Of a stretch of DNA of 64,000 nucleotides, positions 1 through 64,000 are shown piece after piece (positions within the stretch are counted from its first letter, which is position 1; every line of letters starts with the position of its first letter). The stretch is taken from positions 44,971-108,970 of IMG/VR virus record IMGVR_UViG_3300002141_000152; one strand, written 5' to 3'. Both the position numbers and the translations under genes were made by a program. The notes beneath the pieces were generated by a model. That model made no database searches. It was not told the DNA's origin and saw nothing but the letters and a program-made list of their open reading frames with translations. The stretch comes from a virus.

Positions 1-1436
1 GAGAATGGAGATTTCTGATTTTTTTCTTCTGATTTAAGTGCAACGAAAACTACTTTATTTCCGTTCTTTTCTTTTAATTTCTGAGCTGCTTTAATATGGC
101 CCATCGTTACTGGTTGAAAATTTCCAATTAATAAGTTAACTGCAATTGTTTCAGGTTTTTTATGTTTACCTTCAGCTACTTCTCTTTCACTAAGTATTGA
201 GTCATCTGCTGGCGTTCCGATAAATTCACTGAAACTTGGGAATAAACTTTCATACACTTGATCACCCATAATAATTTTTCTAATTTTAGTAACAATTAGG
301 TTAAGTTGAGTTAGCAAGTCAGCCGTAAAGAAACCGGAGGATGAGCTCTTTCTGTTACGCCTAAAGAAATTCAGCAGAATTTTATAGATCTCAGCGTAAG
401 TTTCATCTTTAAGTAATTTAATTATCTTTGGATCGTTAATTAGTGCAGCATCTAATTCGAATTCAGGACGCTTTAAGTAGTCTGGAACTTCTAATCTTAA
501 TCCCTCATATTTTCCAGAGTATTCTTTGATAAAATCTTTGAACATTGAATTAATTAGTGCAACATATTTCTCATCAAACGTGTCTCCTTTTTCACACATT
601 GTCTCCAATTCAGAAATATCATACATTTCAAAGAAATTCATTAGGTCAATTACAATCAACCAAATATAATCTTGCGATTTATTTTCTCTAGGCTGAGTTA
701 CTTTAGTGTGATTGAATAGTGGGTCTACTATCTTTGCTAAAAAGACATTTGTCTCAGACCCATCGTTTGATTCATCATAAAATCTAAAGACAATTGTATC
801 AACACTACCCGTTAAATCACTCTTTAGAAAAGATGATTCCTGTTGATCGTTAAGAATTGAGATAATATATTTCGTAAATGAACGAGTTTTAAATTTAGTG
901 AAGAGCTCTTCGGATGGTGCATAAACAAATTCTAAGATTGATGTTTTTTGTTCATCTGTTAAATTTCCTTCAAAAATAATCGGTGTATGCTCTACTCCTA
1001 AATAGTCTGCCCATTTATTAAGTTGCTCTTTGTTCTGAACTGTCGAAATTACTTTACCTGCATCATCTAATTTATGAATGTAAGAAATAACCAAATTATT
1101 TTTTGGAAGACGATCATACTTGTGACTTAAATTGTCACCATTTGTAAAATATTCAAATCCAAAATAGAAGTTAGATGGAATACGATTTCTCTTATCATCT
1201 GAAAGATTTTCAAAATGTGAAATCGCAGTATTATAATATTTCATCAATACTCGGTCAACATAACTAATCTCTCCAGACTTCTTGAAGTATCTAAACTTAT
1301 CGTCCTTGTTCTTCTTTACTCCAAAGAAAGTTCCATCTACTTTTTCATTGATTATGACATAGTTATTGAGAAGACTTGTTAAAAATTCTTCACCTCGCTT
1401 TTCATATACTTCCTTTAAGTTATTAATTCCTGCCAT
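1..1436 (-). CDS. RNA ligase-like domain fused to HIGH-type nucleotidyltransferase (runs off left edge)
   Basis: Translated by hand from ATG at 1436; 478 residues are visible and the reading frame leaves the window. The N-terminal part carries the covalent nucleotidyltransferase signature EKVDGT (Lys32 as predicted AMP acceptor), an aromatic/acidic stretch FYFGFEYF near residue 90 resembling motif III, and EFVYAP followed by TKFKT near 169-184 resembling motifs IV and V of RNA/DNA ligases. From about residue 433 a second domain begins with LLIGNFQPVTMGH, the HxGH-type nucleotide-binding motif of NMN/cytidylyl-transferases. Such a fusion would join RNA strands and carry an adenylyl/cytidylyltransferase activity; substrates are unknown. 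It sits 2 bp downstream of the next gene, in a cluster with a P-loop kinase and a HAD phosphatase, which fits RNA repair. The C-terminus is not visible. Confidence 0.72.
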   Translation of the reverse strand, partial: MAGINNLKEVYEKRGEEFLTSLLNNYVIINEKVDGTFFGVKKNKDDKFRYFKKSGEISYVDRVLMKYYNTAISHFENLSDDKRNRIPSNFYFGFEYFTNGDNLSHKYDRLPKNNLVISYIHKLDDAGKVISTVQNKEQLNKWADYLGVEHTPIIFEGNLTDEQKTSILEFVYAPSEELFTKFKTRSFTKYIISILNDQQESSFLKSDLTGSVDTIVFRFYDESNDGSETNVFLAKIVDPLFNHTKVTQPRENKSQDYIWLIVIDLMNFFEMYDISELETMCEKGDTFDEKYVALINSMFKDFIKEYSGKYEGLRLEVPDYLKRPEFELDAALINDPKIIKLLKDETYAEIYKILLNFFRRNRKSSSSGFFTADLLTQLNLIVTKIRKIIMGDQVYESLFPSFSEFIGTPADDSILSEREVAEGKHKKPETIAVNLLIGNFQPVTMGHIKAAQKLKEKNGNKVVFVALKSEEKNQKSPF

Positions 1437-1438
1437 AA

Positions 1439-1978
1439 TTATTGGTTCGCTGGGGATTCGTCAGTTGATTCTTTTTCAGGAGAATCTTCGGCTTGTGTAT
1501 TTAATGCTTTTCTAATACTTTCCGCATCCATACTAATTGAAATGCTTCGAACATTATCTGAATCTTCCGCGTTTTGAGTAAAATATTCAATTATTTTTTT
1601 TAAATTCATATTTAACTTCTCTTCACCGAATCCACCAGCTTCTTCGATCTTTTTCTTTAAGTTAGTAGTTGCTTTCCAGCTACCGTTGTAACTAATTGAC
1701 CAACAATAGAATCGAACATCCTCACCTTTACTTTCATAATAGTGCTGCATGTCTTTAATCTTTTGGATTGCTCCATTTGCATCACGATAGGTAGTTGCTC
1801 TACCTAATGTATCTGAAGGAACTCCAAACCGAACAGCATCTGCTAGTATTTCCATCAATTCGGCAATTCGATCAATTATCTGGTCTGCTGTGTAGCCTTT
1901 TAACGGACGCTCAATATTACCTGTGCGCTCCTCTTCTTCTTTAAGGTATTGTAGGAAGGGCTTAATTTCTTTTGCCAT
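1439..1978 (-). CDS. Putative packaged protein with capsid-targeting-like N-terminus
   Basis: 179 residues, function not recognised. The N-terminus (IKPFLQYLKE followed by E) matches the aromatic/basic helix ending in LxE found in 27 proteins of this window. The middle is predicted helical and the C-terminal 30 residues are acidic and Ser/Pro-rich. It has its own late promoter (1996-2004), although it is embedded between RNA-repair-type genes, so it is probably expressed separately from them. Confidence 0.6.
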   Translation of the reverse strand: MAKEIKPFLQYLKEEEERTGNIERPLKGYTADQIIDRIAELMEILADAVRFGVPSDTLGRATTYRDANGAIQKIKDMQHYYESKGEDVRFYCWSISYNGSWKATTNLKKKIEEAGGFGEEKLNMNLKKIIEYFTQNAEDSDNVRSISISMDAESIRKALNTQAEDSPEKESTDESPANQ

Positions 1979-1995
1979 TTTAAAATGGTTTTTTA

Positions 1996-2004
1996 TTATT
2001 TATT
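1996..2004 (-). promoter_or_regulatory. Late promoter
   Basis: Minus-strand AATAAATAA overlapping the P-loop kinase stop, 17 bp before the ATG at 1978. Confidence 0.6.
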
Positions 2005-2607
2005 AAGAATCGGAGTCACCGAAGATAGACCGTTAATAAGTTCACAGAATTCTGTGACGCTAGTGGCATCAAACTTATTCATATAGTTGATAAAATGATT
2101 GCTCTTTGGCGGCTGGCTAATATATTTACCGAATTTATCTAATACTTCTTCAAATATCTTTTTTTCTGCTAAATAATTCTCAAAATTACCAAAATAATCT
2201 TTTTCTTGCCTAGTTGGTGCGGGCATGTCTTTTCTAGTCGCATATAACAGCACACAATTTTGATATAACTCTCCAGTTAGAACTTTTTCAAATTCATCGA
2301 GCAATCTAGTCTTATCCATTCTTTCACGATAGATTGACCATACATATGCTGAAAAAATCGAACGATCAAAGATCAATATCTTATCTTTTAGGATTGTCCG
2401 GTTTAGTTCAAGAATAGTTAGGACATTTGCAATACTAAAGTAGTGCACTCCTGGGCCAGTTTCCTGGTCTCTCATTCCAAGGTCTTCTATGTACTTTGCA
2501 AATGCAAATTTATAGTACATGACATCTGGATTGGTATTTTGTTTAAAAAATTCATCAAGCAGGAACGTTTTACCGACTGCCCTAGGTCCTTCGATGAATA
2601 CTATCAT
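1996..2607 (-). CDS. P-loop nucleoside/polynucleotide kinase-like protein
   Basis: 203 residues. Walker A is GPRAVGKT at residues 7-14 immediately after the first beta strand, and ILIFDRS near residue 80 fits the second-strand Asp-Arg of thymidylate/deoxynucleoside-kinase-like enzymes. Its start overlaps the stop of the HAD gene by four bases (ATGA), so the two are likely translationally coupled. Beside a HAD phosphatase and an RNA ligase, a 5'-end kinase role in RNA repair is attractive, since T4 Pnkp fuses kinase and HAD phosphatase. A plain dNMP or nucleoside kinase is the alternative. Confidence 0.6.
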   Translation of the reverse strand: MIVFIEGPRAVGKTFLLDEFFKQNTNPDVMYYKFAFAKYIEDLGMRDQETGPGVHYFSIANVLTILELNRTILKDKILIFDRSIFSAYVWSIYRERMDKTRLLDEFEKVLTGELYQNCVLLYATRKDMPAPTRQEKDYFGNFENYLAEKKIFEEVLDKFGKYISQPPKSNHFINYMNKFDATSVTEFCELINGLSSVTPILNK

Positions 2608-3194
2608 ATTAAGTTTATTCGGGTTGATTCTGAAAGTTTAAAATTTTCAATACGATACATTTTTGACTTATCGACAATGTATAGTTTAATATTTAGATAT
2701 GGAACTGATCCAATAGGTCGCGTCAGGTACCTTGAAGTATTAAGTCTTTCAAAAAAGTCCTGATACTTGCCTAACTGTTCGATTGAATCTTCAAAAACTT
2801 GAATTTCTTCAACCTCTGGCCACATTTTTTCAAATACTTCTTGTAAAGTAGTCGTTTTATTTGACTTTCTTCCTAGAAAGAACATCTCGTCAAACGATAT
2901 TCCTCGTTTATCAAGGAGTGCAGTAACAGTTTCCCGTAGTTCTTCAATACGATGCGTTATTAATATTGATCGAGTTGTGTCAGAGGCTTTACCTTCTTTC
3001 CAAGCAGCATACACTGGCTCAATAAGCTGAATATAATGTGCTTCTTCAGAAATCGATAGCTGATGATCGTAGAAGTCATATGGCGTATCAAATTTTAGAG
3101 TATCTGTTTCTACACAAAGTTTGCCAGTGTAGCTTGGCATTCTAAAAAAAGTTTCGTCAAGGTCAAATACCTGAAGTATCTTTACTTTGTTCAT
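2604..3194 (-). CDS. HAD phosphatase resembling the RNA-repair 'Swiss Army Knife' family
   Basis: 196 residues. The HAD nucleophile motif FDLDET lies at residues 10-15, LITHR near 78-82 supplies motif II, and FEDSIEQ near 140 is the acidic motif. The arrangement matches HAD domains associated with RNA end repair (HAD_SAK type), which remove 3'-phosphates. It is the first gene of a leftward set, coupled to the P-loop kinase and followed by the RNA ligase fusion. A general nucleotide phosphatase cannot be excluded. Confidence 0.6.
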   Translation of the reverse strand: MNKVKILQVFDLDETFFRMPSYTGKLCVETDTLKFDTPYDFYDHQLSISEEAHYIQLIEPVYAAWKEGKASDTTRSILITHRIEELRETVTALLDKRGISFDEMFFLGRKSNKTTTLQEVFEKMWPEVEEIQVFEDSIEQLGKYQDFFERLNTSRYLTRPIGSVPYLNIKLYIVDKSKMYRIENFKLSESTRINLI

Positions 3195-3221
3195 GGTTGT
3201 ATGTTTACAATATCTTTTATT

Positions 3222-3230
3222 GATAAATAA
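3222..3230 (+). promoter_or_regulatory. Late promoter
   Basis: GATAAATAA 18 bp before the GTG at 3249. Confidence 0.6.
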
Positions 3231-3248
3231 TAAAAAGTTTTAATCTAG

Positions 3249-3722
3249 GTGAAACAAAAGTTCATAAAACTATTCGAAGAACACACAGCAGACACTGCTC
3301 CAACCTGGACAGATATTCGCGATACTATTCAAATGAAACGTCCATTTGTCATCATTGTTTTTAGAACAGTTGCTAGTTTTAAAGAGGCAGTAGCATCATA
3401 TTTTAGCGAAACTAGTTATATTAAACAGACCGCGATTATTAACAATAACGGAGAGGCTACTAAATATCCAAGTATATTTCTAGCGTTTGACCGAGATAAA
3501 GATTATCGATCTGAAGTTAAGAGCATATATGAAAAATTCGATATTAAACAAATAATTGTTGGTAAATCTGGTGCTGAATATTCTACGCTATATGCACAAG
3601 ACGGAACCTCAAGCGATTTTGGAAACGAAATTGTCTCAACATTAAGCTCAGACGAATTTAGTACTGAGGACCAATTTAAGATCGGTTCAACTTATTACCA
3701 TTTTATCGAGTTCGAAGGATAA
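3249..3722 (+). CDS. Putative packaged protein, capsid-targeting-like N-terminus
   Basis: 157 residues from a GTG start 13 bp beyond a late promoter (3222-3230). The N-terminus KFIKLFEE fits the capsid-targeting pattern. The rest alternates strands and helices without a family I recognise. It is the first rightward gene after the RNA-repair cluster. Confidence 0.55.
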   Translation: MKQKFIKLFEEHTADTAPTWTDIRDTIQMKRPFVIIVFRTVASFKEAVASYFSETSYIKQTAIINNNGEATKYPSIFLAFDRDKDYRSEVKSIYEKFDIKQIIVGKSGAEYSTLYAQDGTSSDFGNEIVSTLSSDEFSTEDQFKIGSTYYHFIEFEG

Positions 3723-3764
3723 ACTTTAGCTTCTTTTTGAGTATAATACTTTAAAGTTTATAAC

Positions 3765-4211
3765 ATGAGCGAGACAACAGCTAAAGAGACTAAATCTAAT
3801 ATATCCGATAAGTTTCAAAAGAGACGCACTGAAGTCTCTAAGGACATTTATACAAATATTAGTAATCTTTCAAATCTTAAAACTTTAAAAGAAGCACAAG
3901 TTAATATGTTGTCCCTAAGACAACGTTTACTTGAGGACAGTCACGGTCTTCTTGAACATATTACTCTATTACGTAAACGGTTTAGAGATGAGAAAGCAGA
4001 TGCCATGGAAACTATCTCTAAAAACATGCAATTGCGTTACCAGGCAAACGAAAAGAATATTGTAATTGATGGTAAAACCTCAACAACTAAGGAATATCTT
4101 GAAATCTTCGAAAATCAAGTCTCATTCTATAACGAATCTATCAAAACAATTGATAGCGTCATCTTTGGTATAAAAACTCGTCTTGACATCGAGAAAACTC
4201 TAGGACTCTAA
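3765..4211 (+). CDS. uvsY: UvsY-like recombination mediator
   Basis: 148 residues, close to T4 UvsY (137). It is almost wholly helical and charged. The C-terminal half (NEKNIVIDGKTSTTKEYL, then a helix with IKTIDSVIFGIKTRL) has the same plan as the UvsY segment linking single-strand binding and oligomerisation helices. Identification leans on synteny: it lies directly upstream of uvsW, as in T4. UvsY loads the UvsX recombinase onto gp32-coated single-stranded DNA. A TATAAT-type promoter precedes it at about 3738-3750. Confidence 0.62.
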   Translation: MSETTAKETKSNISDKFQKRRTEVSKDIYTNISNLSNLKTLKEAQVNMLSLRQRLLEDSHGLLEHITLLRKRFRDEKADAMETISKNMQLRYQANEKNIVIDGKTSTTKEYLEIFENQVSFYNESIKTIDSVIFGIKTRLDIEKTLGL

Positions 4212-4227
4212 AAAAATCTGCCATGGA

Positions 4228-5799
4228 TTGTTACTCTTTTCTCTTACTCCAGATAAAAAATTTATTAAGCTAGTTGATTTTAGTTTAAATTCAGAGCGCA
4301 GTGACCTATTCAAATTCTTCAAACGTAAGTCTAAAAAGGCCGCATTCAATGTTTTAGTAGAGCGTGGTATCTGGGACGGACTTGACCCGTTTATCACAAA
4401 GGATGGACTTATCGCAGTCGGTCTTTGGAAAGAAATCTATAATTTTGCAAATCGATACGGCTATGATTGTCAAATCGAAGGAATTGACGAAATGATAAGT
4501 CTAGGACTTGACCGTGACAAATATATTAAGTATGTAAATCGACTATTAGATGGAGTAGTAGATGAAAAAGGACTTCCAATTGTTCCTAGAGATTATCAAC
4601 TCGAAGGAGCATATCGTGCTATTAAATATAAGTTCTGTACACAGGAACTTGCAACCTCTTCTGGTAAAACTCTTATTTTCTATATCTTTAATTCATTTTT
4701 ACGTGATGCCAAGAAAGTAGACGCAATACATAAATCACTACTTATTGTTCCAAATATCTCACTAGTCGGTCAGACTGCTGAAAAATTTGAATTATATTCA
4801 GTTGGCCGAACTCCATGGAAAATCTGTACAATCGGTGGAGATGATAGATTTAATCAAAAGGATTTCGATAATGCCGAGATAGTTATTTCAACCTATCAAA
4901 GTTTACAAAACCTAGATCCTGCAATATTTAAGAACTTTATTACAGTATGTGTCGATGAAACACATAAGAGCCGTGGCAACGTTATTCGAGAGATATTAAT
5001 TAATTGTACTGAATGGAAATATCGACTAGGTCTTTCAGGAACTGTGAAAATTGAAGAGCAGTTTTCTGATTTCTTTAGGGTTCAGGAAAATGTTGGCCCA
5101 CTAGTGATGATTCTTTCAGCAAAGCACTTAATTGACCATGGATATTCTCCAAATATTGAAATTCAAATTGTCAAACTCCAATATAATAGAGCTGATGAAT
5201 ACCTGCAAAAGTATTGGGCATTGAAGAAAGATGGCAGATCGATGTATAAAGATGCCAAAGACTATGGCCGAGACATGCTAGCTATTGAAAAGGGTTTTAT
5301 CTTTGAAAGCAAAGAGAGACTCAATTATATTAATGATCTCGTCAAAAGTTTCGGTAAAAACACGCTAATCCTTTTTTCTGACGTTAAAAATGGCTACGGT
5401 AAAAAGATTCAAGAAAAATTATTAGAATGGAATCCAAATACCTTCTATATTGATGGTGGAGTCGAGTCTTCAAATAGGGACATATTTAAAGATACAATGG
5501 AAGAAAAACATGATGTCGTAATAGTTGCAAGTTTTGGATGTTTTTCCACAGGGATCGACCTAAAAAATGTCCATCATCTTATTCTAGCCGAATCAACCAA
5601 AGCTGAGATAACAATTCGCCAATCTATTGGTCGAGGTATGCGTAAACTTGCTGAAAAGCTCAAAGTTACCGTCTGGGATCTAGTTGATCAGTTAGATGGA
5701 TATGTTGTGAAGCATGGAGCTGATCGAGCAGCCATTTATCGAGACCAGGAATTTAAAATCGTCGAAATCAAAGTAGATTTAACAAAAAAGGCAGACTAG
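4228..5799 (+). CDS. uvsW: UvsW-type DNA/RNA helicase
   Basis: 523 residues (T4 UvsW 503). The N-terminal DNA-binding module contains ERGIWDGLDPF like T4. RDYQLEGAYRAI is the Q-like motif, Walker A is ATSSGKT at 142-148, the Walker B box is DETH, ASFGCFSTGI is motif V and SIGRGMRK motif VI. The C-terminus VWDLVDQLDGYVVKHGADR is also T4-like. UvsW remodels recombination and stalled-fork structures and unwinds R-loops. The start appears to be TTG at 4228, since the ATG at 4223 is out of frame. It follows uvsY by 16 bp. Confidence 0.93.
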   Translation: MLLFSLTPDKKFIKLVDFSLNSERSDLFKFFKRKSKKAAFNVLVERGIWDGLDPFITKDGLIAVGLWKEIYNFANRYGYDCQIEGIDEMISLGLDRDKYIKYVNRLLDGVVDEKGLPIVPRDYQLEGAYRAIKYKFCTQELATSSGKTLIFYIFNSFLRDAKKVDAIHKSLLIVPNISLVGQTAEKFELYSVGRTPWKICTIGGDDRFNQKDFDNAEIVISTYQSLQNLDPAIFKNFITVCVDETHKSRGNVIREILINCTEWKYRLGLSGTVKIEEQFSDFFRVQENVGPLVMILSAKHLIDHGYSPNIEIQIVKLQYNRADEYLQKYWALKKDGRSMYKDAKDYGRDMLAIEKGFIFESKERLNYINDLVKSFGKNTLILFSDVKNGYGKKIQEKLLEWNPNTFYIDGGVESSNRDIFKDTMEEKHDVVIVASFGCFSTGIDLKNVHHLILAESTKAEITIRQSIGRGMRKLAEKLKVTVWDLVDQLDGYVVKHGADRAAIYRDQEFKIVEIKVDLTKKAD

Positions 5800-5812
5800 T
5801 GCTGCCTTTTTC
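5784..5812. terminator. Bidirectional terminator between uvsW and phoH
   Basis: GGCAG/CTGCC stem flanked by an A-tract on the left and a T-tract on the right. It overlaps the end of uvsW and serves both convergent genes. Confidence 0.8.
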
Positions 5813-6579
5813 TATTTTCCATTTAGTTTTTCAGACTCTTCAATACTATCAAAGATATCTTCAAGCTTTTTAATAATTGGGTGTCGAACAATATCCTCTC
5901 GACCCAATTTGACAATTCCTATTTCAGGAATATTGTTAAAATGCTCTATTAGAATTTCAAGAGCACTTTTCTCTCTTTTATTAACTGACTTCTGTTTGAT
6001 ATCACCTAGGAAAATCATTTTTGAGTTGTTTCCTATTCGAGTGATTAGAGTTCGTAGGTTGTCTTTTGATATTTGCTGAGCTTCATCTACTATTATTATC
6101 GAGTCATCTAAGGTTACGCCTAGTGCAAATTTAATGGGTAAAATTTCAATTATTCCTGAACTCTTCAGCTGTTCAGTTGCCGCTTTTCCAATAACCTTAT
6201 GAAAGTTACTGATGAATGGGTACATGTACATCTCCATCTTTTCTTCTAGCGTACCTTTTAGGTAACCAATCTCCTCGTCCTTTGGCACATTCACCGACTT
6301 AATTAAGACGATTTTGCGATAGGTTATCGATTCTTCTTTAATAAATTTCAATGCTTTTGCACATGAAAGATAGGTTTTACCTGTTCCTGGAGGGCCAATT
6401 ATTACTGAAATTACTTTTTCATCAATTGCTCGAAGAACTTCCTTTTGTGCATTAGATCTACACTTAATTTCAATTCTACTGGACATAATCTTTGCCGAAA
6501 GTAAATTCGTGCGCTCACTGTCCCAAACAGAAAAATCTTCATTTTCCTCTCTAGATAATTTTTTTCTGGTTTTTGCCAT
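5812..6579 (-). CDS. phoH: PhoH-family ATPase
   Basis: 255 residues, the usual size of phage PhoH. Walker A is GPPGTGKT at residues 62-69, IIIVDEAQQ is Walker B, and SKMIFLGDIKQ follows as in PhoH proteins. The N-terminal 35 residues are charged and variable. PhoH-like ATPases are common in T4-type phages; their role is debated (RNA-related or stress-linked). It converges on uvsW and follows an unknown gene by 4 bp. Confidence 0.88.
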   Translation of the reverse strand: MAKTRKKLSREENEDFSVWDSERTNLLSAKIMSSRIEIKCRSNAQKEVLRAIDEKVISVIIGPPGTGKTYLSCAKALKFIKEESITYRKIVLIKSVNVPKDEEIGYLKGTLEEKMEMYMYPFISNFHKVIGKAATEQLKSSGIIEILPIKFALGVTLDDSIIIVDEAQQISKDNLRTLITRIGNNSKMIFLGDIKQKSVNKREKSALEILIEHFNNIPEIGIVKLGREDIVRHPIIKKLEDIFDSIEESEKLNGK

Positions 6580-6583
6580 CTTA

Positions 6584-7228
6584 TCAGTATATTTTAGCTG
6601 CGATCACTATACCAAGTATTATTTTAGCATAGTGTAATTTAAAATTTAAAAAAGACTTCAGTATTTCTTTCTGTTTTGAGGTAAGCTGAGATTCGCGTAA
6701 TTGAGTGAAACTTAATTTTTGTATTGCTAATAAATGTGATGTAGAAAAAGTAATATTGTAGATTTCACACATGTCTTGTAGCACTTCGATAAATGGCGAA
6801 TCACTAAGGTTACTTAATTCTAATAGATCGATGAATTTTCTACTCTTTTTGATAGCGACAATTTTATCTTTTATTAGATCGCTCTGTAGACTTCCATCTA
6901 AGCATTCTCGAACTGAGTTTAATATTTTAATTTTATGGGAAATATCTTCAATATCGAAGATGTCATCTCTATCAAATACTATCTGAATTTCAGCGTCGTT
7001 TTCAGTGTAATAAAAGGTCAGACTACACTGTGTTCCTAGGGTGCCTAACGCTTTCAGTAGCATTGGCGCTACTCCTGGTTCTGAATCGTCTTCTTCCAGC
7101 GTTATTTTATACTCAGTAAATGGAAATGATTCCATAAATGGAAGTATATTATATAACTCTGAAGTTTTATCCAGTGAACTTTTTTCACTCATACAAAACC
7201 TGTTTTTATTATATATTTCGAAGGCCAA
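6584..7228 (-). CDS. Unknown protein upstream of phoH
   Basis: 214 residues, or 202 if translation starts at the second Met (7192, MSEKSS). An acidic strand-rich N-terminal half (EEDDSEPGVAP) is followed by a helical C-terminal half. No motif recognised. The 4-bp gap to phoH suggests one transcript. Confidence 0.6.
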   Translation of the reverse strand: MAFEIYNKNRFCMSEKSSLDKTSELYNILPFMESFPFTEYKITLEEDDSEPGVAPMLLKALGTLGTQCSLTFYYTENDAEIQIVFDRDDIFDIEDISHKIKILNSVRECLDGSLQSDLIKDKIVAIKKSRKFIDLLELSNLSDSPFIEVLQDMCEIYNITFSTSHLLAIQKLSFTQLRESQLTSKQKEILKSFLNFKLHYAKIILGIVIAAKIY

Positions 7229-7302
7229 AGATTCACGTATAGATTTAGAAGAAATACTTTTATTTTTTCAAAAATATTGGTGTATTTAATATACAGGTAA
7301 TA

Positions 7303-8886
7303 TTAGTAAACTAGATTCATCCCATACTTAAGATTTCCAGAATCATATATTCTAATTAGTCCTAACTCCATAAGCAGGTTATCTGTGCTCTTAGTAGGAT
7401 CACATGCATATTTAGTAAGTAGTTTCTTTCTAGTGTAATTAAAACGATGTTCTCGAGTGTCTCCGTTTACATACCAAAAATTAGGAGCAGTCTTCGTTAT
7501 TTCTTTAAATCCTAGAGTCTTGTATATCTTTCCAGTGGACCATCTGCGGTCAGCATATGATAATATGTATTTAGGTTTTACTGAATTAATAAAAAATTTT
7601 AATAGTTTACTTGCCCCACCGACCACACTTATTTCTTTTTTATTACAGAATCTGTACATTTCATATTCGCCAGACTTTGCTCTTGACCCCAAGGATATCC
7701 TTAACGCTCCAAATGTCATTACTGAAACTAATTCAGTATCAAAAAATAAACCATATCTTTTGCTTGATGGAATATTTCCTTGTATATGATTATTATCTAT
7801 GAAGTTTTTGGCTACCTCTGAACTTATTTCTAGGACCACACATTTTCTAGCAAATATTCTACGCTTATTTTTATTAACCAAGTTTAATATTCTAGATAAG
7901 ACTATTTCTCTTCGGTAAATCCATTCATCTTCAAATATGTGAATCAACTGAATTCCTAAAGATTCACATGAATTTGTCTTATCTACATGATATTTAGGCT
8001 CTTTAAAATTGATAGAGTGCCAATAAAGTCCATCTAATTCTATTGCTATATTATGTTCAGGTAAATAAAAATCTAATTCAAACGGGCAAAGAACTGTCCT
8101 GTCTCGTTCAACAAAAGATATATTATTTGTCATTAAGAAGTCAGATAGTTCAGTTTGCCATTTAGTAGAATTAAAACTTCCTATTGGATTACATACTGTG
8201 CATAATTCGATATTGTGCATATTACGCAGATATGCCTGCCACTTGGTTATTTGAAACGTGTGACCACACTTATCTTTTTTAAATGTGCATATTCCAAATT
8301 TTTCATATGAATATTCAATAACCTGTAGATCTACATATTTTTCTTCAAATGCAGCTTTATTATTTGCCTTCTTTGTTACATCCGCACTTCCTCCATTAGA
8401 TAATGCCCAGCGCCTACCGGTTTTCTTTAATGATCGCGCAATCATCTCATTTTTAATCTTACTTGAGTGCATAGGATTGTCTACTCCGTGCCTTACTAAA
8501 TTCGTCGCTCTTATCTTCTTAATTATTTCAGTAGATTGATATGGATTTTCTACTCCATACTTATCTAATGATGCTTGTATTTTTTTATTTTTTACAACAG
8601 AATCGCTATTTGAGCATTTTGATGAACAGTATGCGCTAAATCCAGTGAGTAGCCCTAAGAAAGTCTTCTTATTGTAACATTTTTCTTTCTTACATGTTAC
8701 CGTGCCAGTTACATTATTTAGATAATACCAGACCTTTTCTACAAATCTATTTGTAGAAATATTATTATCTTCAATAAATTTGTTTATCTCAGCATACTTA
8801 TCTGGTAGATGAGATTCCATCCACGAGCCTCTCAGTTTCATTGAATTTACTCTTCCGTATTCATTTAAGAAATCACTAAGTATCAT
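7303..8886 (-). CDS. Homing endonuclease, Vsr/PD-(D/E)XK type
   Basis: 527 residues. The N-terminal third has zinc-knuckle cysteines (CKKEKCYNK, CSSKC) and two repeats of the type KYGVENPYQS and RHGVDNPMHS, common in phage homing endonucleases. The nuclease core ELDFYLPEHNIAIELDGLYW with a following His is the EDxHD/Vsr-like active site. It lies antisense, immediately before the polymerase C-terminal half, exactly where the polymerase is broken. A TATAAATAA late promoter is at 8899-8908. Confidence 0.85.
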   Translation of the reverse strand: MILSDFLNEYGRVNSMKLRGSWMESHLPDKYAEINKFIEDNNISTNRFVEKVWYYLNNVTGTVTCKKEKCYNKKTFLGLLTGFSAYCSSKCSNSDSVVKNKKIQASLDKYGVENPYQSTEIIKKIRATNLVRHGVDNPMHSSKIKNEMIARSLKKTGRRWALSNGGSADVTKKANNKAAFEEKYVDLQVIEYSYEKFGICTFKKDKCGHTFQITKWQAYLRNMHNIELCTVCNPIGSFNSTKWQTELSDFLMTNNISFVERDRTVLCPFELDFYLPEHNIAIELDGLYWHSINFKEPKYHVDKTNSCESLGIQLIHIFEDEWIYRREIVLSRILNLVNKNKRRIFARKCVVLEISSEVAKNFIDNNHIQGNIPSSKRYGLFFDTELVSVMTFGALRISLGSRAKSGEYEMYRFCNKKEISVVGGASKLLKFFINSVKPKYILSYADRRWSTGKIYKTLGFKEITKTAPNFWYVNGDTREHRFNYTRKKLLTKYACDPTKSTDNLLMELGLIRIYDSGNLKYGMNLVY

Positions 8887-8898
8887 AATCTTTTTCTT

Positions 8899-8908
8899 TT
8901 ATTTATAT
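8899..8908 (-). promoter_or_regulatory. Late promoter of the homing endonuclease
   Basis: Minus-strand TATAAATAAA 13 bp before the start codon. Confidence 0.55.
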
Positions 8909-8956
8909 ATTACTACGCACCTTACTTTTAGTTTAAACTTATGTCAAATATTTAGT

Positions 8957-10399
8957 ATGATATTACATATGGAAGATACGACACGCCAAATTAAAAAACT
9001 TGATCTTAAGCAAAATGCAATAAAGATCTTAATCAACAGTATATATGGTGCATTTGGAAATAAGTGGTTCTACTTTTATAATCCGGATATTGCTCAGTCA
9101 ATTACTCTTCAAGGCCAAGACCTAATTAAATTTTCAATTAAGGCAGTAAATCACTATTTTCAAGAAAAGTGGCACTTAGATACTGAATTGCACAAGACTT
9201 TAGGTATTGATCAATATGTTATTCACCAGGTCACAGAAGAGTCTGCAATCTACACAGATACTGACTCAATATATGTTCAATTTGATTCTGCGCTTAGTTC
9301 AATAGAGGGCATCACGTTAACTCGAGATGAATCATTGAAATTATGTGTCGCAATTGACCATCATCGACTTTCTAACTATTTTGATGTGTGTTTTGAAAAA
9401 TATGGTCGAGTATTTAATACCAAGAATCGTCTTAAGTTCAAGCTTGAAAATCTATCTGAGTATGGTATTTGGTTGAAGAAGAAAAACTATGCAATTAAAG
9501 TAGCATACGACCCAAATCCAGCAATGGAACTAATGACTCATGAAAAGAGATACTTAGTCATAAAGGGATTAGATTCAATTAAAGGTTCATATCCAATCTG
9601 GGCAAGAAAAAAACTTGTTGCTCTTACTGAATATGTCATGGAGATAGGAAAGACTCTAGATCTTGAACGCGATATTCTTCCTAAACTAAAGAAATTAAAA
9701 GAAGAATTTAATGGTCTATCAATAGATGAGGTTGCTCTAAACTTTAAAATTACAGTATTTGATAAGTATATTGATAATATTGAAACCTGTTCTTTAAGAA
9801 AAGGAATATCGATATTTGCAAGATCTGCTGCATATTATAATCATCTTCTTATTAAGACTGGTTTAAATGTAAAGTATGCTCCGCTCAGAGAAAAGGACAA
9901 GATCAAATTTTATCACTGTGCACCAAATGAACATAATTTTGATATATTTGCCTACTCTCCTGCAAGTTTTCCAGCAGAGCTTGCCGTACCGATCGACATG
10001 AACCATCAGTTCTTTATGTTAATTATTGAACCTGTAAATAAGTTACTTGCTGCCATGAAAGTTGGTGCAATAGACATACATCTAAAACGTAGTATCGATG
10101 TAATAACCGTAAAGAGTAAAAAACCATTAACTGACGATCAGATATATCCTCTTTATGTAGTTGACCAGGAGTCACTAGCATCAGTAGAAGTTCCAGAAAA
10201 GTTTTGGAAGATTATTGGTAACCCTGATGCAGATATTCCAGAAAGCGATTTTGCTGAGTACTTATCGTTAATAACTACCTATGGTCTAAATTCAATAATA
10301 GTTCCAAAGTTTGAACTTGAAAAATATCTCAAGCGTATAACTAAAAAGAAAGCAGTTTCTCTTAGTAAACTCGAAGAGGCTGACGAAACCGAAGATTAA
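8957..10399 (+). CDS. 43: DNA polymerase, C-terminal half only (gp43 type, split gene)
   Basis: 480 residues that begin only about 20 residues before motif B (KILINSIYGAFGN, residues 23-35). The palm carboxylates of motif C are in YTDTDSIY at 99-106, and thumb-like sequence follows with a Lys-rich tail. Intact T4-type polymerases are about 900 residues, so the N-terminal, 3'-5' exonuclease and first palm/fingers segments are missing. No other gene in the window encodes them, so the N-terminal half must be encoded elsewhere. Starts at 8957 and 8972 are both possible. The stop overlaps the primase start (TAATG). Confidence 0.93.
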   Translation: MILHMEDTTRQIKKLDLKQNAIKILINSIYGAFGNKWFYFYNPDIAQSITLQGQDLIKFSIKAVNHYFQEKWHLDTELHKTLGIDQYVIHQVTEESAIYTDTDSIYVQFDSALSSIEGITLTRDESLKLCVAIDHHRLSNYFDVCFEKYGRVFNTKNRLKFKLENLSEYGIWLKKKNYAIKVAYDPNPAMELMTHEKRYLVIKGLDSIKGSYPIWARKKLVALTEYVMEIGKTLDLERDILPKLKKLKEEFNGLSIDEVALNFKITVFDKYIDNIETCSLRKGISIFARSAAYYNHLLIKTGLNVKYAPLREKDKIKFYHCAPNEHNFDIFAYSPASFPAELAVPIDMNHQFFMLIIEPVNKLLAAMKVGAIDIHLKRSIDVITVKSKKPLTDDQIYPLYVVDQESLASVEVPEKFWKIIGNPDADIPESDFAEYLSLITTYGLNSIIVPKFELEKYLKRITKKKAVSLSKLEEADETED

Positions 10400-11541
10400 T
10401 GTTTAACTTGGAAACGGCATATTCGGTAACTGACTTCTGCCAAGACGTTCTTAAAAAACGTTTTCCTGGAGACGTGATTCGCCAGCAGATAAATGACACC
10501 GACTCTGATAAGCTTAATTTTGCGTGTCCCTATTGCGGTGACTCAGAACGTGACCCAAATAAAAAACGTGGAAATCTATACCTGTCTACCCAAACATATA
10601 AATGCTTCAATGATGGCTGCGCAGTTTGGATTAAACTTGAAAAATTTATATCTAATTTTGCACAAAAATATCAACTTGGTGTTCCTGGAGTAAGCACCAA
10701 ACGACTTGAATATAAACCGGTTACTTCAACAAAGAAGCGAGGATTTTTAATTGAATTTCTAATTAATCGAGAAGTTGGTCAAAAACTGCTAGTCTTCAAT
10801 GACTTAATTCGTCGATTTGCACTTAGTCCATGTTCAGGAGCTGATCCTGGAAGTCCAATTGGATTATTTGTTGACAAACGAAAGATTAATCACCTTCCAG
10901 TATTTGAACAGAGTTGCTATTATGATTCACGAGAAGATAAAATTTATCTTTTTAATCTTGACCTTAAGTCAGGTAGGGTACTTGGCTTTGCCATTCGATA
11001 CATTGATGATAACTATCCTGGACCAAAATATAATATCAAAAATTACACTGATTTTAAGAAGACTGGTCTGCTTAGTGATTTAGAAGACGAGTTCATAACT
11101 GAAGTCAATTCAATAAATAACTATTTTAATATCCTAAATATTAATTTCACTCAAATAATTACAATCACTGAGGGACAAATTGATGCAATGTTTGTTCGAA
11201 ACTGCTTAGCAACAACTGGCGTAACCAAAAGCAAACAATTGTTGGCCAGCCTAGTAACTAAGAAGAACTCACGAATCTTATTTGATAATGATAAAGCCGG
11301 AAAGGAACAAAGTCTTGAATTATTAATGAAAGGATATACTGTATTCTTATGGTGTAAAATAACGCATGACTTGCGTAAAACATACCCGACCGCTGCTAAA
11401 ATTATTCGCGATGAGCTCAAAGATATTAATGACCTATATCGATTCTTACTTATTCGCGATTCTGCGCTCACATTTGACTCGTTTAATGACTTTCTGGATA
11501 AATACTTTTCAAATTCTGCATTCGATCTAATGCTTGTTTAA
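10399..11541 (+). CDS. 61: DNA primase (gp61 type)
   Basis: 380 residues (T4 gp61 342). An N-terminal zinc site uses C43, C46, C69 and C74 (CPYCGD and CFNDGC). The TOPRIM motif ITITEGQIDAM lies near 255, followed by ILFDNDKAG with the metal-binding acidic residues. It makes RNA primers for lagging-strand synthesis. Translational coupling to the polymerase C-half is suggested by the one-base overlap. Confidence 0.9.
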   Translation: MFNLETAYSVTDFCQDVLKKRFPGDVIRQQINDTDSDKLNFACPYCGDSERDPNKKRGNLYLSTQTYKCFNDGCAVWIKLEKFISNFAQKYQLGVPGVSTKRLEYKPVTSTKKRGFLIEFLINREVGQKLLVFNDLIRRFALSPCSGADPGSPIGLFVDKRKINHLPVFEQSCYYDSREDKIYLFNLDLKSGRVLGFAIRYIDDNYPGPKYNIKNYTDFKKTGLLSDLEDEFITEVNSINNYFNILNINFTQIITITEGQIDAMFVRNCLATTGVTKSKQLLASLVTKKNSRILFDNDKAGKEQSLELLMKGYTVFLWCKITHDLRKTYPTAAKIIRDELKDINDLYRFLLIRDSALTFDSFNDFLDKYFSNSAFDLMLV

Positions 11542-11548
11542 TAAATAA
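11540..11548 (+). promoter_or_regulatory. Late promoter
   Basis: AATAAATAA followed by an A-rich run, 19 bp before the ATG at 11568. Confidence 0.65.
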
Positions 11549-11567
11549 TAAAAATATTAGACAAATC

Positions 11568-11900
11568 ATGAAAAGAATCATGTCACTTAACGAATTTTCA
11601 AATTGCAATACAAGTGGCGCGAATCCAGCGGATGATTCAGTACTTGATGAATTAAATCTTGATGAAACTATGCTTGATGCGTTAGTTGAACTTGTTGGTT
11701 CTGAAGAAGAAGTTGCAGAAGCTGCAGAAGCATCATTTAATGACTTAACCAATTCTTTTGAAAAGAATGAGCTTGAAATGACAGAAGAAGATGTTCCTGA
11801 AAAACTTGCAATCGCCGCACTAATCGTTAAATTAGTTGAACTTGGTAAAATTGGTCCAGAAGAAGCAGATCAGTTTATTTCAGATCACTTAGAAGATTAA
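11568..11900 (+). CDS. Acidic putative packaged/core protein with targeting sequence and GANP motif
   Basis: 110 residues, strongly acidic and helical. The N-terminus KRIMSLNE is followed by F, then SGANPADDS near residue 17. The GANP word recurs in three other proteins with capsid-targeting-like sequences. Size and acidity recall prohead core proteins such as T4 gp67; that is an analogy, not homology. Confidence 0.6.
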   Translation: MKRIMSLNEFSNCNTSGANPADDSVLDELNLDETMLDALVELVGSEEEVAEAAEASFNDLTNSFEKNELEMTEEDVPEKLAIAALIVKLVELGKIGPEEADQFISDHLED

Positions 11901-11933
11901 GTGTTATTTTCTCTTGCCACTGGGTATAGAGCC

Positions 11934-11960
11934 AAAAGGAGCCAACTCAGCTCCTTTTTT
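11934..11960 (+). terminator. Rho-independent terminator
   Basis: Stem AAAAGGAGC/GCTCCTTTT with a 7-nt loop and T-run. Confidence 0.85.
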
Positions 11961-11975
11961 AATATATAATAATAT

Positions 11976-12479
11976 ATGGCAAAAACGGAAAGAGACATAC
12001 ACGACTTTTTAAAACCTCAGAATGGTCGAGTCAAGCAAGGGTATTTTACTCCGCGCAACCCACACAAATATAGAGGAGATCTCAGTAAAATAATATATCG
12101 TTCAAGTTGGGAACTTAAATTCTTAAGCTATTGTGATCAGAACGACGCAGTAATTGAATATGCATCAGAACCAGTAGGCATAAAATATGCGAATCCAATT
12201 CTAAAGAAGGAAAGTACTTACTGGATTGACTGCTATATGAAAACTAAGAATCATGACGGGTCTTTTACTAAGTGGTTAATAGAAGTCAAACCAAACAAGT
12301 ATTTGACTCCACCGGAACCCCCAAAGCGACTTACTGAGAAACAGACACTAAACTATGCTCGTCATGCAAAAGCATATATTATCAATAATGCAAAGTTCGC
12401 AGCTGCTAGACTCTATGCAGGTAAAAACGCAATGCGCTTCGGGATAATAACCGAAAACTTTTTATTCAATAAGGTGTAA
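11976..12479 (+). CDS. 4: Head completion nuclease (gp4/gp50 type)
   Basis: 167 residues (T4 gp4 about 150). GYFTPRNPHKYRGD and IIYRSSWELKFLSYCD are the conserved N-terminal signature. WIDCYMKT followed by WLIEVKPNKY supplies the D...ExK residues of a TnsA-like nuclease fold, and the C-terminal AAARLY...FGIITE also fits. It acts after DNA packaging at the head-neck junction. It is followed by an unknown gene and the portal. Confidence 0.85.
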   Translation: MAKTERDIHDFLKPQNGRVKQGYFTPRNPHKYRGDLSKIIYRSSWELKFLSYCDQNDAVIEYASEPVGIKYANPILKKESTYWIDCYMKTKNHDGSFTKWLIEVKPNKYLTPPEPPKRLTEKQTLNYARHAKAYIINNAKFAAARLYAGKNAMRFGIITENFLFNKV

Positions 12480-12499
12480 AATATCTAAAGTTTAGCAGT

Positions 12500-13117
12500 T
12501 TGAAGAAATTTGAAGAAATAGAGAAAAATAATGGTCAATTTGATCTAACTCAAGTTGCAGAAACTTTTGGAGTCATTCAGCGTCGTAACCAATTTATACC
12601 TGGTAGATTTTATTCTCTTAATATTGTCAGTAATGTTCCTAACTTAACAGAAGAAATAGTTCCTCAGCTTTCTAGCGGCAAACCATACTATGATTTACGT
12701 CCATGTGGATTAGTTCTATTCCATGATAATTGGAAAGAAACTACGCTTATTCTTAATTTAAGAACAATGCCAATTCCAGTTAGTGCAAAACTGTTAGAGG
12801 CATACTATGAATTTTCTGCAAAGAACGGATTTCAGAACTTGTATCGAGATGGTAAACTTATGCCATTGACTGACCGACAATTAATAGATCAGCGCTTCTA
12901 TTTAGTGAACACGACTATTCTGAGCCAGACTATTGGTTTTTCTAACTTAAACTATTCAATAAATAAATATAATATAGATGATATCGCAGAAGCTCGATTA
13001 ATAGATTGGGATAATTTTGGAATGATGGTTCGACCTAGGTTTTCCCAGGTCGGGCTTTTCCCAGATAACCTTAGCATGGAACGAGTTTTCGAAGAGTTTA
13101 TAGCAAATTCAATATAA
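12500..13117 (+). CDS. Unknown protein between gp4 and portal
   Basis: 205 residues from a TTG start (KKFEEIEKN). The centre (RPCGLVLFHDN, LILNLRTMPIP) is beta-rich, and FSQVGLFPDNLSMERVFEEF lies near the end. No family recognised. Its place between head completion and portal genes suggests a virion or assembly role. Confidence 0.65.
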   Translation: MKKFEEIEKNNGQFDLTQVAETFGVIQRRNQFIPGRFYSLNIVSNVPNLTEEIVPQLSSGKPYYDLRPCGLVLFHDNWKETTLILNLRTMPIPVSAKLLEAYYEFSAKNGFQNLYRDGKLMPLTDRQLIDQRFYLVNTTILSQTIGFSNLNYSINKYNIDDIAEARLIDWDNFGMMVRPRFSQVGLFPDNLSMERVFEEFIANSI

Positions 13118-13130
13118 TAATTAATAACAT

Positions 13131-14837
13131 ATGAGTGGATTTTTAGACACACCAAGAGGGCGATCTAGTGGTAAATTAGCTGGACTAAGTAAATTCGGTA
13201 CAAAATACGAAGACTTACTTCTTAAAAACTCGCAAGCAATTGGTTTCATTGAGAGCCAAATTGCATCTCGATCAACTCGACTAGGTCCTGGTGATGATTT
13301 ACTTAAATTCTCAATGGCAATTGCCGATACTACTTCACAGCTTCGATCAAAGGCAATTGCCTTCTTTCAGTTGGATTACGTAGTAAAACGTGAACGTCTT
13401 CGTGATGTTGCATCAAATGGTGAAATAGAATTTATCCTTGAAACAATCGTAGATGATATGATTGTAAACGATGATGAAAATCGTTTTTGTTATGCGACTG
13501 ACTTAACTGGAAAAATCATGTATCGTGGATCTACTAAAGAGGAACGACTTAATTTCCAAGAGAAAGTAGTAAAGAGACACGTTGATAATTTCGACAAGAT
13601 GTATAATGCTTGGGGATTTAGTGGCGGTATTTCTGCATGGCAGTATGCATTCCAATTCCTAGTAGAAGGTCACCTGTGTTTTGAAATCATATATAACGAT
13701 TTACAGAAACCAACTGAAATTATTGGTTTTAAAGAACTTGACCCTGCAAGTATTGCACCACAGTTACAAAAAGATGCAAAAGGCAAGCTTTTCTTACAGT
13801 GGTTACAATATGACCAATCAAATGGAGGAACTAGAGTATTAAATGACTCGCAAGTCATCTATATTTCATATGCAAATCACTTTAGAACAAAACGTGTTTC
13901 ATTTGTTGAACGGCTGATTCGGTCGTTTAACTTACTTCGGGTTATTGAACATAGTAAAGTTATTTGGCACGTAATGAATGCGCCAATTCGTTTGACTACA
14001 ACTGTTCCAGTAGGTTCTAAGAGTTTACAAAAGAGTCAAGAAGACGTTCGTGAATTTATGAACTTATTAAAAGAAGATATAGGATTTAATGGAGATACTG
14101 GTGAATTAACAGTTGATGGTAAACCAAATATTTTATTTTATAAGAATTATGTTCTACCTCAAAATGATCAAAATCAATCTGTAAAAATAGAACCGCTACA
14201 GATGCCTGGACCAAACTTGTCTGGTTCTGAATTACTAAATTACTTCTATAAGAAATTAAAAATGGATTCGAAAATCCCATATTCTCGTTGGGAAGGTCAA
14301 AGTGGCATGGGAGCATTTACGCTTAATTCCGAAGGTATTAGTCGTGAGGAAATTCGTTACCAAAAATTTATTAAACGATTACGTTCTGCATTCTCAGAAT
14401 TGATGATTAAACCGTGGTACTTACAAATGTGTTTAGATTTTCCCGAATTAGCTGATGACCATAAATTCGTAAATGCAATCGGTATTACTTATCATAATGA
14501 TAATGTATTTGAAGAAATTAAAGAAAATGAAATTGAAGCGAAACGTATAGCATCGTTTACTGCTAAGAAAGGAATCACTAAAGATGACGGAACACCATTC
14601 TTCTCAACTGAGTACTTGATTCGTAAAGAACTTAAAATGACTGAATCTGAAATTGAAGCAAATCAACAGTGGTTTGATTCAAAAGAGGAAGATGAACCAG
14701 ATGCAGTTGCTGGTCCAGCAGGCGGTGGAGCAGCAGGCGGTGGAGGAGCAGCAGGCGGAGCAGCCGCAAGTGCTCCAGCAGAAGGTGGTTCTGAAACGAT
14801 TGAAGGTGGAGAAACAAAAGGCACAGGTCAACTCTAA
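13131..14837 (+). CDS. 20: Portal vertex protein
   Basis: 568 residues (T4 gp20 524). The central region reads like T4-type portals: IETIV-type helices, RAxR-like REEIRYQKFIKRLRSAFSEL and IKPWYLQMC near the end of the conserved core, plus WEGQSGMGAF. The C-terminal 60 residues are an extra Gly/Ala-rich tail (PAGGGAAGGG). The dodecameric portal nucleates the prohead and channels DNA. Starts at ATG 13131. Confidence 0.9.
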   Translation: MSGFLDTPRGRSSGKLAGLSKFGTKYEDLLLKNSQAIGFIESQIASRSTRLGPGDDLLKFSMAIADTTSQLRSKAIAFFQLDYVVKRERLRDVASNGEIEFILETIVDDMIVNDDENRFCYATDLTGKIMYRGSTKEERLNFQEKVVKRHVDNFDKMYNAWGFSGGISAWQYAFQFLVEGHLCFEIIYNDLQKPTEIIGFKELDPASIAPQLQKDAKGKLFLQWLQYDQSNGGTRVLNDSQVIYISYANHFRTKRVSFVERLIRSFNLLRVIEHSKVIWHVMNAPIRLTTTVPVGSKSLQKSQEDVREFMNLLKEDIGFNGDTGELTVDGKPNILFYKNYVLPQNDQNQSVKIEPLQMPGPNLSGSELLNYFYKKLKMDSKIPYSRWEGQSGMGAFTLNSEGISREEIRYQKFIKRLRSAFSELMIKPWYLQMCLDFPELADDHKFVNAIGITYHNDNVFEEIKENEIEAKRIASFTAKKGITKDDGTPFFSTEYLIRKELKMTESEIEANQQWFDSKEEDEPDAVAGPAGGGAAGGGGAAGGAAASAPAEGGSETIEGGETKGTGQL

Positions 14838-14868
14838 ATAACCGATTTACTTACTCTTATTAAACAGC

Positions 14869-14895
14869 AAAATCCCCAATTGGGGATTTTTTTTG
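14869..14895. terminator. Bidirectional terminator between portal and gp25
   Basis: Stem AAATCCCC/GGGGATTT with T-run to 14894, shared by convergent genes. Confidence 0.85.
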
Positions 14896-14896
14896 T

Positions 14897-15274
14897 TTAA
14901 TCGTAGAAGATTGAGAGTGGATTTTTAAGCTCCGGTACATCTATAAGTAGGACAAATATTTCACGGCCGGCTCGATCATCTGAATAGGATGCTGGACGAA
15001 CTCCAATATTTCTTTTTCTAGCTTCGCCAACATACTTGTTAATTTGTCCGCCTGCTTCTTTAGTAAGAGCAAACGGATCAATTGTAAATTCAAATAGGTA
15101 CTTTTCGACATCGAGTCCAAAATCAGGTTCTCCAAGAACTTCTCCTTTTTTAGTGAATAGAGTCATCTTAATCTGCTGTAGAGCAGACTCAAGGTCCTCG
15201 TGCACTTCGAGTTGTTCTGGTCGATATGCTGGGTCAGTTTCAGGTCTAAGATAAAAATCTCTAAGTTGCGACAT
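14897..15274 (-). CDS. 25: Baseplate wedge protein gp25
   Basis: 125 residues (T4 gp25 132). FTKKGEVLGEPDFGLDVEKY is the gp25/GPW signature, and FVLLIDVPELKNP ends the sheath-like fold. gp25 joins the baseplate wedge and primes sheath assembly. It directly follows a homing endonuclease gene (2-bp gap). Confidence 0.9.
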   Translation of the reverse strand: MSQLRDFYLRPETDPAYRPEQLEVHEDLESALQQIKMTLFTKKGEVLGEPDFGLDVEKYLFEFTIDPFALTKEAGGQINKYVGEARKRNIGVRPASYSDDRAGREIFVLLIDVPELKNPLSIFYD

Positions 15275-15276
15275 AG

Positions 15277-16272
15277 TTAATATATTTTCAAAGAATATTT
15301 AAGTCCTTTTTTAAGAACTGCTTCTTTTTTATTATTTATTTGAGTGTCCTTTTTTACAGTGTATGTTGACTTTACTTCAATTACTCTATTTTCAGAAATA
15401 ATGTAGATATCTGGATAATATCTGTGAGTCTTTCCATTTACATCATACAATATACTTCCAATCTGCTCGGATATTTCAACGTTCCCGACAACTATATCTT
15501 CTTCTTTATATTCGTTTAACAAAAGTTCATCTATACCTTTCCACTCGTAACCTTGAACATGAACTATCTTACCTGATGGAAAAATGTAAGGTTTACGTTT
15601 ATACATTCTACTTTCAAATACTTTTTCATTTTGCATTGGATGAGGTACTCCATATTTTTCTATAGATGAAGATATTGCAGCATCCTTAAATTTTTTGGTT
15701 TTACAGAATGAATTTACTCCATATTTTTCAATACATGTCTTTCTTCTTTTTTCATTTATCTTTTCTTTATTTTTAGAAAGTGATGCACGCACTGCATCAA
15801 TTAAATTAACCGATTGTGTATTCCATTTAACTCCTCTTCTTTCCAAGTTAGTCGCTTGAACTTTTTCTCTCCATTCTGGCGTTTGTGATATATTTTTTAC
15901 TCCATGCTTCTTCATTACTCCATCCTCAGTCTTAATCAAATTATGCTTTTTCTTACACTCAATACTTGAACACGTAGTTATGTAGTGTCCTTGTAATTTA
16001 GGATTAATATGTGAACTTACGATTCTAGCGTTCCGTTCCTTAACTGATCTAGGTTTTCCACAATATCCACATGTTAAAACATAATCTATTTGATTTATAT
16101 AATGATATAACCGCTGATTTGTCGTAATTTCAGAATAATATTCATCTAAAAATGAAGTTGCTTCCAATAATTCATCCAACATTCCGTCTTTATTTTTCTT
16201 CAGCATTAATATTGCAGAAGTAGGTCTACTTGGATTAAATTGGGTTTTTAAATATTGCGATAGATGTGACAT
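15277..16272 (-). CDS. Homing endonuclease, PD-(D/E)XK type
   Basis: 331 residues. Three or more repeats like KKHGVKNISQ, EKYGVNSFCK and EKYGVPHPMQ, with a CGYCG...CSSIECKKKH zinc region, relate it to the endonuclease at 7303. The catalytic core is YYPDIYIISENRVIEVKS. It inserts between gene 25 and the virion gene at 16331, within the leftward structural operon. Confidence 0.82.
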   Translation of the reverse strand: MSHLSQYLKTQFNPSRPTSAILMLKKNKDGMLDELLEATSFLDEYYSEITTNQRLYHYINQIDYVLTCGYCGKPRSVKERNARIVSSHINPKLQGHYITTCSSIECKKKHNLIKTEDGVMKKHGVKNISQTPEWREKVQATNLERRGVKWNTQSVNLIDAVRASLSKNKEKINEKRRKTCIEKYGVNSFCKTKKFKDAAISSSIEKYGVPHPMQNEKVFESRMYKRKPYIFPSGKIVHVQGYEWKGIDELLLNEYKEEDIVVGNVEISEQIGSILYDVNGKTHRYYPDIYIISENRVIEVKSTYTVKKDTQINNKKEAVLKKGLKYSLKIY

Positions 16273-16330
16273 ATATTTGTCTTTTAATTATATATCTCAA
16301 TACACTGTTAGAAAATACACCAGAGTGTAA

Positions 16331-17065
16331 TTATTGATGAACTAACAGCATCCAATCGGGAGTGTTTTCTCCCTTCATCATTGCTTTAACCTCTTCCATC
16401 TCCTTTTCAGCAGTAGTTGTGATATTCTGATAATTTACAGTAACGTCTCCAGGCAAAGTATAATTGAATGTTTGTAACATATGCGCAAGTCTTACTTTTG
16501 AGTGAGCACGAACATATCTTTGAAACACCTCATCCTCATATAATTTATCTGGTTCAAGTTTTTTATAAACTCGAAGAACTGCATTAGCCGGTGGAGTTCT
16601 ACCTAAAACTCCAAGCATTTTAGTGTTCTTATTATAATCATATGCAATAGAGTCAATCATAAAACTTTTAGTAAGATCTAAGAATGAGAAAAGAACAGTA
16701 CGATATACTAAACTTTCTCCAACAAATGGAGTCAAGTAGATTTCAGATCCAATAAATTTTTGTTCACCAAAATCTCGATCAATTGTTCCAAACATTGAAA
16801 CTCCGCGTGCTTCTTTAAAATCAACTACAAATTGTACACAGTCTGGTAACTGAATCTGTCTAAACTTTTTGAATGTTGCATTTTTAAACAGCTCAAGAGG
16901 TAATAATAAGTATCTGCTCTCTACTGCATGTCTCCAATTATCCCAAAAATATCGACAGTCATTTTCGATGATACGCTTAATCTCTTTTTCTGGAAGAGAA
17001 TATGGTAATGCACCAGAGAAGGTGATTTCATTATTAATATCTTCTATAAGTTCTTTTTCGCTCAT
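16331..17065 (-). CDS. Putative virion structural protein
   Basis: 244 residues from Met at 17065; an upstream in-frame Met at 17140 would overlap the preceding gene. The C-terminus (GDVTVNYQNITTTAEKEMEE, then TPDWMLLVHQ) resembles a conserved tail found in T4-type phage structural proteins, but I cannot name it. It follows the packaged-type gene at 17073 by 7 bp. Confidence 0.6.
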   Translation of the reverse strand: MSEKELIEDINNEITFSGALPYSLPEKEIKRIIENDCRYFWDNWRHAVESRYLLLPLELFKNATFKKFRQIQLPDCVQFVVDFKEARGVSMFGTIDRDFGEQKFIGSEIYLTPFVGESLVYRTVLFSFLDLTKSFMIDSIAYDYNKNTKMLGVLGRTPPANAVLRVYKKLEPDKLYEDEVFQRYVRAHSKVRLAHMLQTFNYTLPGDVTVNYQNITTTAEKEMEEVKAMMKGENTPDWMLLVHQ

Positions 17066-17072
17066 CGTTAGT

Positions 17073-17519
17073 TTATTGATTTGATCCCGGCCCGCCACCT
17101 GAGCCATCGTCACTGAATCTAACACTAGATTTATCAACATCGACTGTAAAGCCTTTGTCTCCTAGCATTCTACCCATTGCCCGCTGGTTCTTTTTTGCAA
17201 TAACTGCATCCTGTTTACCTGCACGTTCCATTGATTTATGCATCATCTGGCCAAGTGCTTTTTGTTTTAATTTCTTTTTCCAGTCACTATGAAAAATAAG
17301 ATTCATAGCTCTGGTAATATCGATATCCTCAATGGTTCCAGTATATCTACCAGGATTTCGAGCAGCTTTTTCATTTGCAAGTTCCTGTGCGATTGCCATT
17401 ACTGAAGTATAGACTCCAGCTAGAGCGCTTTGTACCATGCCAGTAAAGTTAGTCGGGTAAACGACTTCTTTTGTTGCCTCATTAATGAATTCCTGGTATG
17501 ATTTTAATCTATTTTCCAT
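17073..17519 (-). CDS. Internal head protein candidate with near-perfect T4-type capsid-targeting sequence
   Basis: 148 residues. LKSYQEFINE followed by A is almost the sequence I recall for the T4 internal protein III targeting peptide (MKTYQEFIAE, cleaved before A). The body is basic and helical (KKKLKQKALGQMMHKSMERAG), ending in a Gly-rich tail. Predicted cleavage is after Glu14. It overlaps the preceding gene by one base and shares its late promoter. Confidence 0.72.
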   Translation of the reverse strand: MENRLKSYQEFINEATKEVVYPTNFTGMVQSALAGVYTSVMAIAQELANEKAARNPGRYTGTIEDIDITRAMNLIFHSDWKKKLKQKALGQMMHKSMERAGKQDAVIAKKNQRAMGRMLGDKGFTVDVDKSSVRFSDDGSGGGPGSNQ

Positions 17520-17851
17520 TATGCTGTAGTGACAGGCGCAGCAGCTTTTGCAGCTTCTGCTTTTTGTTGTTCTTCTTGCTGTTTGGTAGAAGCGGCAGCA
17601 TCATATGCAGTCTGTAACTTATTAAGTTCATCCTGTTTCATAACTGTCTGCTTTTGTAAAGTCAATAATTCATTCTTCTTTAGTTGAAGAGCATCATATT
17701 GAGTTCTTAGTGCTGGATCATTTGGAATAGGGTCAGTTGCACCTTCTTCTTGGACCATTTGTGGATTTGCGCCAATCTTTAATTCAGGAGCAGCCTCTTT
17801 TTCTGCGGTTTTCATGAACTTCTTAAAACTTGAAACATATGATGCTGCCAT
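17519..17851 (-). CDS. Coiled-coil protein with targeting-like N-terminus and GANP motif
   Basis: 110 residues. VSSFKKFMKTAEKEA is targeting-like, and KIGANPQMVQEE follows at about residue 26. The remainder is a Gln/Lys-rich coiled coil with an Ala-rich C-terminus. A late promoter lies 17 bp upstream. Confidence 0.62.
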   Translation of the reverse strand: MAASYVSSFKKFMKTAEKEAAPELKIGANPQMVQEEGATDPIPNDPALRTQYDALQLKKNELLTLQKQTVMKQDELNKLQTAYDAAASTKQQEEQQKAEAAKAAAPVTTA

Positions 17852-17867
17852 TTAATTGTATATTTTT

Positions 17868-17877
17868 ATTATTTATT
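17868..17877 (-). promoter_or_regulatory. Late promoter
   Basis: Minus-strand AAATAAATAA upstream of the 17519/17073 gene pair. Confidence 0.65.
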
Positions 17878-18154
17878 TTGAAAAATGCTTTGCCGCTTTT
17901 CTAAAATCATGGTACGATAATACATTCTTCTTCTTAATCTTCTTTGGGTTTAATCCGAAGGCGCTGGTTAATCTTCCGCCGCTTAGGAAAGGTGAATTAT
18001 TCCAGTGTGCTGGAATAGATCCAGATGATCCTGCATAAAACATCATTGCGCTTGCACGATCGGTAGCTGGGCTCATAATAATATCTGCTGGATCTCGTTC
18101 CATTGAATCAGTTCCCATTACTTCAACTATATAGTTTGCAAAGCCACTAACCAT
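17873..18154 (-). CDS. Small protein with targeting-like segments at both ends
   Basis: 93 residues. The N-terminus SGFANYIVE followed by V fits the targeting pattern. The C-terminus has FGLNPKKI (a GANP-like word) followed by VLSYHDFRKAAKHF, again the aromatic/basic helix. The middle contains small polar residues. Starts 1 bp after the upstream gene ends. Confidence 0.55.
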   Translation of the reverse strand: MVSGFANYIVEVMGTDSMERDPADIIMSPATDRASAMMFYAGSSGSIPAHWNNSPFLSGGRLTSAFGLNPKKIKKKNVLSYHDFRKAAKHFSK

Positions 18155-18155
18155 C

Positions 18156-18608
18156 TTATCCTGGAAAATTTAGAGAATCTTGTGATTGATCTAATGAAAA
18201 AGGTTGTACTGGAGTAGGAGGAGCAACCTGTGCATCTTGCGGAGCAACTGCTGCTGAAAATGTTAAATCATGATCATCCGGTTGATTCATATTAGACATT
18301 GCGTGATCTCCAAACATACTTTGATTCTTTTCAATATATAATTCAAGTCCCATTGCTACCAATGGATCATTCTCTTTACATTTGTTGATGAAATCGCCAA
18401 CAGTCATTGTCATTGGATCAACTGGAGCAGATGCTTGACCTTCTGCTGGAAGTGCAAGCTGTTGTGCTGGATAATCGATTGGCATTTCTGGAGTTTCTGG
18501 AGCTGCTGGTTGAAGTCCTAGTTCTGTCGTTGCATCTGGATTGATTGCTGCAGGCGGTGCTGCTTGTTCAAGAAGTCGTCTAATGCTTTTAAAATTTTTC
18601 ATTCTCAT
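18156..18608 (-). CDS. Pro/Ala-rich putative packaged protein
   Basis: 150 residues. MKNFKSIRRLLE followed by Q is the targeting-like start. The body is Pro/Ala/Gln-rich and low in complexity, apart from a short helical segment VGDFINKCKENDPLVAMGLE. A late promoter is at 18642-18652. Confidence 0.6.
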   Translation of the reverse strand: MRMKNFKSIRRLLEQAAPPAAINPDATTELGLQPAAPETPEMPIDYPAQQLALPAEGQASAPVDPMTMTVGDFINKCKENDPLVAMGLELYIEKNQSMFGDHAMSNMNQPDDHDLTFSAAVAPQDAQVAPPTPVQPFSLDQSQDSLNFPG

Positions 18609-18641
18609 GTTATATTATTTTAATAAGATGTGATCTTTAGT

Positions 18642-18652
18642 TTATTTATTTA
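18642..18652 (-). promoter_or_regulatory. Late promoter
   Basis: Minus-strand TAAATAAATAA, about 34 bp before the ATG at 18608. Confidence 0.55.
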
Positions 18653-18688
18653 GAAACCAAACGATATTTCGTAATATAAAAGTAATGT

Positions 18689-18934
18689 ATGACAAAAATA
18701 AATGATGAACTAATAGTTAAGTCACAGGCAATTCGTAAAGAATTAGAAACAGCGATTTTATTGAAGTTGGGACAAATTAAAGAAAAGATCCTAATACATA
18801 GTTATAAAACAATTGGCGAAGAGATTCAAACTCTTTCGATAGTTCACGATGATTTAGATGATGTTCTATTAAATTGGGAGATTAGTAGTATAAGTATCTT
18901 TCCAACACAATTAGCTGATATTGACGAAGACTAG
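18689..18934 (+). CDS. Small unknown helical protein
   Basis: 81 residues, helical and acidic at the C-terminus. No family recognised. Lone rightward gene within leftward genes. Confidence 0.5.
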   Translation: MTKINDELIVKSQAIRKELETAILLKLGQIKEKILIHSYKTIGEEIQTLSIVHDDLDDVLLNWEISSISIFPTQLADIDED

Positions 18935-19008
18935 CCCTTGCATATCATGCAATTGCTTGTGTGGTATACTGCGTATGCGGTGGGATTCTGAGCCAATTGT
19001 ATAAATTC

Positions 19009-19029
19009 AAATTAGTTTTTAACTAATTT
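19009..19029. terminator. AT-rich inverted repeat between convergent genes
   Basis: AAATTAGTT/AACTAATTT, 9-bp perfect stem with a TTT loop, between genes ending at 18934 and 19032. Weak as a terminator because it lacks GC pairs. Confidence 0.4.
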
Positions 19030-19031
19030 CT

Positions 19032-19637
19032 TCATTTAATATGCGATGATAATTCGCCACTGATCTGTGCAGCAACAACGCGCAATTGTATAATTTCTTC
19101 AGCGGGCAATGTTTTCTTACGATCAGTATATTCAACTCCTAATACTGCAATTAACCGATTTTCTAAATTTCTAATTCCAAATAGGTATGAACTTTTTGTT
19201 CTACATTCATCTGAAAAATATTTTAAACCGTATAGTTCAGCATCAGCATCTTTATAATCAAGTATTGAAAGATAGTCGTCTGTTAATACTTTATGTAGTG
19301 CTTTGCTGAAAAGGTTTACTGGAATATTTTGAAAGTTATCTCTTATTGTATCTTTAGATAATCGTGTGAATTCGTAAATCATACTAAATTTTTGAATCGA
19401 TTTGCCAGTAGGATAGAAGTTTCCGCCATTGTGAAATTGTAAAATCCAAATGCGATCTGCAGTGTACTCACTAAGTACTCGCTCAATCTCATCATTAATA
19501 ATGTTCGCATTATTAACTGCTTCTACTAAAACATCTGGTTTTTTTCGTTTGTTCAAGTTGTATTTAACAATAACCACGATTAATGGTCCAATTACTCCCG
19601 ATAAAAAAGCTATAATTATATTTGATATATCTGCCAA
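19032..19637 (-). CDS. Membrane-anchored GAF-like protein
   Basis: 201 residues. One N-terminal membrane segment (IIIAFLSGVIGPLIVVIV, residues 7-24) is followed by a basic stop. The cytosolic domain has RIWILQFHNGGNF and SSYLFGIRNLENRLIAVLGV, a pattern like GAF sensor domains, with a C-terminal helix. Function unknown. Confidence 0.6.
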   Translation of the reverse strand: MADISNIIIAFLSGVIGPLIVVIVKYNLNKRKKPDVLVEAVNNANIINDEIERVLSEYTADRIWILQFHNGGNFYPTGKSIQKFSMIYEFTRLSKDTIRDNFQNIPVNLFSKALHKVLTDDYLSILDYKDADAELYGLKYFSDECRTKSSYLFGIRNLENRLIAVLGVEYTDRKKTLPAEEIIQLRVVAAQISGELSSHIK

Positions 19638-19652
19638 GGGTCCTAATATTTT

Positions 19653-20315
19653 TTACATGTTGCAACCACAGGTTGCTCCAAATTTGTCGTATTCTGCATC
19701 ACAGTTTGAGCAAAATTCATTATTTGATTTTGTTACCGAATTTCTTTTCATTCCACTCCCGTCACAACTTTCACAACCTTCACCTTCACAACTTTTGCAA
19801 AATGGAGATTCAAATCCAAAATCATCATCTTCTTCTTTCCAATCATCATCAAACAGATATTCGTTATGTGACTCGTTAAGGAATCCGCGGAAATTTTTAA
19901 CTTTATATGATTCTTCAACGGTTTTAGGATTCGCACCAGTCTCTGGTTCAGGAACATCTTTATCTTCAGTCTCCTCCTTTTCTGCAGGTTCAGTCACTTC
20001 TTCAGTTTCTTCTTGGTCTACTGGTTCTTCCTCTTCAGTAGAGTCAGCCGTCGTTTCAATTTCTTCTGGTGCATTCAGGTCAGAGTCAACAGCTGATGTG
20101 AATTTAGGTGAACCTACTGCTCCAGGCTGAGGAGGTGTCATTTCGATGCCAGCATCTACTGGTTTGTTCGGGCCAATTGGTTTTTGGTTATATGATTCTT
20201 TGTCAAATCCTTCTTCGAAGTTATTTGATGATTGAGTAAATGAATCTAGGGTCTTTTCATCATCGCTAGAATACTTACCTGCAAATTCTGAGAAATTTAA
20301 AACTCTTCCTGGCAT
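19653..20315 (-). CDS. Acidic linker protein with two targeting-like segments and DnaJ-type zinc knuckles
   Basis: 220 residues in modules. The N-terminal VLNFSEFAGKY resembles the targeting helix but lacks the Glu. A long Glu/Thr/Pro linker follows, then TGANPKTVEE, then VKNFRGFLNE followed by S (a full targeting-like sequence near residue 148). The C-terminal cysteine clusters CKSCEGEGCESCDGSG and CSNCDAEYDKF resemble DnaJ zinc knuckles. Late promoter at 20335-20342. Confidence 0.62.
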   Translation of the reverse strand: MPGRVLNFSEFAGKYSSDDEKTLDSFTQSSNNFEEGFDKESYNQKPIGPNKPVDAGIEMTPPQPGAVGSPKFTSAVDSDLNAPEEIETTADSTEEEEPVDQEETEEVTEPAEKEETEDKDVPEPETGANPKTVEESYKVKNFRGFLNESHNEYLFDDDWKEEDDDFGFESPFCKSCEGEGCESCDGSGMKRNSVTKSNNEFCSNCDAEYDKFGATCGCNM

Positions 20316-20334
20316 GTCAGTGATTTATTTTAAT

Positions 20335-20342
20335 TTATTTAT
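20335..20342 (-). promoter_or_regulatory. Late promoter
   Basis: Minus-strand ATAAATAA, 20 bp before the start at 20315. Confidence 0.6.
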
Positions 20343-20458
20343 CAAGAAAATTCTGTCAAAAATTTAATATTGTAATTCGATTTGAGTATAATTGATCTAT
20401 AAATGGAAAAACAAAGAATTTACTTAGACTGCGTTTGAACTCCAATTGATAAATAGCT

Positions 20459-20668
20459 ATGCCACATGAACACAGGGTCGGAGATGCCCATCGTACAAAC
20501 AATTTAAGCCTGGTTCCAGGCGGATCTGTAATTAAACTTGTATACTCAGGTAATAAACACCGAGTGTATGATAAAATAAAAAATGTCGAAGCATATTCTA
20601 CTCATGCTAAACAAAACTCAAATGTAATTGAAATTTGGGTAGATGGAGTTCTGTCATGGAAACGATAA
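20459..20668 (+). CDS. Small unknown basic protein
   Basis: 69 residues, predicted beta-rich (VIKLVYSGNKHRVYDKI). A TATAAT-type promoter (TTGAGTATAATT) is at about 20380-20393. Confidence 0.5.
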   Translation: MPHEHRVGDAHRTNNLSLVPGGSVIKLVYSGNKHRVYDKIKNVEAYSTHAKQNSNVIEIWVDGVLSWKR

Positions 20669-20673
20669 ATACA

Positions 20674-21462
20674 ATGAAAACATTTAGATTTTATAAAGAA
20701 CAAACAAATCGGTGGTATGCTGACTTTCCGGACTGGCGTGGAACACACGATGAACTTGAAATGATTTCAGGTGCAGATACTTTTTTAAATATTATGGCAG
20801 AAGGCTCATCTGAAATCCATGTAATTTTATCTGACGAATCATTTGAAAATTCAGATCTTCTTGCAATCAAGCAGTATGGTAGATCGGACGGTTGGGAACT
20901 TGGAGAAGGAGCATGGTATAGTATGCCATCCTATCAAGGTATTAAATATCCTGATTTTGAAATGTGGCTTTGTGCCGTTACAAAATTTGTGTTTGGAGAT
21001 TTTCCAGAAATAATCTATTTTAGTAAAGATGCAAATAGCTCAAGTTTTCCTGAAGTAAAAGAAAAAATTAAATTATCTGTCGCAAATATTCCCCAGAACT
21101 TAATATCCGGTGTAGAATCTTTTGGTACTAAACAAGAAGCTAATTCAGAAGCTAAAAAATTATTAGGTAATTCTCCTCATTCTATAGATATGATAGACCT
21201 TGGTATAAGAACCAGAACTACAAGAAGTGTAGGAGAAATGGAAAAATATAATATTAAAGTTGGAGATATTGTAACTCAATTTGGTAAATCGGCTGATGGA
21301 ACTACTAAGAAAATTTTAACAAAAATAACAGCGATTCATTCTAAAGGAACTACTGGATTTTTAGGAACTTGGAATAAAGAAGGTTGGACACAGGAAGGTA
21401 TAAAAGCAATTGAACGATTTAAAGACGGTGCAGCAGCAATAGAATTTAAAGTAATTAATTAA
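20674..21462 (+). CDS. DUF6717-like domain protein with extra C-terminal domain
   Basis: 262 residues from ATG 20674; an in-frame ATG at 20656 overlaps the previous gene. The N-terminal 120 residues (KTFRFYKEQTNRWYADFP, DGWELGEGAWY) look like the DUF6717 family. The C-terminal part (KVGDIVTQFGKSADGTTKK) looks like a small beta domain. Function unknown. Confidence 0.6.
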   Translation: MKTFRFYKEQTNRWYADFPDWRGTHDELEMISGADTFLNIMAEGSSEIHVILSDESFENSDLLAIKQYGRSDGWELGEGAWYSMPSYQGIKYPDFEMWLCAVTKFVFGDFPEIIYFSKDANSSSFPEVKEKIKLSVANIPQNLISGVESFGTKQEANSEAKKLLGNSPHSIDMIDLGIRTRTTRSVGEMEKYNIKVGDIVTQFGKSADGTTKKILTKITAIHSKGTTGFLGTWNKEGWTQEGIKAIERFKDGAAAIEFKVIN

Positions 21463-21477
21463 ATAAAACTAAATAAT

Positions 21478-21729
21478 ATGCCAAACTATCGATATGCAAA
21501 GGTTGATGTTGAAATTACATGTGATGATGTAATAAATTTTATTGACTCAGCATCAACAAAAGAAATAAAACGTATTCGTAAAGCAGTTGATGCTGATTTC
21601 TTTAACGATACAAAAAGGGAAGGAAGCCTTGTTCGCGAAATGAAAATCGAACTGTTATCGCTTGCATTTGATAAGTTTTCACTCGACGAACTAGAAAAAA
21701 AATTAGGAACTAAATTTGATTTAATGTAA
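21478..21729 (+). CDS. Small unknown protein
   Basis: 83 residues, acidic/helical; VEITCDDVINFIDSA near the start. Spaced 15 bp from the gene before and 9 bp from the gene after, so probably co-transcribed. Confidence 0.55.
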   Translation: MPNYRYAKVDVEITCDDVINFIDSASTKEIKRIRKAVDADFFNDTKREGSLVREMKIELLSLAFDKFSLDELEKKLGTKFDLM

Positions 21730-21738
21730 TAGGGCAAA

Positions 21739-22350
21739 ATGGCAACCGATAATTTTGAACGTATCTTAAAACTTCTTACCTTTGAAAGCGACGACGATTT
21801 TTATCATCTTCAAGTGATAAAGCGTAAGAAAGAACATCCTGAACTTGGATCAAACTCTCAAGTAATTAAGACTTATTATATAAAATCAGTCGATCACTTA
21901 GATGCAGTTAGACCTGAGATTGTCTCCCTTTGTGATTTTCATGGTGCTAGAGCATACATCAATCTAAATGCTAGATCCTTTGAGATGACTGCATTCCATA
22001 CTCTTAAGAAGGTGACTGATATTATTATGAATCGTGACTATAAGTCAGTTCGTAATGCATATGACTCAGTATGTGGAGCTTATTCTACCAGTAAAGAAAA
22101 GCGATGGATAATTGATTTAGATGGAGTCGACCAAGTAAGTCCACTGATGTGCGCTTTTATTGAATATAGATGTGAGCCTATTACTGAGCTAACACCAGAT
22201 TGCAGTTTAGAAAATAGTAAATGTATTGCTGTAATTCCAACAAAAAATGGAATACACTTAATTACTAAGCCTTTTAACTTAGAGAAATTTAAGAAGGAAT
22301 ATCCCGAGGTTGATGTGCATAAAAATAATCCTACTGTACTTTACGTATAA
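21739..22350 (+). CDS. Conserved phage protein, possible primase-polymerase-like fold
   Basis: 203 residues. Features are ARAYINLNARS, RWIIDLDGVD and PTKNGIHLITKPFN. The DxD-like and NGxH words are spaced like motifs I and II of archaeo-eukaryotic primases, but too little is conserved to claim catalysis. The family is widespread in phages with no known role to my knowledge. Confidence 0.55.
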   Translation: MATDNFERILKLLTFESDDDFYHLQVIKRKKEHPELGSNSQVIKTYYIKSVDHLDAVRPEIVSLCDFHGARAYINLNARSFEMTAFHTLKKVTDIIMNRDYKSVRNAYDSVCGAYSTSKEKRWIIDLDGVDQVSPLMCAFIEYRCEPITELTPDCSLENSKCIAVIPTKNGIHLITKPFNLEKFKKEYPEVDVHKNNPTVLYV

Positions 22351-22357
22351 AACCAAA

Positions 22358-22383
22358 AAAGCCAGTAATTACTTACTGGCTTT
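22358..22383. terminator. Bidirectional terminator
   Basis: AAAGCCAGTAA/TTACTGGCTTT stem with TTAC loop between convergent genes. Confidence 0.85.
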
Positions 22384-22399
22384 GTAATATTGGTTTAAA

Positions 22400-22963
22400 T
22401 TACATTTCACTTTCCTTGTTGAACATGTTATAATTTATATTCTTTGTCTTTCCATCTTCTGAGGTAAGAGTAATAGTATGCTCTCCAGGTTTTTCGATAA
22501 TATATGGGTCTCCCTTATATACTACTTTCTGACCTTTTTTTAATTTCTTAAAGTTTTCTAATGATATTTTAGCTCCGTGTTTTTTAGTAATGGATTCAAC
22601 AATTCTGGTAAAGCTTTCAAATGTATGAACGAATTCTCCACCAACATTCGGTACTTCGTCTCTATTCCGTTTAGCAAAAGGAGAGTGGTCAGACTCTTTA
22701 GATTCATCACCAATATTATTCCTTAAGAATTCAGCAACTTCTTGGATATCGTCCGTTGATGTTGCAATATGATCGCCTGCCCAATCGTGTCCATTATTTA
22801 AAAGGCTAGTAACTTCTTCTGGATCCATTTGTAATAGAGCATCAATTTCTGCTTTAATTGTTTTTAAATTATCGAAGAACATATATCTATCTCCTTCTGA
22901 TCTTCCAGTTGAACATTCTGATTTAGAATAACCGCAGCCGCATGTACATTTATTTGAGTCCAT
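22400..22963 (-). CDS. Zinc-knuckle protein with internal targeting-like sequence
   Basis: 187 residues. The N-terminus is cysteine-rich (CTCGCGYSKSEC), the middle acidic and helical. VHTFESFTRIVE followed by S near residue 115 is targeting-like, and a small C-terminal beta domain (KGQKVVYKGDPYIIE) ends the protein. It overlaps the preceding gene by one base. Confidence 0.58.
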   Translation of the reverse strand: MDSNKCTCGCGYSKSECSTGRSEGDRYMFFDNLKTIKAEIDALLQMDPEEVTSLLNNGHDWAGDHIATSTDDIQEVAEFLRNNIGDESKESDHSPFAKRNRDEVPNVGGEFVHTFESFTRIVESITKKHGAKISLENFKKLKKGQKVVYKGDPYIIEKPGEHTITLTSEDGKTKNINYNMFNKESEM

Positions 22964-23991
22964 TATTTAGATTTATTATTTTTATTAGAAGTTTCCTTTA
23001 TCATTTTTTCGATAATCTCGTGAAGTTTTATCAATTGGTCTTTTGCACCTTTGATTCTACCTTCTTTTGATTCATCAATTGCACCAGACATTTTCATTAG
23101 GGTCTTAGCTAAAACTACTTCTTTATGCTTTTTTGCATCTTTCTTATTTAACTGAAGTCCAGGTTTCGTCTTATCTTTGTCTTTCTTTTCGAGCTTTGCT
23201 CCTTCTTTCTTAAGAACGTCGTTAGTAATTTTATTCTTACCTATATTTTTCTTAAGTTTTCCATTTTTCATATTACTATTTGCAATCCAATTCTTTTTAG
23301 CTTCATGAACAATATATTCATCAAAACTTCGTATTGCTCTTGGATTTGCACCGGTCATTACACCAGGCATCATTTCTCCAGTTGCAGCAATTTCTTCTGC
23401 TTGGTCTGGAGTAATAGTGGGTGGTGGTTCAGGTGTAGTTTCAGTAGGCATCGCAGGTTCAGTAGGTGCAGAGGGCATTCCGCTATTCTTAATAAGTGTA
23501 ATACCAATAGCAGATGATGAATCTCCAGCTTTTGTATTAAGAGATAAACGCACTGGACCAGAGTCAATATTCTCAACTCCTGCAAGTTGGTTTGGTAAAA
23601 CATTAAATATTAATGTCTTTGCTGCATTCTCACCAGTAAGATTTGCCGGTGGATATGTTGGAGTTCCAGTAGTTTCTGCAGATGCAATTGCAAATGCAAA
23701 TGCGATAAAAATATGCGGCTTTTCTCCAGCAGCAACGGTCATTCCAGGAAGAATAATATCTACTTCTGGATTTTTCTTATCAACAAGTCTAGCAGGTCGT
23801 GTGAACACAGTTGCTTCTTTTCCATGTAAAATATTTGATAATTCGGTAAGATCACTATCAGATAGCTCAACAATAATTTGAGCATTTTTCCCAGTTACTT
23901 TTGCCGGCTGTTGCATAGGCTGATCGGTGACAGCTGGTGCTCCAGTTTGTTCCAGTTCAAAAATCTTTTTATAGTCGATGAATCGATACAT
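22963..23991 (-). CDS. Modular putative packaged protein with two targeting-like sequences and GANP motif
   Basis: 342 residues. RFIDYKKIFELE (followed by Q) begins it. A beta-rich middle and a Pro-rich linker lead to TGANPRAIRSFDEYIVHE followed by A near residue 215. The rest is a Lys-rich helical tail suited to binding nucleic acid. The repeated targeting element could mean two cleavage products. Late promoter at 24010-24018. Confidence 0.6.
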   Translation of the reverse strand: MYRFIDYKKIFELEQTGAPAVTDQPMQQPAKVTGKNAQIIVELSDSDLTELSNILHGKEATVFTRPARLVDKKNPEVDIILPGMTVAAGEKPHIFIAFAFAIASAETTGTPTYPPANLTGENAAKTLIFNVLPNQLAGVENIDSGPVRLSLNTKAGDSSSAIGITLIKNSGMPSAPTEPAMPTETTPEPPPTITPDQAEEIAATGEMMPGVMTGANPRAIRSFDEYIVHEAKKNWIANSNMKNGKLKKNIGKNKITNDVLKKEGAKLEKKDKDKTKPGLQLNKKDAKKHKEVVLAKTLMKMSGAIDESKEGRIKGAKDQLIKLHEIIEKMIKETSNKNNKSK

Positions 23992-24009
23992 ATATTTTTT
24001 ACTTTTTTA

Positions 24010-24018
24010 TTATTTATT
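24010..24018 (-). promoter_or_regulatory. Late promoter
   Basis: Minus-strand AAATAAATA at the end of the upstream gene, 19 bp before the ATG at 23991. Confidence 0.6.
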
Positions 24019-24758
24019 TAATCTCGATAGATATTTGCATAGATTTGGCTCGCAGTATTAATAATGTCTTCAATAATTCCATCACGACGTAATTGTTTAA
24101 ATACTAAATTTTCTACTGAAAACTCGCCGTCTTTTGCAAGACCCTCTTTACGATCTGCTAAGATCTTCTTCTTAAATCTTTCTAGGTAATCAAATAATAC
24201 TTTAGCTTCTTCACCAGATGCTCTTTTGATCCTTCCTTTAATCTCTTTAAACTCAGATCGGATTACTCTTATCTTTTCTTTAACATCCTTCTCGTCAATT
24301 TGAGGAGGATTCCAGGTAGGAGTCACTAGCCATTGATTCTTAAGGATTGAAAAGAGACCAGATGAAACGTGCTGTTCATCTTTATGTTGTACATAACACT
24401 CTACATCAAATCCATGAATCACTACAGGATGCCGTTGGTTCCAGACAAATCTCTGTCCATCTAATGCCTTTCGGACTAAGTCAACGTTCTTATCAACTTG
24501 CGCAAAATCAATAATTAGATGCACATCTAAGTCAGATGCTTGGGTCCAGTTAAAATTAGCAAGTGATCCAGTCAATTGAATATCAACTATCTGTACTTCA
24601 AGCTTTAGTGATTCCCAAAAATCTTGAGCAAGAGCTAATAATTTTTTGCGTACTTCTGGATCCATCCGATGGTTGTTCCAGACACTTGGTGATAATTCCT
24701 TATGATATTCGACAGTTTCTGTCAGCCATTGGCTAAATGAATAAACTTGTGTTTTCAA
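24018..24758 (-). CDS. MNT-type nucleotidyltransferase with capsid-targeting-like N-terminus
   Basis: 246 residues from a TTG start. YSFSQWLTE followed by T is a targeting-like sequence with predicted cleavage after Glu14. The enzyme domain has the polymerase-beta-fold motif TGSLANFNWTQASDLDVHL (G64, S65, D76, D78) and a third acidic residue in FDVECYV. Such enzymes transfer nucleotides to RNA or protein. If packaged it would be injected like T4 Alt. Late promoter at 24778-24787. Confidence 0.72.
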   Translation of the reverse strand: MKTQVYSFSQWLTETVEYHKELSPSVWNNHRMDPEVRKKLLALAQDFWESLKLEVQIVDIQLTGSLANFNWTQASDLDVHLIIDFAQVDKNVDLVRKALDGQRFVWNQRHPVVIHGFDVECYVQHKDEQHVSSGLFSILKNQWLVTPTWNPPQIDEKDVKEKIRVIRSEFKEIKGRIKRASGEEAKVLFDYLERFKKKILADRKEGLAKDGEFSVENLVFKQLRRDGIIEDIINTASQIYANIYRD

Positions 24759-24777
24759 ACGTATCTCAGGTATTTAT

Positions 24778-24787
24778 GTTATTTATC
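24778..24787 (-). promoter_or_regulatory. Late promoter
   Basis: Minus-strand GATAAATAAC upstream of the nucleotidyltransferase gene. Confidence 0.6.
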
Positions 24788-24875
24788 GCACCAGGAAACT
24801 CAAGTTTGGCTGGACACACAACTATTTAATAATTAGAAAAATTAACTTAATTGCAGAGGAACTGGATATTCATAT

Positions 24876-24964
24876 TGGTAAAAAGAAGGCCAGAGCAGGT
24901 GCGAATCACTCTGGCCTAAAACGTACTTTCGTAACGCCTACGGTCCTAAGCCGTGTGTAATTAT
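24876..24964 (-). ncRNA. Candidate structured small RNA with its own terminator
   Basis: The 245-bp gap has no gene. Read leftward it shows ACGG/CCGT, then a TAC-GAAA-GTA hairpin (GNRA tetraloop, one bulge), then a 9-bp stem AGGCCAGAG/CTCTGGCCT (24887-24917) followed by TTCTTTTT. That is a proper terminator on this strand with no upstream leftward gene to serve, which suggests an independent transcript. Confidence 0.45.
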
Positions 24965-25003
24965 TTATTTTAACAGTCAACTAAATCTTAGTATTATTTC
25001 TAT

Positions 25004-25231
25004 ATGCTACAACAGGGAGATCAAGTTAAACTAACTACATACTTTAAAGATATGCTAAATGCCAACGACTGTGCTGATCATATCAAAGAATTTGGCAAGT
25101 GTATAGGCACCGTCGAAGGACTAGTAGATTATGGAACTCGACTTGGTCCAGAAGTAAATGTGCGTTGGCAACCCAGCGGTTTACGTTATGCATACTGTCC
25201 CTATCGAGACTTAACAAAAATTCTGATCTAG
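25004..25231 (+). CDS. Small unknown protein
   Basis: 75 residues, beta-rich with two cysteines. GDQVKLTTYFKD and GTVEGLVDYGTRLGPEVNVRW suggest a small SH3-like barrel. No family recognised. Confidence 0.5.
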   Translation: MLQQGDQVKLTTYFKDMLNANDCADHIKEFGKCIGTVEGLVDYGTRLGPEVNVRWQPSGLRYAYCPYRDLTKILI

Positions 25232-25255
25232 AATTAACTTCCATTAATTCGTGTC

Positions 25256-25266
25256 AAATAAATAAG
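25256..25266 (+). promoter_or_regulatory. Late promoter
   Basis: AAATAAATAAG, 18 bp before the ATG at 25285. Confidence 0.6.
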
Positions 25267-25284
25267 AAAAAGAACAGTCGGTCA

Positions 25285-25689
25285 ATGAAAAAGCATATTA
25301 TGGAGTATTTTGAAGTCATAAATGAATCATTTGGCGTGGGTTCAGTCATCTTAATTAATGGTAAAGCAGAAGACTCCGGAAAAAAGTTATATGCTACACA
25401 TATTGTCGGCAGCGCTGAACTTAATCCAGGGGCAACTATGCTATTCTTATCTGACGATTTTTATCGTATTAAGAAAGACGGTGAAAAATTAAAAGCTGTA
25501 AGAATTGGTTTCTCAAATGAGGCTGCTCTAAAATCTGCACTAAAAGTATCTTCAGCGGGTAGAATAAGTATTATCAAAAACAATAATAAAACCCCATTCC
25601 ATTGGATTACTCTAAAACATAAAGTACTACACACTGCACTTCATGCAGTTGAGGAAGTTTTAAATAAAGATAATTATATACTCGAATAA
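25285..25689 (+). CDS. Putative packaged protein, targeting-like N-terminus
   Basis: 134 residues starting KKHIMEYFEVINE followed by S. An upstream open frame is ignored because the late promoter and targeting sequence fix this start. The body is a beta-rich domain with no known match. Confidence 0.62.
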   Translation: MKKHIMEYFEVINESFGVGSVILINGKAEDSGKKLYATHIVGSAELNPGATMLFLSDDFYRIKKDGEKLKAVRIGFSNEAALKSALKVSSAGRISIIKNNNKTPFHWITLKHKVLHTALHAVEEVLNKDNYILE

Positions 25690-25729
25690 TTATTTAAACT
25701 ATTATTCTTTTTTATGTATATTATACCAT

Positions 25730-26692
25730 ATGGGAAAACTACCAAAATATACCCGCCACAATATCCTTACTGAGCTTAATGATATTGAAGATGAATTAGA
25801 GGCAGAAGCCGACGGAGCATCATCAACTAATTATAATAGTTGGACACAACTCAAAGGCGATGAATTTGCACCAGCATTTCCAACCGTACCTCTTATTCCA
25901 TGTGGGTTATATGAAATTCGATGGAACGCAAGTGTGCATTCACATACCTTAGTCAAGCAGCCAATCCATGTAGACGAACTATATGAATTACCATCGGTTG
26001 AGATACAGAGTATTCTTGAAGATATTGAATGCTTCTGGAACAAACGTGCCACTTATAAAACTTACAACTTTGTACACAAACGTGGAATACTTCTTTATGG
26101 AGAACCAGGTTGTGGAAAATCAGGTATTGTACAATTATGCGTGAAGCATATTATTGAGAAGAAAAATGGAATTGTCATCAATATCAAAGATGAGGATGAA
26201 GTTCGACATTTCTCAGAGTTTATTCCAATACTCAGATCAATTGAACCAGATAGACCGCTTATTGTAATCTTAGAAGATCTTGATGCAATCGCTGGAGAAG
26301 ACAGATACTCTACCACAAAGCTCCTGAATATCCTGGATGGGATCAAACAGATCGAGAATGTTGTCTATATCGCAACAACTAACTATCCTGAGAAGCTACA
26401 GGAAAGGATTACAAATCGTCCTTCTAGATTTGACAGAAGATATCAAGTAGATATGCCTTCTACTGAGATTCGTGAAGCGTATATTCGCGCCAAACTTACA
26501 GCAGAAGACCTTGCAAAAATAGATCTACCGAAATGGATTAAATCAACTGATTCAATGTCCCTATCCCATCTAAAGGAATTAGTAATTTCAGTGATTGTGA
26601 TGGGAAAATCATTTGCTGATTCACTTGCACAATTAACAGATTTAAAGAATGCTCCTCGAGTTAAGAAGGGTAGTAAAGTCGGATTCAAATAA
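25730..26692 (+). CDS. AAA+ ATPase
   Basis: 320 residues. Walker A is GEPGCGKSG near residue 122, Walker B VILEDLDAI near 182, and sensor-1 YIATTNYPE and the arginine-finger region NRPSRFDRRY follow. This is the classic AAA arrangement of FtsH/BCS1-like ATPases, without a protease domain. It probably remodels a phage or host protein. The promoter is likely TATATTATACC just before the start. Confidence 0.85.
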   Translation: MGKLPKYTRHNILTELNDIEDELEAEADGASSTNYNSWTQLKGDEFAPAFPTVPLIPCGLYEIRWNASVHSHTLVKQPIHVDELYELPSVEIQSILEDIECFWNKRATYKTYNFVHKRGILLYGEPGCGKSGIVQLCVKHIIEKKNGIVINIKDEDEVRHFSEFIPILRSIEPDRPLIVILEDLDAIAGEDRYSTTKLLNILDGIKQIENVVYIATTNYPEKLQERITNRPSRFDRRYQVDMPSTEIREAYIRAKLTAEDLAKIDLPKWIKSTDSMSLSHLKELVISVIVMGKSFADSLAQLTDLKNAPRVKKGSKVGFK

Positions 26693-26710
26693 CCTGAGGT
26701 TATCTAAATA

Positions 26711-26736
26711 AAAAAAGCCGCAAGTGCGGCTTTTTT
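26711..26736. terminator. Bidirectional terminator
   Basis: GCCGC/GCGGC stem between an A6 and a T6 run. Confidence 0.9.
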
Positions 26737-26758
26737 ATTGAATTTAATCTTGGATAGT

Positions 26759-28111
26759 TTATAGTGTCCACGTTTCAAAATCCGGTAAGTCTGTAAAATC
26801 TTCTTGATCTGGATCAATACCTAATAGAGCAAGGATATTAATTTTTGGAGCATTAATTCTTCCGCTAATTAAGAAATAAACAAGTCTAAACATTGTTCCG
26901 TCTAATGTATGGTTTTTAATAATACTTGGAATCGATGCATATTGTCCCGGAACTGGTAAATCTCTTTTATATTTCTCAGGTTGGGCTTCTCTAAAGCCTT
27001 GTTCTGGATCACCGCGTTCTTCATCTGGACTAAATTTCTTTTTAGTAATACTATATGTTGCCTGGCTAGATCCGCCAATACTACGTATCGCTCTATTTTC
27101 TGCTTCTAATTCAAATCCACTAGTTTTAGCATACGCTCCGCCGCTACTCTTATAAAATTCACTTCTAAAATCTTTAGTTTTAATAAGTAGATAATACATT
27201 AACATATCTGCATTTACTTCAAGAGAGTCAGCAAGTTCTTTTACTGGAGCAGTTGCATTCGCAGTTCCTCTTACCTCTTCTATTTCTGACATCAATTTAT
27301 TTTTAATTGGGTCCTTTGCAACAGATAATAAATTCTTATATCGATTTGCAAATACATCAATTAGAGTAATTGATGTTACAGGCATAGTTGATTCAACTCT
27401 ACTTTGACGTACTGTTCTAGGCTCAGCGGCACCGCTTGTATCTACATTTAATGTGTAAGCATATAGTGGTTTCGATGTAGATGGAGCATAATGTTTATCT
27501 CCTTCTTTTGTAGCTGATCTAACAAATTCTTGAATCTTATCACTACGATTTCCGCCTTTAGTGTCATGCACTGCACGAATTCTTTCACGATCTACTCCCT
27601 GTGTCGTTAATTCAGAATAACCGAAGTCAACTGCACGCTGACGATCCTTGTCCCACCATAGGATTGCATATTGTAATCCGACTGCACCTTTACTTCTAGA
27701 CTTATCATAAATATACATGTAGAATTCCAAGTCTGGATTCGAGATTAAGACACGATTTTGTCCAAGTGGAAGAGATTCAATAAACCAGTGAAAGTCAGTA
27801 TACTGACTACCAATAGTACGTCCACTATATGGGTCAGTGCTTGTTTTTACACCAGTAAGAACTTTAGGTTCAGTAATTTCAATATCATGAGACGGTCCAT
27901 GGTATTTATATGGCATTGGAATCGCTGAACGACTACGATACGTATGTGCCATTCTTGGATAATTTTCCCAGTGTTCAGCTTTTTTGTGAATTGCGGAAAT
28001 CATCTTTGCAGGCATTCCGGTTTTACTCAAGGTTGATGCTTCAAAAATAGGATCGAAGTTGACAAAGCTTTCAAATGTTCTTGCCCAATATTGGTTACTT
28101 AAATTTGACAT
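26759..28111 (-). CDS. Large unknown late protein, targeting-like N-terminus
   Basis: 450 residues. ARTFESFVNFDPIFE followed by A near residue 10-25 is an extended targeting-like sequence. The body mixes beta strands and charged helices (YTDFHWFIESL, VGLQYAILWWDKDRQR) and lacks motifs I know. A late promoter (28131-28138) and neighbours of the same type argue for a virion protein. Confidence 0.6.
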   Translation of the reverse strand: MSNLSNQYWARTFESFVNFDPIFEASTLSKTGMPAKMISAIHKKAEHWENYPRMAHTYRSRSAIPMPYKYHGPSHDIEITEPKVLTGVKTSTDPYSGRTIGSQYTDFHWFIESLPLGQNRVLISNPDLEFYMYIYDKSRSKGAVGLQYAILWWDKDRQRAVDFGYSELTTQGVDRERIRAVHDTKGGNRSDKIQEFVRSATKEGDKHYAPSTSKPLYAYTLNVDTSGAAEPRTVRQSRVESTMPVTSITLIDVFANRYKNLLSVAKDPIKNKLMSEIEEVRGTANATAPVKELADSLEVNADMLMYYLLIKTKDFRSEFYKSSGGAYAKTSGFELEAENRAIRSIGGSSQATYSITKKKFSPDEERGDPEQGFREAQPEKYKRDLPVPGQYASIPSIIKNHTLDGTMFRLVYFLISGRINAPKINILALLGIDPDQEDFTDLPDFETWTL

Positions 28112-28130
28112 TTTTAACGTATCTTTTTTG

Positions 28131-28138
28131 TTATTTAT
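28131..28138 (-). promoter_or_regulatory. Late promoter
   Basis: Minus-strand ATAAATAA, 19 bp before the ATG at 28111. Confidence 0.6.
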
Positions 28139-28149
28139 CTTAGCGTCTA

Positions 28150-28575
28150 CTAAATACTAATTCGTTCTAGCCGAATAATTGATTCATGTAGATTAATAGG
28201 TTGAATATCCTTAAACTTATCGAGGAAGTTTTCCTCTTCTGCGTCGTCGTCAATCTTGCGTAATTCAGAAATAACTGAATCTATTACATTTAGCTTACCT
28301 GCGGATACATAGAGAAGATCTTCCGTAGTATTATGTAAGGCTTCATACCTTTCGGAATACTCTTCTTCTGATACAGAATTTACATCATTTGATAGCGATC
28401 TTACTGCATTTGAATTTACCGTCTTCAGATCCCAACATTTCCTGTCAAGTTCTCGAAGATCTACTTCCTTTGCAAGAATTTCAGCAACTGTAATAAAAGT
28501 CACCTTATTCCATAGGGCGTTTGCAGCAGTTGTTAGTTTTGTTGCGACTGTTTCATATTTCTTGAAATCGATCAT
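28150..28575 (-). CDS. Helical unknown protein
   Basis: 141 residues, nearly all helical. MIDFKKYE followed by T may be a shortened targeting sequence. Lies 5 bp after the gene at 28581 and is probably co-transcribed with it. Confidence 0.55.
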   Translation of the reverse strand: MIDFKKYETVATKLTTAANALWNKVTFITVAEILAKEVDLRELDRKCWDLKTVNSNAVRSLSNDVNSVSEEEYSERYEALHNTTEDLLYVSAGKLNVIDSVISELRKIDDDAEEENFLDKFKDIQPINLHESIIRLERISI

Positions 28576-28580
28576 TCTAG

Positions 28581-30077
28581 TTATTTACTTTTTATAATAT
28601 TTGTTATTTCTTCAGCAGAAATAAGGCCATTTGTTTTAAACCAGTTCTTCTGTTTAGCCATTTTAATAAATACATCAGCTAACTTATTTTTAGTAAAGAT
28701 TTTAAACTCTGGCAACACAATCAGAGTTTCCCAAGCTTTACGGAAATTATCTTTGGCGGTGGTTTGCCTGCGCGTCTTCATAAAAATATAAAATTGGTTA
28801 GTAGCCATTGAAAATACTCTAGTCATTAACCGGTTTCTTTCGGTTACTATATAAGAACTTGGTGAATAAATCTTTTCGGTTTCCTTAGAAGAGGATTCCA
28901 CATCTTTAGATTCTAGATAGTCTTTAAAGTCTTTTAATATCTTAGTTTTTAAACCTATTGTATACACCTTATTTCCATGATACGTGTGTGGTTTTTTAGA
29001 TGCTGTATTATTCATATCATACATCATATAAAAGGCAAAGTTATTTCTAATTCTAGATTTGACAGATTCTGCCGGAAGATTCAATATGCTGCTTGCAATA
29101 TTAATAATAGTTGCAGAAATAGTTTTAATATCGATACCACTGTTCTTGTTATCATCTACGATTATCATCTTCTTATTATTCTTAATACAGTCAGTTACCG
29201 CATCTAGCCAAGAATTTTCGGTGTAATCATATTTGTTTTTCCAAAGAGATCGGATTCCTCCGAAATTACGCTTACTGCTTCTTACGATAAATGGAATAAG
29301 AGACTTTCCATCAATATCCCTATCTTTAAATACTATTGATAATTCCTGATCATAATTTGGAGAAGTAGGAATTCCATAATCGGTAAAGACCTTTGCTAAT
29401 TCATCAGGTGTAGTAGTCTTTTCTATTTCAGATAAAACTAAATCGCTAGTAAGGAGGCGATCGATATATGTATCTATTAAATGTTTTTTAGTGCTTACAA
29501 ATGTTTTGGACGTAGGGTCTGCTTCAAATTGTCGTTCTACTTGGCTTTTAAATTCTACAAAATCAAATGCATCTGCAGCATTCAAATAAACGACTTTATT
29601 TAAGATAGTTAATGCCGCATCAGAATAAACAGAGTTTATTGATCTGCCTAGCATTCCGGCTAAACCTTCAGTTGAACCAATTGAACATATATAGTCAGGA
29701 GAAAAAATATTTAACTTTAAAAAATTGTATTTAATAAACTTAGATAGTGCGGCTTCTCCAGAATCTCCATCTTCATCGTATATCATAGGATGCTTTTCAC
29801 CATCTTCAGTACGTTCAGCGGCTTTAAGCGCATCCATTGTATACTTAAATCTTCCTTCATGATCTATTTTTCCAACATATTCCTTGTATGTTAATCCCCA
29901 ATAAACTGTAAATATCGAAAGATCCAAGTCTTTTCCAGATTCAGAAGAAGTAGTTTTTAGGACTTCGTCATTATTCTCAGAGTCATTCGTATTTGAAATA
30001 AGTACAATATTTGGATTATTAGGATCTATCCATGCTCCCTCATTAATAAAATTTGAAAATGATTTTAAGAATCTCAT
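28581..30077 (-). CDS. Phosphoribosyltransferase-like putative packaged protein
   Basis: 498 residues. LKSFSNFINE followed by G is a strong targeting-like start. MIIVDDNKNSGIDIKTI (about residue 305) resembles the 13-residue PRPP loop of type I phosphoribosyltransferases (hydrophobics, DD, then a small loop with G), and DYICSIGSTEGLAG resembles their earlier substrate loop. The thresholds are weak and the protein is longer than typical PRTases. Late promoter at 30097-30104. Confidence 0.58.
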   Translation of the reverse strand: MRFLKSFSNFINEGAWIDPNNPNIVLISNTNDSENNDEVLKTTSSESGKDLDLSIFTVYWGLTYKEYVGKIDHEGRFKYTMDALKAAERTEDGEKHPMIYDEDGDSGEAALSKFIKYNFLKLNIFSPDYICSIGSTEGLAGMLGRSINSVYSDAALTILNKVVYLNAADAFDFVEFKSQVERQFEADPTSKTFVSTKKHLIDTYIDRLLTSDLVLSEIEKTTTPDELAKVFTDYGIPTSPNYDQELSIVFKDRDIDGKSLIPFIVRSSKRNFGGIRSLWKNKYDYTENSWLDAVTDCIKNNKKMIIVDDNKNSGIDIKTISATIINIASSILNLPAESVKSRIRNNFAFYMMYDMNNTASKKPHTYHGNKVYTIGLKTKILKDFKDYLESKDVESSSKETEKIYSPSSYIVTERNRLMTRVFSMATNQFYIFMKTRRQTTAKDNFRKAWETLIVLPEFKIFTKNKLADVFIKMAKQKNWFKTNGLISAEEITNIIKSK

Positions 30078-30096
30078 TAAACGTTTCTTATTTTTA

Positions 30097-30104
30097 TTAT
30101 TTAT
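30097..30104 (-). promoter_or_regulatory. Late promoter
   Basis: Minus-strand ATAAATAA, 19 bp before the ATG at 30077. Confidence 0.6.
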
Positions 30105-30130
30105 CAGGAAGATAGTATAGTAATTTTATC

Positions 30131-30589
30131 ATGAAGCATATTGGTTTTACAAAAGTGGCACTTCCTTATGGGTGGCTTGGTAATATGTCCGCCTTTCCAA
30201 TTGAGTATTGTGGGCAGACTTGGAAGACAAGTGAAGCTCTTTTTCAAGCATTACGATTTAATGACCTTGAAATTAAGGCAAAAATCCGGTCACAGCAGAG
30301 TCCAATGGCTGCAAAGATGGTAGCTAAGCCATTTGCAGATAAACAAGTAGTACAACCAAAATCTGAACAGGATTTAAAAAATATGGAACTGTGTCTTAAA
30401 CTCAAATTAGACCAGCACCCAGAACTAAAGAAATTACTGAAGGAAACCGGAGATGCTATTTTATTTGAAGATGTGCGTGCTAGACCTCGAGGTAATAATC
30501 TCTTTTGGGGAGCTATCCTAACCGTTGATGAGTTGATTGGTGAAAATAAATTGTGTGAAATCTGGATGAGATTGCGAGCTAATCTCTAA
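30131..30589 (+). CDS. NADAR/YbiA-family N-glycosidase
   Basis: 152 residues, typical family length. It has GNMSAFPIEYCGQTWKTSEA leading to LFQALRF, IRSQQSPMAAKMVAK, the LKLDQHPELKKLLKETGD helix and the FWGAI motif. Family members cleave N-glycosidic bonds, and some remove ADP-ribose from guanine bases. In a phage this suggests reversal of ADP-ribosylation-based defence or riboflavin-intermediate damage control. Its end overlaps the convergent gene by 11 bp. Confidence 0.85.
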   Translation: MKHIGFTKVALPYGWLGNMSAFPIEYCGQTWKTSEALFQALRFNDLEIKAKIRSQQSPMAAKMVAKPFADKQVVQPKSEQDLKNMELCLKLKLDQHPELKKLLKETGDAILFEDVRARPRGNNLFWGAILTVDELIGENKLCEIWMRLRANL

Positions 30590-30902
30590 ACTTATTTGGC
30601 CAAATACTACGCCATTCATGTCCCTTTGGCACGTCTTTAACTTTGACTCCAAATACTTTCTTTTCTCCTGGATCACACGCATCTTTACCATCCCAACTGA
30701 AACCATTATTACACGCCCAGCTCTTTAAAAAGACAGTAACTAATTGTCCTGACACAAATGGAAATCTGACACCGCTTTGATTATCAACCTCTTCAATTTT
30801 ACCATGTCTTACTGTGATTATGATATCGCGACCCTGTCGTGATGTTAGAGTTATAATCTTTTCAGAACTCCAGTTTTCAAATAGTTTAACGTACTGTTTC
30901 AT
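30579..30902 (-). CDS. Putative packaged protein, LFEN-type start
   Basis: 107 residues starting KQYVKLFE followed by N. Beta-rich body with two cysteines (SWACNNGFSWDGKDACD). Upstream shows AAGTATACTAAT rather than the late element, so regulation may differ. Confidence 0.55.
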   Translation of the reverse strand: MKQYVKLFENWSSEKIITLTSRQGRDIIITVRHGKIEEVDNQSGVRFPFVSGQLVTVFLKSWACNNGFSWDGKDACDPGEKKVFGVKVKDVPKGHEWRSIWPNKFRD

Positions 30903-30979
30903 GGTGTATTAGTATACTTAAATAAGGCTGCCGACATATTCTTATCAAAGTTCGGCCATAATAAATCAGATAAAGAAGA

Positions 30980-32536
30980 CTAGGAGATATCTCCCCTAAG
31001 GTCATTTACTGCAATATCATTTGCTCCCATGTGAGAGCCTGCACTCTTTGAATAGTTAACAGCCGCAATCATTTTCTTCTTTGCGTTTAAATTATTGGAT
31101 CCACCGGCTGAATTCTCTCCGCCAGTATAATAGTATTTTACTGTGTCCGGAAAGTCGGCTGTGAGTTTTGTATAGAAATTCTCAGTATTTGCGTTTTGCC
31201 CTATCCAAATGTCAACTAGATAAATTGCGGCCCATTCGGATGCAGCTACTTTAGCTAGCAAGCTCATCCCAGGTAAATATCCGCCAGAGAATAGGTATAG
31301 AATCTTTTTAGCCGGAGTTAAGTTTAAACCAGATATTTCAGACCAGGCTTTAGCGCCGTCTATTTTTGAAGAATTTGCAATAAATGTTGTTGCTTTTGAT
31401 AAAGTATCCTCTTTAAAATAGTCATACATATAAGAACCGCTTGATCTTCCACCGACATCAATTCCACCGAATACAACAATTAACGGCGCTGACTTATTTG
31501 AATTAATATTGATTTTTCCTTGAGAAAGAGTTTGTGTGTAGTTAGGCAAACCCACCTGATTAACTTGATTAACTTGTGTAGGCGAGGCTTTCGCAATTAC
31601 CTCAGGAGAAATTTGAACACCAAAGAGTGCACCATATGTGATAGGTCCAACTATTCCGTCTACTTTAAGCGGTGCACCAGATGTATCTTTATTTTCAGAT
31701 TGAAATTTTCTTACTGCCTGGTCGGTCGCAGCATCATAATTACCAGATTGAGTTACACCAAGCTTTGCTTGAACTTTAGTTACCTCTTCTCCCTGCATAC
31801 CTAATTTTAATAATTTTGCTCCAGATTTAATTTGTGCCATATTAATATCTTGGTTATTTGCTGTTGTAGGTGAATCAATATTATCCTTTGTATCTGCTGA
31901 AAAATCGGTTTTTTGATTAGTAAGTGTTTGACTTATAGTATTTTCAAATTTTTCATCGCGGCTTCCTTTAAAATAATCAATGAATCCAATTAAAGAATTA
32001 GCGCTTAACTCTCTTTTGTTGATTCCAACTCTATCTCCTTCTCCAGATAACTGGTCATTTGTATTTCCTTCAATTGACTTAAATGATCTATTTGTAATAT
32101 CGACTGAAACTACTATTCCGGTGTGTCCTGTTCCCTTTCCAGGTCGACTCATAATAAATATTTGTCCGGGTTTTACTAATCCTGGATTTTTTCTGGCAGC
32201 ATCTATTGTTATTTTTAGTGATGAGTCAGCTTTGCTCCAGTGATTCAGTACACCTGCAGTTTTAGGCAAAGTGTTTGAAATGCCTAATGCTGAAGAAAGA
32301 TCGCTAAACATTGAATAAACAAAAGCCATACACCATGGATATCCAGGACCAAGTCCTGTGGCGCTTAAGTATTTGCTTACTTCTGGTCCTTTATTTGAAC
32401 CCTTTGGCTGCTCTTTTACTTGGTAATTTGATTTTAATATTTCTGCAAAGCGATCGCCTGCAACAGCTGGAGTATCTATTGATAATGCAGTCTCATATAA
32501 TCGCTTCCAGTTTTTATAATTAAGTAGTACTCCCAT
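30980..32536 (-). CDS. CHAP/peptidoglycan-binding cell-wall hydrolase with targeting-like N-terminus
   Basis: 518 residues. NYKNWKRLYE followed by T is targeting-like. A CHAP amidase/peptidase domain follows with Cys in GYPWCMAFVYS (about 69) and His in GTGHTGIVV (about 137). A PG_binding_1 domain (LKLGMQGEEVTKVQAKLG, AVRKFQ, VDGIVGPITYGAL) is near 235-305. The C-terminal 170 residues (PLIVVFGGIDVGG, KILYLFSGGYLPGMSLL) look like an alpha/beta-hydrolase fold. A virion-borne wall-degrading enzyme is likely; endolysin is the alternative. Confidence 0.82.
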   Translation of the reverse strand: MGVLLNYKNWKRLYETALSIDTPAVAGDRFAEILKSNYQVKEQPKGSNKGPEVSKYLSATGLGPGYPWCMAFVYSMFSDLSSALGISNTLPKTAGVLNHWSKADSSLKITIDAARKNPGLVKPGQIFIMSRPGKGTGHTGIVVSVDITNRSFKSIEGNTNDQLSGEGDRVGINKRELSANSLIGFIDYFKGSRDEKFENTISQTLTNQKTDFSADTKDNIDSPTTANNQDINMAQIKSGAKLLKLGMQGEEVTKVQAKLGVTQSGNYDAATDQAVRKFQSENKDTSGAPLKVDGIVGPITYGALFGVQISPEVIAKASPTQVNQVNQVGLPNYTQTLSQGKININSNKSAPLIVVFGGIDVGGRSSGSYMYDYFKEDTLSKATTFIANSSKIDGAKAWSEISGLNLTPAKKILYLFSGGYLPGMSLLAKVAASEWAAIYLVDIWIGQNANTENFYTKLTADFPDTVKYYYTGGENSAGGSNNLNAKKKMIAAVNYSKSAGSHMGANDIAVNDLRGDIS

Positions 32537-32541
32537 TAATT

Positions 32542-32550
32542 TTATTTATT
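32542..32550 (-). promoter_or_regulatory. Late promoter, very close to start
   Basis: Minus-strand AATAAATAA only 5 bp before the ATG at 32536. Confidence 0.6.
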
Positions 32551-32620
32551 TTCAAAATACCTAGTATTCTACATGAACTAATTTTTTATCATACATCAAG
32601 AGATATACAATATTAATTAT

Positions 32621-33214
32621 CTAAATAATATCTTTGCTTTCTAATAACGTGTAAGTAAACGAATTACCGTGTAGGTCTTTAGCTTTGCGACAGATTGTCA
32701 TAAATGCTTCAAAATCAGCAGATTTTTTAAATACTTGACAACCTTCTGACCAGTTTTCTACGTACGTCGAATCTGCACCAGCTTTATGAATGTTTATACC
32801 AAAAATTCCCTCTTGGATTTGGTTCTCTTCGTAAGTCATGTTACGATTGGCATCACGATATACCTTAACTGGTTTAGCCTGACCTAACGCTTCATATTTT
32901 CCTTGGTGTAAACGAATTGTATGAGATCCTCGATATTGTCCAGGAACTAATCGCGCAACACCAGCTGCATTATGATATTCCATTACTCCTTTTTTTCCAG
33001 GATCAGTTGTTGCTTGCCATGATTTAAACTGCCAAAGTCCATTGACCTTATATGAAATGGTTAAAGTATCATCAAATGAATTAGTTACAACTTGTCCAAC
33101 CGCTGAGTTTCTAACTCCTACAATATTAACATTGTAATCACTCGCACTATCAAACCATAAATATCCTTTAGCTTTAATTGCAGCTTCTATTTTTTCTTTA
33201 GAATAAGGTGTCAT
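32621..33214 (-). CDS. L,D-transpeptidase-like (YkuD-like) cell-wall enzyme candidate
   Basis: 197 residues, beta-rich. INIHKAG followed about 12 residues later by NWSEGCQVF matches the H...SxGC catalytic pattern of YkuD-type enzymes. No signal peptide or targeting sequence. Upstream of the CHAP hydrolase, and probably part of a lysis/wall-penetration pair. Late promoter at 33234-33241. Confidence 0.6.
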   Translation of the reverse strand: MTPYSKEKIEAAIKAKGYLWFDSASDYNVNIVGVRNSAVGQVVTNSFDDTLTISYKVNGLWQFKSWQATTDPGKKGVMEYHNAAGVARLVPGQYRGSHTIRLHQGKYEALGQAKPVKVYRDANRNMTYEENQIQEGIFGINIHKAGADSTYVENWSEGCQVFKKSADFEAFMTICRKAKDLHGNSFTYTLLESKDII

Positions 33215-33233
33215 CAGAATAAAAGTATTTATA

Positions 33234-33241
33234 TTATTTAT
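33234..33241 (-). promoter_or_regulatory. Late promoter
   Basis: Minus-strand ATAAATAA, 19 bp before the ATG at 33214. Confidence 0.6.
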
Positions 33242-33297
33242 CAGGTAAAACAGTGTTGATAATTTAGTATAATAATCTAACTAGACAATTAATTAAA

Positions 33298-33744
33298 ATG
33301 CAGACAGTAATATTTGACTTAGACGGTACTCTTGCACTAATTAGCAAACGCAGAGACTTTGCAAATGCACATGGAAAATTTGATTGGAGCACGTTCTTTG
33401 ATCCAAAGAATATTAATTTAGATGAGCCAAATTGGCCAGTAATTCACGCATGTAGATCATTAGCTGCTGCTGGATTTACGATTGTGATCTTTAGTGGTCG
33501 GGATGATATTTCTAAAAAGGAAACAGTTGATTGGCTTGAAAATTATGGTATTATATTTAATACTCTGCGAATGCGAAAACATGGAGACAATATGCCCGAT
33601 CAAATTCTAAAGAAGATGTGGCTAGAAGAACTTTTTCCAGACAAGAGCGATATTCTTTGTGTGTTTGATGATCGAGATAAAGTCGTGAAGATGTGGAGAG
33701 CCGAAGGCCTTACTTGTTTTCAAGTAGCAGAAGGTAAATTCTAA
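33298..33744 (+). CDS. Polynucleotide 3'-phosphatase (T4 Pnkp C-terminal domain type)
   Basis: 148 residues. FDLDGTLA is the HAD nucleophile motif, VIFSGRDD motif II, and the ending VFDDRDKVVKMWRAEGLTCF with QVAEG closely follows the T4 PseT/Pnkp C-terminus. The 5'-kinase half present in T4 is absent here. It would remove 3'-phosphate or 2',3'-cyclic ends before ligation and complements the RNA-repair genes at 1-3.2 kb. A TTTAGTATAATAA promoter lies near 33262-33275. Confidence 0.85.
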   Translation: MQTVIFDLDGTLALISKRRDFANAHGKFDWSTFFDPKNINLDEPNWPVIHACRSLAAAGFTIVIFSGRDDISKKETVDWLENYGIIFNTLRMRKHGDNMPDQILKKMWLEELFPDKSDILCVFDDRDKVVKMWRAEGLTCFQVAEGKF

Positions 33745-33773
33745 ATAAAAATCAATTAATATAAAAAATAATT

Positions 33774-34208
33774 ATGGAAAATCTACTTAATCGTATTGAA
33801 AAGGAGGCTGGCAAATATCGATCCGCCTCTGAACAAGCACTTGACCATTTACAAATGGCTCACGCCGTTCTATTTGAAGAGTATTATGGAAATGATCAGC
33901 ATGGATTCTTGACTAATCTTGAATCAATGATTAATACTTTATCAATTAATCCATGTGAATTGGAACTCCTGAATTACGAAGGGCCTGTTCTAAAATTGGT
34001 CAAGATGGCTGATAATAAATTCCATATGATAGATCAATGGAAAGAGGAACTCTCAGTACTCAATAGATCCCAAGTCCTTGCATTCGTCACTGGCGAAACC
34101 CAGGTTATTGATTCTAGAGGAAATAAATATCGATACCCAGAGCACGCAGCCGCTGCAAAACCAACCTGCGAAACGCTAAATAATTTTATTTATGAAAAAA
34201 ATAATTGA
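33774..34208 (+). CDS. Unknown helical protein
   Basis: 144 residues, helical N-terminal two-thirds with QALDHLQMAHAVLFEEYY. No family recognised. Starts 29 bp after the phosphatase, likely same transcript. Confidence 0.6.
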   Translation: MENLLNRIEKEAGKYRSASEQALDHLQMAHAVLFEEYYGNDQHGFLTNLESMINTLSINPCELELLNYEGPVLKLVKMADNKFHMIDQWKEELSVLNRSQVLAFVTGETQVIDSRGNKYRYPEHAAAAKPTCETLNNFIYEKNN

Positions 34209-34314
34209 TACGATATTTGACTTACTCAGTAAAGTTCCAAATTGGTTAATTTTCCTAGGAATTATAGTTGGCACTTTCATTTTTTGGGCAGTAATCATCG
34301 CGCTTTGTAAATAG
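34192..34314 (+). CDS. 40-residue single-pass membrane protein
   Basis: ATG at 34192 overlaps the preceding gene by 17 bp. KKIIDTIFDLLSKVPN is an amphipathic start, then WLIFLGIIVGTFIFWAVIIA is a membrane helix ending LCK. Could be a small holin-like or accessory membrane peptide. Confidence 0.55.
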   Translation: MKKIIDTIFDLLSKVPNWLIFLGIIVGTFIFWAVIIALCK

Positions 34315-34335
34315 CAACAACTTAATTATTAAACT

Positions 34336-34370
34336 AAAAAGGCAATTAACTTTACGGTAATTGCCTTTTT
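34336..34370. terminator. Bidirectional terminator
   Basis: 13-bp stem AAAAAGGCAATTA/TAATTGCCTTTTT with a 9-nt loop between convergent genes. Confidence 0.9.
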
Positions 34371-34389
34371 ATTATTTTGTGTGATGAGA

Positions 34390-36249
34390 TTATTTAATCT
34401 CACAAGATCCACCAGCGCATGCTAATTCTCCAGATAGATTAGTATTATCATCGAATTCAATTACTTGTGTTAAATCAACATCTGATAAACTCTTCATTAA
34501 TTTATCATATGTTTCTTTAGTACAGTCTTCAAATGGTGCTTGTGTGTAAGTTCCACCATCATATGGAAGAACAGATAAGCCATTATAGTAGTTTCTATTT
34601 TCCCACATCCACTGTCCAACTAAATCCCACTCTTCGTCTTTAATTGAAATAGTTGCAGATACATTGTGCGTGTTTGCACCATTTCCATGACCGGAACGAA
34701 CCCATTCAGTAGAAACTTTTTTAACTCGCTCTAATAAACCAAATACTGATTCAGTACGAACGATTGAACCTTCTGGCGCCATTTGCGGAATTGAGATAAT
34801 TGCAGTATCATGTGGACGGAAATAATCGTCTTCGATTAAATCTGGATGATTGGTTACTAAGTAGGTATAAATTGTCTCGTTCTTACCAACACGAAGTCGT
34901 CTGATATAATATGCACTATGCCATGCATGGATTCCAGAGGAAGTTCCAAGAACGAGTGAACTTGTTCCACTTGGTTTTACAGTGGTGGTTCTAGCAGCTT
35001 TATTGATTCCAAGCAGTGCAGCAACTCTAACATTTTCTTCTTTTACAACCTTTGCTGCTTTTTTCATGTCATATCCTAAAACTACTCCCGATCCAATTCC
35101 AGTCATACCAACTCCAATAAGAGCGTCCTTTTCAGTAGTGCGTTTCCAAATATCTCTTAGATAATGGAAGTCAGTGTAGCCTGCTTGTAGAGTTCCAATA
35201 AATGCTGCAGCTTTTACTCGCATTTCAAAATCTTCTTGAGATTCGATATCGGATCCGTTAACTTCACATAGGTTGCAAAATTGGTACGGTCTAAGAGCAA
35301 TTTCACAACATGGATTTGTACCCCAATCTTTATCATTTGATAAGTAGATTCCAGGTTCTCCAGCTCCGCTTAATTCAATACGTTTCCATAAGTCTAAGAA
35401 ATAGTCTTTCGTAATACGATGTCTCATTAAGACCGCTGAGTTGTTTGCTCTACCTCTCTGAGGATTAGTTTCCCACCAATTACCGGATTTACATGAAATC
35501 ATTTCTTCATCGTCTGCTGAGAATAGTGCAATTAATGCAGCTCTACGAATTCCTCCAGCCAACACTGCATCTGCAATATAACATACGATATCATGAGTTT
35601 CAATTGGAGTTAATTTAGAACCGTCAACTTTTGCGTCTAATACTTTTTTAATATTATGTAAGCAGTCCTTAAGTGGCTGAGGTCCTGGTGCTTTACCACC
35701 AGACGTAACTAACCTTGCACCTTTAGGACGAATATCTGAAAAATCAAATACTGGAGCAGAGGACTTTGATCCAAAATAGGATTCCAGTAAGATTTTAATA
35801 GAATCAGCCCATCCTTCAATTGAGTCACTAATTAGGTATCTGCGAGTTCTTCCTGAACTTGGTTTTTTAAGTTCAGGTAATTTTTCTACATGATGTTTTT
35901 GAACCGAGTAACCTACTCCAGTTCCACCAAGTAGTAGGAACATTGTTTCTGAAAAAGCATCAGTGTGGTCAATCGGCAAGTAGGCACAGTTATAGACACG
36001 GTTTGGCGAAATTTCAATTGGTTTTCCACCAAATTGTAAGCTTCGCATAGAAGGCAAGACTTTCTTATCAAACACTAATTTGTATTTTTCACGGATTTCT
36101 CCTTCAAGTGAAGGATATTTTTTAATATGCATATTCATGTTTCGAGTAACGAGTTCTTTCCATGTTTCGCGGCGACTTACTTCAGGCACGTATTTTGCAT
36201 ACTTCATGTGTACTGTCAATTCTGATAAAATTTTCTTTGAGATATCCAT
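34390..36249 (-). CDS. nrdJ: Adenosylcobalamin-dependent (class II) ribonucleotide reductase
   Basis: 619 residues, in the style of monomeric B12-dependent triphosphate reductases (the Lactobacillus enzyme is 739). Visible are NRVYNCAYLP with the first redox Cys, LLGGTGVGYSVQ, GGIRRAAL, the thiyl-radical region TNPCCEIAL followed by FCNLCEVN, PSGTSSLVLGTSSG, and the C-terminal redox pair CAGGSC. It makes deoxynucleotides for replication and needs cobalamin from the host. I found no cobalamin riboswitch in the 184 bp upstream. Confidence 0.88.
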   Translation of the reverse strand: MDISKKILSELTVHMKYAKYVPEVSRRETWKELVTRNMNMHIKKYPSLEGEIREKYKLVFDKKVLPSMRSLQFGGKPIEISPNRVYNCAYLPIDHTDAFSETMFLLLGGTGVGYSVQKHHVEKLPELKKPSSGRTRRYLISDSIEGWADSIKILLESYFGSKSSAPVFDFSDIRPKGARLVTSGGKAPGPQPLKDCLHNIKKVLDAKVDGSKLTPIETHDIVCYIADAVLAGGIRRAALIALFSADDEEMISCKSGNWWETNPQRGRANNSAVLMRHRITKDYFLDLWKRIELSGAGEPGIYLSNDKDWGTNPCCEIALRPYQFCNLCEVNGSDIESQEDFEMRVKAAAFIGTLQAGYTDFHYLRDIWKRTTEKDALIGVGMTGIGSGVVLGYDMKKAAKVVKEENVRVAALLGINKAARTTTVKPSGTSSLVLGTSSGIHAWHSAYYIRRLRVGKNETIYTYLVTNHPDLIEDDYFRPHDTAIISIPQMAPEGSIVRTESVFGLLERVKKVSTEWVRSGHGNGANTHNVSATISIKDEEWDLVGQWMWENRNYYNGLSVLPYDGGTYTQAPFEDCTKETYDKLMKSLSDVDLTQVIEFDDNTNLSGELACAGGSCEIK

Positions 36250-36433
36250 CCAATATTATTTTTTATTATGCACAAGAGTATGTGTGTAGTGTCTTTTTAT
36301 TATATATGAAATCTAATATTAAGTTCTATATAATAGTTAGGTTTTTTCAATAAAAATTTGACAAAATTTACCTAGAGTAGTGTATGTAGTTAACTCAGAT
36401 ATACTTAATTTTTAAAATAAATTTACGATTTAA

Positions 36434-37012
36434 TTAAGTATTAAACTTATTGAAGTAATCTTTCTTCGTTCGGTGTTTTGCCGGAAAGTCTCTACTTTCA
36501 AAGTCAAGATGGTCAACTGCCCACTGCATCGCTTTGGTGTAGAATTCAGGATGTGACATCTCAGCTGGAAATATTTTAATTGTGTCATCCATTGAACCGA
36601 TGCGATTTCGATATGTACCCGTGTGCATCTCTTGTCTTTTTGGAGTCATGCGTCGAACTCGTCTAACATCACCAAAAAATCCTATACCGTATTCTGTATG
36701 ACGATTATATCCTGGTTTTGCAAAAACAATATTTCCACGACTCAATTGTAGTGGCGACGAGCTCACTTCTAAACCTAGGGCAAGTAGTGCCCGTGCTCCA
36801 GGAGTTTCTAGTGCCGCCTTGACTTCAGGTAAAAGTAGGTGTTTACCGCCTTCTCCCCTAAGCATAGCAGCACGGTGTAAAGCTGTAGCCTCTCGCCTAA
36901 ACTCAGCACGATCAATTAGTCCGAGATCAATAAGCGACTGTAATACTTCTAATTGAGTTTCAATACTTGGCTCGCTAGATTCATTAATAAATTGACTAAA
37001 TCCTTTTATCAT
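36434..37012 (-). CDS. Putative packaged protein with targeting and SHOCT-like segments
   Basis: 192 residues. IKGFSQFINE followed by S, then QLEVLQSLIDLGLIDRAEF, a short helical hairpin shared with the next two genes and with 46193. The basic C-terminal region (DVRRVRRMTPKRQE) may bind nucleic acid. Late promoter at 37030-37038. Confidence 0.62.
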   Translation of the reverse strand: MIKGFSQFINESSEPSIETQLEVLQSLIDLGLIDRAEFRREATALHRAAMLRGEGGKHLLLPEVKAALETPGARALLALGLEVSSSPLQLSRGNIVFAKPGYNRHTEYGIGFFGDVRRVRRMTPKRQEMHTGTYRNRIGSMDDTIKIFPAEMSHPEFYTKAMQWAVDHLDFESRDFPAKHRTKKDYFNKFNT

Positions 37013-37029
37013 GTGAGATAATATTTTAA

Positions 37030-37038
37030 TTATTTATT
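37030..37038 (-). promoter_or_regulatory. Late promoter
   Basis: Minus-strand AATAAATAA overlapping the upstream stop codon. Confidence 0.6.
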
Positions 37039-37866
37039 TGAGATACTATGTGTCACATCCTGAATACGAATATTCCAGATTACCATTAGCTCACGGTGTA
37101 AGTCATCAATAAGATGAGGTATATCGCGTTCACTAAAGAAGTCAAGATTTAGTGAATAAGAATTATGCCGACCACCTCCACCTTCAATTGAATTGATTTG
37201 AATATCCTTTGCGCGTAATATCTTTGCTAAGATCGGTTTAAGATCAACATCGCATCCCTCAGCATTAAAATGGATTAGTGTAGCCACATCAGGTTTTAGG
37301 AAACTAGGTCTGAAACCAACGGCTTCATCCAAAGGATTTGGCCATTCGAGTGGCTCGTCAAAAATATCATTACCATTACAGCTAATAAATGAAAATACTC
37401 GACCTAAAAGCCCTGTTAGTGATTGGCGTAGCTCTTCAAGATTATTTTTGCGATTATAATATAGATCAAACCTTGCAAAAACTCGCATAGCATAATTAGT
37501 CACTTCTGACTCATCTTCTTCGTCACCCTGTTCCCAATGGTCCCCTTCCACCCAATCATCAATATCAATACTACCCGGATCAATAAGACTATTCTCTGGT
37601 GTGATCGACCCATCAGCCAACCACCCATTTAGTAGATCGAGTGCTTCGGTTGAGTTATGCCCTGCTGCCCAACCCCAATCGAATTCAAGTTCAATATGGA
37701 ATGTTGCATACTGATCTGGATCAAGGTCAAACTGAAGTTTAGCATATTCGCTTTGAGAAATTAGACCAGTTTTCAATAAGTCAGCTAATACTTGTAATTG
37801 ATCTTCTCTCGATGACTGAGGCTCAGAGTTCTCAAATAGTCCAAGATATTTCTTGATATATTTCAT
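37030..37866 (-). CDS. Putative packaged protein, paralogue of 37874
   Basis: 278 residues from Met at 37866 (KYIKKYLGLFE followed by N). QLQVLADLLKTGLISQSEY is SHOCT-like. FHIELEFDWGWAAG, then SIDIDDWVEGDHWEQGD, parallels IKVEFWWDWAYEQAG and SIRVDSWSGDDFWEGE in the neighbour, so these two genes are diverged duplicates. Confidence 0.62.
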   Translation of the reverse strand: MKYIKKYLGLFENSEPQSSREDQLQVLADLLKTGLISQSEYAKLQFDLDPDQYATFHIELEFDWGWAAGHNSTEALDLLNGWLADGSITPENSLIDPGSIDIDDWVEGDHWEQGDEEDESEVTNYAMRVFARFDLYYNRKNNLEELRQSLTGLLGRVFSFISCNGNDIFDEPLEWPNPLDEAVGFRPSFLKPDVATLIHFNAEGCDVDLKPILAKILRAKDIQINSIEGGGGRHNSYSLNLDFFSERDIPHLIDDLHRELMVIWNIRIQDVTHSISNK

Positions 37867-37873
37867 AGTATAA

Positions 37874-37882
37874 TTATTTATT
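37874..37882 (-). promoter_or_regulatory. Late promoter, very close to start
   Basis: Minus-strand AATAAATAA 7 bp before the ATG at 37866. Confidence 0.6.
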
Positions 37883-38341
37883 AAGAGAGACATATTTAAA
37901 AATAGATTTTGGAAAGGTTTCTATCCATTTTAATAGTATATCAAGTTGGATGCTTGATCTGAATACGAGGTCAGCCTGTGCCCTGCATCGAAGATCTCGA
38001 TTCATCTGCATTTCTCCTTCCCAAAAATCGTCTCCACTCCACGAGTCAACCCGTATTGAATCCGGATCCACAAACGAACCTGCTGGCGGTGCGCTTAGAT
38101 CACATAATTGCTTAACTAAAAATTCCCGCGCCTCTTCCGAGGTTCCAGCCTGCTCATATGCCCAGTCCCACCAAAATTCAACCTTGATTTTCTTGCGATC
38201 ATAAAGTTGAGGTTCAAATTCTGACATGTACTTGTGATATTCAAGTTCACTGATTAGTCCAAGACGTAGCAGATCTTCAACTACTTCTCCCTGACTAAGA
38301 TCATCAGAGTGTACTTCATATAATCTAATATGTTTCATCAT
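37874..38341 (-). CDS. Putative packaged protein, paralogue of 37030
   Basis: 155 residues; KHIRLYE followed by V, SHOCT-like VVEDLLRLGLISELEY, then the strand-turn-Trp region shared with 37030. No canonical late element upstream (TATAAAAAATA instead). Confidence 0.6.
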   Translation of the reverse strand: MMKHIRLYEVHSDDLSQGEVVEDLLRLGLISELEYHKYMSEFEPQLYDRKKIKVEFWWDWAYEQAGTSEEAREFLVKQLCDLSAPPAGSFVDPDSIRVDSWSGDDFWEGEMQMNRDLRCRAQADLVFRSSIQLDILLKWIETFPKSIFKYVSLNK

Positions 38342-38454
38342 TACTTTTGAAAATATTTTTTATAATTTCTACTAAAGAATAATTTTCAATATTTTTGTGC
38401 AACTAAAATTTCATCAGCTACACCTATTTACACTAAATGAAACTTGTCGTTTAC

Positions 38455-38592
38455 TCAGGATTTGATAAAAATTCTGTTATTGCAGAAATTATGTGTTGCT
38501 CGAACTGCCTGTTCGTATAGTGCCTGCTCCTCGATTTGGCGTCTAATTGCTAATTGCTCTGGGCTCTCTGAACCCCAGTTGATAAATGACAT
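38455..38592 (-). CDS. 45-residue Gln/Glu-rich protein
   Basis: MSFINWGSESPEQLAIRRQI and a helical continuation ending IFIKS. Supported by its own late promoter at 38611-38619; otherwise no known match. Confidence 0.45.
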   Translation of the reverse strand: MSFINWGSESPEQLAIRRQIEEQALYEQAVRATHNFCNNRIFIKS

Positions 38593-38610
38593 TTAGGTTA
38601 GTTATTTTTA

Positions 38611-38619
38611 TTATTTATT
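38611..38619 (-). promoter_or_regulatory. Late promoter
   Basis: Minus-strand AATAAATAA upstream of the 45-residue gene. Confidence 0.55.
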
Positions 38620-38708
38620 TACGCTAAATCTTATTAAATACTTTATACTAAAAGAATATCTTAGTATCTTATTTGTAGAAATAGGAGTTTGATTCTTCGA
38701 CCGATTAC

Positions 38709-38753
38709 AAAAGTAGAAACAACGCGTCCCCAGTTTCTTGTTGACCATGCACA
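38709..38753 (+). repeat. Direct repeat copy 1 with hairpin
   Basis: AAAGTAGAAACAAC, a variable spacer, then AGTTTCTTGTT and CATGCA. AGAAA/TTTCT can pair. Matched by 38777-38819. Confidence 0.6.
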
Positions 38754-38776
38754 GTCAAAGGATTTATAAGGATGCT

Positions 38777-38819
38777 AAAAGTAGAAACAACATCTCTGAG
38801 TTTCTTGTTCCGTGCATAG
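38777..38819 (+). repeat. Direct repeat copy 2 with hairpin
   Basis: Same outer words as copy 1 with a different loop, spaced 68 bp from it. Possible pair of small RNA stem-loops or binding sites before the tRNA-like element. Confidence 0.6.
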
Positions 38820-38893
38820 GGAAGGAGTTAAAGGGGAGTGAGATTGGGTGACGTTTATCTTTTGTAACTCAACAACAAACAGAAAAAGGTGTT

Positions 38894-38974
38894 AGTCAGG
38901 TAGTCGCAATTGGTGGCGCTAGTGTAAAATCTGTAAAACAGGCACTGCAGCAGGTTCGAATCCTGTCCTGACTA
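38894..38974 (+). tRNA. tRNA-like element A, aberrant anticodon arm
   Basis: 81 nt. A 7-bp acceptor stem AGTCAGG/CCTGACT with discriminator A, TA linker, D-loop AATTGGTG with a 3-bp CGC/GCG stem, and a consensus T-arm (GCAGG TTCGAAT CCTGT). The middle 29 nt do not fold into a normal 5-7-5 anticodon arm; instead AGTG/CACT encloses a small CTGT-AAA-ACAG hairpin. No encoded CCA. Shares acceptor and T-arm with the element at 59760. Confidence 0.5.
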
Positions 38975-39030
38975 CAAAAAACGATACTTATGTCGATTAA
39001 TACAAGGGACACTAATACCAAAGAGGCACT

Positions 39031-39369
39031 ATGAACTTATTACTAGGTATACTATATGGGCTAATAGCTCAAGCGCTCACCTTTATACAATTACAGGGAC
39101 AGTTTAAAATTGACTGGATGAAACACAATATTATATGGGTAATGTGTATGGGTATGCCCATATCATTCCTGTACCTCATGTCAGTAAAGCATCTTGTAGA
39201 TCATTTTGGAGGTCAGCTTTGGCCATCAAGACTACTAGGCTTTGCGCTAGGGGCAGTTGTATTTACAATAATGTCCTCGTGGTGGTTTCAAGAGCCACTG
39301 TCACTAAAAACGATTATCTGTTTAGGACTTGCACTGGGTATCATGGTTGTACAACTAACTGTAAAATGA
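39031..39369 (+). CDS. Small integral membrane protein, four predicted helices
   Basis: 112 residues. Membrane segments lie around 3-20, 34-51, 67-84 and 93-110. FGGQLWPSRLLGFALGAVVF is reminiscent of small EmrE/EamA-like transporter halves found in phages. First gene of a three-gene operon with ATGA overlaps, directly downstream of the tRNA-like element. Confidence 0.65.
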   Translation: MNLLLGILYGLIAQALTFIQLQGQFKIDWMKHNIIWVMCMGMPISFLYLMSVKHLVDHFGGQLWPSRLLGFALGAVVFTIMSSWWFQEPLSLKTIICLGLALGIMVVQLTVK

Positions 39370-39908
39370 AAATACTGGCGATTGCTCTACTTATAACAAT
39401 TCGGGCATCGGCCGTTCAATACGACCCACTAGACTCTACTTACTATATTACTCTACCGACTTGTGATATAGTCGCTGACCGGGTGTTTGGGACAGCTAAG
39501 GAAAGAGCTGAGTGGAATACACTAAAAGCAAACGTTAAAAGGGTCTATCCATACTCAATTTGGGTTAAGCTAAAATTAGCCGAGATGGAGGCTCAACTCC
39601 ATTTTTATGGATCAGAAAAAGAGAAGAACCTATTTATTGCCAAGTCAGAAAAAGAGCTAATTGCCTCCTTTGAATTGGAGATTAGGGGGTTAACTGTTAC
39701 ACAGGGTAAGATATTAGTAAAGTTAATTGGGAAAGAGACGGGGTCCACCGCTTATCAAATTATTAGAGAGAGGAGAGGCCGGGTGCCATCGCTGATATGG
39801 CAAGGGGTATCCCTCGTATTTGGAGGCAACCTAAAAACAGAGTACGATAAAAACAGGGATAAAAATATAGAAGATATTGTTAACTTAATTGAATTAGGAT
39901 TATTATGA
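39366..39908 (+). CDS. DUF4294 family protein (Bacteroidetes)
   Basis: 180 residues starting at ATG 39366 (KILAIALLITIRASAVQY, a signal peptide). LTVTQGKILVKLIGKETG, SLIWQGVSLVFGGNLKTEYD and the C-terminal VNLIELG follow the DUF4294 pattern, a family from Bacteroidetes of unknown function and periplasmic location. Probably a host-derived gene. Overlaps both neighbours by four bases. Confidence 0.85.
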   Translation: MKILAIALLITIRASAVQYDPLDSTYYITLPTCDIVADRVFGTAKERAEWNTLKANVKRVYPYSIWVKLKLAEMEAQLHFYGSEKEKNLFIAKSEKELIASFELEIRGLTVTQGKILVKLIGKETGSTAYQIIRERRGRVPSLIWQGVSLVFGGNLKTEYDKNRDKNIEDIVNLIELGLL

Positions 39909-40630
39909 AGACACTAAACTGGTCCGGCCACGAATGGATAACCCAAGAGAGGTGGGGAGATCTACACCCCGAAAAACCCTACTGCTGGTATGACCCACAT
40001 GCCGTGAGTATTGATGCCGATGGCTACCTACACTTAAAAACACGCTACAATCCAAAGTGGTTTAACGATAAAGGGCTTTGGAGTAATACTGGAGTAGGAC
40101 TCGTCTCCTCCACTACTCAATTTAAGTGGGGAACTTTTGAAATAGAGGCTAAACTACCACGGGGACTAAATTTATGGCCGGCCTTTTGGATGTGGTCTTG
40201 GGACTCTTGGCCACCAGAAATTGATGTGTTTGAAGGCTACTCAGATAAGAATCCAAACTACCTAGACTTATCAAATCTTCTAAAAATTAGAAAGGTAGAA
40301 TCTAATATTCACTGGCGTGAAGAAGGGAATAAGCCAAAAACCTTAGGAGCAAGGAGACACTGGATGGGATTTGGGGATCCAACAAAAAAGTTTATCAAAT
40401 ATAAAATGATATGGCTGCCAGAGTCAATTAGCATCTACTATAATAATCGACTTGTAAGGCGGGTCAAAGATCTAAAAATACTTGAGCAGTTAAATGCAAC
40501 AACACTAAATGTCGTTATTAATAATCACGTAACCCACAAAGCAGACTCTACTTACCGGACTGACCAGCCGGCATCACTGGCTCAAGAGTCAGATTTTGTA
40601 ATCAAACGATTCCACTACACCAGGCTATGA
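39905..40630 (+). CDS. Glycoside hydrolase family 16 enzyme
   Basis: 241 residues. FKWGTFEIEAKLPRGLNLWP leads to the catalytic motif PEIDVFE (E105 nucleophile, D107, E110 acid/base), the GH16 ExDxxE signature. GH16 enzymes cut laminarin, agar, carrageenan and related beta-glucans/galactans. There is no signal peptide, so it is either released at lysis or virion-associated. Codon choice (more GGG, CTA) and context suggest a host-derived cassette. Confidence 0.9.
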   Translation: MKTLNWSGHEWITQERWGDLHPEKPYCWYDPHAVSIDADGYLHLKTRYNPKWFNDKGLWSNTGVGLVSSTTQFKWGTFEIEAKLPRGLNLWPAFWMWSWDSWPPEIDVFEGYSDKNPNYLDLSNLLKIRKVESNIHWREEGNKPKTLGARRHWMGFGDPTKKFIKYKMIWLPESISIYYNNRLVRRVKDLKILEQLNATTLNVVINNHVTHKADSTYRTDQPASLAQESDFVIKRFHYTRL

Positions 40631-40649
40631 AAAAATTATCTTAACTACG

Positions 40650-40676
40650 ATCCCATCGAAGAGCAGAATAAATAAC
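40650..40676 (+). promoter_or_regulatory. Late promoter in a 27-bp duplicated leader
   Basis: ATCCCATCGAAGAGCAG then AATAAATAAC, identical to 42771-42797. Serves the gene at 40692. Confidence 0.75.
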
Positions 40677-40691
40677 AATAAAAAAGAAATT

Positions 40692-41231
40692 ATGCAACAT
40701 ATTAAATTATTTGAGAATTTCCAGGATTCTAGCTGGAATGAGTCATTTCGAACTCTTGCAAAATTAGCTAAGCCAATAACTAAAAATCAGTTTATTCGGT
40801 GGAATGATGATACATCTCTTCCTGAAGAAGGCTGGGAAGCCCTAATACAATTCTTTATTAAAGGCGGCGTTATTGATAATAAAGATAGAATAGCAAAGGA
40901 ACTTGGAGAAGAAAGTAGTCAAGATGTCGTTGACTTACTTAACCTTGGATTAATTAATTGGGATGATATGCTCGATATACTTGATGTTAATATTATGCTT
41001 CTTGAAGGAGAAACTTTTCCAATGGATGTAATAATGAATAACCAAATAATGGATTTTTATAATTATGATATATGGAATGCTCCTAATGAAGGTAAACAGA
41101 TTTATGCTGATCCGGCGGATAATCTTGAAATTTTTGCTACTACGATTAATAATGTAAAATTATGCCAAATTCGAATTGATTCGTATAGTGTTATATGCTT
41201 TTCTTCCAACTTTGAAAAATATTTAAAATAG
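40692..41231 (+). CDS. Putative packaged protein, LFEN-type start
   Basis: 179 residues; QHIKLFE followed by N. The middle has SSQDVVDLLNLGLINWDDM, again SHOCT-like. A C-terminal beta region ends the protein. Late promoter just upstream. Confidence 0.6.
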   Translation: MQHIKLFENFQDSSWNESFRTLAKLAKPITKNQFIRWNDDTSLPEEGWEALIQFFIKGGVIDNKDRIAKELGEESSQDVVDLLNLGLINWDDMLDILDVNIMLLEGETFPMDVIMNNQIMDFYNYDIWNAPNEGKQIYADPADNLEIFATTINNVKLCQIRIDSYSVICFSSNFEKYLK

Positions 41232-41261
41232 AAAATTGATAAATTTTAGAGAGCGGGCAGA

Positions 41262-42737
41262 CTATTTGGTGTCTACATAACCAAGTTCTCTTAAAATATC
41301 TTTTTCCTGAGCTATTGCATTTTTTATTTGAGGTGGCAGTTTTGTAATTGAACTACTTGCACGATGCACCATTTTGAATTTTTGAATAGTTGACGTAAGA
41401 ATTGACTGTAATTCTGTTTCGGTTAACTCACCCAATAACTCTTTTAATACTTGTGCTGAAAACTTAGATAGTACTCCGTATTGTATATAAAAAGTGACTA
41501 CTTGTTTACGCGACATACCAGATTTTATCCTACCTCGAATAATAGACAGCACGACTTCCATTATTTTCAGGTTATTTTGCAGGTCTACTAAATAACTATT
41601 CTTAAGAATACTGAATAATAATGCTTCTGGAGTAGATGCATCTATTTTTAAGTCAGTAACTATGTTTTTAATTCCCACCTCATTTTGAAACTCTCCAATT
41701 ACAGTTGAAACAAGTTTTTCAGGATAACCCAAGTCAGTCAGATGCTTGGCTGGATCTTCTGACTTTACAATATATTTGTCATTAATATCATGTGAAGTGC
41801 GTACCTTTCCACTGTAATAAATCGTTGTACCAGTCAGGAAGAGAGGATCACTTGGCTCGATTCCAAAATTAAAAATATTTAGTTGTACTCCATCTCTTGC
41901 ATAACTCGTAAATGAACCACGATTAATACACCAGTTTGCAATAGCACAAAGTTTTTTTTGTGAGTCTTCAGTACGGACACTCAATACTAAATATTGGTCA
42001 TCTGAGTAAACAATACCGGCTTCGGGTTCAAGTGCTTCAAGTTCAGCAATTTTTTTACTTAGCCCTAAATTAGAATAACCCTTTACATAATTTGAAGTAT
42101 AGGCAATCACATCTTTAATAGTCCAGCTAGTAAACGCTTTAATCTTTTCAAATAATCGGTTAATTGCAGAGGTACCGATGTCTTTTAGCTGAACAGCCAG
42201 TGTAATTACCGTTGCCTGTTCTGACTTTGACATGGCACGATATTGATCGCGTAGAGGTTTTGGTAAACCATCAATAAACCATTTTGCATCTTTGGCTCTT
42301 TCTAGTGTTCTAATTTCATCGGCCATCGCTTCAAATCCAGTAATGGTAGTACCCTCTTCACTTTTTTGACTCGCATAGTAGTCAATATTGTGTTCTAGCT
42401 GCGAAATAATATGTTTTTTATCTTTAATAATCGACATCAGTCTATCAAGACTCTTTACCTCATTTTCGTTTGCAGGCTGAGTGATAGCGATCTTCTGTTC
42501 AAAGTAGAATCTTAAAAATGCTAAAGTATAACCGGGGTGACCCTTAGTAAGATCAAATATTTGTTTTACTACAGGAGAAGAGAGAGCCGTTTTTTCTAGC
42601 TCTTCAGAAGAAATCTGAACACCTTCTTCTCGTTTTTTAGAAATTTTTTTAGAAATTACTGATATCACATATTGTTTCGCTAATTTAGTATTTTCGTTGA
42701 TTGGTACCCAGTGAGTATATGAAATAATATGGCGCAA
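41262..42737 (-). CDS. Large putative packaged protein with WC-motif domain
   Basis: 491 residues from TTG at 42737. SYTHWVPINE followed by N is targeting-like. The centre has LCAIANWCINRGSFTSYARD then TSHDINDKYI, a WC...Y...G...D pattern seen in other large-phage proteins of unknown role. The rest is helical. Late promoter at 42755-42763. Confidence 0.62.
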   Translation of the reverse strand: MRHIISYTHWVPINENTKLAKQYVISVISKKISKKREEGVQISSEELEKTALSSPVVKQIFDLTKGHPGYTLAFLRFYFEQKIAITQPANENEVKSLDRLMSIIKDKKHIISQLEHNIDYYASQKSEEGTTITGFEAMADEIRTLERAKDAKWFIDGLPKPLRDQYRAMSKSEQATVITLAVQLKDIGTSAINRLFEKIKAFTSWTIKDVIAYTSNYVKGYSNLGLSKKIAELEALEPEAGIVYSDDQYLVLSVRTEDSQKKLCAIANWCINRGSFTSYARDGVQLNIFNFGIEPSDPLFLTGTTIYYSGKVRTSHDINDKYIVKSEDPAKHLTDLGYPEKLVSTVIGEFQNEVGIKNIVTDLKIDASTPEALLFSILKNSYLVDLQNNLKIMEVVLSIIRGRIKSGMSRKQVVTFYIQYGVLSKFSAQVLKELLGELTETELQSILTSTIQKFKMVHRASSSITKLPPQIKNAIAQEKDILRELGYVDTK

Positions 42738-42754
42738 TATATCTGTTTTTTTAA

Positions 42755-42763
42755 TTATTTATT
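42755..42763 (-). promoter_or_regulatory. Late promoter
   Basis: Minus-strand AATAAATAA, 17 bp before the TTG start; divergent from 42771-42797. Confidence 0.6.
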
Positions 42764-42770
42764 TACTACT

Positions 42771-42797
42771 ATCCCATCGAAGAGCAGAATAAATAAC
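42771..42797 (+). promoter_or_regulatory. Late promoter, second copy of the 27-bp leader
   Basis: Identical to 40650-40676; the late element ends 6-7 bp before the ATG at 42804. Confidence 0.75.
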
Positions 42798-42803
42798 TAT
42801 ACC

Positions 42804-43160
42804 ATGGTAGAAGACGGGAAAAATAGAGCAAAGACCTTTAGCAAGTTCTTGTGTGAGCACGAGCAGCTTAATAAAGGTCAATTTGGTTTTGGTGAATCAC
42901 CAAAACCAAAACGAGAAATTCACCACCAACTGCTGGCCAGAGCTAGGCAGGACGGACTCATATCAGATTTACATTATGGTGATAAGAGAATTAGACAAAT
43001 TGCTATTGAATTAGCTGACGAGTTTGAAAAGATGGAAGAACCGGCTAGACAATCAAATAGAGACCTATTTTTAGCTATGTTCTACGAAAGAATACCTCGA
43101 TGGGCATGGGGTGCACCTACCAACTCTACCCTAATGCAGTACGGGTTAAGGAAATCATAA
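42804..43160 (+). CDS. Small protein with targeting-like N-terminus
   Basis: 118 residues. RAKTFSKFLCE followed by H near residue 10. Then DGLISDLHYGDKRIRQIA, faintly SHOCT-like, and an aromatic C-terminus. Confidence 0.55.
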   Translation: MVEDGKNRAKTFSKFLCEHEQLNKGQFGFGESPKPKREIHHQLLARARQDGLISDLHYGDKRIRQIAIELADEFEKMEEPARQSNRDLFLAMFYERIPRWAWGAPTNSTLMQYGLRKS

Positions 43161-43219
43161 ATTAGTGGAAGAGGTCAATCACAGAAACTTTTAATATTGG
43201 CTAAATTGAGATATAGTCA

Positions 43220-43230
43220 ACTATAAAATA
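43220..43230 (+). promoter_or_regulatory. Variant late promoter
   Basis: CTATAAAATAC about 14 bp before the ATG at 43244. Confidence 0.4.
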
Positions 43231-43243
43231 CAAAAAAGAAATT

Positions 43244-43714
43244 ATGAAACATATTAAATTATTTGAAACCTTTGAATTAAGGCCATACAATATTGTTCTA
43301 AAGATAACATCAAACTTTACTAGTAATTATAAAAATTATGAACCTTGGCGTTCAGAATTGCTATATGACGCAAAAATAGATGGAGATAATGTTTTATATC
43401 ACCCAGGATACTTTTACGAAAATAAAAAAGAGTTTATGCTTGGATGGACATCAGAGAATAAAAACACCGAAAGGGACCAAATTATAATGAGGATATTACC
43501 AGGCAATAGGTTAAGGTATCGTATATATGTTGGTAAGAATATTTGGGACACAAGCACCACACCCGCTAATTCCAGAAAAGATGCTCCAAACCAGTATAAA
43601 AAGTCTAGAGATGATGAAAAAAGTCATTCTTACCAGTATCATGGATCATTTAAAAAGTTAGAAAAAGGATCCACAGATGATAGAGGTTACTTTATTATAG
43701 AGGACATAGAATAA
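43244..43714 (+). CDS. Putative packaged protein, LFET-type start
   Basis: 156 residues; KHIKLFE followed by T. The first codons closely match those of the gene at 40692. Beta-rich body with many Tyr, then a Lys/Asp-rich tail. No family recognised. Confidence 0.58.
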   Translation: MKHIKLFETFELRPYNIVLKITSNFTSNYKNYEPWRSELLYDAKIDGDNVLYHPGYFYENKKEFMLGWTSENKNTERDQIIMRILPGNRLRYRIYVGKNIWDTSTTPANSRKDAPNQYKKSRDDEKSHSYQYHGSFKKLEKGSTDDRGYFIIEDIE

Positions 43715-43929
43715 AATTATAATATGGAAGTTCGCGATCACACCTAATACTATTACACTTAATCCTACACTCAACGCTGGGTAGACTAAACCAATTCTTA
43801 AAGTCAGTCGAGATTGGTTTTAGAAGTGACTCTCCAGAAGACTCATCTCTACTATAAAATAAATACAATAGGTGAAACTTTCTTAATTGAAGATACTAAG
43901 CAGTCTTGTCCAAGGAAGTTTTAGGTGCA

Positions 43930-44277
43930 TTAAATATCGGGATTAATTGGCATCGGTAATTCAATACCAATTCGTTTACCAGGTAGTACTTCAGCAACCT
44001 TGTCAAAAAATAGTGTGTTCGCCTTTACAAAATCTTCAGCATACACTGATGCTAAAATTGTTCCTTTTGCAGTGTCAGTTAATTTAATATATGTCGCAAA
44101 TTGGTCTTTCCAAACACAAACCTTATATGGGGTGTTGGTTCCTGTTCCACCCGTTCCTGTACTACTATTACATAACGGATTTTGAGATGTCGGCTGTTGT
44201 TTAGTAGGTTGTGCTGCCGGCTGACTCTCTTCATGTAGGTTAGTTTCGTTGATCCACTGCTTAAATGACTTAATCAT
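43930..44277 (-). CDS. Putative packaged protein (duplicated leader and targeting sequence)
   Basis: 115 residues from Met at 44277. IKSFKQWINE followed by T. A Gln/Pro/Gly-rich linker separates it from a small C-terminal domain (KDQFATYIKLTDTAKGTILA). Its first 14 codons and late promoter are almost identical to those of 44378. Confidence 0.65.
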   Translation of the reverse strand: MIKSFKQWINETNLHEESQPAAQPTKQQPTSQNPLCNSSTGTGGTGTNTPYKVCVWKDQFATYIKLTDTAKGTILASVYAEDFVKANTLFFDKVAEVLPGKRIGIELPMPINPDI

Positions 44278-44296
44278 AATAATATAATATTTTAAT

Positions 44297-44305
44297 TTAT
44301 TTATA
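44297..44305 (-). promoter_or_regulatory. Late promoter
   Basis: Minus-strand TATAAATAA, the exact T4 late consensus, 19 bp before the ATG at 44277. Confidence 0.7.
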
Positions 44306-44377
44306 AATACTTCGATATTCAAAAAACAAAAACCTCACCTGTATTAGAGAGTGGGGTGCCACTAGTTATTAATTTTT

Positions 44378-44920
44378 TTATTCGTATCCATTTTTCATTT
44401 TTATTAAAAATATATAATCACTACCTTCTTCACCAATGTATTCAATTGTTGTTTTCATAAACGTTTTATGACGCCCATTATTTGAAAAATTTAATAAATT
44501 ACTATTTTCAATTTTGTTTGTTAGGTAATTTGTAAGTTCATCAAGGTCTTTAGTTTTTTTCTCAAGTTCACTTGATATTTCTTCAGGGAAACTATGTGAA
44601 TTTTTATAAATTGCTAACTTCATTTTGTATTCCGATATTGAGTCACTGTCGTTTGTTATTTTTACGGAATCAGGAACAAGATACCTGTCTAGTCGAACAT
44701 CTTTTAGATGTTCGACCATTACACTTTTTTTACGTTCTTCTTCTTGTTTTTTATTTTCTATCCTATTCTTCTCATCATCTTCCGTGTGTCTATTGTTCCA
44801 GGCATCGCCAAGATATTTTTGTTGGTCTAACCATGTTTGGTTATCCTCATTCAGTAAACCAACCTTTCTTTGTTCATATAGGTTAGTTTCGTTGATCCAC
44901 TGCTTAAATGACTTAATCAT
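44378..44920 (-). CDS. Putative packaged protein (duplicated leader and targeting sequence)
   Basis: 180 residues. IKSFKQWINETNLYE, then a charged coiled-coil body unrelated to 43930. Thus the same targeting peptide is attached to two different cargoes. Late promoter at 44938-44945. Confidence 0.65.
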   Translation of the reverse strand: MIKSFKQWINETNLYEQRKVGLLNEDNQTWLDQQKYLGDAWNNRHTEDDEKNRIENKKQEEERKKSVMVEHLKDVRLDRYLVPDSVKITNDSDSISEYKMKLAIYKNSHSFPEEISSELEKKTKDLDELTNYLTNKIENSNLLNFSNNGRHKTFMKTTIEYIGEEGSDYIFLIKMKNGYE

Positions 44921-44937
44921 AACACTAATATTTTAAT

Positions 44938-44945
44938 TTATTTAT
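44938..44945 (-). promoter_or_regulatory. Late promoter
   Basis: Minus-strand ATAAATAA, 17 bp before the ATG at 44920. Confidence 0.65.
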
Positions 44946-45242
44946 CACTCCCACTCGGCCACTAACTAATAAAATAGAGAAGGTAAAGTGGCAGACAGCC
45001 CTAATAATTCTACTACTCATATTATTATCAACGCTAGAGAGACTACACTAGACCAGAGTCACCCAGCTAGAAGAGACTCGGTAGAACCACCTAGTAGCAG
45101 CCAAGTCAGGTACCTTCACTACGGAGTCCCGGCTACCAAGAGACCGACTAGACCTAGGAGACCCGACACCGAAGGTTACACCTCCACTACGGAGTCCAGT
45201 GACCAGACACTAGTCGGCCATTGACCAGTCACCATACCAGGA

Positions 45243-45309
45243 GTCGCCAACCCTAATACGAGACGGTGGCCAACCTCAATACGAGAAGTCGCCAACCTCA
45301 ATACCTGGC
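45243..45309 (+). repeat. Tandem repeat, three units of about 22 bp
   Basis: Units begin GTCGCCAACC or GTGGCCAACC and continue with AATACGAGA; the third diverges at its end. Confidence 0.7.
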
Positions 45310-45460
45310 AGCGCCCTAATTTGTAATGCAAAGCGCGGGCGTCCGCCTACTTTCACTACGGAGTCCCAAGAAAAACGCGTGCCACCGACTATCAACACTT
45401 GCCACCTGTGGCATGTTGCTACCAGGTGCTACTCTTTCCAGATTGTGGCATGCTCGGCGG

Positions 45461-45473
45461 GATAAATAAAAAG
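45461..45473 (+). promoter_or_regulatory. Late promoter of the recombinase
   Basis: GATAAATAAAAAG, 13 bp before the ATG at 45487. Confidence 0.6.
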
Positions 45474-45486
45474 AAAGAAGTAACTT

Positions 45487-46176
45487 ATGTACGCAAACGA
45501 AGCAATCGACTTGCTGGGGTGCAGCTATAACGGCCTACGTAAGTGGGGCAGCCGTGGCAAGATACGCCGGTGGAAGGACGACCATGGCAAGTGGATCTAT
45601 AACGACGATGACGTCTGGTCGATGATCGGCAAGCGGGTCTCAAAAGAAAGCCTGACGACCATCTACTGTCGAGTAGCCGGGACTACGGAGTCCGACCGCA
45701 AGGTCATGGCCGAGCAGCAGCGGATACTCCACCAATGGTGCTCTGCTCGTGGACTCTCAGTAGACAGGCAGTACGAGGACTGGGCCCCATCTACGGAGTA
45801 CTCCCTGGAGGAGAGACCTGGTCTGCACCTCTTGCTACAGGATATAATTCAAAAGCGTGTCTCCGCCGTGGTGGTCGAGACTCCTGACAGGCTGGCTCGT
45901 ATTGGTCGAGAGTTGATCGAACAGCTCTGCCGTTACTACGGAGTCCAGCTCGTGTATGTAAATAGGGTGATTCAAAAACCCGAGTACCTAGCCGAGCAGG
46001 AGGCAGATATTCTCAGGCTCCTAAAGAAGGCCAAGATTGAGAGACTAGCTGAGGTTGGTGTCGAGACCCTGCCTAGACCAAAGAAGGTAAAGTTAAAGGA
46101 TCCAGGCAAGATTGTGCCGACTTGGGAGGGTGAACCCTTACCTGCTAATTCGCGAGACTTGAGTGACTTGATATAA
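45487..46176 (+). CDS. Serine recombinase with MerR-like HTH (IS607 TnpA type), catalytic Ser apparently lost
   Basis: 229 residues. A MerR-like HTH (residues 1-50) is followed by a resolvase domain: TIYCRVAGTTES, DWAPSTEYSLEERPGL, VVVETPDRLARIGRELIEQL and YGVQLVYVNR match IS607 transposases. In active family members the first motif reads YCRVS; here Ser is replaced by Ala-Gly, and the residues GTTES are encoded by one CTACGGAGT repeat. No tnpB partner is visible. GC-rich and late-promoted. May be inactive or repurposed. Confidence 0.78.
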   Translation: MYANEAIDLLGCSYNGLRKWGSRGKIRRWKDDHGKWIYNDDDVWSMIGKRVSKESLTTIYCRVAGTTESDRKVMAEQQRILHQWCSARGLSVDRQYEDWAPSTEYSLEERPGLHLLLQDIIQKRVSAVVVETPDRLARIGRELIEQLCRYYGVQLVYVNRVIQKPEYLAEQEADILRLLKKAKIERLAEVGVETLPRPKKVKLKDPGKIVPTWEGEPLPANSRDLSDLI

Positions 46177-46192
46177 TTCAATTTTGGAGAAA

Positions 46193-46687
46193 TTAAAGAA
46201 GAGAGGAATCATGTACAAAGATAAAATCAAAGGTCAGCACAGAGTCAATTTCGCTGTGGCCATAGAGAGCCTGCTGAATTGCAGTGTCTAGGTCTTCCTC
46301 CGCTAGATCACTTGCGATGGTTAAGATAAATTTATAGAGAGGCTTGCCATAGTAAAGAGATCGATACTTGTCGGATCTAGTCCCCTCTGATCCCTCAAAC
46401 TGGACGTCGGAGACGAGACTCCGGTCGACAGTAGAGACGCTGTCTGCAACAAGTTCAACAAACTGGTCGATGTCTATTTCTTCTAGTGGCAAATTGTGCC
46501 GCATGCGAACGCCAAGAGTGACCTTGTACCTCCACTCAAAATCTTCTGATTGGAGTGGAATCCCGGACTCCTTAGCTAGGGTAACGTATTCACTCTTGCT
46601 AATGAGTCCACTGGTTAAGAGGTCACGTAAGACCTGCTCCTCGTCGTCTCGTGATTCCCGAAGATACCTCTTAAATGACTTTAACAT
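46193..46687 (-). CDS. Putative packaged protein with targeting and SHOCT-like segments
   Basis: 164 residues. LKSFKRYLRE followed by S, then EEQVLRDLLTSGLISKSEY as in 36434-38341. The body is beta-rich. Codons are GC-richer than in its relatives, so it may have come from another phage. Late promoter at 46707-46714. Confidence 0.65.
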   Translation of the reverse strand: MLKSFKRYLRESRDDEEQVLRDLLTSGLISKSEYVTLAKESGIPLQSEDFEWRYKVTLGVRMRHNLPLEEIDIDQFVELVADSVSTVDRSLVSDVQFEGSEGTRSDKYRSLYYGKPLYKFILTIASDLAEEDLDTAIQQALYGHSEIDSVLTFDFIFVHDSSLL

Positions 46688-46706
46688 TGACTATTAGTTA
46701 TTTTAA

Positions 46707-46714
46707 TTATTTAT
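46707..46714 (-). promoter_or_regulatory. Late promoter
   Basis: Minus-strand ATAAATAA, 19 bp before the ATG at 46687. Confidence 0.6.
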
Positions 46715-46725
46715 CCAGGGCGCCC

Positions 46726-46734
46726 TATAAATAA
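46726..46734 (+). promoter_or_regulatory. Late promoter, T4 consensus
   Basis: TATAAATAA, 14 bp before the ATG at 46749, followed by an AAAAGG possible ribosome site. Confidence 0.7.
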
Positions 46735-46748
46735 AAATAAAAAAGGAA

Positions 46749-46898
46749 ATGGCCAAGAAATCCACCAACTCTGCCACTGCTACAGCAGTCAGGGTTAAAG
46801 TTAAGAAGAAGAGACCGGGTGTACACTCGAAAACCAAGTGTGATGTGAACAAGCGAAGCAAACACTGGGTCAAACTGAGTAGAGGACAGGGTAAGTAA
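46749..46898 (+). CDS. 49-residue highly basic protein
   Basis: AKKSTNSATATAVRVKVKKK then RPGVHSKTKCDVNKRSKH; about a third Lys/Arg. Strong late promoter. Suited to binding packaged DNA or RNA; no family recognised. Confidence 0.6.
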   Translation: MAKKSTNSATATAVRVKVKKKRPGVHSKTKCDVNKRSKHWVKLSRGQGK

Positions 46899-47186
46899 TC
46901 CAGTTCTTCAGTCCGTTATTTAGAAGGGAGCCTCAGACGGGACTCCCTTCGCCAGTTATATTGATACTTTAGTTGAGGGTCGGAGTCACTCCTGTGTCGC
47001 GAGTTGAGGTGACTTTAGGTACTGAGCCGGCTGGAAAAGTGTCTCTACGCCAGAGTGGTCTGGGCTCCATGGCTGCGGGTGAGTCCAAGGCTCCCGCGGG
47101 CAGGGGATTTGCCAGAGACCCGACCGGCGCCACTAGCCAGAGACGCTAGCACGCACCCGCCTGCGGGGAGCCGTCCCTTACTCCAT
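46899..47186. other. GC-rich non-coding module
   Basis: Between the basic protein and the terminator of 47234. Contains two CAGAGAC words (47113, 47138); the second is exactly the loop of a CTAGC/GCTAG hairpin (47133-47149). No gene seen. Confidence 0.5.
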
Positions 47187-47212
47187 AAAAAAGCCCGCGA
47201 TTAAGCGGGCTC
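47187..47212 (-). terminator. Terminator of the 47234 gene
   Basis: GCCCGC/GCGGGC stem, 6-nt loop, T6 on the minus strand. Confidence 0.9.
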
Positions 47213-47233
47213 TTACGGTCGTCAAACCAATAC

Positions 47234-48415
47234 CTACAGTGTCGCGAATTGTGCGAATTGCAAGTCGTATCCGTCCTTAGTACCTTTACCGAAAAGGTGT
47301 CCAGCTTGTTCTTTCAATTGGTGTTTGTTCTCCAATTGCAGGCCGGAATTGTTGGAACCAAGGAATGTCATTGAGTTTACCACGTCCCAAATACTTTGGC
47401 CGGTCTTGATAAAGCTCTTCTGCTTATCGTTCAATCTCATTGGGTCTTGTCCTTTGCGTACGATACGTCCCATAGTCTCAGCATGTGAGTGGAAGTATTT
47501 ACGAGCAACGGTGTCGATGAATGCTTTCTTCAGGGTTGGGTCGTCTTCTCGAACCATTCGTTGTGAGCTAATCATGGCATTCTCGACTTCAAGCAAGCTT
47601 GCTTTTGTATTCACAGCGGACTCTAGTGCGGTGTTGAAACCTACCGGAATAAAACCAGCTTTATTCATTGTCTCAATACGTCCAAGGAAATTCTTAATAT
47701 CGTCGGCACTTGTTCCACCTAGGCGAAACTTCTCTTCGAAATTAATATCACGGTTTGCACCGATCGCACCTTGTCCTAAGCTTACACGAAGTCCATTGCT
47801 ACATACCAATCTCTGATTGTACATTTCAACTGTCGTGTCTTTAGAAGACTGAATAATCGAGAAACCAAATTTAAAGAACTCGTCTTTACCGGCTCCAGGA
47901 AAACCTACCTCTTCTCCATTCAGCAAGTTGATAACTGTTTTTCCACTATGTGGATTGAAGTCAATTGTCTCGATACTTAAGTTTGAGTTACCATTCATAA
48001 TACGAGATGTCATATCAAAAACAGTTTCATTGGTCATTCTACGAAAACGTTTAGGATCGCAGATGTCAATAATTTCGCGACTTGTTGGGCTAGCAATCAA
48101 CATGATTTCTGTACCTCCATGCGCTTGACGATAGGATTTCAAGCCATTCAATAAACTTGTAGCAATCTTGCCGTCCTCGTTCTTAATCATCTCACGAGTT
48201 AAGGACTGATTTACCTTTAGCATTCCTGCTAATTTTTGAAAGAATCCTTGGCCAACAGGTACAGCTTGTCCGCTGACGTTGATTGTTCCTCGTGCGATGG
48301 AGTTGTCGTCCAGCTCGATTGCGCCTAGTGGCACGGTTTTTGTAATACACTCAGCTTTTGCGAGTGTCTCGCGAATCTGTTCGAATTCGTGGTCTGATAC
48401 TTCTTTTTTTGCCAT
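47234..48415 (-). CDS. DUF932-like protein
   Basis: 393 residues. SIETIDFNPHSGKTVINLL and NQRLVCSNGLRVSLGQG resemble the conserved core of DUF932 phage/plasmid proteins, whose role is unknown (some are linked to DNA metabolism or anti-restriction loci). Precedes the terminator at 47187 and has a class-2 promoter at 48434-48462. Confidence 0.6.
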   Translation of the reverse strand: MAKKEVSDHEFEQIRETLAKAECITKTVPLGAIELDDNSIARGTINVSGQAVPVGQGFFQKLAGMLKVNQSLTREMIKNEDGKIATSLLNGLKSYRQAHGGTEIMLIASPTSREIIDICDPKRFRRMTNETVFDMTSRIMNGNSNLSIETIDFNPHSGKTVINLLNGEEVGFPGAGKDEFFKFGFSIIQSSKDTTVEMYNQRLVCSNGLRVSLGQGAIGANRDINFEEKFRLGGTSADDIKNFLGRIETMNKAGFIPVGFNTALESAVNTKASLLEVENAMISSQRMVREDDPTLKKAFIDTVARKYFHSHAETMGRIVRKGQDPMRLNDKQKSFIKTGQSIWDVVNSMTFLGSNNSGLQLENKHQLKEQAGHLFGKGTKDGYDLQFAQFATL

Positions 48416-48433
48416 GATAAGATTTTTTTTAAA

Positions 48434-48462
48434 TTGGTTTGACTTAATTATAATACTAAAAA
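48434..48462 (-). promoter_or_regulatory. Class-2 (TATAAT-type) promoter
   Basis: Minus-strand TTTTTAGTATTATAATTAAG and GTCAAACCAA; same 29 bp as 49627-49655. Confidence 0.7.
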
Positions 48463-48496
48463 CTTACTACATTTTAAAACTATTGTATACAAATAT

Positions 48497-49612
48497 TTAT
48501 TCCTGTTTCGCAGGTTCTTCTACGGAGTCCACCGTTTCTGGCTTCTTAGTAAGGAAGATTTCTTCAAACTTACGAGTCAGGTCGTGTTGGCGTATTGACT
48601 CCTTGTTCTCAATCTTATTCATCTCCTCACTTTCAGTGTATCGTTCTGAATCGTAAACTACTGCACCCTGTTTATCAAGCGTGTAATATAATCTCTTGTT
48701 TACTCCGCCACCACCTCGACGATTTTTTGAAAACTCAACATATCGATTACCACTTAGGTCAAAACGAATTTCAAGCATGGCAGTCGTTGCGTGTTTTAGG
48801 TAGGTGCTACCGACATAGGTACCTCCTTTGGTCATGTGTTGAATTGCCAAGACCGCGCAGCCATCTTTTTCAGCAGCAGTAATCATCATGCCAGTTAACC
48901 AAGACTCGGCTTGCGTTGATTTCCATTGCTGTGCTTCTTTCAATTTTACTAGAACATCTTGGTAGGAGTCAAGCACAATAATATCATAACCTCCATTGAA
49001 GGCTACCGATAATACTTCACTCAGCTTTCCGTTAGCAATATAGTCCATCAGCAATAGTGTTGGTACCTTACCGATTGATGGAGTTTTCTTGTAGTAAAAC
49101 AGGATATCATTACGGGTCATTTCACTTGATATATAAAGTATCTTTGCCTCAGGATTGGTGTCCTGTACAGAAGAAAGAACGTCTAATAAGATAGTCGACT
49201 TGCCGACACCCGACTCACCAATTACAATATTAACAGTTCCACCATAGACTCCACCGCCAGGTTCATGGTCCGAGAAGAGGTCATCGATCTTTTTGCCAGT
49301 CTTGTGCAACTTGAATTCAGGAAAGACGAGGTCTTCTACTTTAATAACGTTCGGCACGATTGGGACTACGGAGTCCAGCTCGACTGCACTCACATCAGTT
49401 TTGGTTTCGCGCACTCCGCCTTCTGCTAGGATTTTCTTCAGTACTCCATTAAAGAGTCCATACGAAACTTCTTCATCGAGTGCAGCGCCGACTCGATTTT
49501 CAAAATCGATAAATGAGTCTAACACTTTACCTCGCGGTACCTTGCCGTCGTGCGACTTGTTAATCCATCGACGAACACTCTGTTCTTTTTTACCGCCCTT
49601 AATTTCTATCAT
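48497..49612 (-). CDS. RecA-fold ATPase (RadA/helicase-like)
   Basis: 371 residues. Walker A is GESGVGKST near 130, ILYISSEM follows, Walker B is DIIVLDSYQD, and AVLAIQHMTKGGTY then LEIRFDLSGNRYVEFSKNRR gives the late strands of a RecA core. The closest patterns are RadA/DnaB-like ATPases; it may act as the phage replicative helicase or a recombination ATPase. A CTACGGAGT repeat encodes DSV in two places. Confidence 0.75.
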   Translation of the reverse strand: MIEIKGGKKEQSVRRWINKSHDGKVPRGKVLDSFIDFENRVGAALDEEVSYGLFNGVLKKILAEGGVRETKTDVSAVELDSVVPIVPNVIKVEDLVFPEFKLHKTGKKIDDLFSDHEPGGGVYGGTVNIVIGESGVGKSTILLDVLSSVQDTNPEAKILYISSEMTRNDILFYYKKTPSIGKVPTLLLMDYIANGKLSEVLSVAFNGGYDIIVLDSYQDVLVKLKEAQQWKSTQAESWLTGMMITAAEKDGCAVLAIQHMTKGGTYVGSTYLKHATTAMLEIRFDLSGNRYVEFSKNRRGGGGVNKRLYYTLDKQGAVVYDSERYTESEEMNKIENKESIRQHDLTRKFEEIFLTKKPETVDSVEEPAKQE

Positions 49613-49626
49613 AGTTTTAGATTTTA

Positions 49627-49655
49627 TTGGTTTGACTTAATTATAATACTAAAAA
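49627..49655 (-). promoter_or_regulatory. Class-2 (TATAAT-type) promoter
   Basis: Identical 29-bp core to 48434-48462, 15 bp before the ATG at 49612. Confidence 0.7.
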
Positions 49656-49676
49656 ACTGAAGATTTATAAAACTTA

Positions 49677-50165
49677 TTACAAACTTTCTTTTGACAATTC
49701 ATCAAGTCTAATGCGCTCAGTATTTGATAAATTAGTAAGACCTACCTTACTGACAAGATCGAGCAACTGATCTAGCGATAGCTTCACCTCAACTCTAGCT
49801 TCTACTGGAATATCCTCAGCTAGGGGTTCAGGTGTCGTGCCTTTCTTAATCTCCCGAGTCAGTAACTCAAATGCCTTACTTACAGCTGGTCCAAAGTCTT
49901 CGGAATTTATTGCAAAACCGGGAGAAGTCGTGTCCATTACAAGTACAGGTAGCCTATCGCCGGTTCCCTTGCCGACTTCATAGAATCCTTCGGCTATCTT
50001 TGTCGGGCTCCAATCAGTATAGATTAAAGTTATCATACCCTTATTTGGAACTGGTATGCCGAGTGCTAGGCGAGCGTTGCAGCCTGCAATTGCGGCAAGC
50101 AGTGGCATCTCATTACCGACAGGTGCGTCCTTGCCGAACCTGAATATTAGAACTATTCTTTTCAT
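49677..50165 (-). CDS. Unknown early protein
   Basis: 162 residues. MKRIVLIFRFGKDAPVGNEM and ITLIYTDWSPTKIAEGFYEV suggest an alpha/beta fold; helical C-terminus. No family recognised. Follows 50171 by 5 bp. Confidence 0.6.
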   Translation of the reverse strand: MKRIVLIFRFGKDAPVGNEMPLLAAIAGCNARLALGIPVPNKGMITLIYTDWSPTKIAEGFYEVGKGTGDRLPVLVMDTTSPGFAINSEDFGPAVSKAFELLTREIKKGTTPEPLAEDIPVEARVEVKLSLDQLLDLVSKVGLTNLSNTERIRLDELSKESL

Positions 50166-50170
50166 ATTAT

Positions 50171-50518
50171 TTAGAATTTATAAAGTAAAATAACTCTATT
50201 GATAAAATTATCAAAGTCATCTTTTGTAATTTGATCAGGTCTCACTGGATAAGGATTGAGGCACATCATCATGTCTCTCTCTTCACGTGCAGTATTTGCT
50301 GCAGTTGGATATGGTGTTGCATCGTGCCATAATTGTACTAAATCCTGATCATAATAGATTACGACAATTGGTGGCTCTTGATCTGGAATCGGATTTGGAC
50401 TAACTGAACACTGGAAAAAGTTTCCAAACTCTTCATCTGGGCCATTCTCTTGCGCGGAATCAAGATCGATTAATAGATCTACTCCAAATAATTCTTGTAA
50501 TTTAGTGTGGGTTGTCAT
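50171..50518 (-). CDS. Unknown early protein
   Basis: 115 residues, acidic (LIDLDSAQENGPDEEFGN) with IVVIYYDQDLVQLWHD near the middle. First gene of a two-gene early unit with 49677. Confidence 0.6.
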   Translation of the reverse strand: MTTHTKLQELFGVDLLIDLDSAQENGPDEEFGNFFQCSVSPNPIPDQEPPIVVIYYDQDLVQLWHDATPYPTAANTAREERDMMMCLNPYPVRPDQITKDDFDNFINRVILLYKF

Positions 50519-50540
50519 GTGTGTTTAAGTTTTAATATTG

Positions 50541-50581
50541 AGTAAATGTAATAAATTAGTTTGACACTAAAAAATCGGGGC
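50541..50581 (-). promoter_or_regulatory. Early promoter module
   Basis: GCCCCGATTTTTTAGTGTC ... ATTTACTC; drives 50171. Confidence 0.75.
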
Positions 50582-50584
50582 AAA

Positions 50585-50809
50585 TTAAAACCAGCTCTTA
50601 CAATTATAGCATTTAGATGAGTCATCTACTTTGTATGCGCCAATTCTCCAAAACCACTTTTCAGTATTTCCTGGGTCAACGGCCGATGCATATACTTCGC
50701 GCGCTCCACAGTGTGGACACTGCAGCCCCTGTTTGTCAGGCTTCTCTCCGCATTTTTCAATAATTGCAGATTTAATTGATTCTTCTAAAATCTCAGATAG
50801 TGTATCCAT
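50585..50809 (-). CDS. Zinc-ribbon protein
   Basis: 74 residues from Met at 50809; the longer frame would run through the promoter. CPHCGAREV and CYNCKSWF form a four-Cys zinc ribbon with a helical N-terminus. Confidence 0.65.
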   Translation of the reverse strand: MDTLSEILEESIKSAIIEKCGEKPDKQGLQCPHCGAREVYASAVDPGNTEKWFWRIGAYKVDDSSKCYNCKSWF

Positions 50810-50829
50810 ATGTCTTGTTTTTAATGTTA

Positions 50830-50870
50830 AGTAAATATAACTACTTATGTTGACACTAAAAAATCGGGGC
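50830..50870 (-). promoter_or_regulatory. Early promoter module
   Basis: Standard module; fixes the start of the zinc-ribbon gene at 50809. Confidence 0.75.
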
Positions 50871-50875
50871 AAAAT

Positions 50876-50962
50876 ATTTTTTTCGCCGCGAGTGGGTCTC
50901 TATCAGAGACGCGCCCAGCGCACGCCGAAAGCAGAGACGCCACGGATCCACTCGCGGCCGGT
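50876..50962 (-). ncRNA. Structured GC-rich spacer
   Basis: Perfect 10-bp inverted repeat CCGCGAGTGG (50886-50895) and CCACTCGCGG (50948-50957) enclosing GTCTCT-ATC-AGAGAC and another CAGAGAC. Lies between terminator and promoter. 17 bp of it (CGCCGCGAGTGGGTCTC) recur inside the gene at 52528. Confidence 0.5.
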
Positions 50963-50972
50963 TTTTTAAAAC

Positions 50973-51001
50973 AAAAAAAGCTCCAATCTCTTGGAGCTTT
51001 T
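50973..51001 (-). terminator. Terminator of the 51022 gene
   Basis: GCTCCAA/TTGGAGC stem, 4-nt loop, T7 on the minus strand. Confidence 0.9.
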
Positions 51002-51021
51002 GATAAGTCAGTATTTAATTG

Positions 51022-51420
51022 TTATTCAATTAGGGTTTGTGGATTACGATTATTATATGTTGCAAATACCCATTTATCTTCCTTAGTAAGAAGATACCCA
51101 TACTCTTCAATATCTCCATGGAAGAATTCATCAACGCTTGCATGATCGGCGGCACCTGTTCCTAACTCTCCACGGTCACGATGATATGCAACAACTACAC
51201 CACCTTGTGGGTTAGAAAATGAATGCGGACCTGTCGGGGATATCTCTTCGCTAAGTGAGGATATATCACCTAACTTAATTAGGGCTCTAACCTTCTCCCG
51301 ATCAGTGTAAAAGTTATTTAGGATTCTACCATTATGGTCAAGGTAGCCATCGTTGTGGCAGTAAATAGATTTAACCTTTCCGTCTGGTAATTCGATTGCG
51401 ATTCTGCTTCTTGTTGACAT
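51022..51420 (-). CDS. Conserved phage protein of unknown function
   Basis: 132 residues. MSTRSRIAIELPDGKVKSIY, HNDGYLDHNGRIL and VAYHRDRGELG are signatures of a family common in phages of many hosts. Function unknown. Confidence 0.75.
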   Translation of the reverse strand: MSTRSRIAIELPDGKVKSIYCHNDGYLDHNGRILNNFYTDREKVRALIKLGDISSLSEEISPTGPHSFSNPQGGVVVAYHRDRGELGTGAADHASVDEFFHGDIEEYGYLLTKEDKWVFATYNNRNPQTLIE

Positions 51421-51440
51421 AACTTATAGTTTTAATGTTG

Positions 51441-51481
51441 AGTAAATATAACTAGTTAGTTTGACACTAAAAAATCGAGGC
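51441..51481 (-). promoter_or_regulatory. Early promoter module
   Basis: One base change (GCCTCGATTTTTT) in the upstream element. Confidence 0.7.
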
Positions 51482-51903
51482 TAATCTTTATTATTAAATA
51501 TTACTTCAAACAATCCTTTTGAATTAATTTGGATTGGAGTTCCAGTATATTGAAGTAATGCTTTCTTCAAGGAGGAAACAGACTCTCTACGCTCACGACT
51601 TTCCAGTGACCATTCATCATTATCACAGGCATCAATCATCTTGGTTTTAACTGTCTTAGTTAATTTAGCACCGCTGTGCAAGACAGCTACTGCCAATACT
51701 TGCCATGCAATCTCTGGCTGGTAATCGGCATGTCGCTTCACCTCAGCGATAAATGCTTTCATGTTCTTCTCTACCGCTTCCTTTGAAAGAGTGGCTATTC
51801 CGCCAGACATTGGAAATTTTTGTACTTGTGCAATTTCGAAGAATGTATCTTCTACATCGAGCGGACTATCTCCACCCATGATATCGGTTGACCACCATCC
51901 CAT
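51481..51903 (-). CDS. DUF4259-like early protein
   Basis: 140 residues. GWWSTDIMGGDSPLDVEDTF recalls the MGAWG...ND start of DUF4259. Helical remainder. Function unknown. Confidence 0.6.
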   Translation of the reverse strand: MGWWSTDIMGGDSPLDVEDTFFEIAQVQKFPMSGGIATLSKEAVEKNMKAFIAEVKRHADYQPEIAWQVLAVAVLHSGAKLTKTVKTKMIDACDNDEWSLESRERRESVSSLKKALLQYTGTPIQINSKGLFEVIFNNKD

Positions 51904-51947
51904 AGTTATTTGGTTTTAGATTTATTAGTAAGTATTTCGATTTATAG

Positions 51948-51988
51948 AGTAAATATAACTAGTTAGTTTGACACTAAAAAATCGGGGC
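51948..51988 (-). promoter_or_regulatory. Early promoter module
   Basis: Full module overlapping the end of the upstream gene. Confidence 0.75.
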
Positions 51989-52255
51989 AGACTTTCTTTT
52001 CTCTTTATAGTATTCAGCCGTAACTTCTTCCTCTACTAATTTTCCAAACATCCACTTCTTGGTCCGGGTCAGACTCTCTATTCTAGCACGTGAAGAACGA
52101 GCAGATCTGTTTTTAAGGTCTTCGATCGTTGCATCAAGAACTCGAATATGGGATTTCAAATATATTATATTGTTAATACATTGAAGTCTTAAGTCCACCC
52201 AATCAATTTGTGGTGGAGGTGCTACCGGTTTCTTCCTGAATATCCCAAATATCAT
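51974..52255 (-). CDS. Small early protein, basic coiled coil
   Basis: 93 residues; FGIFRKKPVAPPPQIDW then a Leu/Arg-rich helix. Overlaps the lipoprotein gene by one base. Confidence 0.55.
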   Translation of the reverse strand: MIFGIFRKKPVAPPPQIDWVDLRLQCINNIIYLKSHIRVLDATIEDLKNRSARSSRARIESLTRTKKWMFGKLVEEEVTAEYYKEKRKSAPIF

Positions 52256-52485
52256 TATCGTATTTTTCTAATTACCGCAATTACACATCCTGTACTGTCC
52301 TTTGCAAGGAATAACATTCCTTTATTATAGGAACGCTGGTTTTCCCAATTCCATTCAATCGGAGTTCCATCACACGTTGTGGCTGGAATATCCGCAGGTC
52401 GAGTTGGGTGATACGGGTCAATTTCTGGTCGGCCATCATTGCATGAGGCAATAATTAATCCAACAAATAATAATATCTTTTTCAT
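52255..52485 (-). CDS. Small lipoprotein
   Basis: 76 residues. MKKILLFVGLIIASC is a signal peptide with lipobox IASC, followed by a Pro-rich, possibly disulfide-stabilised domain. Surface lipoproteins made early could block superinfection; that is inference. Confidence 0.65.
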   Translation of the reverse strand: MKKILLFVGLIIASCNDGRPEIDPYHPTRPADIPATTCDGTPIEWNWENQRSYNKGMLFLAKDSTGCVIAVIRKIR

Positions 52486-52487
52486 AT

Positions 52488-52528
52488 AGTAAATATAACT
52501 AAATTTGGTGAAACAAAAAAATCGGGAC
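52488..52528 (-). promoter_or_regulatory. Diverged early promoter module
   Basis: TATATTTACT kept; the upstream element reads GTCCCGATTTTTTTG. Confidence 0.6.
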
Positions 52529-52794
52529 TAATAAATTTTTACTGTAATAATTGTGGCTGAGTGTCCAATACCACTACTCTGCTTCACAGTCACTGCACCA
52601 TTCTTTTTAATTAGGTCAAGCACCTTACGATATTTCAAATCAGGCTTGGTGATTCCGCCTAGGAACTTTGCTATCTCATAGGCTTTAGCTATCGTGTGAC
52701 AGATTCCCATAGACTCTTGCAAAGAGTTTTCCCAAGCGAGACCCACTCGCGGCGGAGCATCAGATATAATTACGTATTTTGTATTTTTTGGCAT
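52528..52794 (-). CDS. Small early protein
   Basis: 88 residues; no family recognised. The codons for APPRVGLAW carry 17 bp (52738-52754) identical to the non-coding spacer at 50884. Overlaps the upstream gene by 25 bp. Confidence 0.55.
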   Translation of the reverse strand: MPKNTKYVIISDAPPRVGLAWENSLQESMGICHTIAKAYEIAKFLGGITKPDLKYRKVLDLIKKNGAVTVKQSSGIGHSATIITVKIY

Positions 52795-53036
52795 TCAATA
52801 ATTTTCTGTTTTAAATTAAGTATAAAAGCACAATCTTCATACTCTTCCACACCTTCAAAATATTTCAGCAGTGACTCTAACGCTTTTATCTTCTCAGCAG
52901 TTGGCGCATCATCGTCAACCGCAAGTTCAGGATATTTCTTTAGTGCAGCTAATATCATCTTCATAAAAGCCGCTGGGTCCTTCTTCTTAATATCGTTTAA
53001 GGCTCGGATCAGTTCTTCATCTCTTAATGGGTTCAT
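52770..53036 (-). CDS. Small helical early protein
   Basis: 88 residues from ATG 53036, placed immediately behind a TTACTCCGTAGTAA hairpin. Helical and acidic. Confidence 0.55.
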   Translation of the reverse strand: MNPLRDEELIRALNDIKKKDPAAFMKMILAALKKYPELAVDDDAPTAEKIKALESLLKYFEGVEEYEDCAFILNLKQKIIECQKIQNT

Positions 53037-53037
53037 C

Positions 53038-53051
53038 TTACTACGGAGTAA
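53038..53051. repeat. CTACGGAGT hairpin repeat before a start codon
   Basis: TTACT-ACGG-AGTAA; on the minus strand it ends 2 bp before the ATG at 53036. Confidence 0.75.
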
Positions 53052-53055
53052 AGGG

Positions 53056-53505
53056 TTAATACTTAGCTTCAAACTCATTTGCTTGACAGACGGCCAGATA
53101 TTCAGCCACTAACTTCGGCCACTGTTCTCGATAAAAATCTTCTGACTCTGTCCTCTTATTCATTATAATACATGATTCATGCGATAAGTGAAAGACTGCG
53201 TGTCCTAGTTCATGATACACGGTACACATAGTCGAGTATGGTCCGGTTGCAAACTGTCTCCTATCTACGATAACCGTCTTTGTAGTAGAGAATCCAACAC
53301 GGTCTCCGTTGAGGTTACCTACCTTCACCTCATCGACTCTATTAAAACCATTAGTATAGTCTATACCCACTCCAACCATTTCATCTTGCCACTTTTTCAC
53401 GATTGGTTTAAGGGTTACGTTTACTTGCGGTGGTGCTGTGTCTCTATCTATGGTGAACGAAATACCGACGGTCACTAGTAGAAGTAGGATTACGATTAGT
53501 TTCAT
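53056..53505 (-). CDS. Secreted metallopeptidase-like protein
   Basis: 149 residues. Signal peptide KLIVILLLLVTVGIS, then a zincin motif YHELGHAVFHLSH (HExxH with a downstream His). One Cys pair. Similar small M-type peptidase-like proteins occur in phages; the substrate may be an envelope protein. Coupled to 53502 by an ATGA overlap. Confidence 0.7.
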   Translation of the reverse strand: MKLIVILLLLVTVGISFTIDRDTAPPQVNVTLKPIVKKWQDEMVGVGIDYTNGFNRVDEVKVGNLNGDRVGFSTTKTVIVDRRQFATGPYSTMCTVYHELGHAVFHLSHESCIIMNKRTESEDFYREQWPKLVAEYLAVCQANEFEAKY

Positions 53506-53780
53506 ATTATTTTATCTAAGAGTAATGCTGCACTTATCTCTGCGGCACGCATCGCAGCTGAGTCTAATCCGTGTTCTAATTTAATTCTTTGGAATAGGGC
53601 TTCATATCCATCTGTGATATTGACATACTTCTTCATCAGTCGAATATCTTTGGCTAGATACTCTTTACATACATCTCGATAGACTGCAGTTGCTTCAAAC
53701 AAGCGAAGTACAGCTTCGTTATCTAGTTGGGTTGGGTCAACAAGTATCTCGTCTTCCCCATCAAATATTAATACCTTCAC
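53502..53780 (-). CDS. Small early protein
   Basis: 92 residues from a GTG start directly behind a CTACGGAGT hairpin. Helical, no family recognised. Confidence 0.55.
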   Translation of the reverse strand: MKVLIFDGEDEILVDPTQLDNEAVLRLFEATAVYRDVCKEYLAKDIRLMKKYVNITDGYEALFQRIKLEHGLDSAAMRAAEISAALLLDKII

Positions 53781-53781
53781 C

Positions 53782-53795
53782 TTACTACGGAGTTA
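53782..53795. repeat. CTACGGAGT hairpin repeat between sigma gene stop and next start
   Basis: TTACT-ACGG-AGTTA fills the gap between the sigma-factor stop codon and the next GTG. Confidence 0.75.
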
Positions 53796-54509
53796 AATAA
53801 CTTCTTTCATTTTTTGTATAGCACTCTTCACGATTTGTGATACTCTAACATTCGTTATATCGAAACGCTCAGCGATAACATCAGTCGGTAGTTCACAGTC
53901 TCGACCAATACCGAAATAGGCAGATACGATATTACGATCGCGTTCTTTAAGTACGCCCAACACTCTGCGAATCGTGTATTGCACCTGGTCTACTTCCATT
54001 TGAAACTCGGATTCATGTGGAGTATTAAGTAGAATATCTCCAATTGTGGTGTCGCTGTCGACTGAAATAGGTGCATCAATTTCAACAGTCGACAAGTTTG
54101 GTGTTTCTATTCCAGCCATCTTAGCTTTATAGATATCGTACTCCTGATTATGCGGTAGTCGAACAATACGACCGTGTGCAACGACTGCTTCATTAATACG
54201 CTTGCGTACCCATAATCCAGCGTAGGCTACAAATCGCGTATTGGATTTAGGTTCGAACCGTTGTGCAGCTTCGTATAATCCAATATTACCTTCTTGTATG
54301 AGGTCATCGATTGGAACTCCTTGGCCAACGTGCCGATTTGCAATAGTCACAACTATTTTTAAGTTGTGCTGCACCAATTTATGGATGGCAGCCTGGTCTC
54401 CGGCTTTAATACTGAGTGCCAACCCTTTTTCTTCTTCGATTGTAAGTGGATTCATTTTAGAAATCGACTTAAAATACTTTGGTAAATTGTCTGATGTTTC
54501 GAATGACAT
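53793..54509 (-). CDS. RNA polymerase sigma factor, sigma-70 type
   Basis: 238 residues. DNLPKYFKSISKMNPLTIEE is region 1.2; DDLIQEGNIGLYEAAQRFEP and FVAYAGLWVRKRINEAV are regions 2.1-2.4; GRIVRLPHNQEY begins region 3; and VLKERDRNIVSAYFGIG through VRVSQIVKSAIQKM is region 4. It resembles primary sigma factors of Bacteroidetes rather than T4 gp55. Early-promoted, so it may reprogram transcription to later phage promoters. Confidence 0.9.
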   Translation of the reverse strand: MSFETSDNLPKYFKSISKMNPLTIEEEKGLALSIKAGDQAAIHKLVQHNLKIVVTIANRHVGQGVPIDDLIQEGNIGLYEAAQRFEPKSNTRFVAYAGLWVRKRINEAVVAHGRIVRLPHNQEYDIYKAKMAGIETPNLSTVEIDAPISVDSDTTIGDILLNTPHESEFQMEVDQVQYTIRRVLGVLKERDRNIVSAYFGIGRDCELPTDVIAERFDITNVRVSQIVKSAIQKMKEVI

Positions 54510-54530
54510 AGTATATAGTTTTTAATGTTA

Positions 54531-54571
54531 AGTAAATGTAACAAATTAGTTTGACACGAGAAAATCGGGGC
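54531..54571 (-). promoter_or_regulatory. Early promoter module (sigma gene)
   Basis: GCCCCGATTTTCTCGTGTC then ACTAATTTGTTACATTTACT. Confidence 0.75.
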
Positions 54572-54575
54572 TCAC

Positions 54576-54755
54576 TTATTTTTTGCAAGTCTCTGGCGGT
54601 ATTTCAGTGTCGATACTCTCCATTGGCTTGCCAGTCATAAGTACGTTCACGCATTTCCAGCAAACCACTGCAGTTACATCACTGTTTACGTTCTTAACTA
54701 TCTCGCCGCATTCTTTACAAGCAAGATCCTGTGGTACTCTTTGTTCAAATGACAT
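54576..54755 (-). CDS. 59-residue zinc-ribbon protein
   Basis: ATG at 54755. CKECGEIVKN and CWKCVNVL give a four-Cys zinc site. Another small early zinc protein like 50585. Confidence 0.6.
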   Translation of the reverse strand: MSFEQRVPQDLACKECGEIVKNVNSDVTAVVCWKCVNVLMTGKPMESIDTEIPPETCKK

Positions 54756-54796
54756 ATCCTTTAGATTTTAAATGATTCATAATTTATCTTTAATAT

Positions 54797-54842
54797 TATA
54801 TCATAAAAGTAACCAAAAGTTCTGACCTGATAAAATCGGGGC
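54797..54842 (-). promoter_or_regulatory. Degenerate early promoter module
   Basis: AGCCCCGATTTTATCAGGTC kept, but the downstream part reads TATGATATAATA, closer to TATAAT. Confidence 0.5.
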
Positions 54843-54844
54843 TC

Positions 54845-54948
54845 ACTTATTTTGAGGATGAAAAACCAGAGACACAGTAGGAGTCTGCTAAGCAGACGTC
54901 TGGCCACCAGAGACCCCGTTAATCCCCTCCTTTTCCAGTGGGTTAAAC
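54845..54948 (-). other. GC-rich non-coding module
   Basis: Two CAGAGAC words (54867, 54908) flank a palindrome GTCTGCT-A-AGCAGAC (54883-54897). Confidence 0.5.
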
Positions 54949-54980
54949 AAAAAAAAGACCCCAATTTCTTGGAGTCTTTT
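54949..54980 (-). terminator. Terminator of the 55003 gene
   Basis: GACTCCAA-GAAA-TTGGGGTC stem with GNRA loop and T8. Confidence 0.9.
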
Positions 54981-55002
54981 CAATAAGCTAAGCAATTATT
55001 AA

Positions 55003-55275
55003 TTACTTGCGTTTTCCTACTAACTCATAAGCAACATTTGCAATTCTTCCACATGGATTTTTACGTTCTCCACGGATTACTCGAGCAACGTGTGATGCGT
55101 CATATCCAGTAATTAAGGAGATTGTCGTTAAGTCACCATGACGTAATTTTTTTTTCGCGATTGATAATTTCTCACCTGCGGATTTTCGTCCAGACTTTGA
55201 AGTAGTTGATTTAGTCGCGGTCTTCGACTTAGCTTTCGCAGAAATCGGTGTTACTCTAATAGATGTTTTTCTCAT
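55003..55275 (-). CDS. Small basic DNA-binding-like protein
   Basis: 90 residues. The N-terminal half is Lys/Ser-rich; the C-terminal LTTISLITGYDASHVARVIR with GERKNP looks like a helix-turn-helix. Class-2 promoter upstream. A regulator is likely. Confidence 0.6.
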   Translation of the reverse strand: MRKTSIRVTPISAKAKSKTATKSTTSKSGRKSAGEKLSIAKKKLRHGDLTTISLITGYDASHVARVIRGERKNPCGRIANVAYELVGKRK

Positions 55276-55292
55276 AATAAAAAGATTATTTT

Positions 55293-55319
55293 TTTGTTTA
55301 ACTTAATTATAATACTAAG
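55293..55319 (-). promoter_or_regulatory. Class-2 (TATAAT-type) promoter
   Basis: CTTAGTATTATAATTAAGTT; third copy of the 48434/49627 class. Confidence 0.65.
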
Positions 55320-55349
55320 TATTTAGGTAAACATAAAATATTCCGATAA

Positions 55350-55523
55350 TTATTTCTTGGCGGTGCCATCAACAACCGCTCCAATAAACTTAATTACCTG
55401 GCCGGCTGCAAGTCTGGTCTCTGAAAACCAGTGAACATCTTTCTTCTTGTGTGTGTTATCCCAAAGGACACATGCAGTAAGAGCAAAGAATATAAATGTA
55501 ATACCTAGGAATATCGTTTTCAT
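55350..55523 (-). CDS. 57-residue putative lipoprotein
   Basis: ATG at 55523. KTIFLGITFIFFALTAC resembles a lipoprotein signal ending in Cys; the mature part is short and basic (HKKKDVHWFSETRLAAG). Confidence 0.5.
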   Translation of the reverse strand: MKTIFLGITFIFFALTACVLWDNTHKKKDVHWFSETRLAAGQVIKFIGAVVDGTAKK

Positions 55524-55544
55524 ATTATAATAATACTAATAGGT

Positions 55545-55868
55545 TTATAATTGTTTCTCTAAATCGATTAGAACACTACATAACTCGTATTGTTCGCTGT
55601 CTGTAAAATACGTTAAACAATCCTGCAACCAGCGTGGGTACTCGTCTCTAGCAATGTTCACTACGGAGTCCGAGTCTTTTACTGCAAATGCAGGTACTAT
55701 CGATAGATTCCCTGTGATACCATTATATAGGGCTGAAAGAAATGCAGCGTGTACTGCAGCATGCTCTCCTTCCATGAATTCTTTAATATCTCGGTATGGA
55801 GAAGCATCTAACTCTGGAATTTCAAAGTCAGTATCTAATTCTTCGACATACTGAATAATATAATTCAT
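55545..55868 (-). CDS. Unknown early protein
   Basis: 107 residues, acidic and helical. A CTACGGAGT repeat (55660) encodes DSVV inside it. Overlaps its upstream neighbour by 4 bp. Confidence 0.55.
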   Translation of the reverse strand: MNYIIQYVEELDTDFEIPELDASPYRDIKEFMEGEHAAVHAAFLSALYNGITGNLSIVPAFAVKDSDSVVNIARDEYPRWLQDCLTYFTDSEQYELCSVLIDLEKQL

Positions 55869-56119
55869 CGCTTCTTCTTTTTATTATTTATAAGCTCAAG
55901 CTCTTCTGCCCAGTCCATTAACTGTACGTTATCTTCAGCCCACTCCTTTGCACCAGCCAGGGTCTCATCGCGTTCTGTCCTAGGCACGAGCTTGTCAGTA
56001 ACAGCAAATAGGGTATAGATACCGGTTACTTTATCTTCACGATTAAGCCGTATCCATACCACTCCGCGGTTGCATGTGCCGCGTACATGTCTCTCTAATA
56101 GGGGTTCCCAACGAATCAT
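55865..56119 (-). CDS. Unknown early protein
   Basis: 84 residues; RWEPLLERHVRGTCNRGVVW suggests a small beta domain, with a Lys-rich C-terminus. Overlaps both neighbours by 4 bp, so it belongs to one translation-coupled unit. Confidence 0.55.
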   Translation of the reverse strand: MIRWEPLLERHVRGTCNRGVVWIRLNREDKVTGIYTLFAVTDKLVPRTERDETLAGAKEWAEDNVQLMDWAEELELINNKKKKR

Positions 56120-56454
56120 TTTCTATTTGGATTTAATTCGTATATATGTACTTCTTTTATTGCGGCCGGTGGGATTCTCTTAGGACTTACCAGCGACTTT
56201 CCCACACCAAATATTGTAACCATTATCGGGCTGTGATCTGTGCCCTCAATTAATCTGGAGGGATCGACTTCCACTTCAATAATCGCCATATACTTTTCTC
56301 CCATCGCTGCAAATCTAAATCCCATCCAGCGCATTGCACTCTCTGCAGAATCAGTTAGGTATACTCCTTCCCACTTAGATATTAATCCTTCCATTTTAAT
56401 GCGATCAACATTATCTACGTGAGTTGCGTGGAATAGTCTTACTTTCTTGGCCAT
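56116..56454 (-). CDS. Possible ADP-ribosyltransferase-fold protein
   Basis: 112 residues. RLFHATHVDNVDRIKMEGL followed by WEGVYLTDSAESAMRW has the H...GL...VYLT...A pattern of the ART/KptA fold; the C-terminal Glu region (IKEVHIYEL) fits too. Catalytic competence is unclear. Neighbouring genes give no clue. Confidence 0.5.
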   Translation of the reverse strand: MAKKVRLFHATHVDNVDRIKMEGLISKWEGVYLTDSAESAMRWMGFRFAAMGEKYMAIIEVEVDPSRLIEGTDHSPIMVTIFGVGKSLVSPKRIPPAAIKEVHIYELNPNRK

Positions 56455-56457
56455 GGC

Positions 56458-56640
56458 TTAGTAATTTAAAGGTTCAATCGTTGGCACGTCTCTTACAATC
56501 ATCCACTGGCAGTTAGATAAGCTATACTCTAATACACCTTCGATAAACTCCTCAGCGTCCATCGTGTTGGAATCATTTATACCTAGTAGATATAAGCATT
56601 CTACTTTACCTGTTTCAAAATTTAGGATAACTGCATACAT
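56458..56640 (-). CDS. 60-residue early protein
   Basis: Beta-alpha small protein, no family recognised; start supported by the promoter at 56662-56702. Confidence 0.5.
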   Translation of the reverse strand: MYAVILNFETGKVECLYLLGINDSNTMDAEEFIEGVLEYSLSNCQWMIVRDVPTIEPLNY

Positions 56641-56661
56641 AATATATAAGTTTTAATGTTG

Positions 56662-56702
56662 AGTAAATATAACTAACTAGTTTGACGCGAGAAAATAGGG
56701 GC
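56662..56702 (-). promoter_or_regulatory. Early promoter module
   Basis: GCCCCTATTTTCTCGCGTC variant; overlaps the end of the upstream gene. Confidence 0.7.
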
Positions 56703-56933
56703 AATAATTTGTTCCACCTTTTCTGGATTCTGGTCAAACCACTCAATGAGTCTCCCAAACTCGGATAAACCCAGGTTCGACCGCATAAAGTCAAACACTC
56801 CATCGTAGTCTTCCATACTATAGAAACCAGGAGTATCGATATACTCGTCTCCCATTATTTCGCGAAGCTGACCTTCACCAGTGGCATCGATTGCAATTAA
56901 AAATTGCTCTAATCTATCTTTTACTTTTCCCAT
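56673..56933 (-). CDS. Unknown early protein
   Basis: 86 residues, helical and acidic; its last codons lie inside the next promoter module, hinting that the module arrived there. Confidence 0.5.
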   Translation of the reverse strand: MGKVKDRLEQFLIAIDATGEGQLREIMGDEYIDTPGFYSMEDYDGVFDFMRSNLGLSEFGRLIEWFDQNPEKVEQIIAPIFSRQTS

Positions 56934-56938
56934 TCTAT

Positions 56939-57226
56939 TTAAGTTTTAATGTTTGCTGTGAACTGTTTAATTATTTCTTCTAAATCTTCAATTACGGCAC
57001 CTGCCTTACTGCATCTCAATAGTGCAATATCAAATACAATATCATTATCTGCAGTTTGCTGTATTGCCCAAAGATATGTTCTCACAAACTCTGAACCTTT
57101 TTTGCTCTCCGGTTTTAAGTCAAGCATTGCTAAACCTCCTTGAATACGAGTAAGATGTTTTTGTAGATTCGGTGCTCTAACTGTTTGGTTGTGCACCTCT
57201 TGTTCTGTTGGAATTTTTGTCATCAC
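56939..57226 (-). CDS. Unknown early protein
   Basis: 95 residues, helical (LQKHLTRIQGGLAMLDL). No family recognised; 5 bp before 56673. Confidence 0.5.
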   Translation of the reverse strand: MMTKIPTEQEVHNQTVRAPNLQKHLTRIQGGLAMLDLKPESKKGSEFVRTYLWAIQQTADNDIVFDIALLRCSKAGAVIEDLEEIIKQFTANIKT

Positions 57227-57251
57227 TTTAGTTTTTAAGTTTTAATTATAG

Positions 57252-57292
57252 AGTAAATATAACTAATAGCCCCGACCTGTAACAATCGGGGC
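57252..57292 (-). promoter_or_regulatory. Early promoter module with full stem-loop
   Basis: AGCCCCGA/TCGGGGCT forms an 8-bp stem just before TATATTTACT. Confidence 0.8.
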
Positions 57293-57302
57293 TAGAATAT
57301 TT

Positions 57303-57312
57303 ACTACGGAGT
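57303..57312. repeat. CTACGGAGT repeat after a stop codon
   Basis: ACTACGGAGT overlaps the last base of the 57312 gene's stop. Confidence 0.7.
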
Positions 57313-57947
57313 TAAGCTGCTAATTGCTTAGGGTCAACTGGGCCAGACATCCATGCTCCACGGCGACCGCTCATCTTCGTCGGGTACCAACTGTATAACT
57401 TCTTTAAGATTAGTGTTGCTTCTTTCTGGAATTCGCGCAACTCCCGGTTCCATCGCTTCTCTGCAAGTTTGTCAATTGCTGCCGCAACACTCTTGCCTCT
57501 AGCATCATACCATGCTCGACGGTCTTCTAATTCAAACTCGGCATCCTCTAAAAACGTTTCGAATTTAAAAGTCGGAATTACCGCAATTGGAAGGTGCGAG
57601 TATTCTGCACTCGTCTCAGTAATAACGTATACTCGTTGACCTTCTGCTAGGATAAGACCCTCATTTCGAAAGGCACTGGATAATTCTTCATATCCATTGG
57701 CTCGAGATTGCAAGTCCCATGGGGTCAATCTTAGTTCTGATGCTAGACACTCTGCCAGGTCTTCGAAACCAAACTCAGACTGTTGGTCAACCTCCGCATA
57801 AACATCATCATCATCTGGTTCTTTACCAAACTCTTCTGCAAGTCTTTCTTTCACCGAGTCAAAGTCCTCGCTGAGGTCAATAAAGTAAGTGTTGGGTTCG
57901 AACTTATCATTGTCGAACGATCGTAAGTGTGGATTGCCTGCGCCCAT
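57312..57947 (-). CDS. Unknown early protein
   Basis: 211 residues, acidic in the N-terminal half (GKEPDDDDVYAEVDQ) and helical/basic in the C-terminal half. No family recognised. Confidence 0.6.
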   Translation of the reverse strand: MGAGNPHLRSFDNDKFEPNTYFIDLSEDFDSVKERLAEEFGKEPDDDDVYAEVDQQSEFGFEDLAECLASELRLTPWDLQSRANGYEELSSAFRNEGLILAEGQRVYVITETSAEYSHLPIAVIPTFKFETFLEDAEFELEDRRAWYDARGKSVAAAIDKLAEKRWNRELREFQKEATLILKKLYSWYPTKMSGRRGAWMSGPVDPKQLAA

Positions 57948-57976
57948 AGTTTTGTAGTTTTAGTTTTTAATTATAG

Positions 57977-58012
57977 AGTAAATGTAACAAATTAATTTGA
58001 CACTAAAAAATT
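57977..58012 (-). promoter_or_regulatory. Early promoter module lacking the GCCCCG element
   Basis: TTTTTTAGTGTC and TACATTTACTC kept; upstream element absent. Confidence 0.6.
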
Positions 58013-58214
58013 ACTGTAAATATATTTTTAAACATTTTTCACATCCAATGTGTTCTACGTTTTCAATTCTAGCATGGTTTGAACTTAACATTGGTGTTCC
58101 ACACAACGTTGTTCCACTAAATGTACCTGCTTGGGCAATGTGGGCTGTGTTGCTCCAAACATTTCCTTTGTTGCCGAACATGTAAAAATTTTCTTTTAAG
58201 TCTGCTGTTTTCAT
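58011..58214 (-). CDS. Small early protein with Cys pair
   Basis: 67 residues; the C-terminal IENVEHIGCEKCLKIYL has CxxC and an upstream His/Cys, a possible metal site. Confidence 0.55.
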   Translation of the reverse strand: MKTADLKENFYMFGNKGNVWSNTAHIAQAGTFSGTTLCGTPMLSSNHARIENVEHIGCEKCLKIYLQ

Positions 58215-58236
58215 CTTTTATAGTTTTTAATTATAG

Positions 58237-58277
58237 AGTAAATATAACTAATTAGTTTGACACGAGAAAATCGGGGC
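58237..58277 (-). promoter_or_regulatory. Early promoter module
   Basis: Full module for 58011. Confidence 0.75.
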
Positions 58278-58352
58278 ACAAAAATTATCTTGTCCCTGGC
58301 CAGATCGAACATCTCTGTCAGAGACTCTTCCCAGCCATCCGTGGATTTGGTC
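58278..58352 (-). other. GC-rich non-coding module
   Basis: CAGAGAC at 58319 within TCTCT-GTC-AGAGA hairpin. Confidence 0.5.
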
Positions 58353-58379
58353 AAAAAAAAGACCAGCAATCGCTGGTCT
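58353..58379 (-). terminator. Terminator of the 58443 gene
   Basis: AGACCAGC/GCTGGTCT stem, 4-nt loop, T8. Confidence 0.9.
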
Positions 58380-58442
58380 CCTTAGGTCAATTTCTTGGTG
58401 GCGGCACCTTTACCCGGCCGTGACCCGCACTTAGGAAGCTCT

Positions 58443-58652
58443 TTATGCTTCGATAATGTCCGCTTCGCTAACTTCGAATGTAAAAATCTCAAAGTCTTCA
58501 TCAATCGTTTCTTCGCTATACTCATACTCCAGTAACAGTTCGCGTGTACACTTCTCAGCATGGTCCATTGTTTCGGCCTTGATGTGGAAGATAATTGGAC
58601 TGCGGAATGTTCCTTGGAAATCTGTAACTACTGTGCAAAATAATCTTTTCAT
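58443..58652 (-). CDS. Small early protein
   Basis: 69 residues from ATG 58652 (KRLFCTVVTDFQGTF); a longer frame would enter the promoter. Acidic C-terminus. No family recognised. Confidence 0.55.
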   Translation of the reverse strand: MKRLFCTVVTDFQGTFRSPIIFHIKAETMDHAEKCTRELLLEYEYSEETIDEDFEIFTFEVSEADIIEA

Positions 58653-58677
58653 AATTTCTAGTTTTAATTGGTTATGA

Positions 58678-58718
58678 AGTAAATATAACAAATTAGATTG
58701 AACTCTTAAAATCGGGGC
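58678..58718 (-). promoter_or_regulatory. Early promoter module
   Basis: GCCCCGATTTTAAGAGTTC variant. Confidence 0.7.
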
Positions 58719-58721
58719 AAA

Positions 58722-58952
58722 TTACTTAATGTTTCTATCCGGTGGGTGATATAATTCTTCTAATTTATCTAAAACCTCACTCGAACTATCCGCATCATGG
58801 TGTAATATAATATCTAGAATGATTTCACGCCAAGTGGTTGGCTCCTTTGTAACACTAACCTCCTCTGGTCTTAGCGCACGTTGCGCTTCTTTGTATGCTT
58901 CAAATGTCCCATATTCATCTAAAATTTCTTGATATTTTTCGTTTGAGTTCAT
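58722..58952 (-). CDS. Small early protein
   Basis: 76 residues, helical acidic. No early module directly upstream, so it may be read through from 58975. Confidence 0.5.
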   Translation of the reverse strand: MNSNEKYQEILDEYGTFEAYKEAQRALRPEEVSVTKEPTTWREIILDIILHHDADSSSEVLDKLEELYHPPDRNIK

Positions 58953-58974
58953 ATATTTTTTAAATTTTTATTTA

Positions 58975-59283
58975 CTAATTTAGGTCAGATGTATCTGGAA
59001 TCATACACGCTCCAAATTCACTTACTCCGCTTGCTGCGACTTCCGATATAAGTGCCATTGATGCTGTTAAAAATCTGTACAAATCTAATACTTCTCTACG
59101 ATCCTTTACAGACAGTCGTGAAAATGCTTTACTTACTATAAACTCTTCCTGTTCAGATATTTTCATCTGCATTTCAATCAACGTTGCTACTTTCGACCCA
59201 GGAATAATTTGTGGCATTTCATCTTTAACTCTAGGTTTACGTTCTGGTTTATCCCAGCTACATTTGAATCCTACTTTGCTCAT
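58975..59283 (-). CDS. Small early protein
   Basis: 102 residues. Basic start, long helix (EEFIVSKAFSRLSVKDRREV), small-residue C-terminus. No family recognised. Confidence 0.5.
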   Translation of the reverse strand: MSKVGFKCSWDKPERKPRVKDEMPQIIPGSKVATLIEMQMKISEQEEFIVSKAFSRLSVKDRREVLDLYRFLTASMALISEVAASGVSEFGACMIPDTSDLN

Positions 59284-59309
59284 AGCTTTATATTTTTAAT
59301 TAGTTATGA

Positions 59310-59350
59310 TGTAAATATAACACATTAGGTTGACACTAAAAAAATCAGGA
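59310..59350 (-). promoter_or_regulatory. Early promoter module
   Basis: CTCCTGATTTTTTTAGTGTC variant. Confidence 0.65.
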
Positions 59351-59407
59351 GAATAATAATTTAGCAGAGACCCACTCGCCCGGCAGATGTCAAGCTGCAG
59401 TTCAGCT
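59351..59407 (-). other. GC-rich non-coding module
   Basis: CAGAGAC at 59365 next to GCGAGTGGGTCTCT, shared with the module at 50876. Confidence 0.5.
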
Positions 59408-59437
59408 AAAACAAGAAAGGAGCAGATACCTCTGCCC
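59408..59437 (-). terminator. Terminator
   Basis: GGGGCAGA/TCTGCTCC stem with a 4-nt loop, then TTTCTTGTTTT. Confidence 0.75.
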
Positions 59438-59461
59438 CAATCCCGAACTTAAACCATGCTA

Positions 59462-59475
59462 TTACTACGGAGTAA
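59462..59475. repeat. CTACGGAGT hairpin repeat
   Basis: TTACT-ACGG-AGTAA downstream of the 59481 gene. Confidence 0.75.
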
Positions 59476-59480
59476 ACCGG

Positions 59481-59735
59481 TTATTTTCCTTTTGCATCAT
59501 TATATAGCTGTGCAGCCGTATCATAATCAAAATTTGAACTGAGTATTGCTCCTATCTCCATTGAGAAATTGGTATGAAAAAATTTTAGTGTCTTTGGTGT
59601 TGTGTTTACGTATGGAATTACAGTGTGCAGCACACGCATCCGCTCTCTGATTCCTAGCTTCTTTAGGTAGCTTCTTACCTGCTGCTCAGCTCCTGTCTGT
59701 AGGAGGTTGCTTATTTGTATTGGGCTCATTCGCAT
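59481..59735 (-). CDS. Small early protein
   Basis: 84 residues, helical; QVRSYLKKLGIRERMRVLHT. Lies just downstream of the tRNA-like element B. No family recognised. Confidence 0.5.
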   Translation of the reverse strand: MRMSPIQISNLLQTGAEQQVRSYLKKLGIRERMRVLHTVIPYVNTTPKTLKFFHTNFSMEIGAILSSNFDYDTAAQLYNDAKGK

Positions 59736-59759
59736 AGTAGTTTAGTTCAACCTATAGAG

Positions 59760-59877
59760 TAGTCAGGACAGGATTCGAACCTGTATTTACACTTTACTTG
59801 TATTAGCTGTGTCCGATAGATTGGGTATCAATACATTTCCCTCACTACCTGCTCTTAACCATTAGAGCTACCTGACT
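59760..59877 (-). tRNA. tRNA-like element B with enlarged anticodon domain
   Basis: 118 nt. Acceptor AGTCAGG/CCTGACT, discriminator A, perfect D-arm (GCTC/GAGC with TAATGGTTAA), consensus T-arm ACAGG TTCGAAT CCTGT. Between D- and T-arm there are 66 nt instead of about 23: GGTAG/CTATC can close a 25-nt loop and ACAC/GTGT a long variable arm. No anticodon can be assigned and there is no encoded CCA. An intron-like insertion or a decoy are possibilities. Confidence 0.55.
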
Positions 59878-59902
59878 ATTTAATTATTATACTAACCTTA
59901 GT

Positions 59903-60181
59903 CTAATCATTTATAAAAAGAAATTTAAACTCGGCAATTACTGGCGTCTTGCCTCTATACCACCAACCTGCAATATCCTCTCCACTATCTGACGAGTCTA
60001 CCTTAAATCGGGTCATCTTTACCTGACCTCCTGTTCTAGGATTCTTCACATAGATCGGGGCTCCTTCAAAACATAGGTTAGTAATTTCAAAGCGAGTCTG
60101 CTCTAGGCTAGACAGCTCTGCGACAAACGTTCTGTCTGCTGGGTCAAATGTAATTGCTGGGTGTGTTACGTCTATTATCAT
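59903..60181 (-). CDS. Small early protein
   Basis: 92 residues, all-beta; RTFVAELSSLEQTRFEI and the repeated aromatic strands. No family recognised. Confidence 0.5.
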   Translation of the reverse strand: MIIDVTHPAITFDPADRTFVAELSSLEQTRFEITNLCFEGAPIYVKNPRTGGQVKMTRFKVDSSDSGEDIAGWWYRGKTPVIAEFKFLFIND

Positions 60182-60202
60182 AGTCTTTCGGTTTTTAAGT
60201 TA

Positions 60203-60242
60203 AGTAAATATAACTATAATCTTTGACATAATAAAATCAGGA
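60203..60242 (-). promoter_or_regulatory. Early promoter module
   Basis: TCCTGATTTTATTATGTC variant with TATATTTACTT. Confidence 0.65.
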
Positions 60243-60334
60243 TAATAATAGTGCATCCGCAGCCAGTGCCGGCGTGTGAGTCTCTACCTAAAAAGCAGAG
60301 ACACTCTTGCTGGCGGCCTAGCGGGTGGACAAAG
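60243..60334 (-). other. GC-rich non-coding module
   Basis: GAGTCTCT and AGAGACACTC can pair around an A-rich loop; CAGAGAC at 60296. Confidence 0.5.
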
Positions 60335-60361
60335 AAAAAGGCGGGAACCACCCCGCCTTTT
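60335..60361 (-). terminator. Terminator of the 60384 gene
   Basis: AAGGCGGG/CCCGCCTT stem, 6-nt loop, T5. Confidence 0.9.
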
Positions 60362-60383
60362 GCTAACTTAAACTTAAAACTAA

Positions 60384-60806
60384 CTAACCAAAAACTATCT
60401 TCTTATAAAATACTGTTTGAATAATACAGTCTGCTGTGTCTGCATCATCTCGCTCTTCAATCGCATCCATCAAGTGGTGGATAGGAGTTTTTGCAACTCG
60501 CGAGTGCACATCCTTTAGGGTTATCTTCTTATCTCCAACGGCGTTCTCTTCGTCTACCATGATAAGGGTTCCACCGGTTCGTAGGATTTCCATCCAAATA
60601 TCTTCGCAGCATATTCGGGTCATCTTCTCTCCACATGAGTCAATTGCAGTTCCTGCTTTCATCTTTGTGTGAAGACTCTTCTTCGCAAGTTTATAATCCT
60701 TTTCAGAATAATCTAGGTGTATTCCATAATATCTGATTTGGCTGCCGTTACATAACGCATTGTGGAAATGTTTTTCGGCTTCTGCTTTTTCTAATACTAT
60801 TTTCAT
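60384..60806 (-). CDS. Unknown early protein
   Basis: 140 residues. YYGIHLDYSEKDYKLAKKSL and ICCEDIWMEILRTGGTLIMV suggest an alpha/beta fold; TADCII near the end. No family recognised. Confidence 0.55.
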   Translation of the reverse strand: MKIVLEKAEAEKHFHNALCNGSQIRYYGIHLDYSEKDYKLAKKSLHTKMKAGTAIDSCGEKMTRICCEDIWMEILRTGGTLIMVDEENAVGDKKITLKDVHSRVAKTPIHHLMDAIEERDDADTADCIIQTVFYKKIVFG

Positions 60807-60828
60807 GGGTTTTAAGTTTTAATTATAG

Positions 60829-60869
60829 AGTAAATATAACTATTAAATGTGACACTAGAAAATCGGGGT
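60829..60869 (-). promoter_or_regulatory. Early promoter module
   Basis: CCCCGATTTTCTAGTGTC variant. Confidence 0.7.
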
Positions 60870-61216
60870 TAAAGATTATTTAATTTAATGTTACGTTTTT
60901 CAACATATTTTAAGCTACCGAAATTTTTCCAGCGAAAAACCCATTCGATTTCTCTTAGTGACTCTTTGCCATACGTCTTGGAAATTTTAGTCTCTATTCG
61001 ATCCACCTTTTTACTCCACTTATTAATATCGTGACTGCCCTCATTGATTGCCGCTAGCAGCATGTCTCTTTCTCCTGCCGGCCGGACACAGTAATACTCT
61101 TCTCTCCAGTCTGAAATATTCTGGCCCATTGCATCTATTTTTCTGGTTAGTCGATACACTTCTTTTACTAGCAAGTTGCTTGCGTAAAGTGTCGGTATTT
61201 TCTTTTTAGATTTCAT
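60869..61216 (-). CDS. Unknown early protein
   Basis: 115 residues, basic and helical (KSKKKIPTLYASNLLVKEVY). No family recognised. Confidence 0.5.
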   Translation of the reverse strand: MKSKKKIPTLYASNLLVKEVYRLTRKIDAMGQNISDWREEYYCVRPAGERDMLLAAINEGSHDINKWSKKVDRIETKISKTYGKESLREIEWVFRWKNFGSLKYVEKRNIKLNNL

Positions 61217-61236
61217 AGGTCAAGTTTTTAATGTTA

Positions 61237-61281
61237 AGTAAATATAACTAAAAACCACCAAGATAAAAAATCCTGGTGGCC
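61237..61281 (-). promoter_or_regulatory. Early promoter fused to a true terminator stem-loop
   Basis: CCACCAGGAT-TTTTT-ATCTTGGTGG (10-bp stem) plus T5, directly followed by TATATTTACTT: terminator and promoter in one cassette. Confidence 0.8.
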
Positions 61282-61295
61282 AAAGTTATGAACAA

Positions 61296-61496
61296 TTAAT
61301 CTTTCACCTCTACATAGTTTCCTGCATCATTAAAGTTACTCATCCACAGGGAAAGGATTCGACGAGCCTCTGACTTTTCAAGTCCAAACTCTTCAATTAC
61401 ATAGGGTGTGGCACCAAACATATTGGTCGCACCACTCTCTCGTAGGGAGTTAAGGAATTCCATTACTTCTTTTTCTGATTGGGTTGTTTTTCTCAT
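61296..61496 (-). CDS. Small early protein
   Basis: 66 residues, helical; REEF-type N-terminus and RRILSLWMSNF. Possibly a compact HTH. Confidence 0.5.
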   Translation of the reverse strand: MRKTTQSEKEVMEFLNSLRESGATNMFGATPYVIEEFGLEKSEARRILSLWMSNFNDAGNYVEVKD

Positions 61497-61517
61497 AGTC
61501 TTTAGGTTTTTAAGTTA

Positions 61518-61558
61518 AGTAAATATAACACAATATATTTGCACCGAACAATCGGGGC
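61518..61558 (-). promoter_or_regulatory. Early promoter module
   Basis: GCCCCGATTGTTCGGTGC variant. Confidence 0.7.
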
Positions 61559-61559
61559 C

Positions 61560-61694
61560 AAAGTATTTTCAATTACAGTCCACTCTTGGTTGAGCTCTTG
61601 GCGCCATGCGGGTGGGCGCTCTCTGAAGTCCGACGGGCAGGCGTTCACTACGGAGTCCAGCTGAGACACCACTGGATCCGCCGCACAGGAAACC
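61560..61694 (-). other. GC-rich non-coding module
   Basis: One CTACGGAGT copy (61646) inside; an open frame across it overlaps the promoter and is not credited. Confidence 0.45.
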
Positions 61695-61726
61695 AAAAAA
61701 AAGCCGGAACTAGTCCGACTCTTTTT
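61695..61726 (-). terminator. Terminator
   Basis: AGTCGGA/TCCGGCT stem, loop near CTAG, T8. Confidence 0.85.
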
Positions 61727-61865
61727 AACGCTAGTCCCGTTATCTCCGCTATAGGAAAGTATGAAAACTTATAGCATCATAGACAATTACATAACCACCA
61801 TAGCTGACCTACTTCTTCTTCGCTTTTTTATAATATTGGTAATGAGGACTCTTATGTATATTTAT

Positions 61866-62129
61866 TTATTTTATTACTAAATAATATAATCCACCGGCTG
61901 GCGTGTCATCGTCTCCATTAAAGAAATGATATATTTGACCCCTGCTGTCGGTAACTATAAAATTCATACAATACAAAGGAATCAACTTTTCAGGTAGCTG
62001 CACCGACTCTCCAATAAGAGTGTCAAGTTTACGCTGCACCTTTGCTCTACGGTTTACACCAAGCTGGGCTTTCCACCTGAACTTGATATACTGGTCTCCA
62101 GTTACGGGATGGGTTTTCCAATTTGCCAT
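61866..62129 (-). CDS. Small early protein
   Basis: 87 residues, basic N-terminus (FRWKAQLGVNRRAKVQRKL) then a beta C-terminus. Ends 1 bp from 62131. No family recognised. Confidence 0.5.
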   Translation of the reverse strand: MANWKTHPVTGDQYIKFRWKAQLGVNRRAKVQRKLDTLIGESVQLPEKLIPLYCMNFIVTDSRGQIYHFFNGDDDTPAGGLYYLVIK

Positions 62130-62130
62130 G

Positions 62131-62346
62131 TTATCTTGGGATTAGGTGAAGTAACTCTTGGTGTAGGATCTCTGGGTCTTCGTCATATCTTCCGTCTTCC
62201 CATGCAGTGACTAGGGATTTAAGATTCTTATTATTCTTGTTGGTGACTCCGCTGGTCCGAGCTCTCGCTAACTGGTCAGCTGGTGTAGATATCCAGGTTC
62301 CCATCTCTAGTAGCATGCACTCTAGTGTAATAGTTGTTTTTGCCAT
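62131..62346 (-). CDS. Small early protein
   Basis: 71 residues; helical, ends in LLHLIPR. First gene of a pair with 61866. Confidence 0.5.
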   Translation of the reverse strand: MAKTTITLECMLLEMGTWISTPADQLARARTSGVTNKNNKNLKSLVTAWEDGRYDEDPEILHQELLHLIPR

Positions 62347-62367
62347 AGTCTTTAGGTTTTTAAGTTA

Positions 62368-62408
62368 AGTAAATATAAAACAATTATTCCACACCCAAAA
62401 ATCAGGGC
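62368..62408 (-). promoter_or_regulatory. Early promoter module
   Basis: GCCCTGATTTTTGGGTGT variant. Confidence 0.65.
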
Positions 62409-62409
62409 T

Positions 62410-62477
62410 AAAATTATTTTTTAGCAGAGACGTTTCACACGCCGGTCAGGTAACACTCTTACTACGGAGTAGACATG
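62410..62477 (-). other. GC-rich non-coding module
   Basis: CAGAGAC at 62425 and CTACGGAGT at 62461 between terminator and promoter. Confidence 0.5.
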
Positions 62478-62503
62478 AAAAAAGGCCGGATAAAAATCCG
62501 ACC
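62478..62503 (-). terminator. Terminator of the 62531 gene
   Basis: AGGTCGGAT/ATCCGGCCT stem with T4 loop and T6. Confidence 0.9.
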
Positions 62504-62530
62504 TCTAATCAACTTAAACCTAATGTTCTC

Positions 62531-62839
62531 TTACTCGTCGAGTCTGGCTAATGCGTTACTAATTTCAATTGCTGCTTGTGCTGTCTCAACCAAACGCTGC
62601 CCACCGATATGCCACTCTATCTCCTCGTCATCGGCAATTCGGCGATATTCTTTCCAATCATACACGGTAAATGGGGCGCCTCCATCGGTCTCCATTTCCC
62701 ATTCGAAATTGACCTTATCTCCACTATCGTTGCACTCATACGCGGGCTGACCTAGTATCTGGCGTAGCTGGCTTACTGTTGCATGGATTACTGTGCTGTG
62801 GAAGCTTGTTCCGTTTACTGATTTTGTTGTTGGCTTCAT
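62531..62839 (-). CDS. Small early protein
   Basis: 102 residues from ATG 62839; a longer frame runs through the promoter. SQLRQILGQPAY and KVNFEWEMETDGGAPFTVYD are seen in phage proteins of unknown role. Confidence 0.55.
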   Translation of the reverse strand: MKPTTKSVNGTSFHSTVIHATVSQLRQILGQPAYECNDSGDKVNFEWEMETDGGAPFTVYDWKEYRRIADDEEIEWHIGGQRLVETAQAAIEISNALARLDE

Positions 62840-62860
62840 AGTTTTAGTTTTTAAGTTATA

Positions 62861-62902
62861 AGTAAATATAACAATAATACTATAACACCCAAAAATCGGG
62901 GC
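62861..62902 (-). promoter_or_regulatory. Early promoter module
   Basis: GCCCCGATTTTTGGGTGT variant. Confidence 0.7.
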
Positions 62903-62907
62903 TAGAA

Positions 62908-63150
62908 TTAATTTACTTGAAATACACTCTTTGCTCTTGGGTTTCCGTCCTGGTCCATCACCCACAGTCTCCCATTGACGAGGCAATAGTGTACACTATG
63001 GAGTAACGGATGCTCTGACTGGATTGTGACCAGGCTATGCTCCTCGCCAGCGACTCTGATTGTGGTTAGGATATTAAGTTCCTCCTTCCCAAGGAGAACT
63101 GTCGGGAACTTCACAGGTTCCTCTTGATTTAGATATTCGGTTAGTGTCAT
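62908..63150 (-). CDS. Small early protein
   Basis: 80 residues from ATG 63150, one base after the stop of 63152. Beta-rich. Contains a decayed repeat copy (ACTATGGAGT at 62995). Confidence 0.55.
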   Translation of the reverse strand: MTLTEYLNQEEPVKFPTVLLGKEELNILTTIRVAGEEHSLVTIQSEHPLLHSVHYCLVNGRLWVMDQDGNPRAKSVFQVN

Positions 63151-63151
63151 A

Positions 63152-63322
63152 TTATTTTTTTGATTTAACAAGGTTAATGTACTTCATCTCATAATCTTCT
63201 GCCAATAGTGGATTACTCTTCCTAAGAGTGGTTATCGCATGTATCACTTCTGCACCGGTTTTTGTTCCGTGTCTGAAGCCTAATAGTGCTCCAATTACTT
63301 TCTTCTCTAAATGTTCTGACAT
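63152..63322 (-). CDS. 56-residue early protein
   Basis: ATG at 63322: MSEHLEKKVIGALLGFRHG then a helical, basic C-terminus. Tight TAATATG junction to 62908 supports translation. Confidence 0.55.
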   Translation of the reverse strand: MSEHLEKKVIGALLGFRHGTKTGAEVIHAITTLRKSNPLLAEDYEMKYINLVKSKK

Positions 63323-63342
63323 GCTTTTATTTTAAATAATTA

Positions 63343-63356
63343 CTACTACGGAGTAA
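63343..63356. repeat. CTACGGAGT hairpin repeat
   Basis: CTACT-ACGG-AGTAA between the 63363 stop and the next start. Confidence 0.7.
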
Positions 63357-63362
63357 AATGGT

Positions 63363-63536
63363 TTAACAACTTTCGTGAAATGTAAGTCTCCAGATAGTGT
63401 CGCTCGCTTCCTTCTCGGAGGCCACTGGGATAAGGTTACCATGGCCAATAACGTACCATCCATCCGATCTTTCTTCCTTTCTGAAGGCGCCGGATGTATC
63501 GAATTCTTCGCCGTCTGTGAATCTTAGTATACTCAT
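63363..63536 (-). CDS. 57-residue early protein
   Basis: From ATG 63536 (SILRFTDGEEFDTSGAFRKE); the longer frame would cross the promoter. Beta-rich. Confidence 0.5.
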   Translation of the reverse strand: MSILRFTDGEEFDTSGAFRKEERSDGWYVIGHGNLIPVASEKEASDTIWRLTFHESC

Positions 63537-63558
63537 GCTTTCTAGGTTTTTAAGTTTA

Positions 63559-63599
63559 AGTAAATATAACAATTAGCCCCGACCTGGAAAAATCGGGGC
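63559..63599 (-). promoter_or_regulatory. Early promoter module with full stem-loop
   Basis: AGCCCCGA/TCGGGGCT stem directly before TATATTTACTT, as at 57252. Confidence 0.8.
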
Positions 63600-63607
63600 T
63601 AACATTT

Positions 63608-63856
63608 TTAAAGCATAAATACCTCAACTCGTTTTGACAGGCTTCGCCACTGTCTCTTTTCTTTGTCGAAGAACACGACCACCTTGTCCGAACTCTCTCC
63701 GCGACCGGACGGGTGGAACTCGCGTGGTACCTCTGCCAAGTCGGTCGTTCCGATTGCGGTTCTTAGGTCACCGTTTAATTTTTTAAATGCGAAGGTTACA
63801 ACGCCACGTCTCAAACGAGTGCGTAGGTCTTCATGGGAAACTGGTGTTAGGTTCAT
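63608..63856 (-). CDS. Small early protein
   Basis: 82 residues from ATG 63856 (NLTPVSHEDLRTRLRRG). Basic, helical then beta. No family recognised. Confidence 0.5.
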   Translation of the reverse strand: MNLTPVSHEDLRTRLRRGVVTFAFKKLNGDLRTAIGTTDLAEVPREFHPSGRGESSDKVVVFFDKEKRQWRSLSKRVEVFML

Positions 63857-63877
63857 AGGTATATGTTTTAAGTTATA

Positions 63878-63918
63878 AGTAAATATAAAACTATTATTTA
63901 ACAGGAGAAAATCGGGGC
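63878..63918 (-). promoter_or_regulatory. Early promoter module
   Basis: GCCCCGATTTTCTCCTGT variant; last copy in the window. Confidence 0.65.
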
Positions 63919-64000
63919 TAAAAAATATTTGAGCAGATTTGCAGAGGCACTTGGAATTCTGACAACTTAGTGACACTTACCTGACATCTGGAACATCTTG

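Follow-up and report, generated by a model that had tools for sequence, protein, structure and literature searches.

A directly repeated DNA word in a clade of huge phages, a putative binding site for an IS607 TnpA-like protein without its catalytic serine

The window, a 64-kb stretch of viral DNA (G000:C1:44971-108970) from a virus record of 108,970 bases, was scanned in full and contains 16 exact copies of the word CTACGGAGT, all on the + strand between positions 45119 and 63354. Only 0.22 copies are expected by chance, with a maximum of two in 100 dinucleotide-preserving shuffles. The preliminary description had reported both the sixteen copies, with coordinates correct to within two bases, and their rarity. 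The full record has 16 forward and 0 reverse copies; both the window's initial 45 kb and the 45 kb of the record that precede the window have none. The confinement to 45-64 kb thus holds with 0 copies in the rest of the 108,970-base record, and the equal density genome-wide which had been named as an argument against the feature is not seen; with 16 of 16 copies in the record's last 19 kb, the feature is a real one. In its longer form the word reads ACTACGGAGT in 14 copies and TCTACGGAGT in two. Sites are numbered below by their positions on the - strand, where the word reads ACTCCGTAGT.

Six of the sites accompany a gene for a 229-aa IS607 TnpA-like protein (45487..46176, + strand), the candidate site-binding protein. 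Sites 1 (45118..45127), 2 (45186..45195) and 3 (45355..45364) lie upstream of this gene, the last being 123 bp before its start codon, while site 4 (45682..45691, +204), site 5 (45790..45799, TCTACGGAGT on the + strand) and site 6 (45935..45944) lie within it. Site 4 overlaps TTES codons just past the former catalytic position, and site 6 falls in another reading frame. There follow on the - strand a conserved 393-aa gene with no assigned function (47234..48415), which sits between the TnpA-like and RecA-like genes in the clade, and a RecA/DnaB-type ATPase gene (48497..49612). The latter has two sites, site 7 (48519..48528, also TCTACGGAGT on the + strand) in its C-terminal tail and site 8 (49365..49374) in its variable linker. 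These two conserved neighbours, the RecA-like ATPase and the 393-aa protein, are a point against the TnpA-like protein as binder, as either could bind the sites instead.

The remaining sites are more widely spread. Site 9 (53040..53049) is found between a stop codon and the next start codon, site 10 (53784..53793) overlaps the stop codon of a sigma-factor gene (53793-54509, - strand), site 11 (55660..55669) lies within a small gene and site 12 (57303..57312) overlaps a stop codon. Sites 13 (59464..59473) and 16 (63345..63354) are intergenic, site 15 (62461..62470) comes directly after a terminator-like hairpin with a T run, and site 14 lies at 61647..61656. The decayed copy noticed earlier is also present (62995..63004), reading ACTATGGAGT on the + strand. 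With regard to the coding of DSVV by copies within genes, this applies to the sense copies at 49365 and 55660, the copy at 48519 encoding DSVE; the DSVV peptide arises as a side effect of the DNA word.

Across the clade the site has the consensus KK-ACTCC[G/C]TAGT-MMM, with K,K before and M,M,M after the core as a short dyad preference. Core position 6 is G or C, and the idea of lineage-specific core "keys" (CCGT versus CCCT) was dropped because several genomes carry both. The core ACT..C...AGT is partly dyad-symmetric, which the 9-bp direct repeats of IS607 need not be, and this too counts against binding by the TnpA-like protein. The covarying outer pairs previously described are retained only as a weak excess of pairs at flanking positions one and two over 205 clade sites (84 versus 71 and 87 versus 67), with no excess beyond the second position; within the window the first flanking position is Watson-Crick paired in 6 of 16 copies (shuffle mean 3.8, p 0.12). 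The flanking pattern is a short dyad preference, not the conserved stem that had been suggested. Rfam and tRNA scans gave no matches.

The TnpA-like protein is predicted to possess an N-terminal helix-turn-helix (HTH) and a serine-recombinase fold, in which the catalytic serine is replaced by Ala64 (YCRVA). It matches Pfam Resolvase and HTH_17, with the N-terminal HTH match below the Pfam cut-off. All 12 members of the family match NCBIfam transpos_IS607, the window protein doing so with 92.8 bits, below the curated cut-off of 110. Profile matches in the PDB are to 3lhk, 3lhf, 6dgc, 3ilx and 6dgb, and Foldseek comparison of an AlphaFold model gave TMt values of 0.69-0.77 to these same IS607-type chains. 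A single-sequence scan found no close relatives, and a profile search gave 24 loci. The serine of YxRVS is absent in all homologues with a readable motif, distinct homologues having YCRVA/P/N, YSRVD, YVRVG, YTRVG, YCRAA, YARAA, YTRSA or YCRTA with the fold kept. There is a single such gene per record, syntenic and beside the RecA-like and 393-aa genes, and neither a tnpB among the neighbouring ORFs nor transposon ends around the gene were recognised. An IS607 transposon as a mobile element was rejected on the basis of this single syntenic gene and the lack of tnpB among neighbouring ORFs.

Of the 16 records with sites, 15 have the TnpA-like gene, and the remaining one (G008) ends right after the RecA-like gene. 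In 10 of 11 records the gene product is the sole protein with a Resolvase domain, G008 again being the exception. In 15 genomes, 40 sites fall within 500 bp upstream of the start codon of this gene, compared with 6.1 expected from the background density (Poisson p ~1e-19, although orthologues are not independent), and two sites in 11 genomes lie upstream of the RecA-like gene. Some of the regions upstream of the TnpA-like gene have tandem sites 57-58 bp apart. Pairs spaced by 56-58 bp occur together with the TnpA-like protein both in viral contigs and in a Bacteroidetes MAG, on its 254-kb contig L238; other matches to the pair pattern in bacterial genomes mostly have different spacings, and none is accompanied by the protein. 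No relatives of the RecA-like protein were found in bacterial genomes. One internal site of the TnpA-like gene lies at +204 or +149, with codons and frames that differ between two lineages (TTES versus LGS). These comparisons show that the predicted sites share their clade with the dead TnpA and are concentrated before and inside its gene.

The site is common to a clade of huge phages with genomes of up to 271 kb, where approximately 10-16 conserved places per genome carry it in a block of ~10-27 kb, with sites ~2 kb apart and a modest regularity of spacing (p 0.016). Between G003 and G005, which are ~70% identical, all eight aligned motifs are kept, compared with 9.7% of all 10-mers being identical. 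Sites are intergenic in 76 of 140 cases (28 expected). The alignments show the sites to be DNA-level elements under purifying selection. Orientation is single within each genome, with 140 forward sites and one reverse in 12 records, and the nearest gene is oppositely directed for 40 of the 140. In G007 all 16 copies are reversed, 13 of them against the nearest gene, while gene order and strands are the same as in G008; the orthologous RecA-like linker, which carries the site in most relatives, also has it reversed there. A flip of replication direction in G007 was considered and rejected, as base skew tracks the genes and shows no reversal. As judged from these genomes, the sites are uniformly oriented whatever the gene direction. 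Since all G007 copies are reversed with the genes unchanged, orientation is set between the sites and not by transcription, and this independence rules out both an RNA element and a stoperator of the classic kind. The repeated word is, on this comparative evidence, a DNA-level site which is neither a hairpin nor mobile, and the protein-binding site proposed in the preliminary description is well supported as a candidate.

The preferred explanation, to which a probability of roughly 0.6 is given, is that the word is a putative binding site of a phage protein derived from an IS607-type TnpA without the catalytic serine, which would regulate its own gene and bridge co-oriented sites. The dead transposase probably binds the sites and ties them together, and a jumping-gene enzyme seems to have turned into a DNA-organising or gene-silencing protein. 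In favour of this are the co-occurrence of gene and sites, the site clustering at the gene, the loss of the serine with the fold kept, the uniform orientation, the conservation of sites in place and their intergenic enrichment, with IS1535 TnpA as a mechanistic precedent; the modest regularity of spacing and the window protein's below-cut-off HTH and IS607 matches weigh against it. Autoregulation would act via the upstream array plus the +149/+204 site. The IS607 TnpA trick would be kept without the chemistry, with dimers nucleating on short direct repeats, spreading and capturing a second DNA in parallel. As the dispersed sites are ~2 kb apart, unlike the repeats in IS1535 ends with their phasing of ~10 bp, the model has to assume spreading or looping, by which co-oriented sites would be bridged into a nucleoprotein complex over the 10-27 kb region. 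The likely outcome would be silencing or timing of the gene block, or compaction or centromere-like handling of the phage DNA. A tentative extension makes the dead transposase a genome organiser of huge phages, which might nucleate on the tandem array by its own gene and hold sites together in parallel register across ~10-27 kb; this would require the one shared orientation, reversed in concert in one lineage.

It is also conceivable, but unlikely, that the sites are stoperator-type operators at which a phage repressor, either the dead TnpA or some other protein, would prevent transcription from starting or elongating within the block in the manner of the cluster A mycobacteriophage repressor. 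Such a role would suit the numerous short and asymmetric sites, which are intergenic in more than half of cases and often by stop codons, terminators or start codons, as well as those preceding the putative repressor's own gene. However, the stoperators of cluster A mycobacteriophages follow transcription and are non-functional when reversed (PMC9283540), and the antisense sites (40 of 140, and 13 of 16 in G007) do not fit this. A non-polar repressor variant would possibly merge with the preferred explanation. An improbable alternative is a polar DNA-processing signal of the Chi, KOPS, packaging or entry type, read one way by a motor or nuclease, perhaps with the RecA-like ATPase. The strict orientation regardless of genes and the site in the RecA-like linker of most relatives are in its favour, but the sites are limited to a ~10-27-kb block of genomes of up to 271 kb, are clustered at the TnpA-like gene and not the RecA-like gene, and are reversed in G007 against a whole genome syntenic with G008 and of unreversed base skew.

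Recombination sites, also raised earlier, at which an active recombinase would shuffle small genes as cassettes, are very improbable. Co-orientation is a feature of directly repeated recombination sites and a gene with the serine-recombinase fold adjoins the densest site cluster, but the catalytic serine is gone in all homologues examined, no second serine recombinase was detected in 11 records, and a tyrosine recombinase domain is present in just one of the 11 (G007). Sites are also kept in place and not at breakpoints between relatives; cassette shuffling was rejected as near-identical pairs have no breakpoints at sites and diverged pairs retain the site places. Hardly any weight attaches to a miniature mobile hairpin or RNA hairpin, both suggested at the outset from the ACT/AGT arms and the weak pairing at two flanking positions, given the lack of an Rfam match, the non-significant covariation in the window, pairing which is weak outside the 3-bp arms, orthologous places kept (8/8) across ~70% identity and mostly shared with no clean insertions against empty sites seen, and, in G007, a switch of all copies to the other strand with the genes unchanged.

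If the preferred explanation is true, a serine transposase has been exapted through active-site loss into a site-specific DNA-bridging or regulatory phage protein. The reversal of a whole orthologous site set in one lineage is a natural experiment, and the reason for the sites' shared direction becomes testable with one small protein and a 10-bp site. A search of non-subscription literature brought up no account of a system of this kind.

Among known systems, ParB-parS has clustered and dispersed sites with nucleation and spreading. The phage sites resemble it in their clustered and dispersed arrangement and in the nucleation and spreading proposed here, but the TnpA-like protein is not ParB-like and no ParA-type ATPase (PF13614) was detected in seven records, which are possibly fragments (the control was positive in 14 of 14 genomes). 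Cluster A stoperators are similar in that a phage genome carries them as numerous short, asymmetric and mostly intergenic sites, but differ in that the phage site orientation is independent of transcription and the protein domain make-up is unrelated. RacA of Bacillus subtilis acts at dispersed ram sites that are dense in one region, with specific and nonspecific DNA condensation (PMC6593407), and its N-terminal HTH is MerR-like (PMC11242194). It shares with the phage system an N-terminal HTH protein and dispersed sites concentrated in one region, and one TnpA-like homologue weakly matches the RacA model; however, RacA has a coiled coil and no serine-recombinase domain. With IS1535, TnpA binding to helically phased direct repeats of 9 bp is cooperative, and the protein spreads and, as a chemically inactive dimer, brings a second end into parallel pairing (PMC6188088). 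The phage system differs in having a protein without the catalytic serine, one gene copy per record and sites over ~10-27 kb, but it has in common with IS607-family TnpA on IS1535 ends the same protein family and predicted fold, and short, directly repeated asymmetric motifs in multiple copies (PMC6188088).

The window contains 16 copies of the word CTACGGAGT, all of them on the + strand and lying between 45119 and 63354, against 0.22 expected for the window. A count over the window bore out the copy coordinates of the preliminary description along with its decayed copy at 62995 and the lack of copies in the first 45 kb; the remaining 45 kb of the record (108,970 bases, the window being its final 64 kb) also holds 0 copies. 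As the genes at 46-64 kb lie on the - strand, the word reads ACTCCGTAGT in gene sense. The segment 44001-48000, which spans a TnpA-like gene and the site cluster upstream of it, has a GC content of 43-46% versus approximately 35% in the first 44 kb. A sigma-70-type phage factor (regions 1.2, 2, and 4) is encoded at 53793-54509, with a site overlapping its stop codon, and could be the transcription factor of the site-bearing block. There is also a large protein (7303-8886) matching the homing endonuclease/HNH endonuclease families.

A scan with the RecA-like protein (48497-49612, - strand) identified 27 related loci in IMG/VR, and whole-record counts on 17 of their records found ACTCCGTAGT in 13. 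Within the lineage of the window, most records possess 7-16 copies, essentially all in one orientation, while the sister lineage has ACTCCCTAGT instead (4-12 copies, likewise of single orientation). Both versions are mixed in some genomes (L166, L167, and L022), and the site consensus is therefore ACTCC[G/C]TAGT, with a preference for G/T immediately before and A/C immediately after. With each of 12 records oriented by site, 140 sites point forward and 1 back. Over the stretches analysed, the block covers roughly 8-27 kb, and the records that carry it reach 271 kb.

Between the related phages G003 and G005 (about 70-76% identity where alignable), 8/8 motifs within alignable stretches are kept in place, against 9.7% of 10-mers overall being identical, and other record pairs behave likewise. 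In the RecA-like gene, the site lies in a hypervariable linker and is retained while the codons around it differ. Intergenic sites make up 54% versus 20% expected, based on simple ORF calls; orthologous sites being non-independent, small p-values overstate significance. Judged from these sequences, the site is a conserved DNA-level element which does not hop, and the DSVV it often encodes is incidental, as the site stays in place amid changing codons and is mostly intergenic.

Between the structural genes and the RecA-like gene, phages G007 and G008 largely agree in gene order and in the strand of each gene, the exception being a small local inversion around 30.6-35.6 kb of G007. The - strand carries all 16 G007 sites and the + strand all nine of G008, and where both phages have a site near the same gene, the strands are opposite. 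Examples are the RecA linker, with a G007 site at 93305-93314 (-) and the variant ACTCCGTAGC on the + strand of G008, and the pair following genes 77679-77987 (G007) and 117619-117891 (G008). Because the G007 sites are reversed relative to syntenic G008, the orientation common to all sites of a genome appears independent of transcription and of the genome axis; the records are metagenomic and partly fragmentary, and the reversal is read from the G007 assembly as deposited. Such independence from transcription rules out an element acting in mRNA, and likewise the polarity by which stoperators are defined (PMC9283540). Nothing in the base skew points to replication running the other way in G007. 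The G007 record has a tyrosine recombinase domain at its end (G007:C1:126601-127032), found only in this reversed-site lineage.

The TnpA-like gene (45487-46176, +) encodes a 229 aa protein that combines an HTH-like region at the N-terminus with an IS607-type serine-recombinase domain; the AlphaFold model of the protein (mean pLDDT 76) matches IS607 TnpA catalytic domains. Fifteen of the 16 site-bearing records contain a homolog, the exception being G008, whose record stops short of the expected location. Among homologs with a readable active-site motif, the catalytic serine of YxRVS is substituted (A, P, N, D, G, others) and DRLAR or a near variant is retained in most. No second Resolvase-domain protein was detected by domain search in the TnpA-like-bearing records tested.

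Sites cluster at this gene, with 40 in 15 genomes within 500 bp upstream of its start (6.1 expected) and an internal site at +204 or +149 in most genomes. The +204 site of the window lineage codes for TTES directly after the former active-site position (RVAG-TTES-DR), and in L167 a site at the same place is read in a different frame (RVA-VLGSR). Just upstream of the gene, the sister lineage carries an array of 2-5 sites in tandem, spaced 57-58 bp apart, or about 5.5 helical turns at 10.5 bp per turn. Scans of IMG/VR and bacterial genomes found 56-58-bp site pairs mainly alongside this TnpA-like protein, judged over all loci but a few viral ones that were short or had little flanking sequence. 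The spacers of the 57-58-bp array upstream of the gene in four records (G010, G013, G014, and G016) are G-rich on the site strand and otherwise unconserved.

Ribosomal protein S21 (bS21) genes were identified in four of eight records tested (G008, G009, G010, and G013), and the clade possibly overlaps a published group of Bacteroidetes bS21 phages, in which integrases and resolvases were not detected and pseudolysogeny was suggested as possible (PMC9723584). Contig L238 (CAIWBA010000291.1, 254,203 bp), binned with a Bacteroidetes MAG, carries a dead TnpA, the end of a RecA-like gene and five array sites, and is probably a near-complete member of the clade. This binning and the bS21 link suggest a Bacteroidota host. 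Speculatively, a pseudolysogenic life style would be compatible with a repressor or centromere-like system.

We infer that the TnpA-like protein binds the sites, autoregulates and bridges sites. Its purpose may be either the silencing of the gene block or DNA organization. Most likely, by analogy, the dead TnpA works in the manner of IS1535 TnpA, an IS607 enzyme whose dimers place one DNA-binding domain each on short directly repeated motifs and then spread, while the free domains capture a further, parallel DNA, the dimer having a form that does not suit catalysis (PMC6188088). Were such binding and parallel capture retained, all sites would have to agree in direction and gene direction would be indifferent, so that sites would be co-oriented regardless of genes, as is observed.
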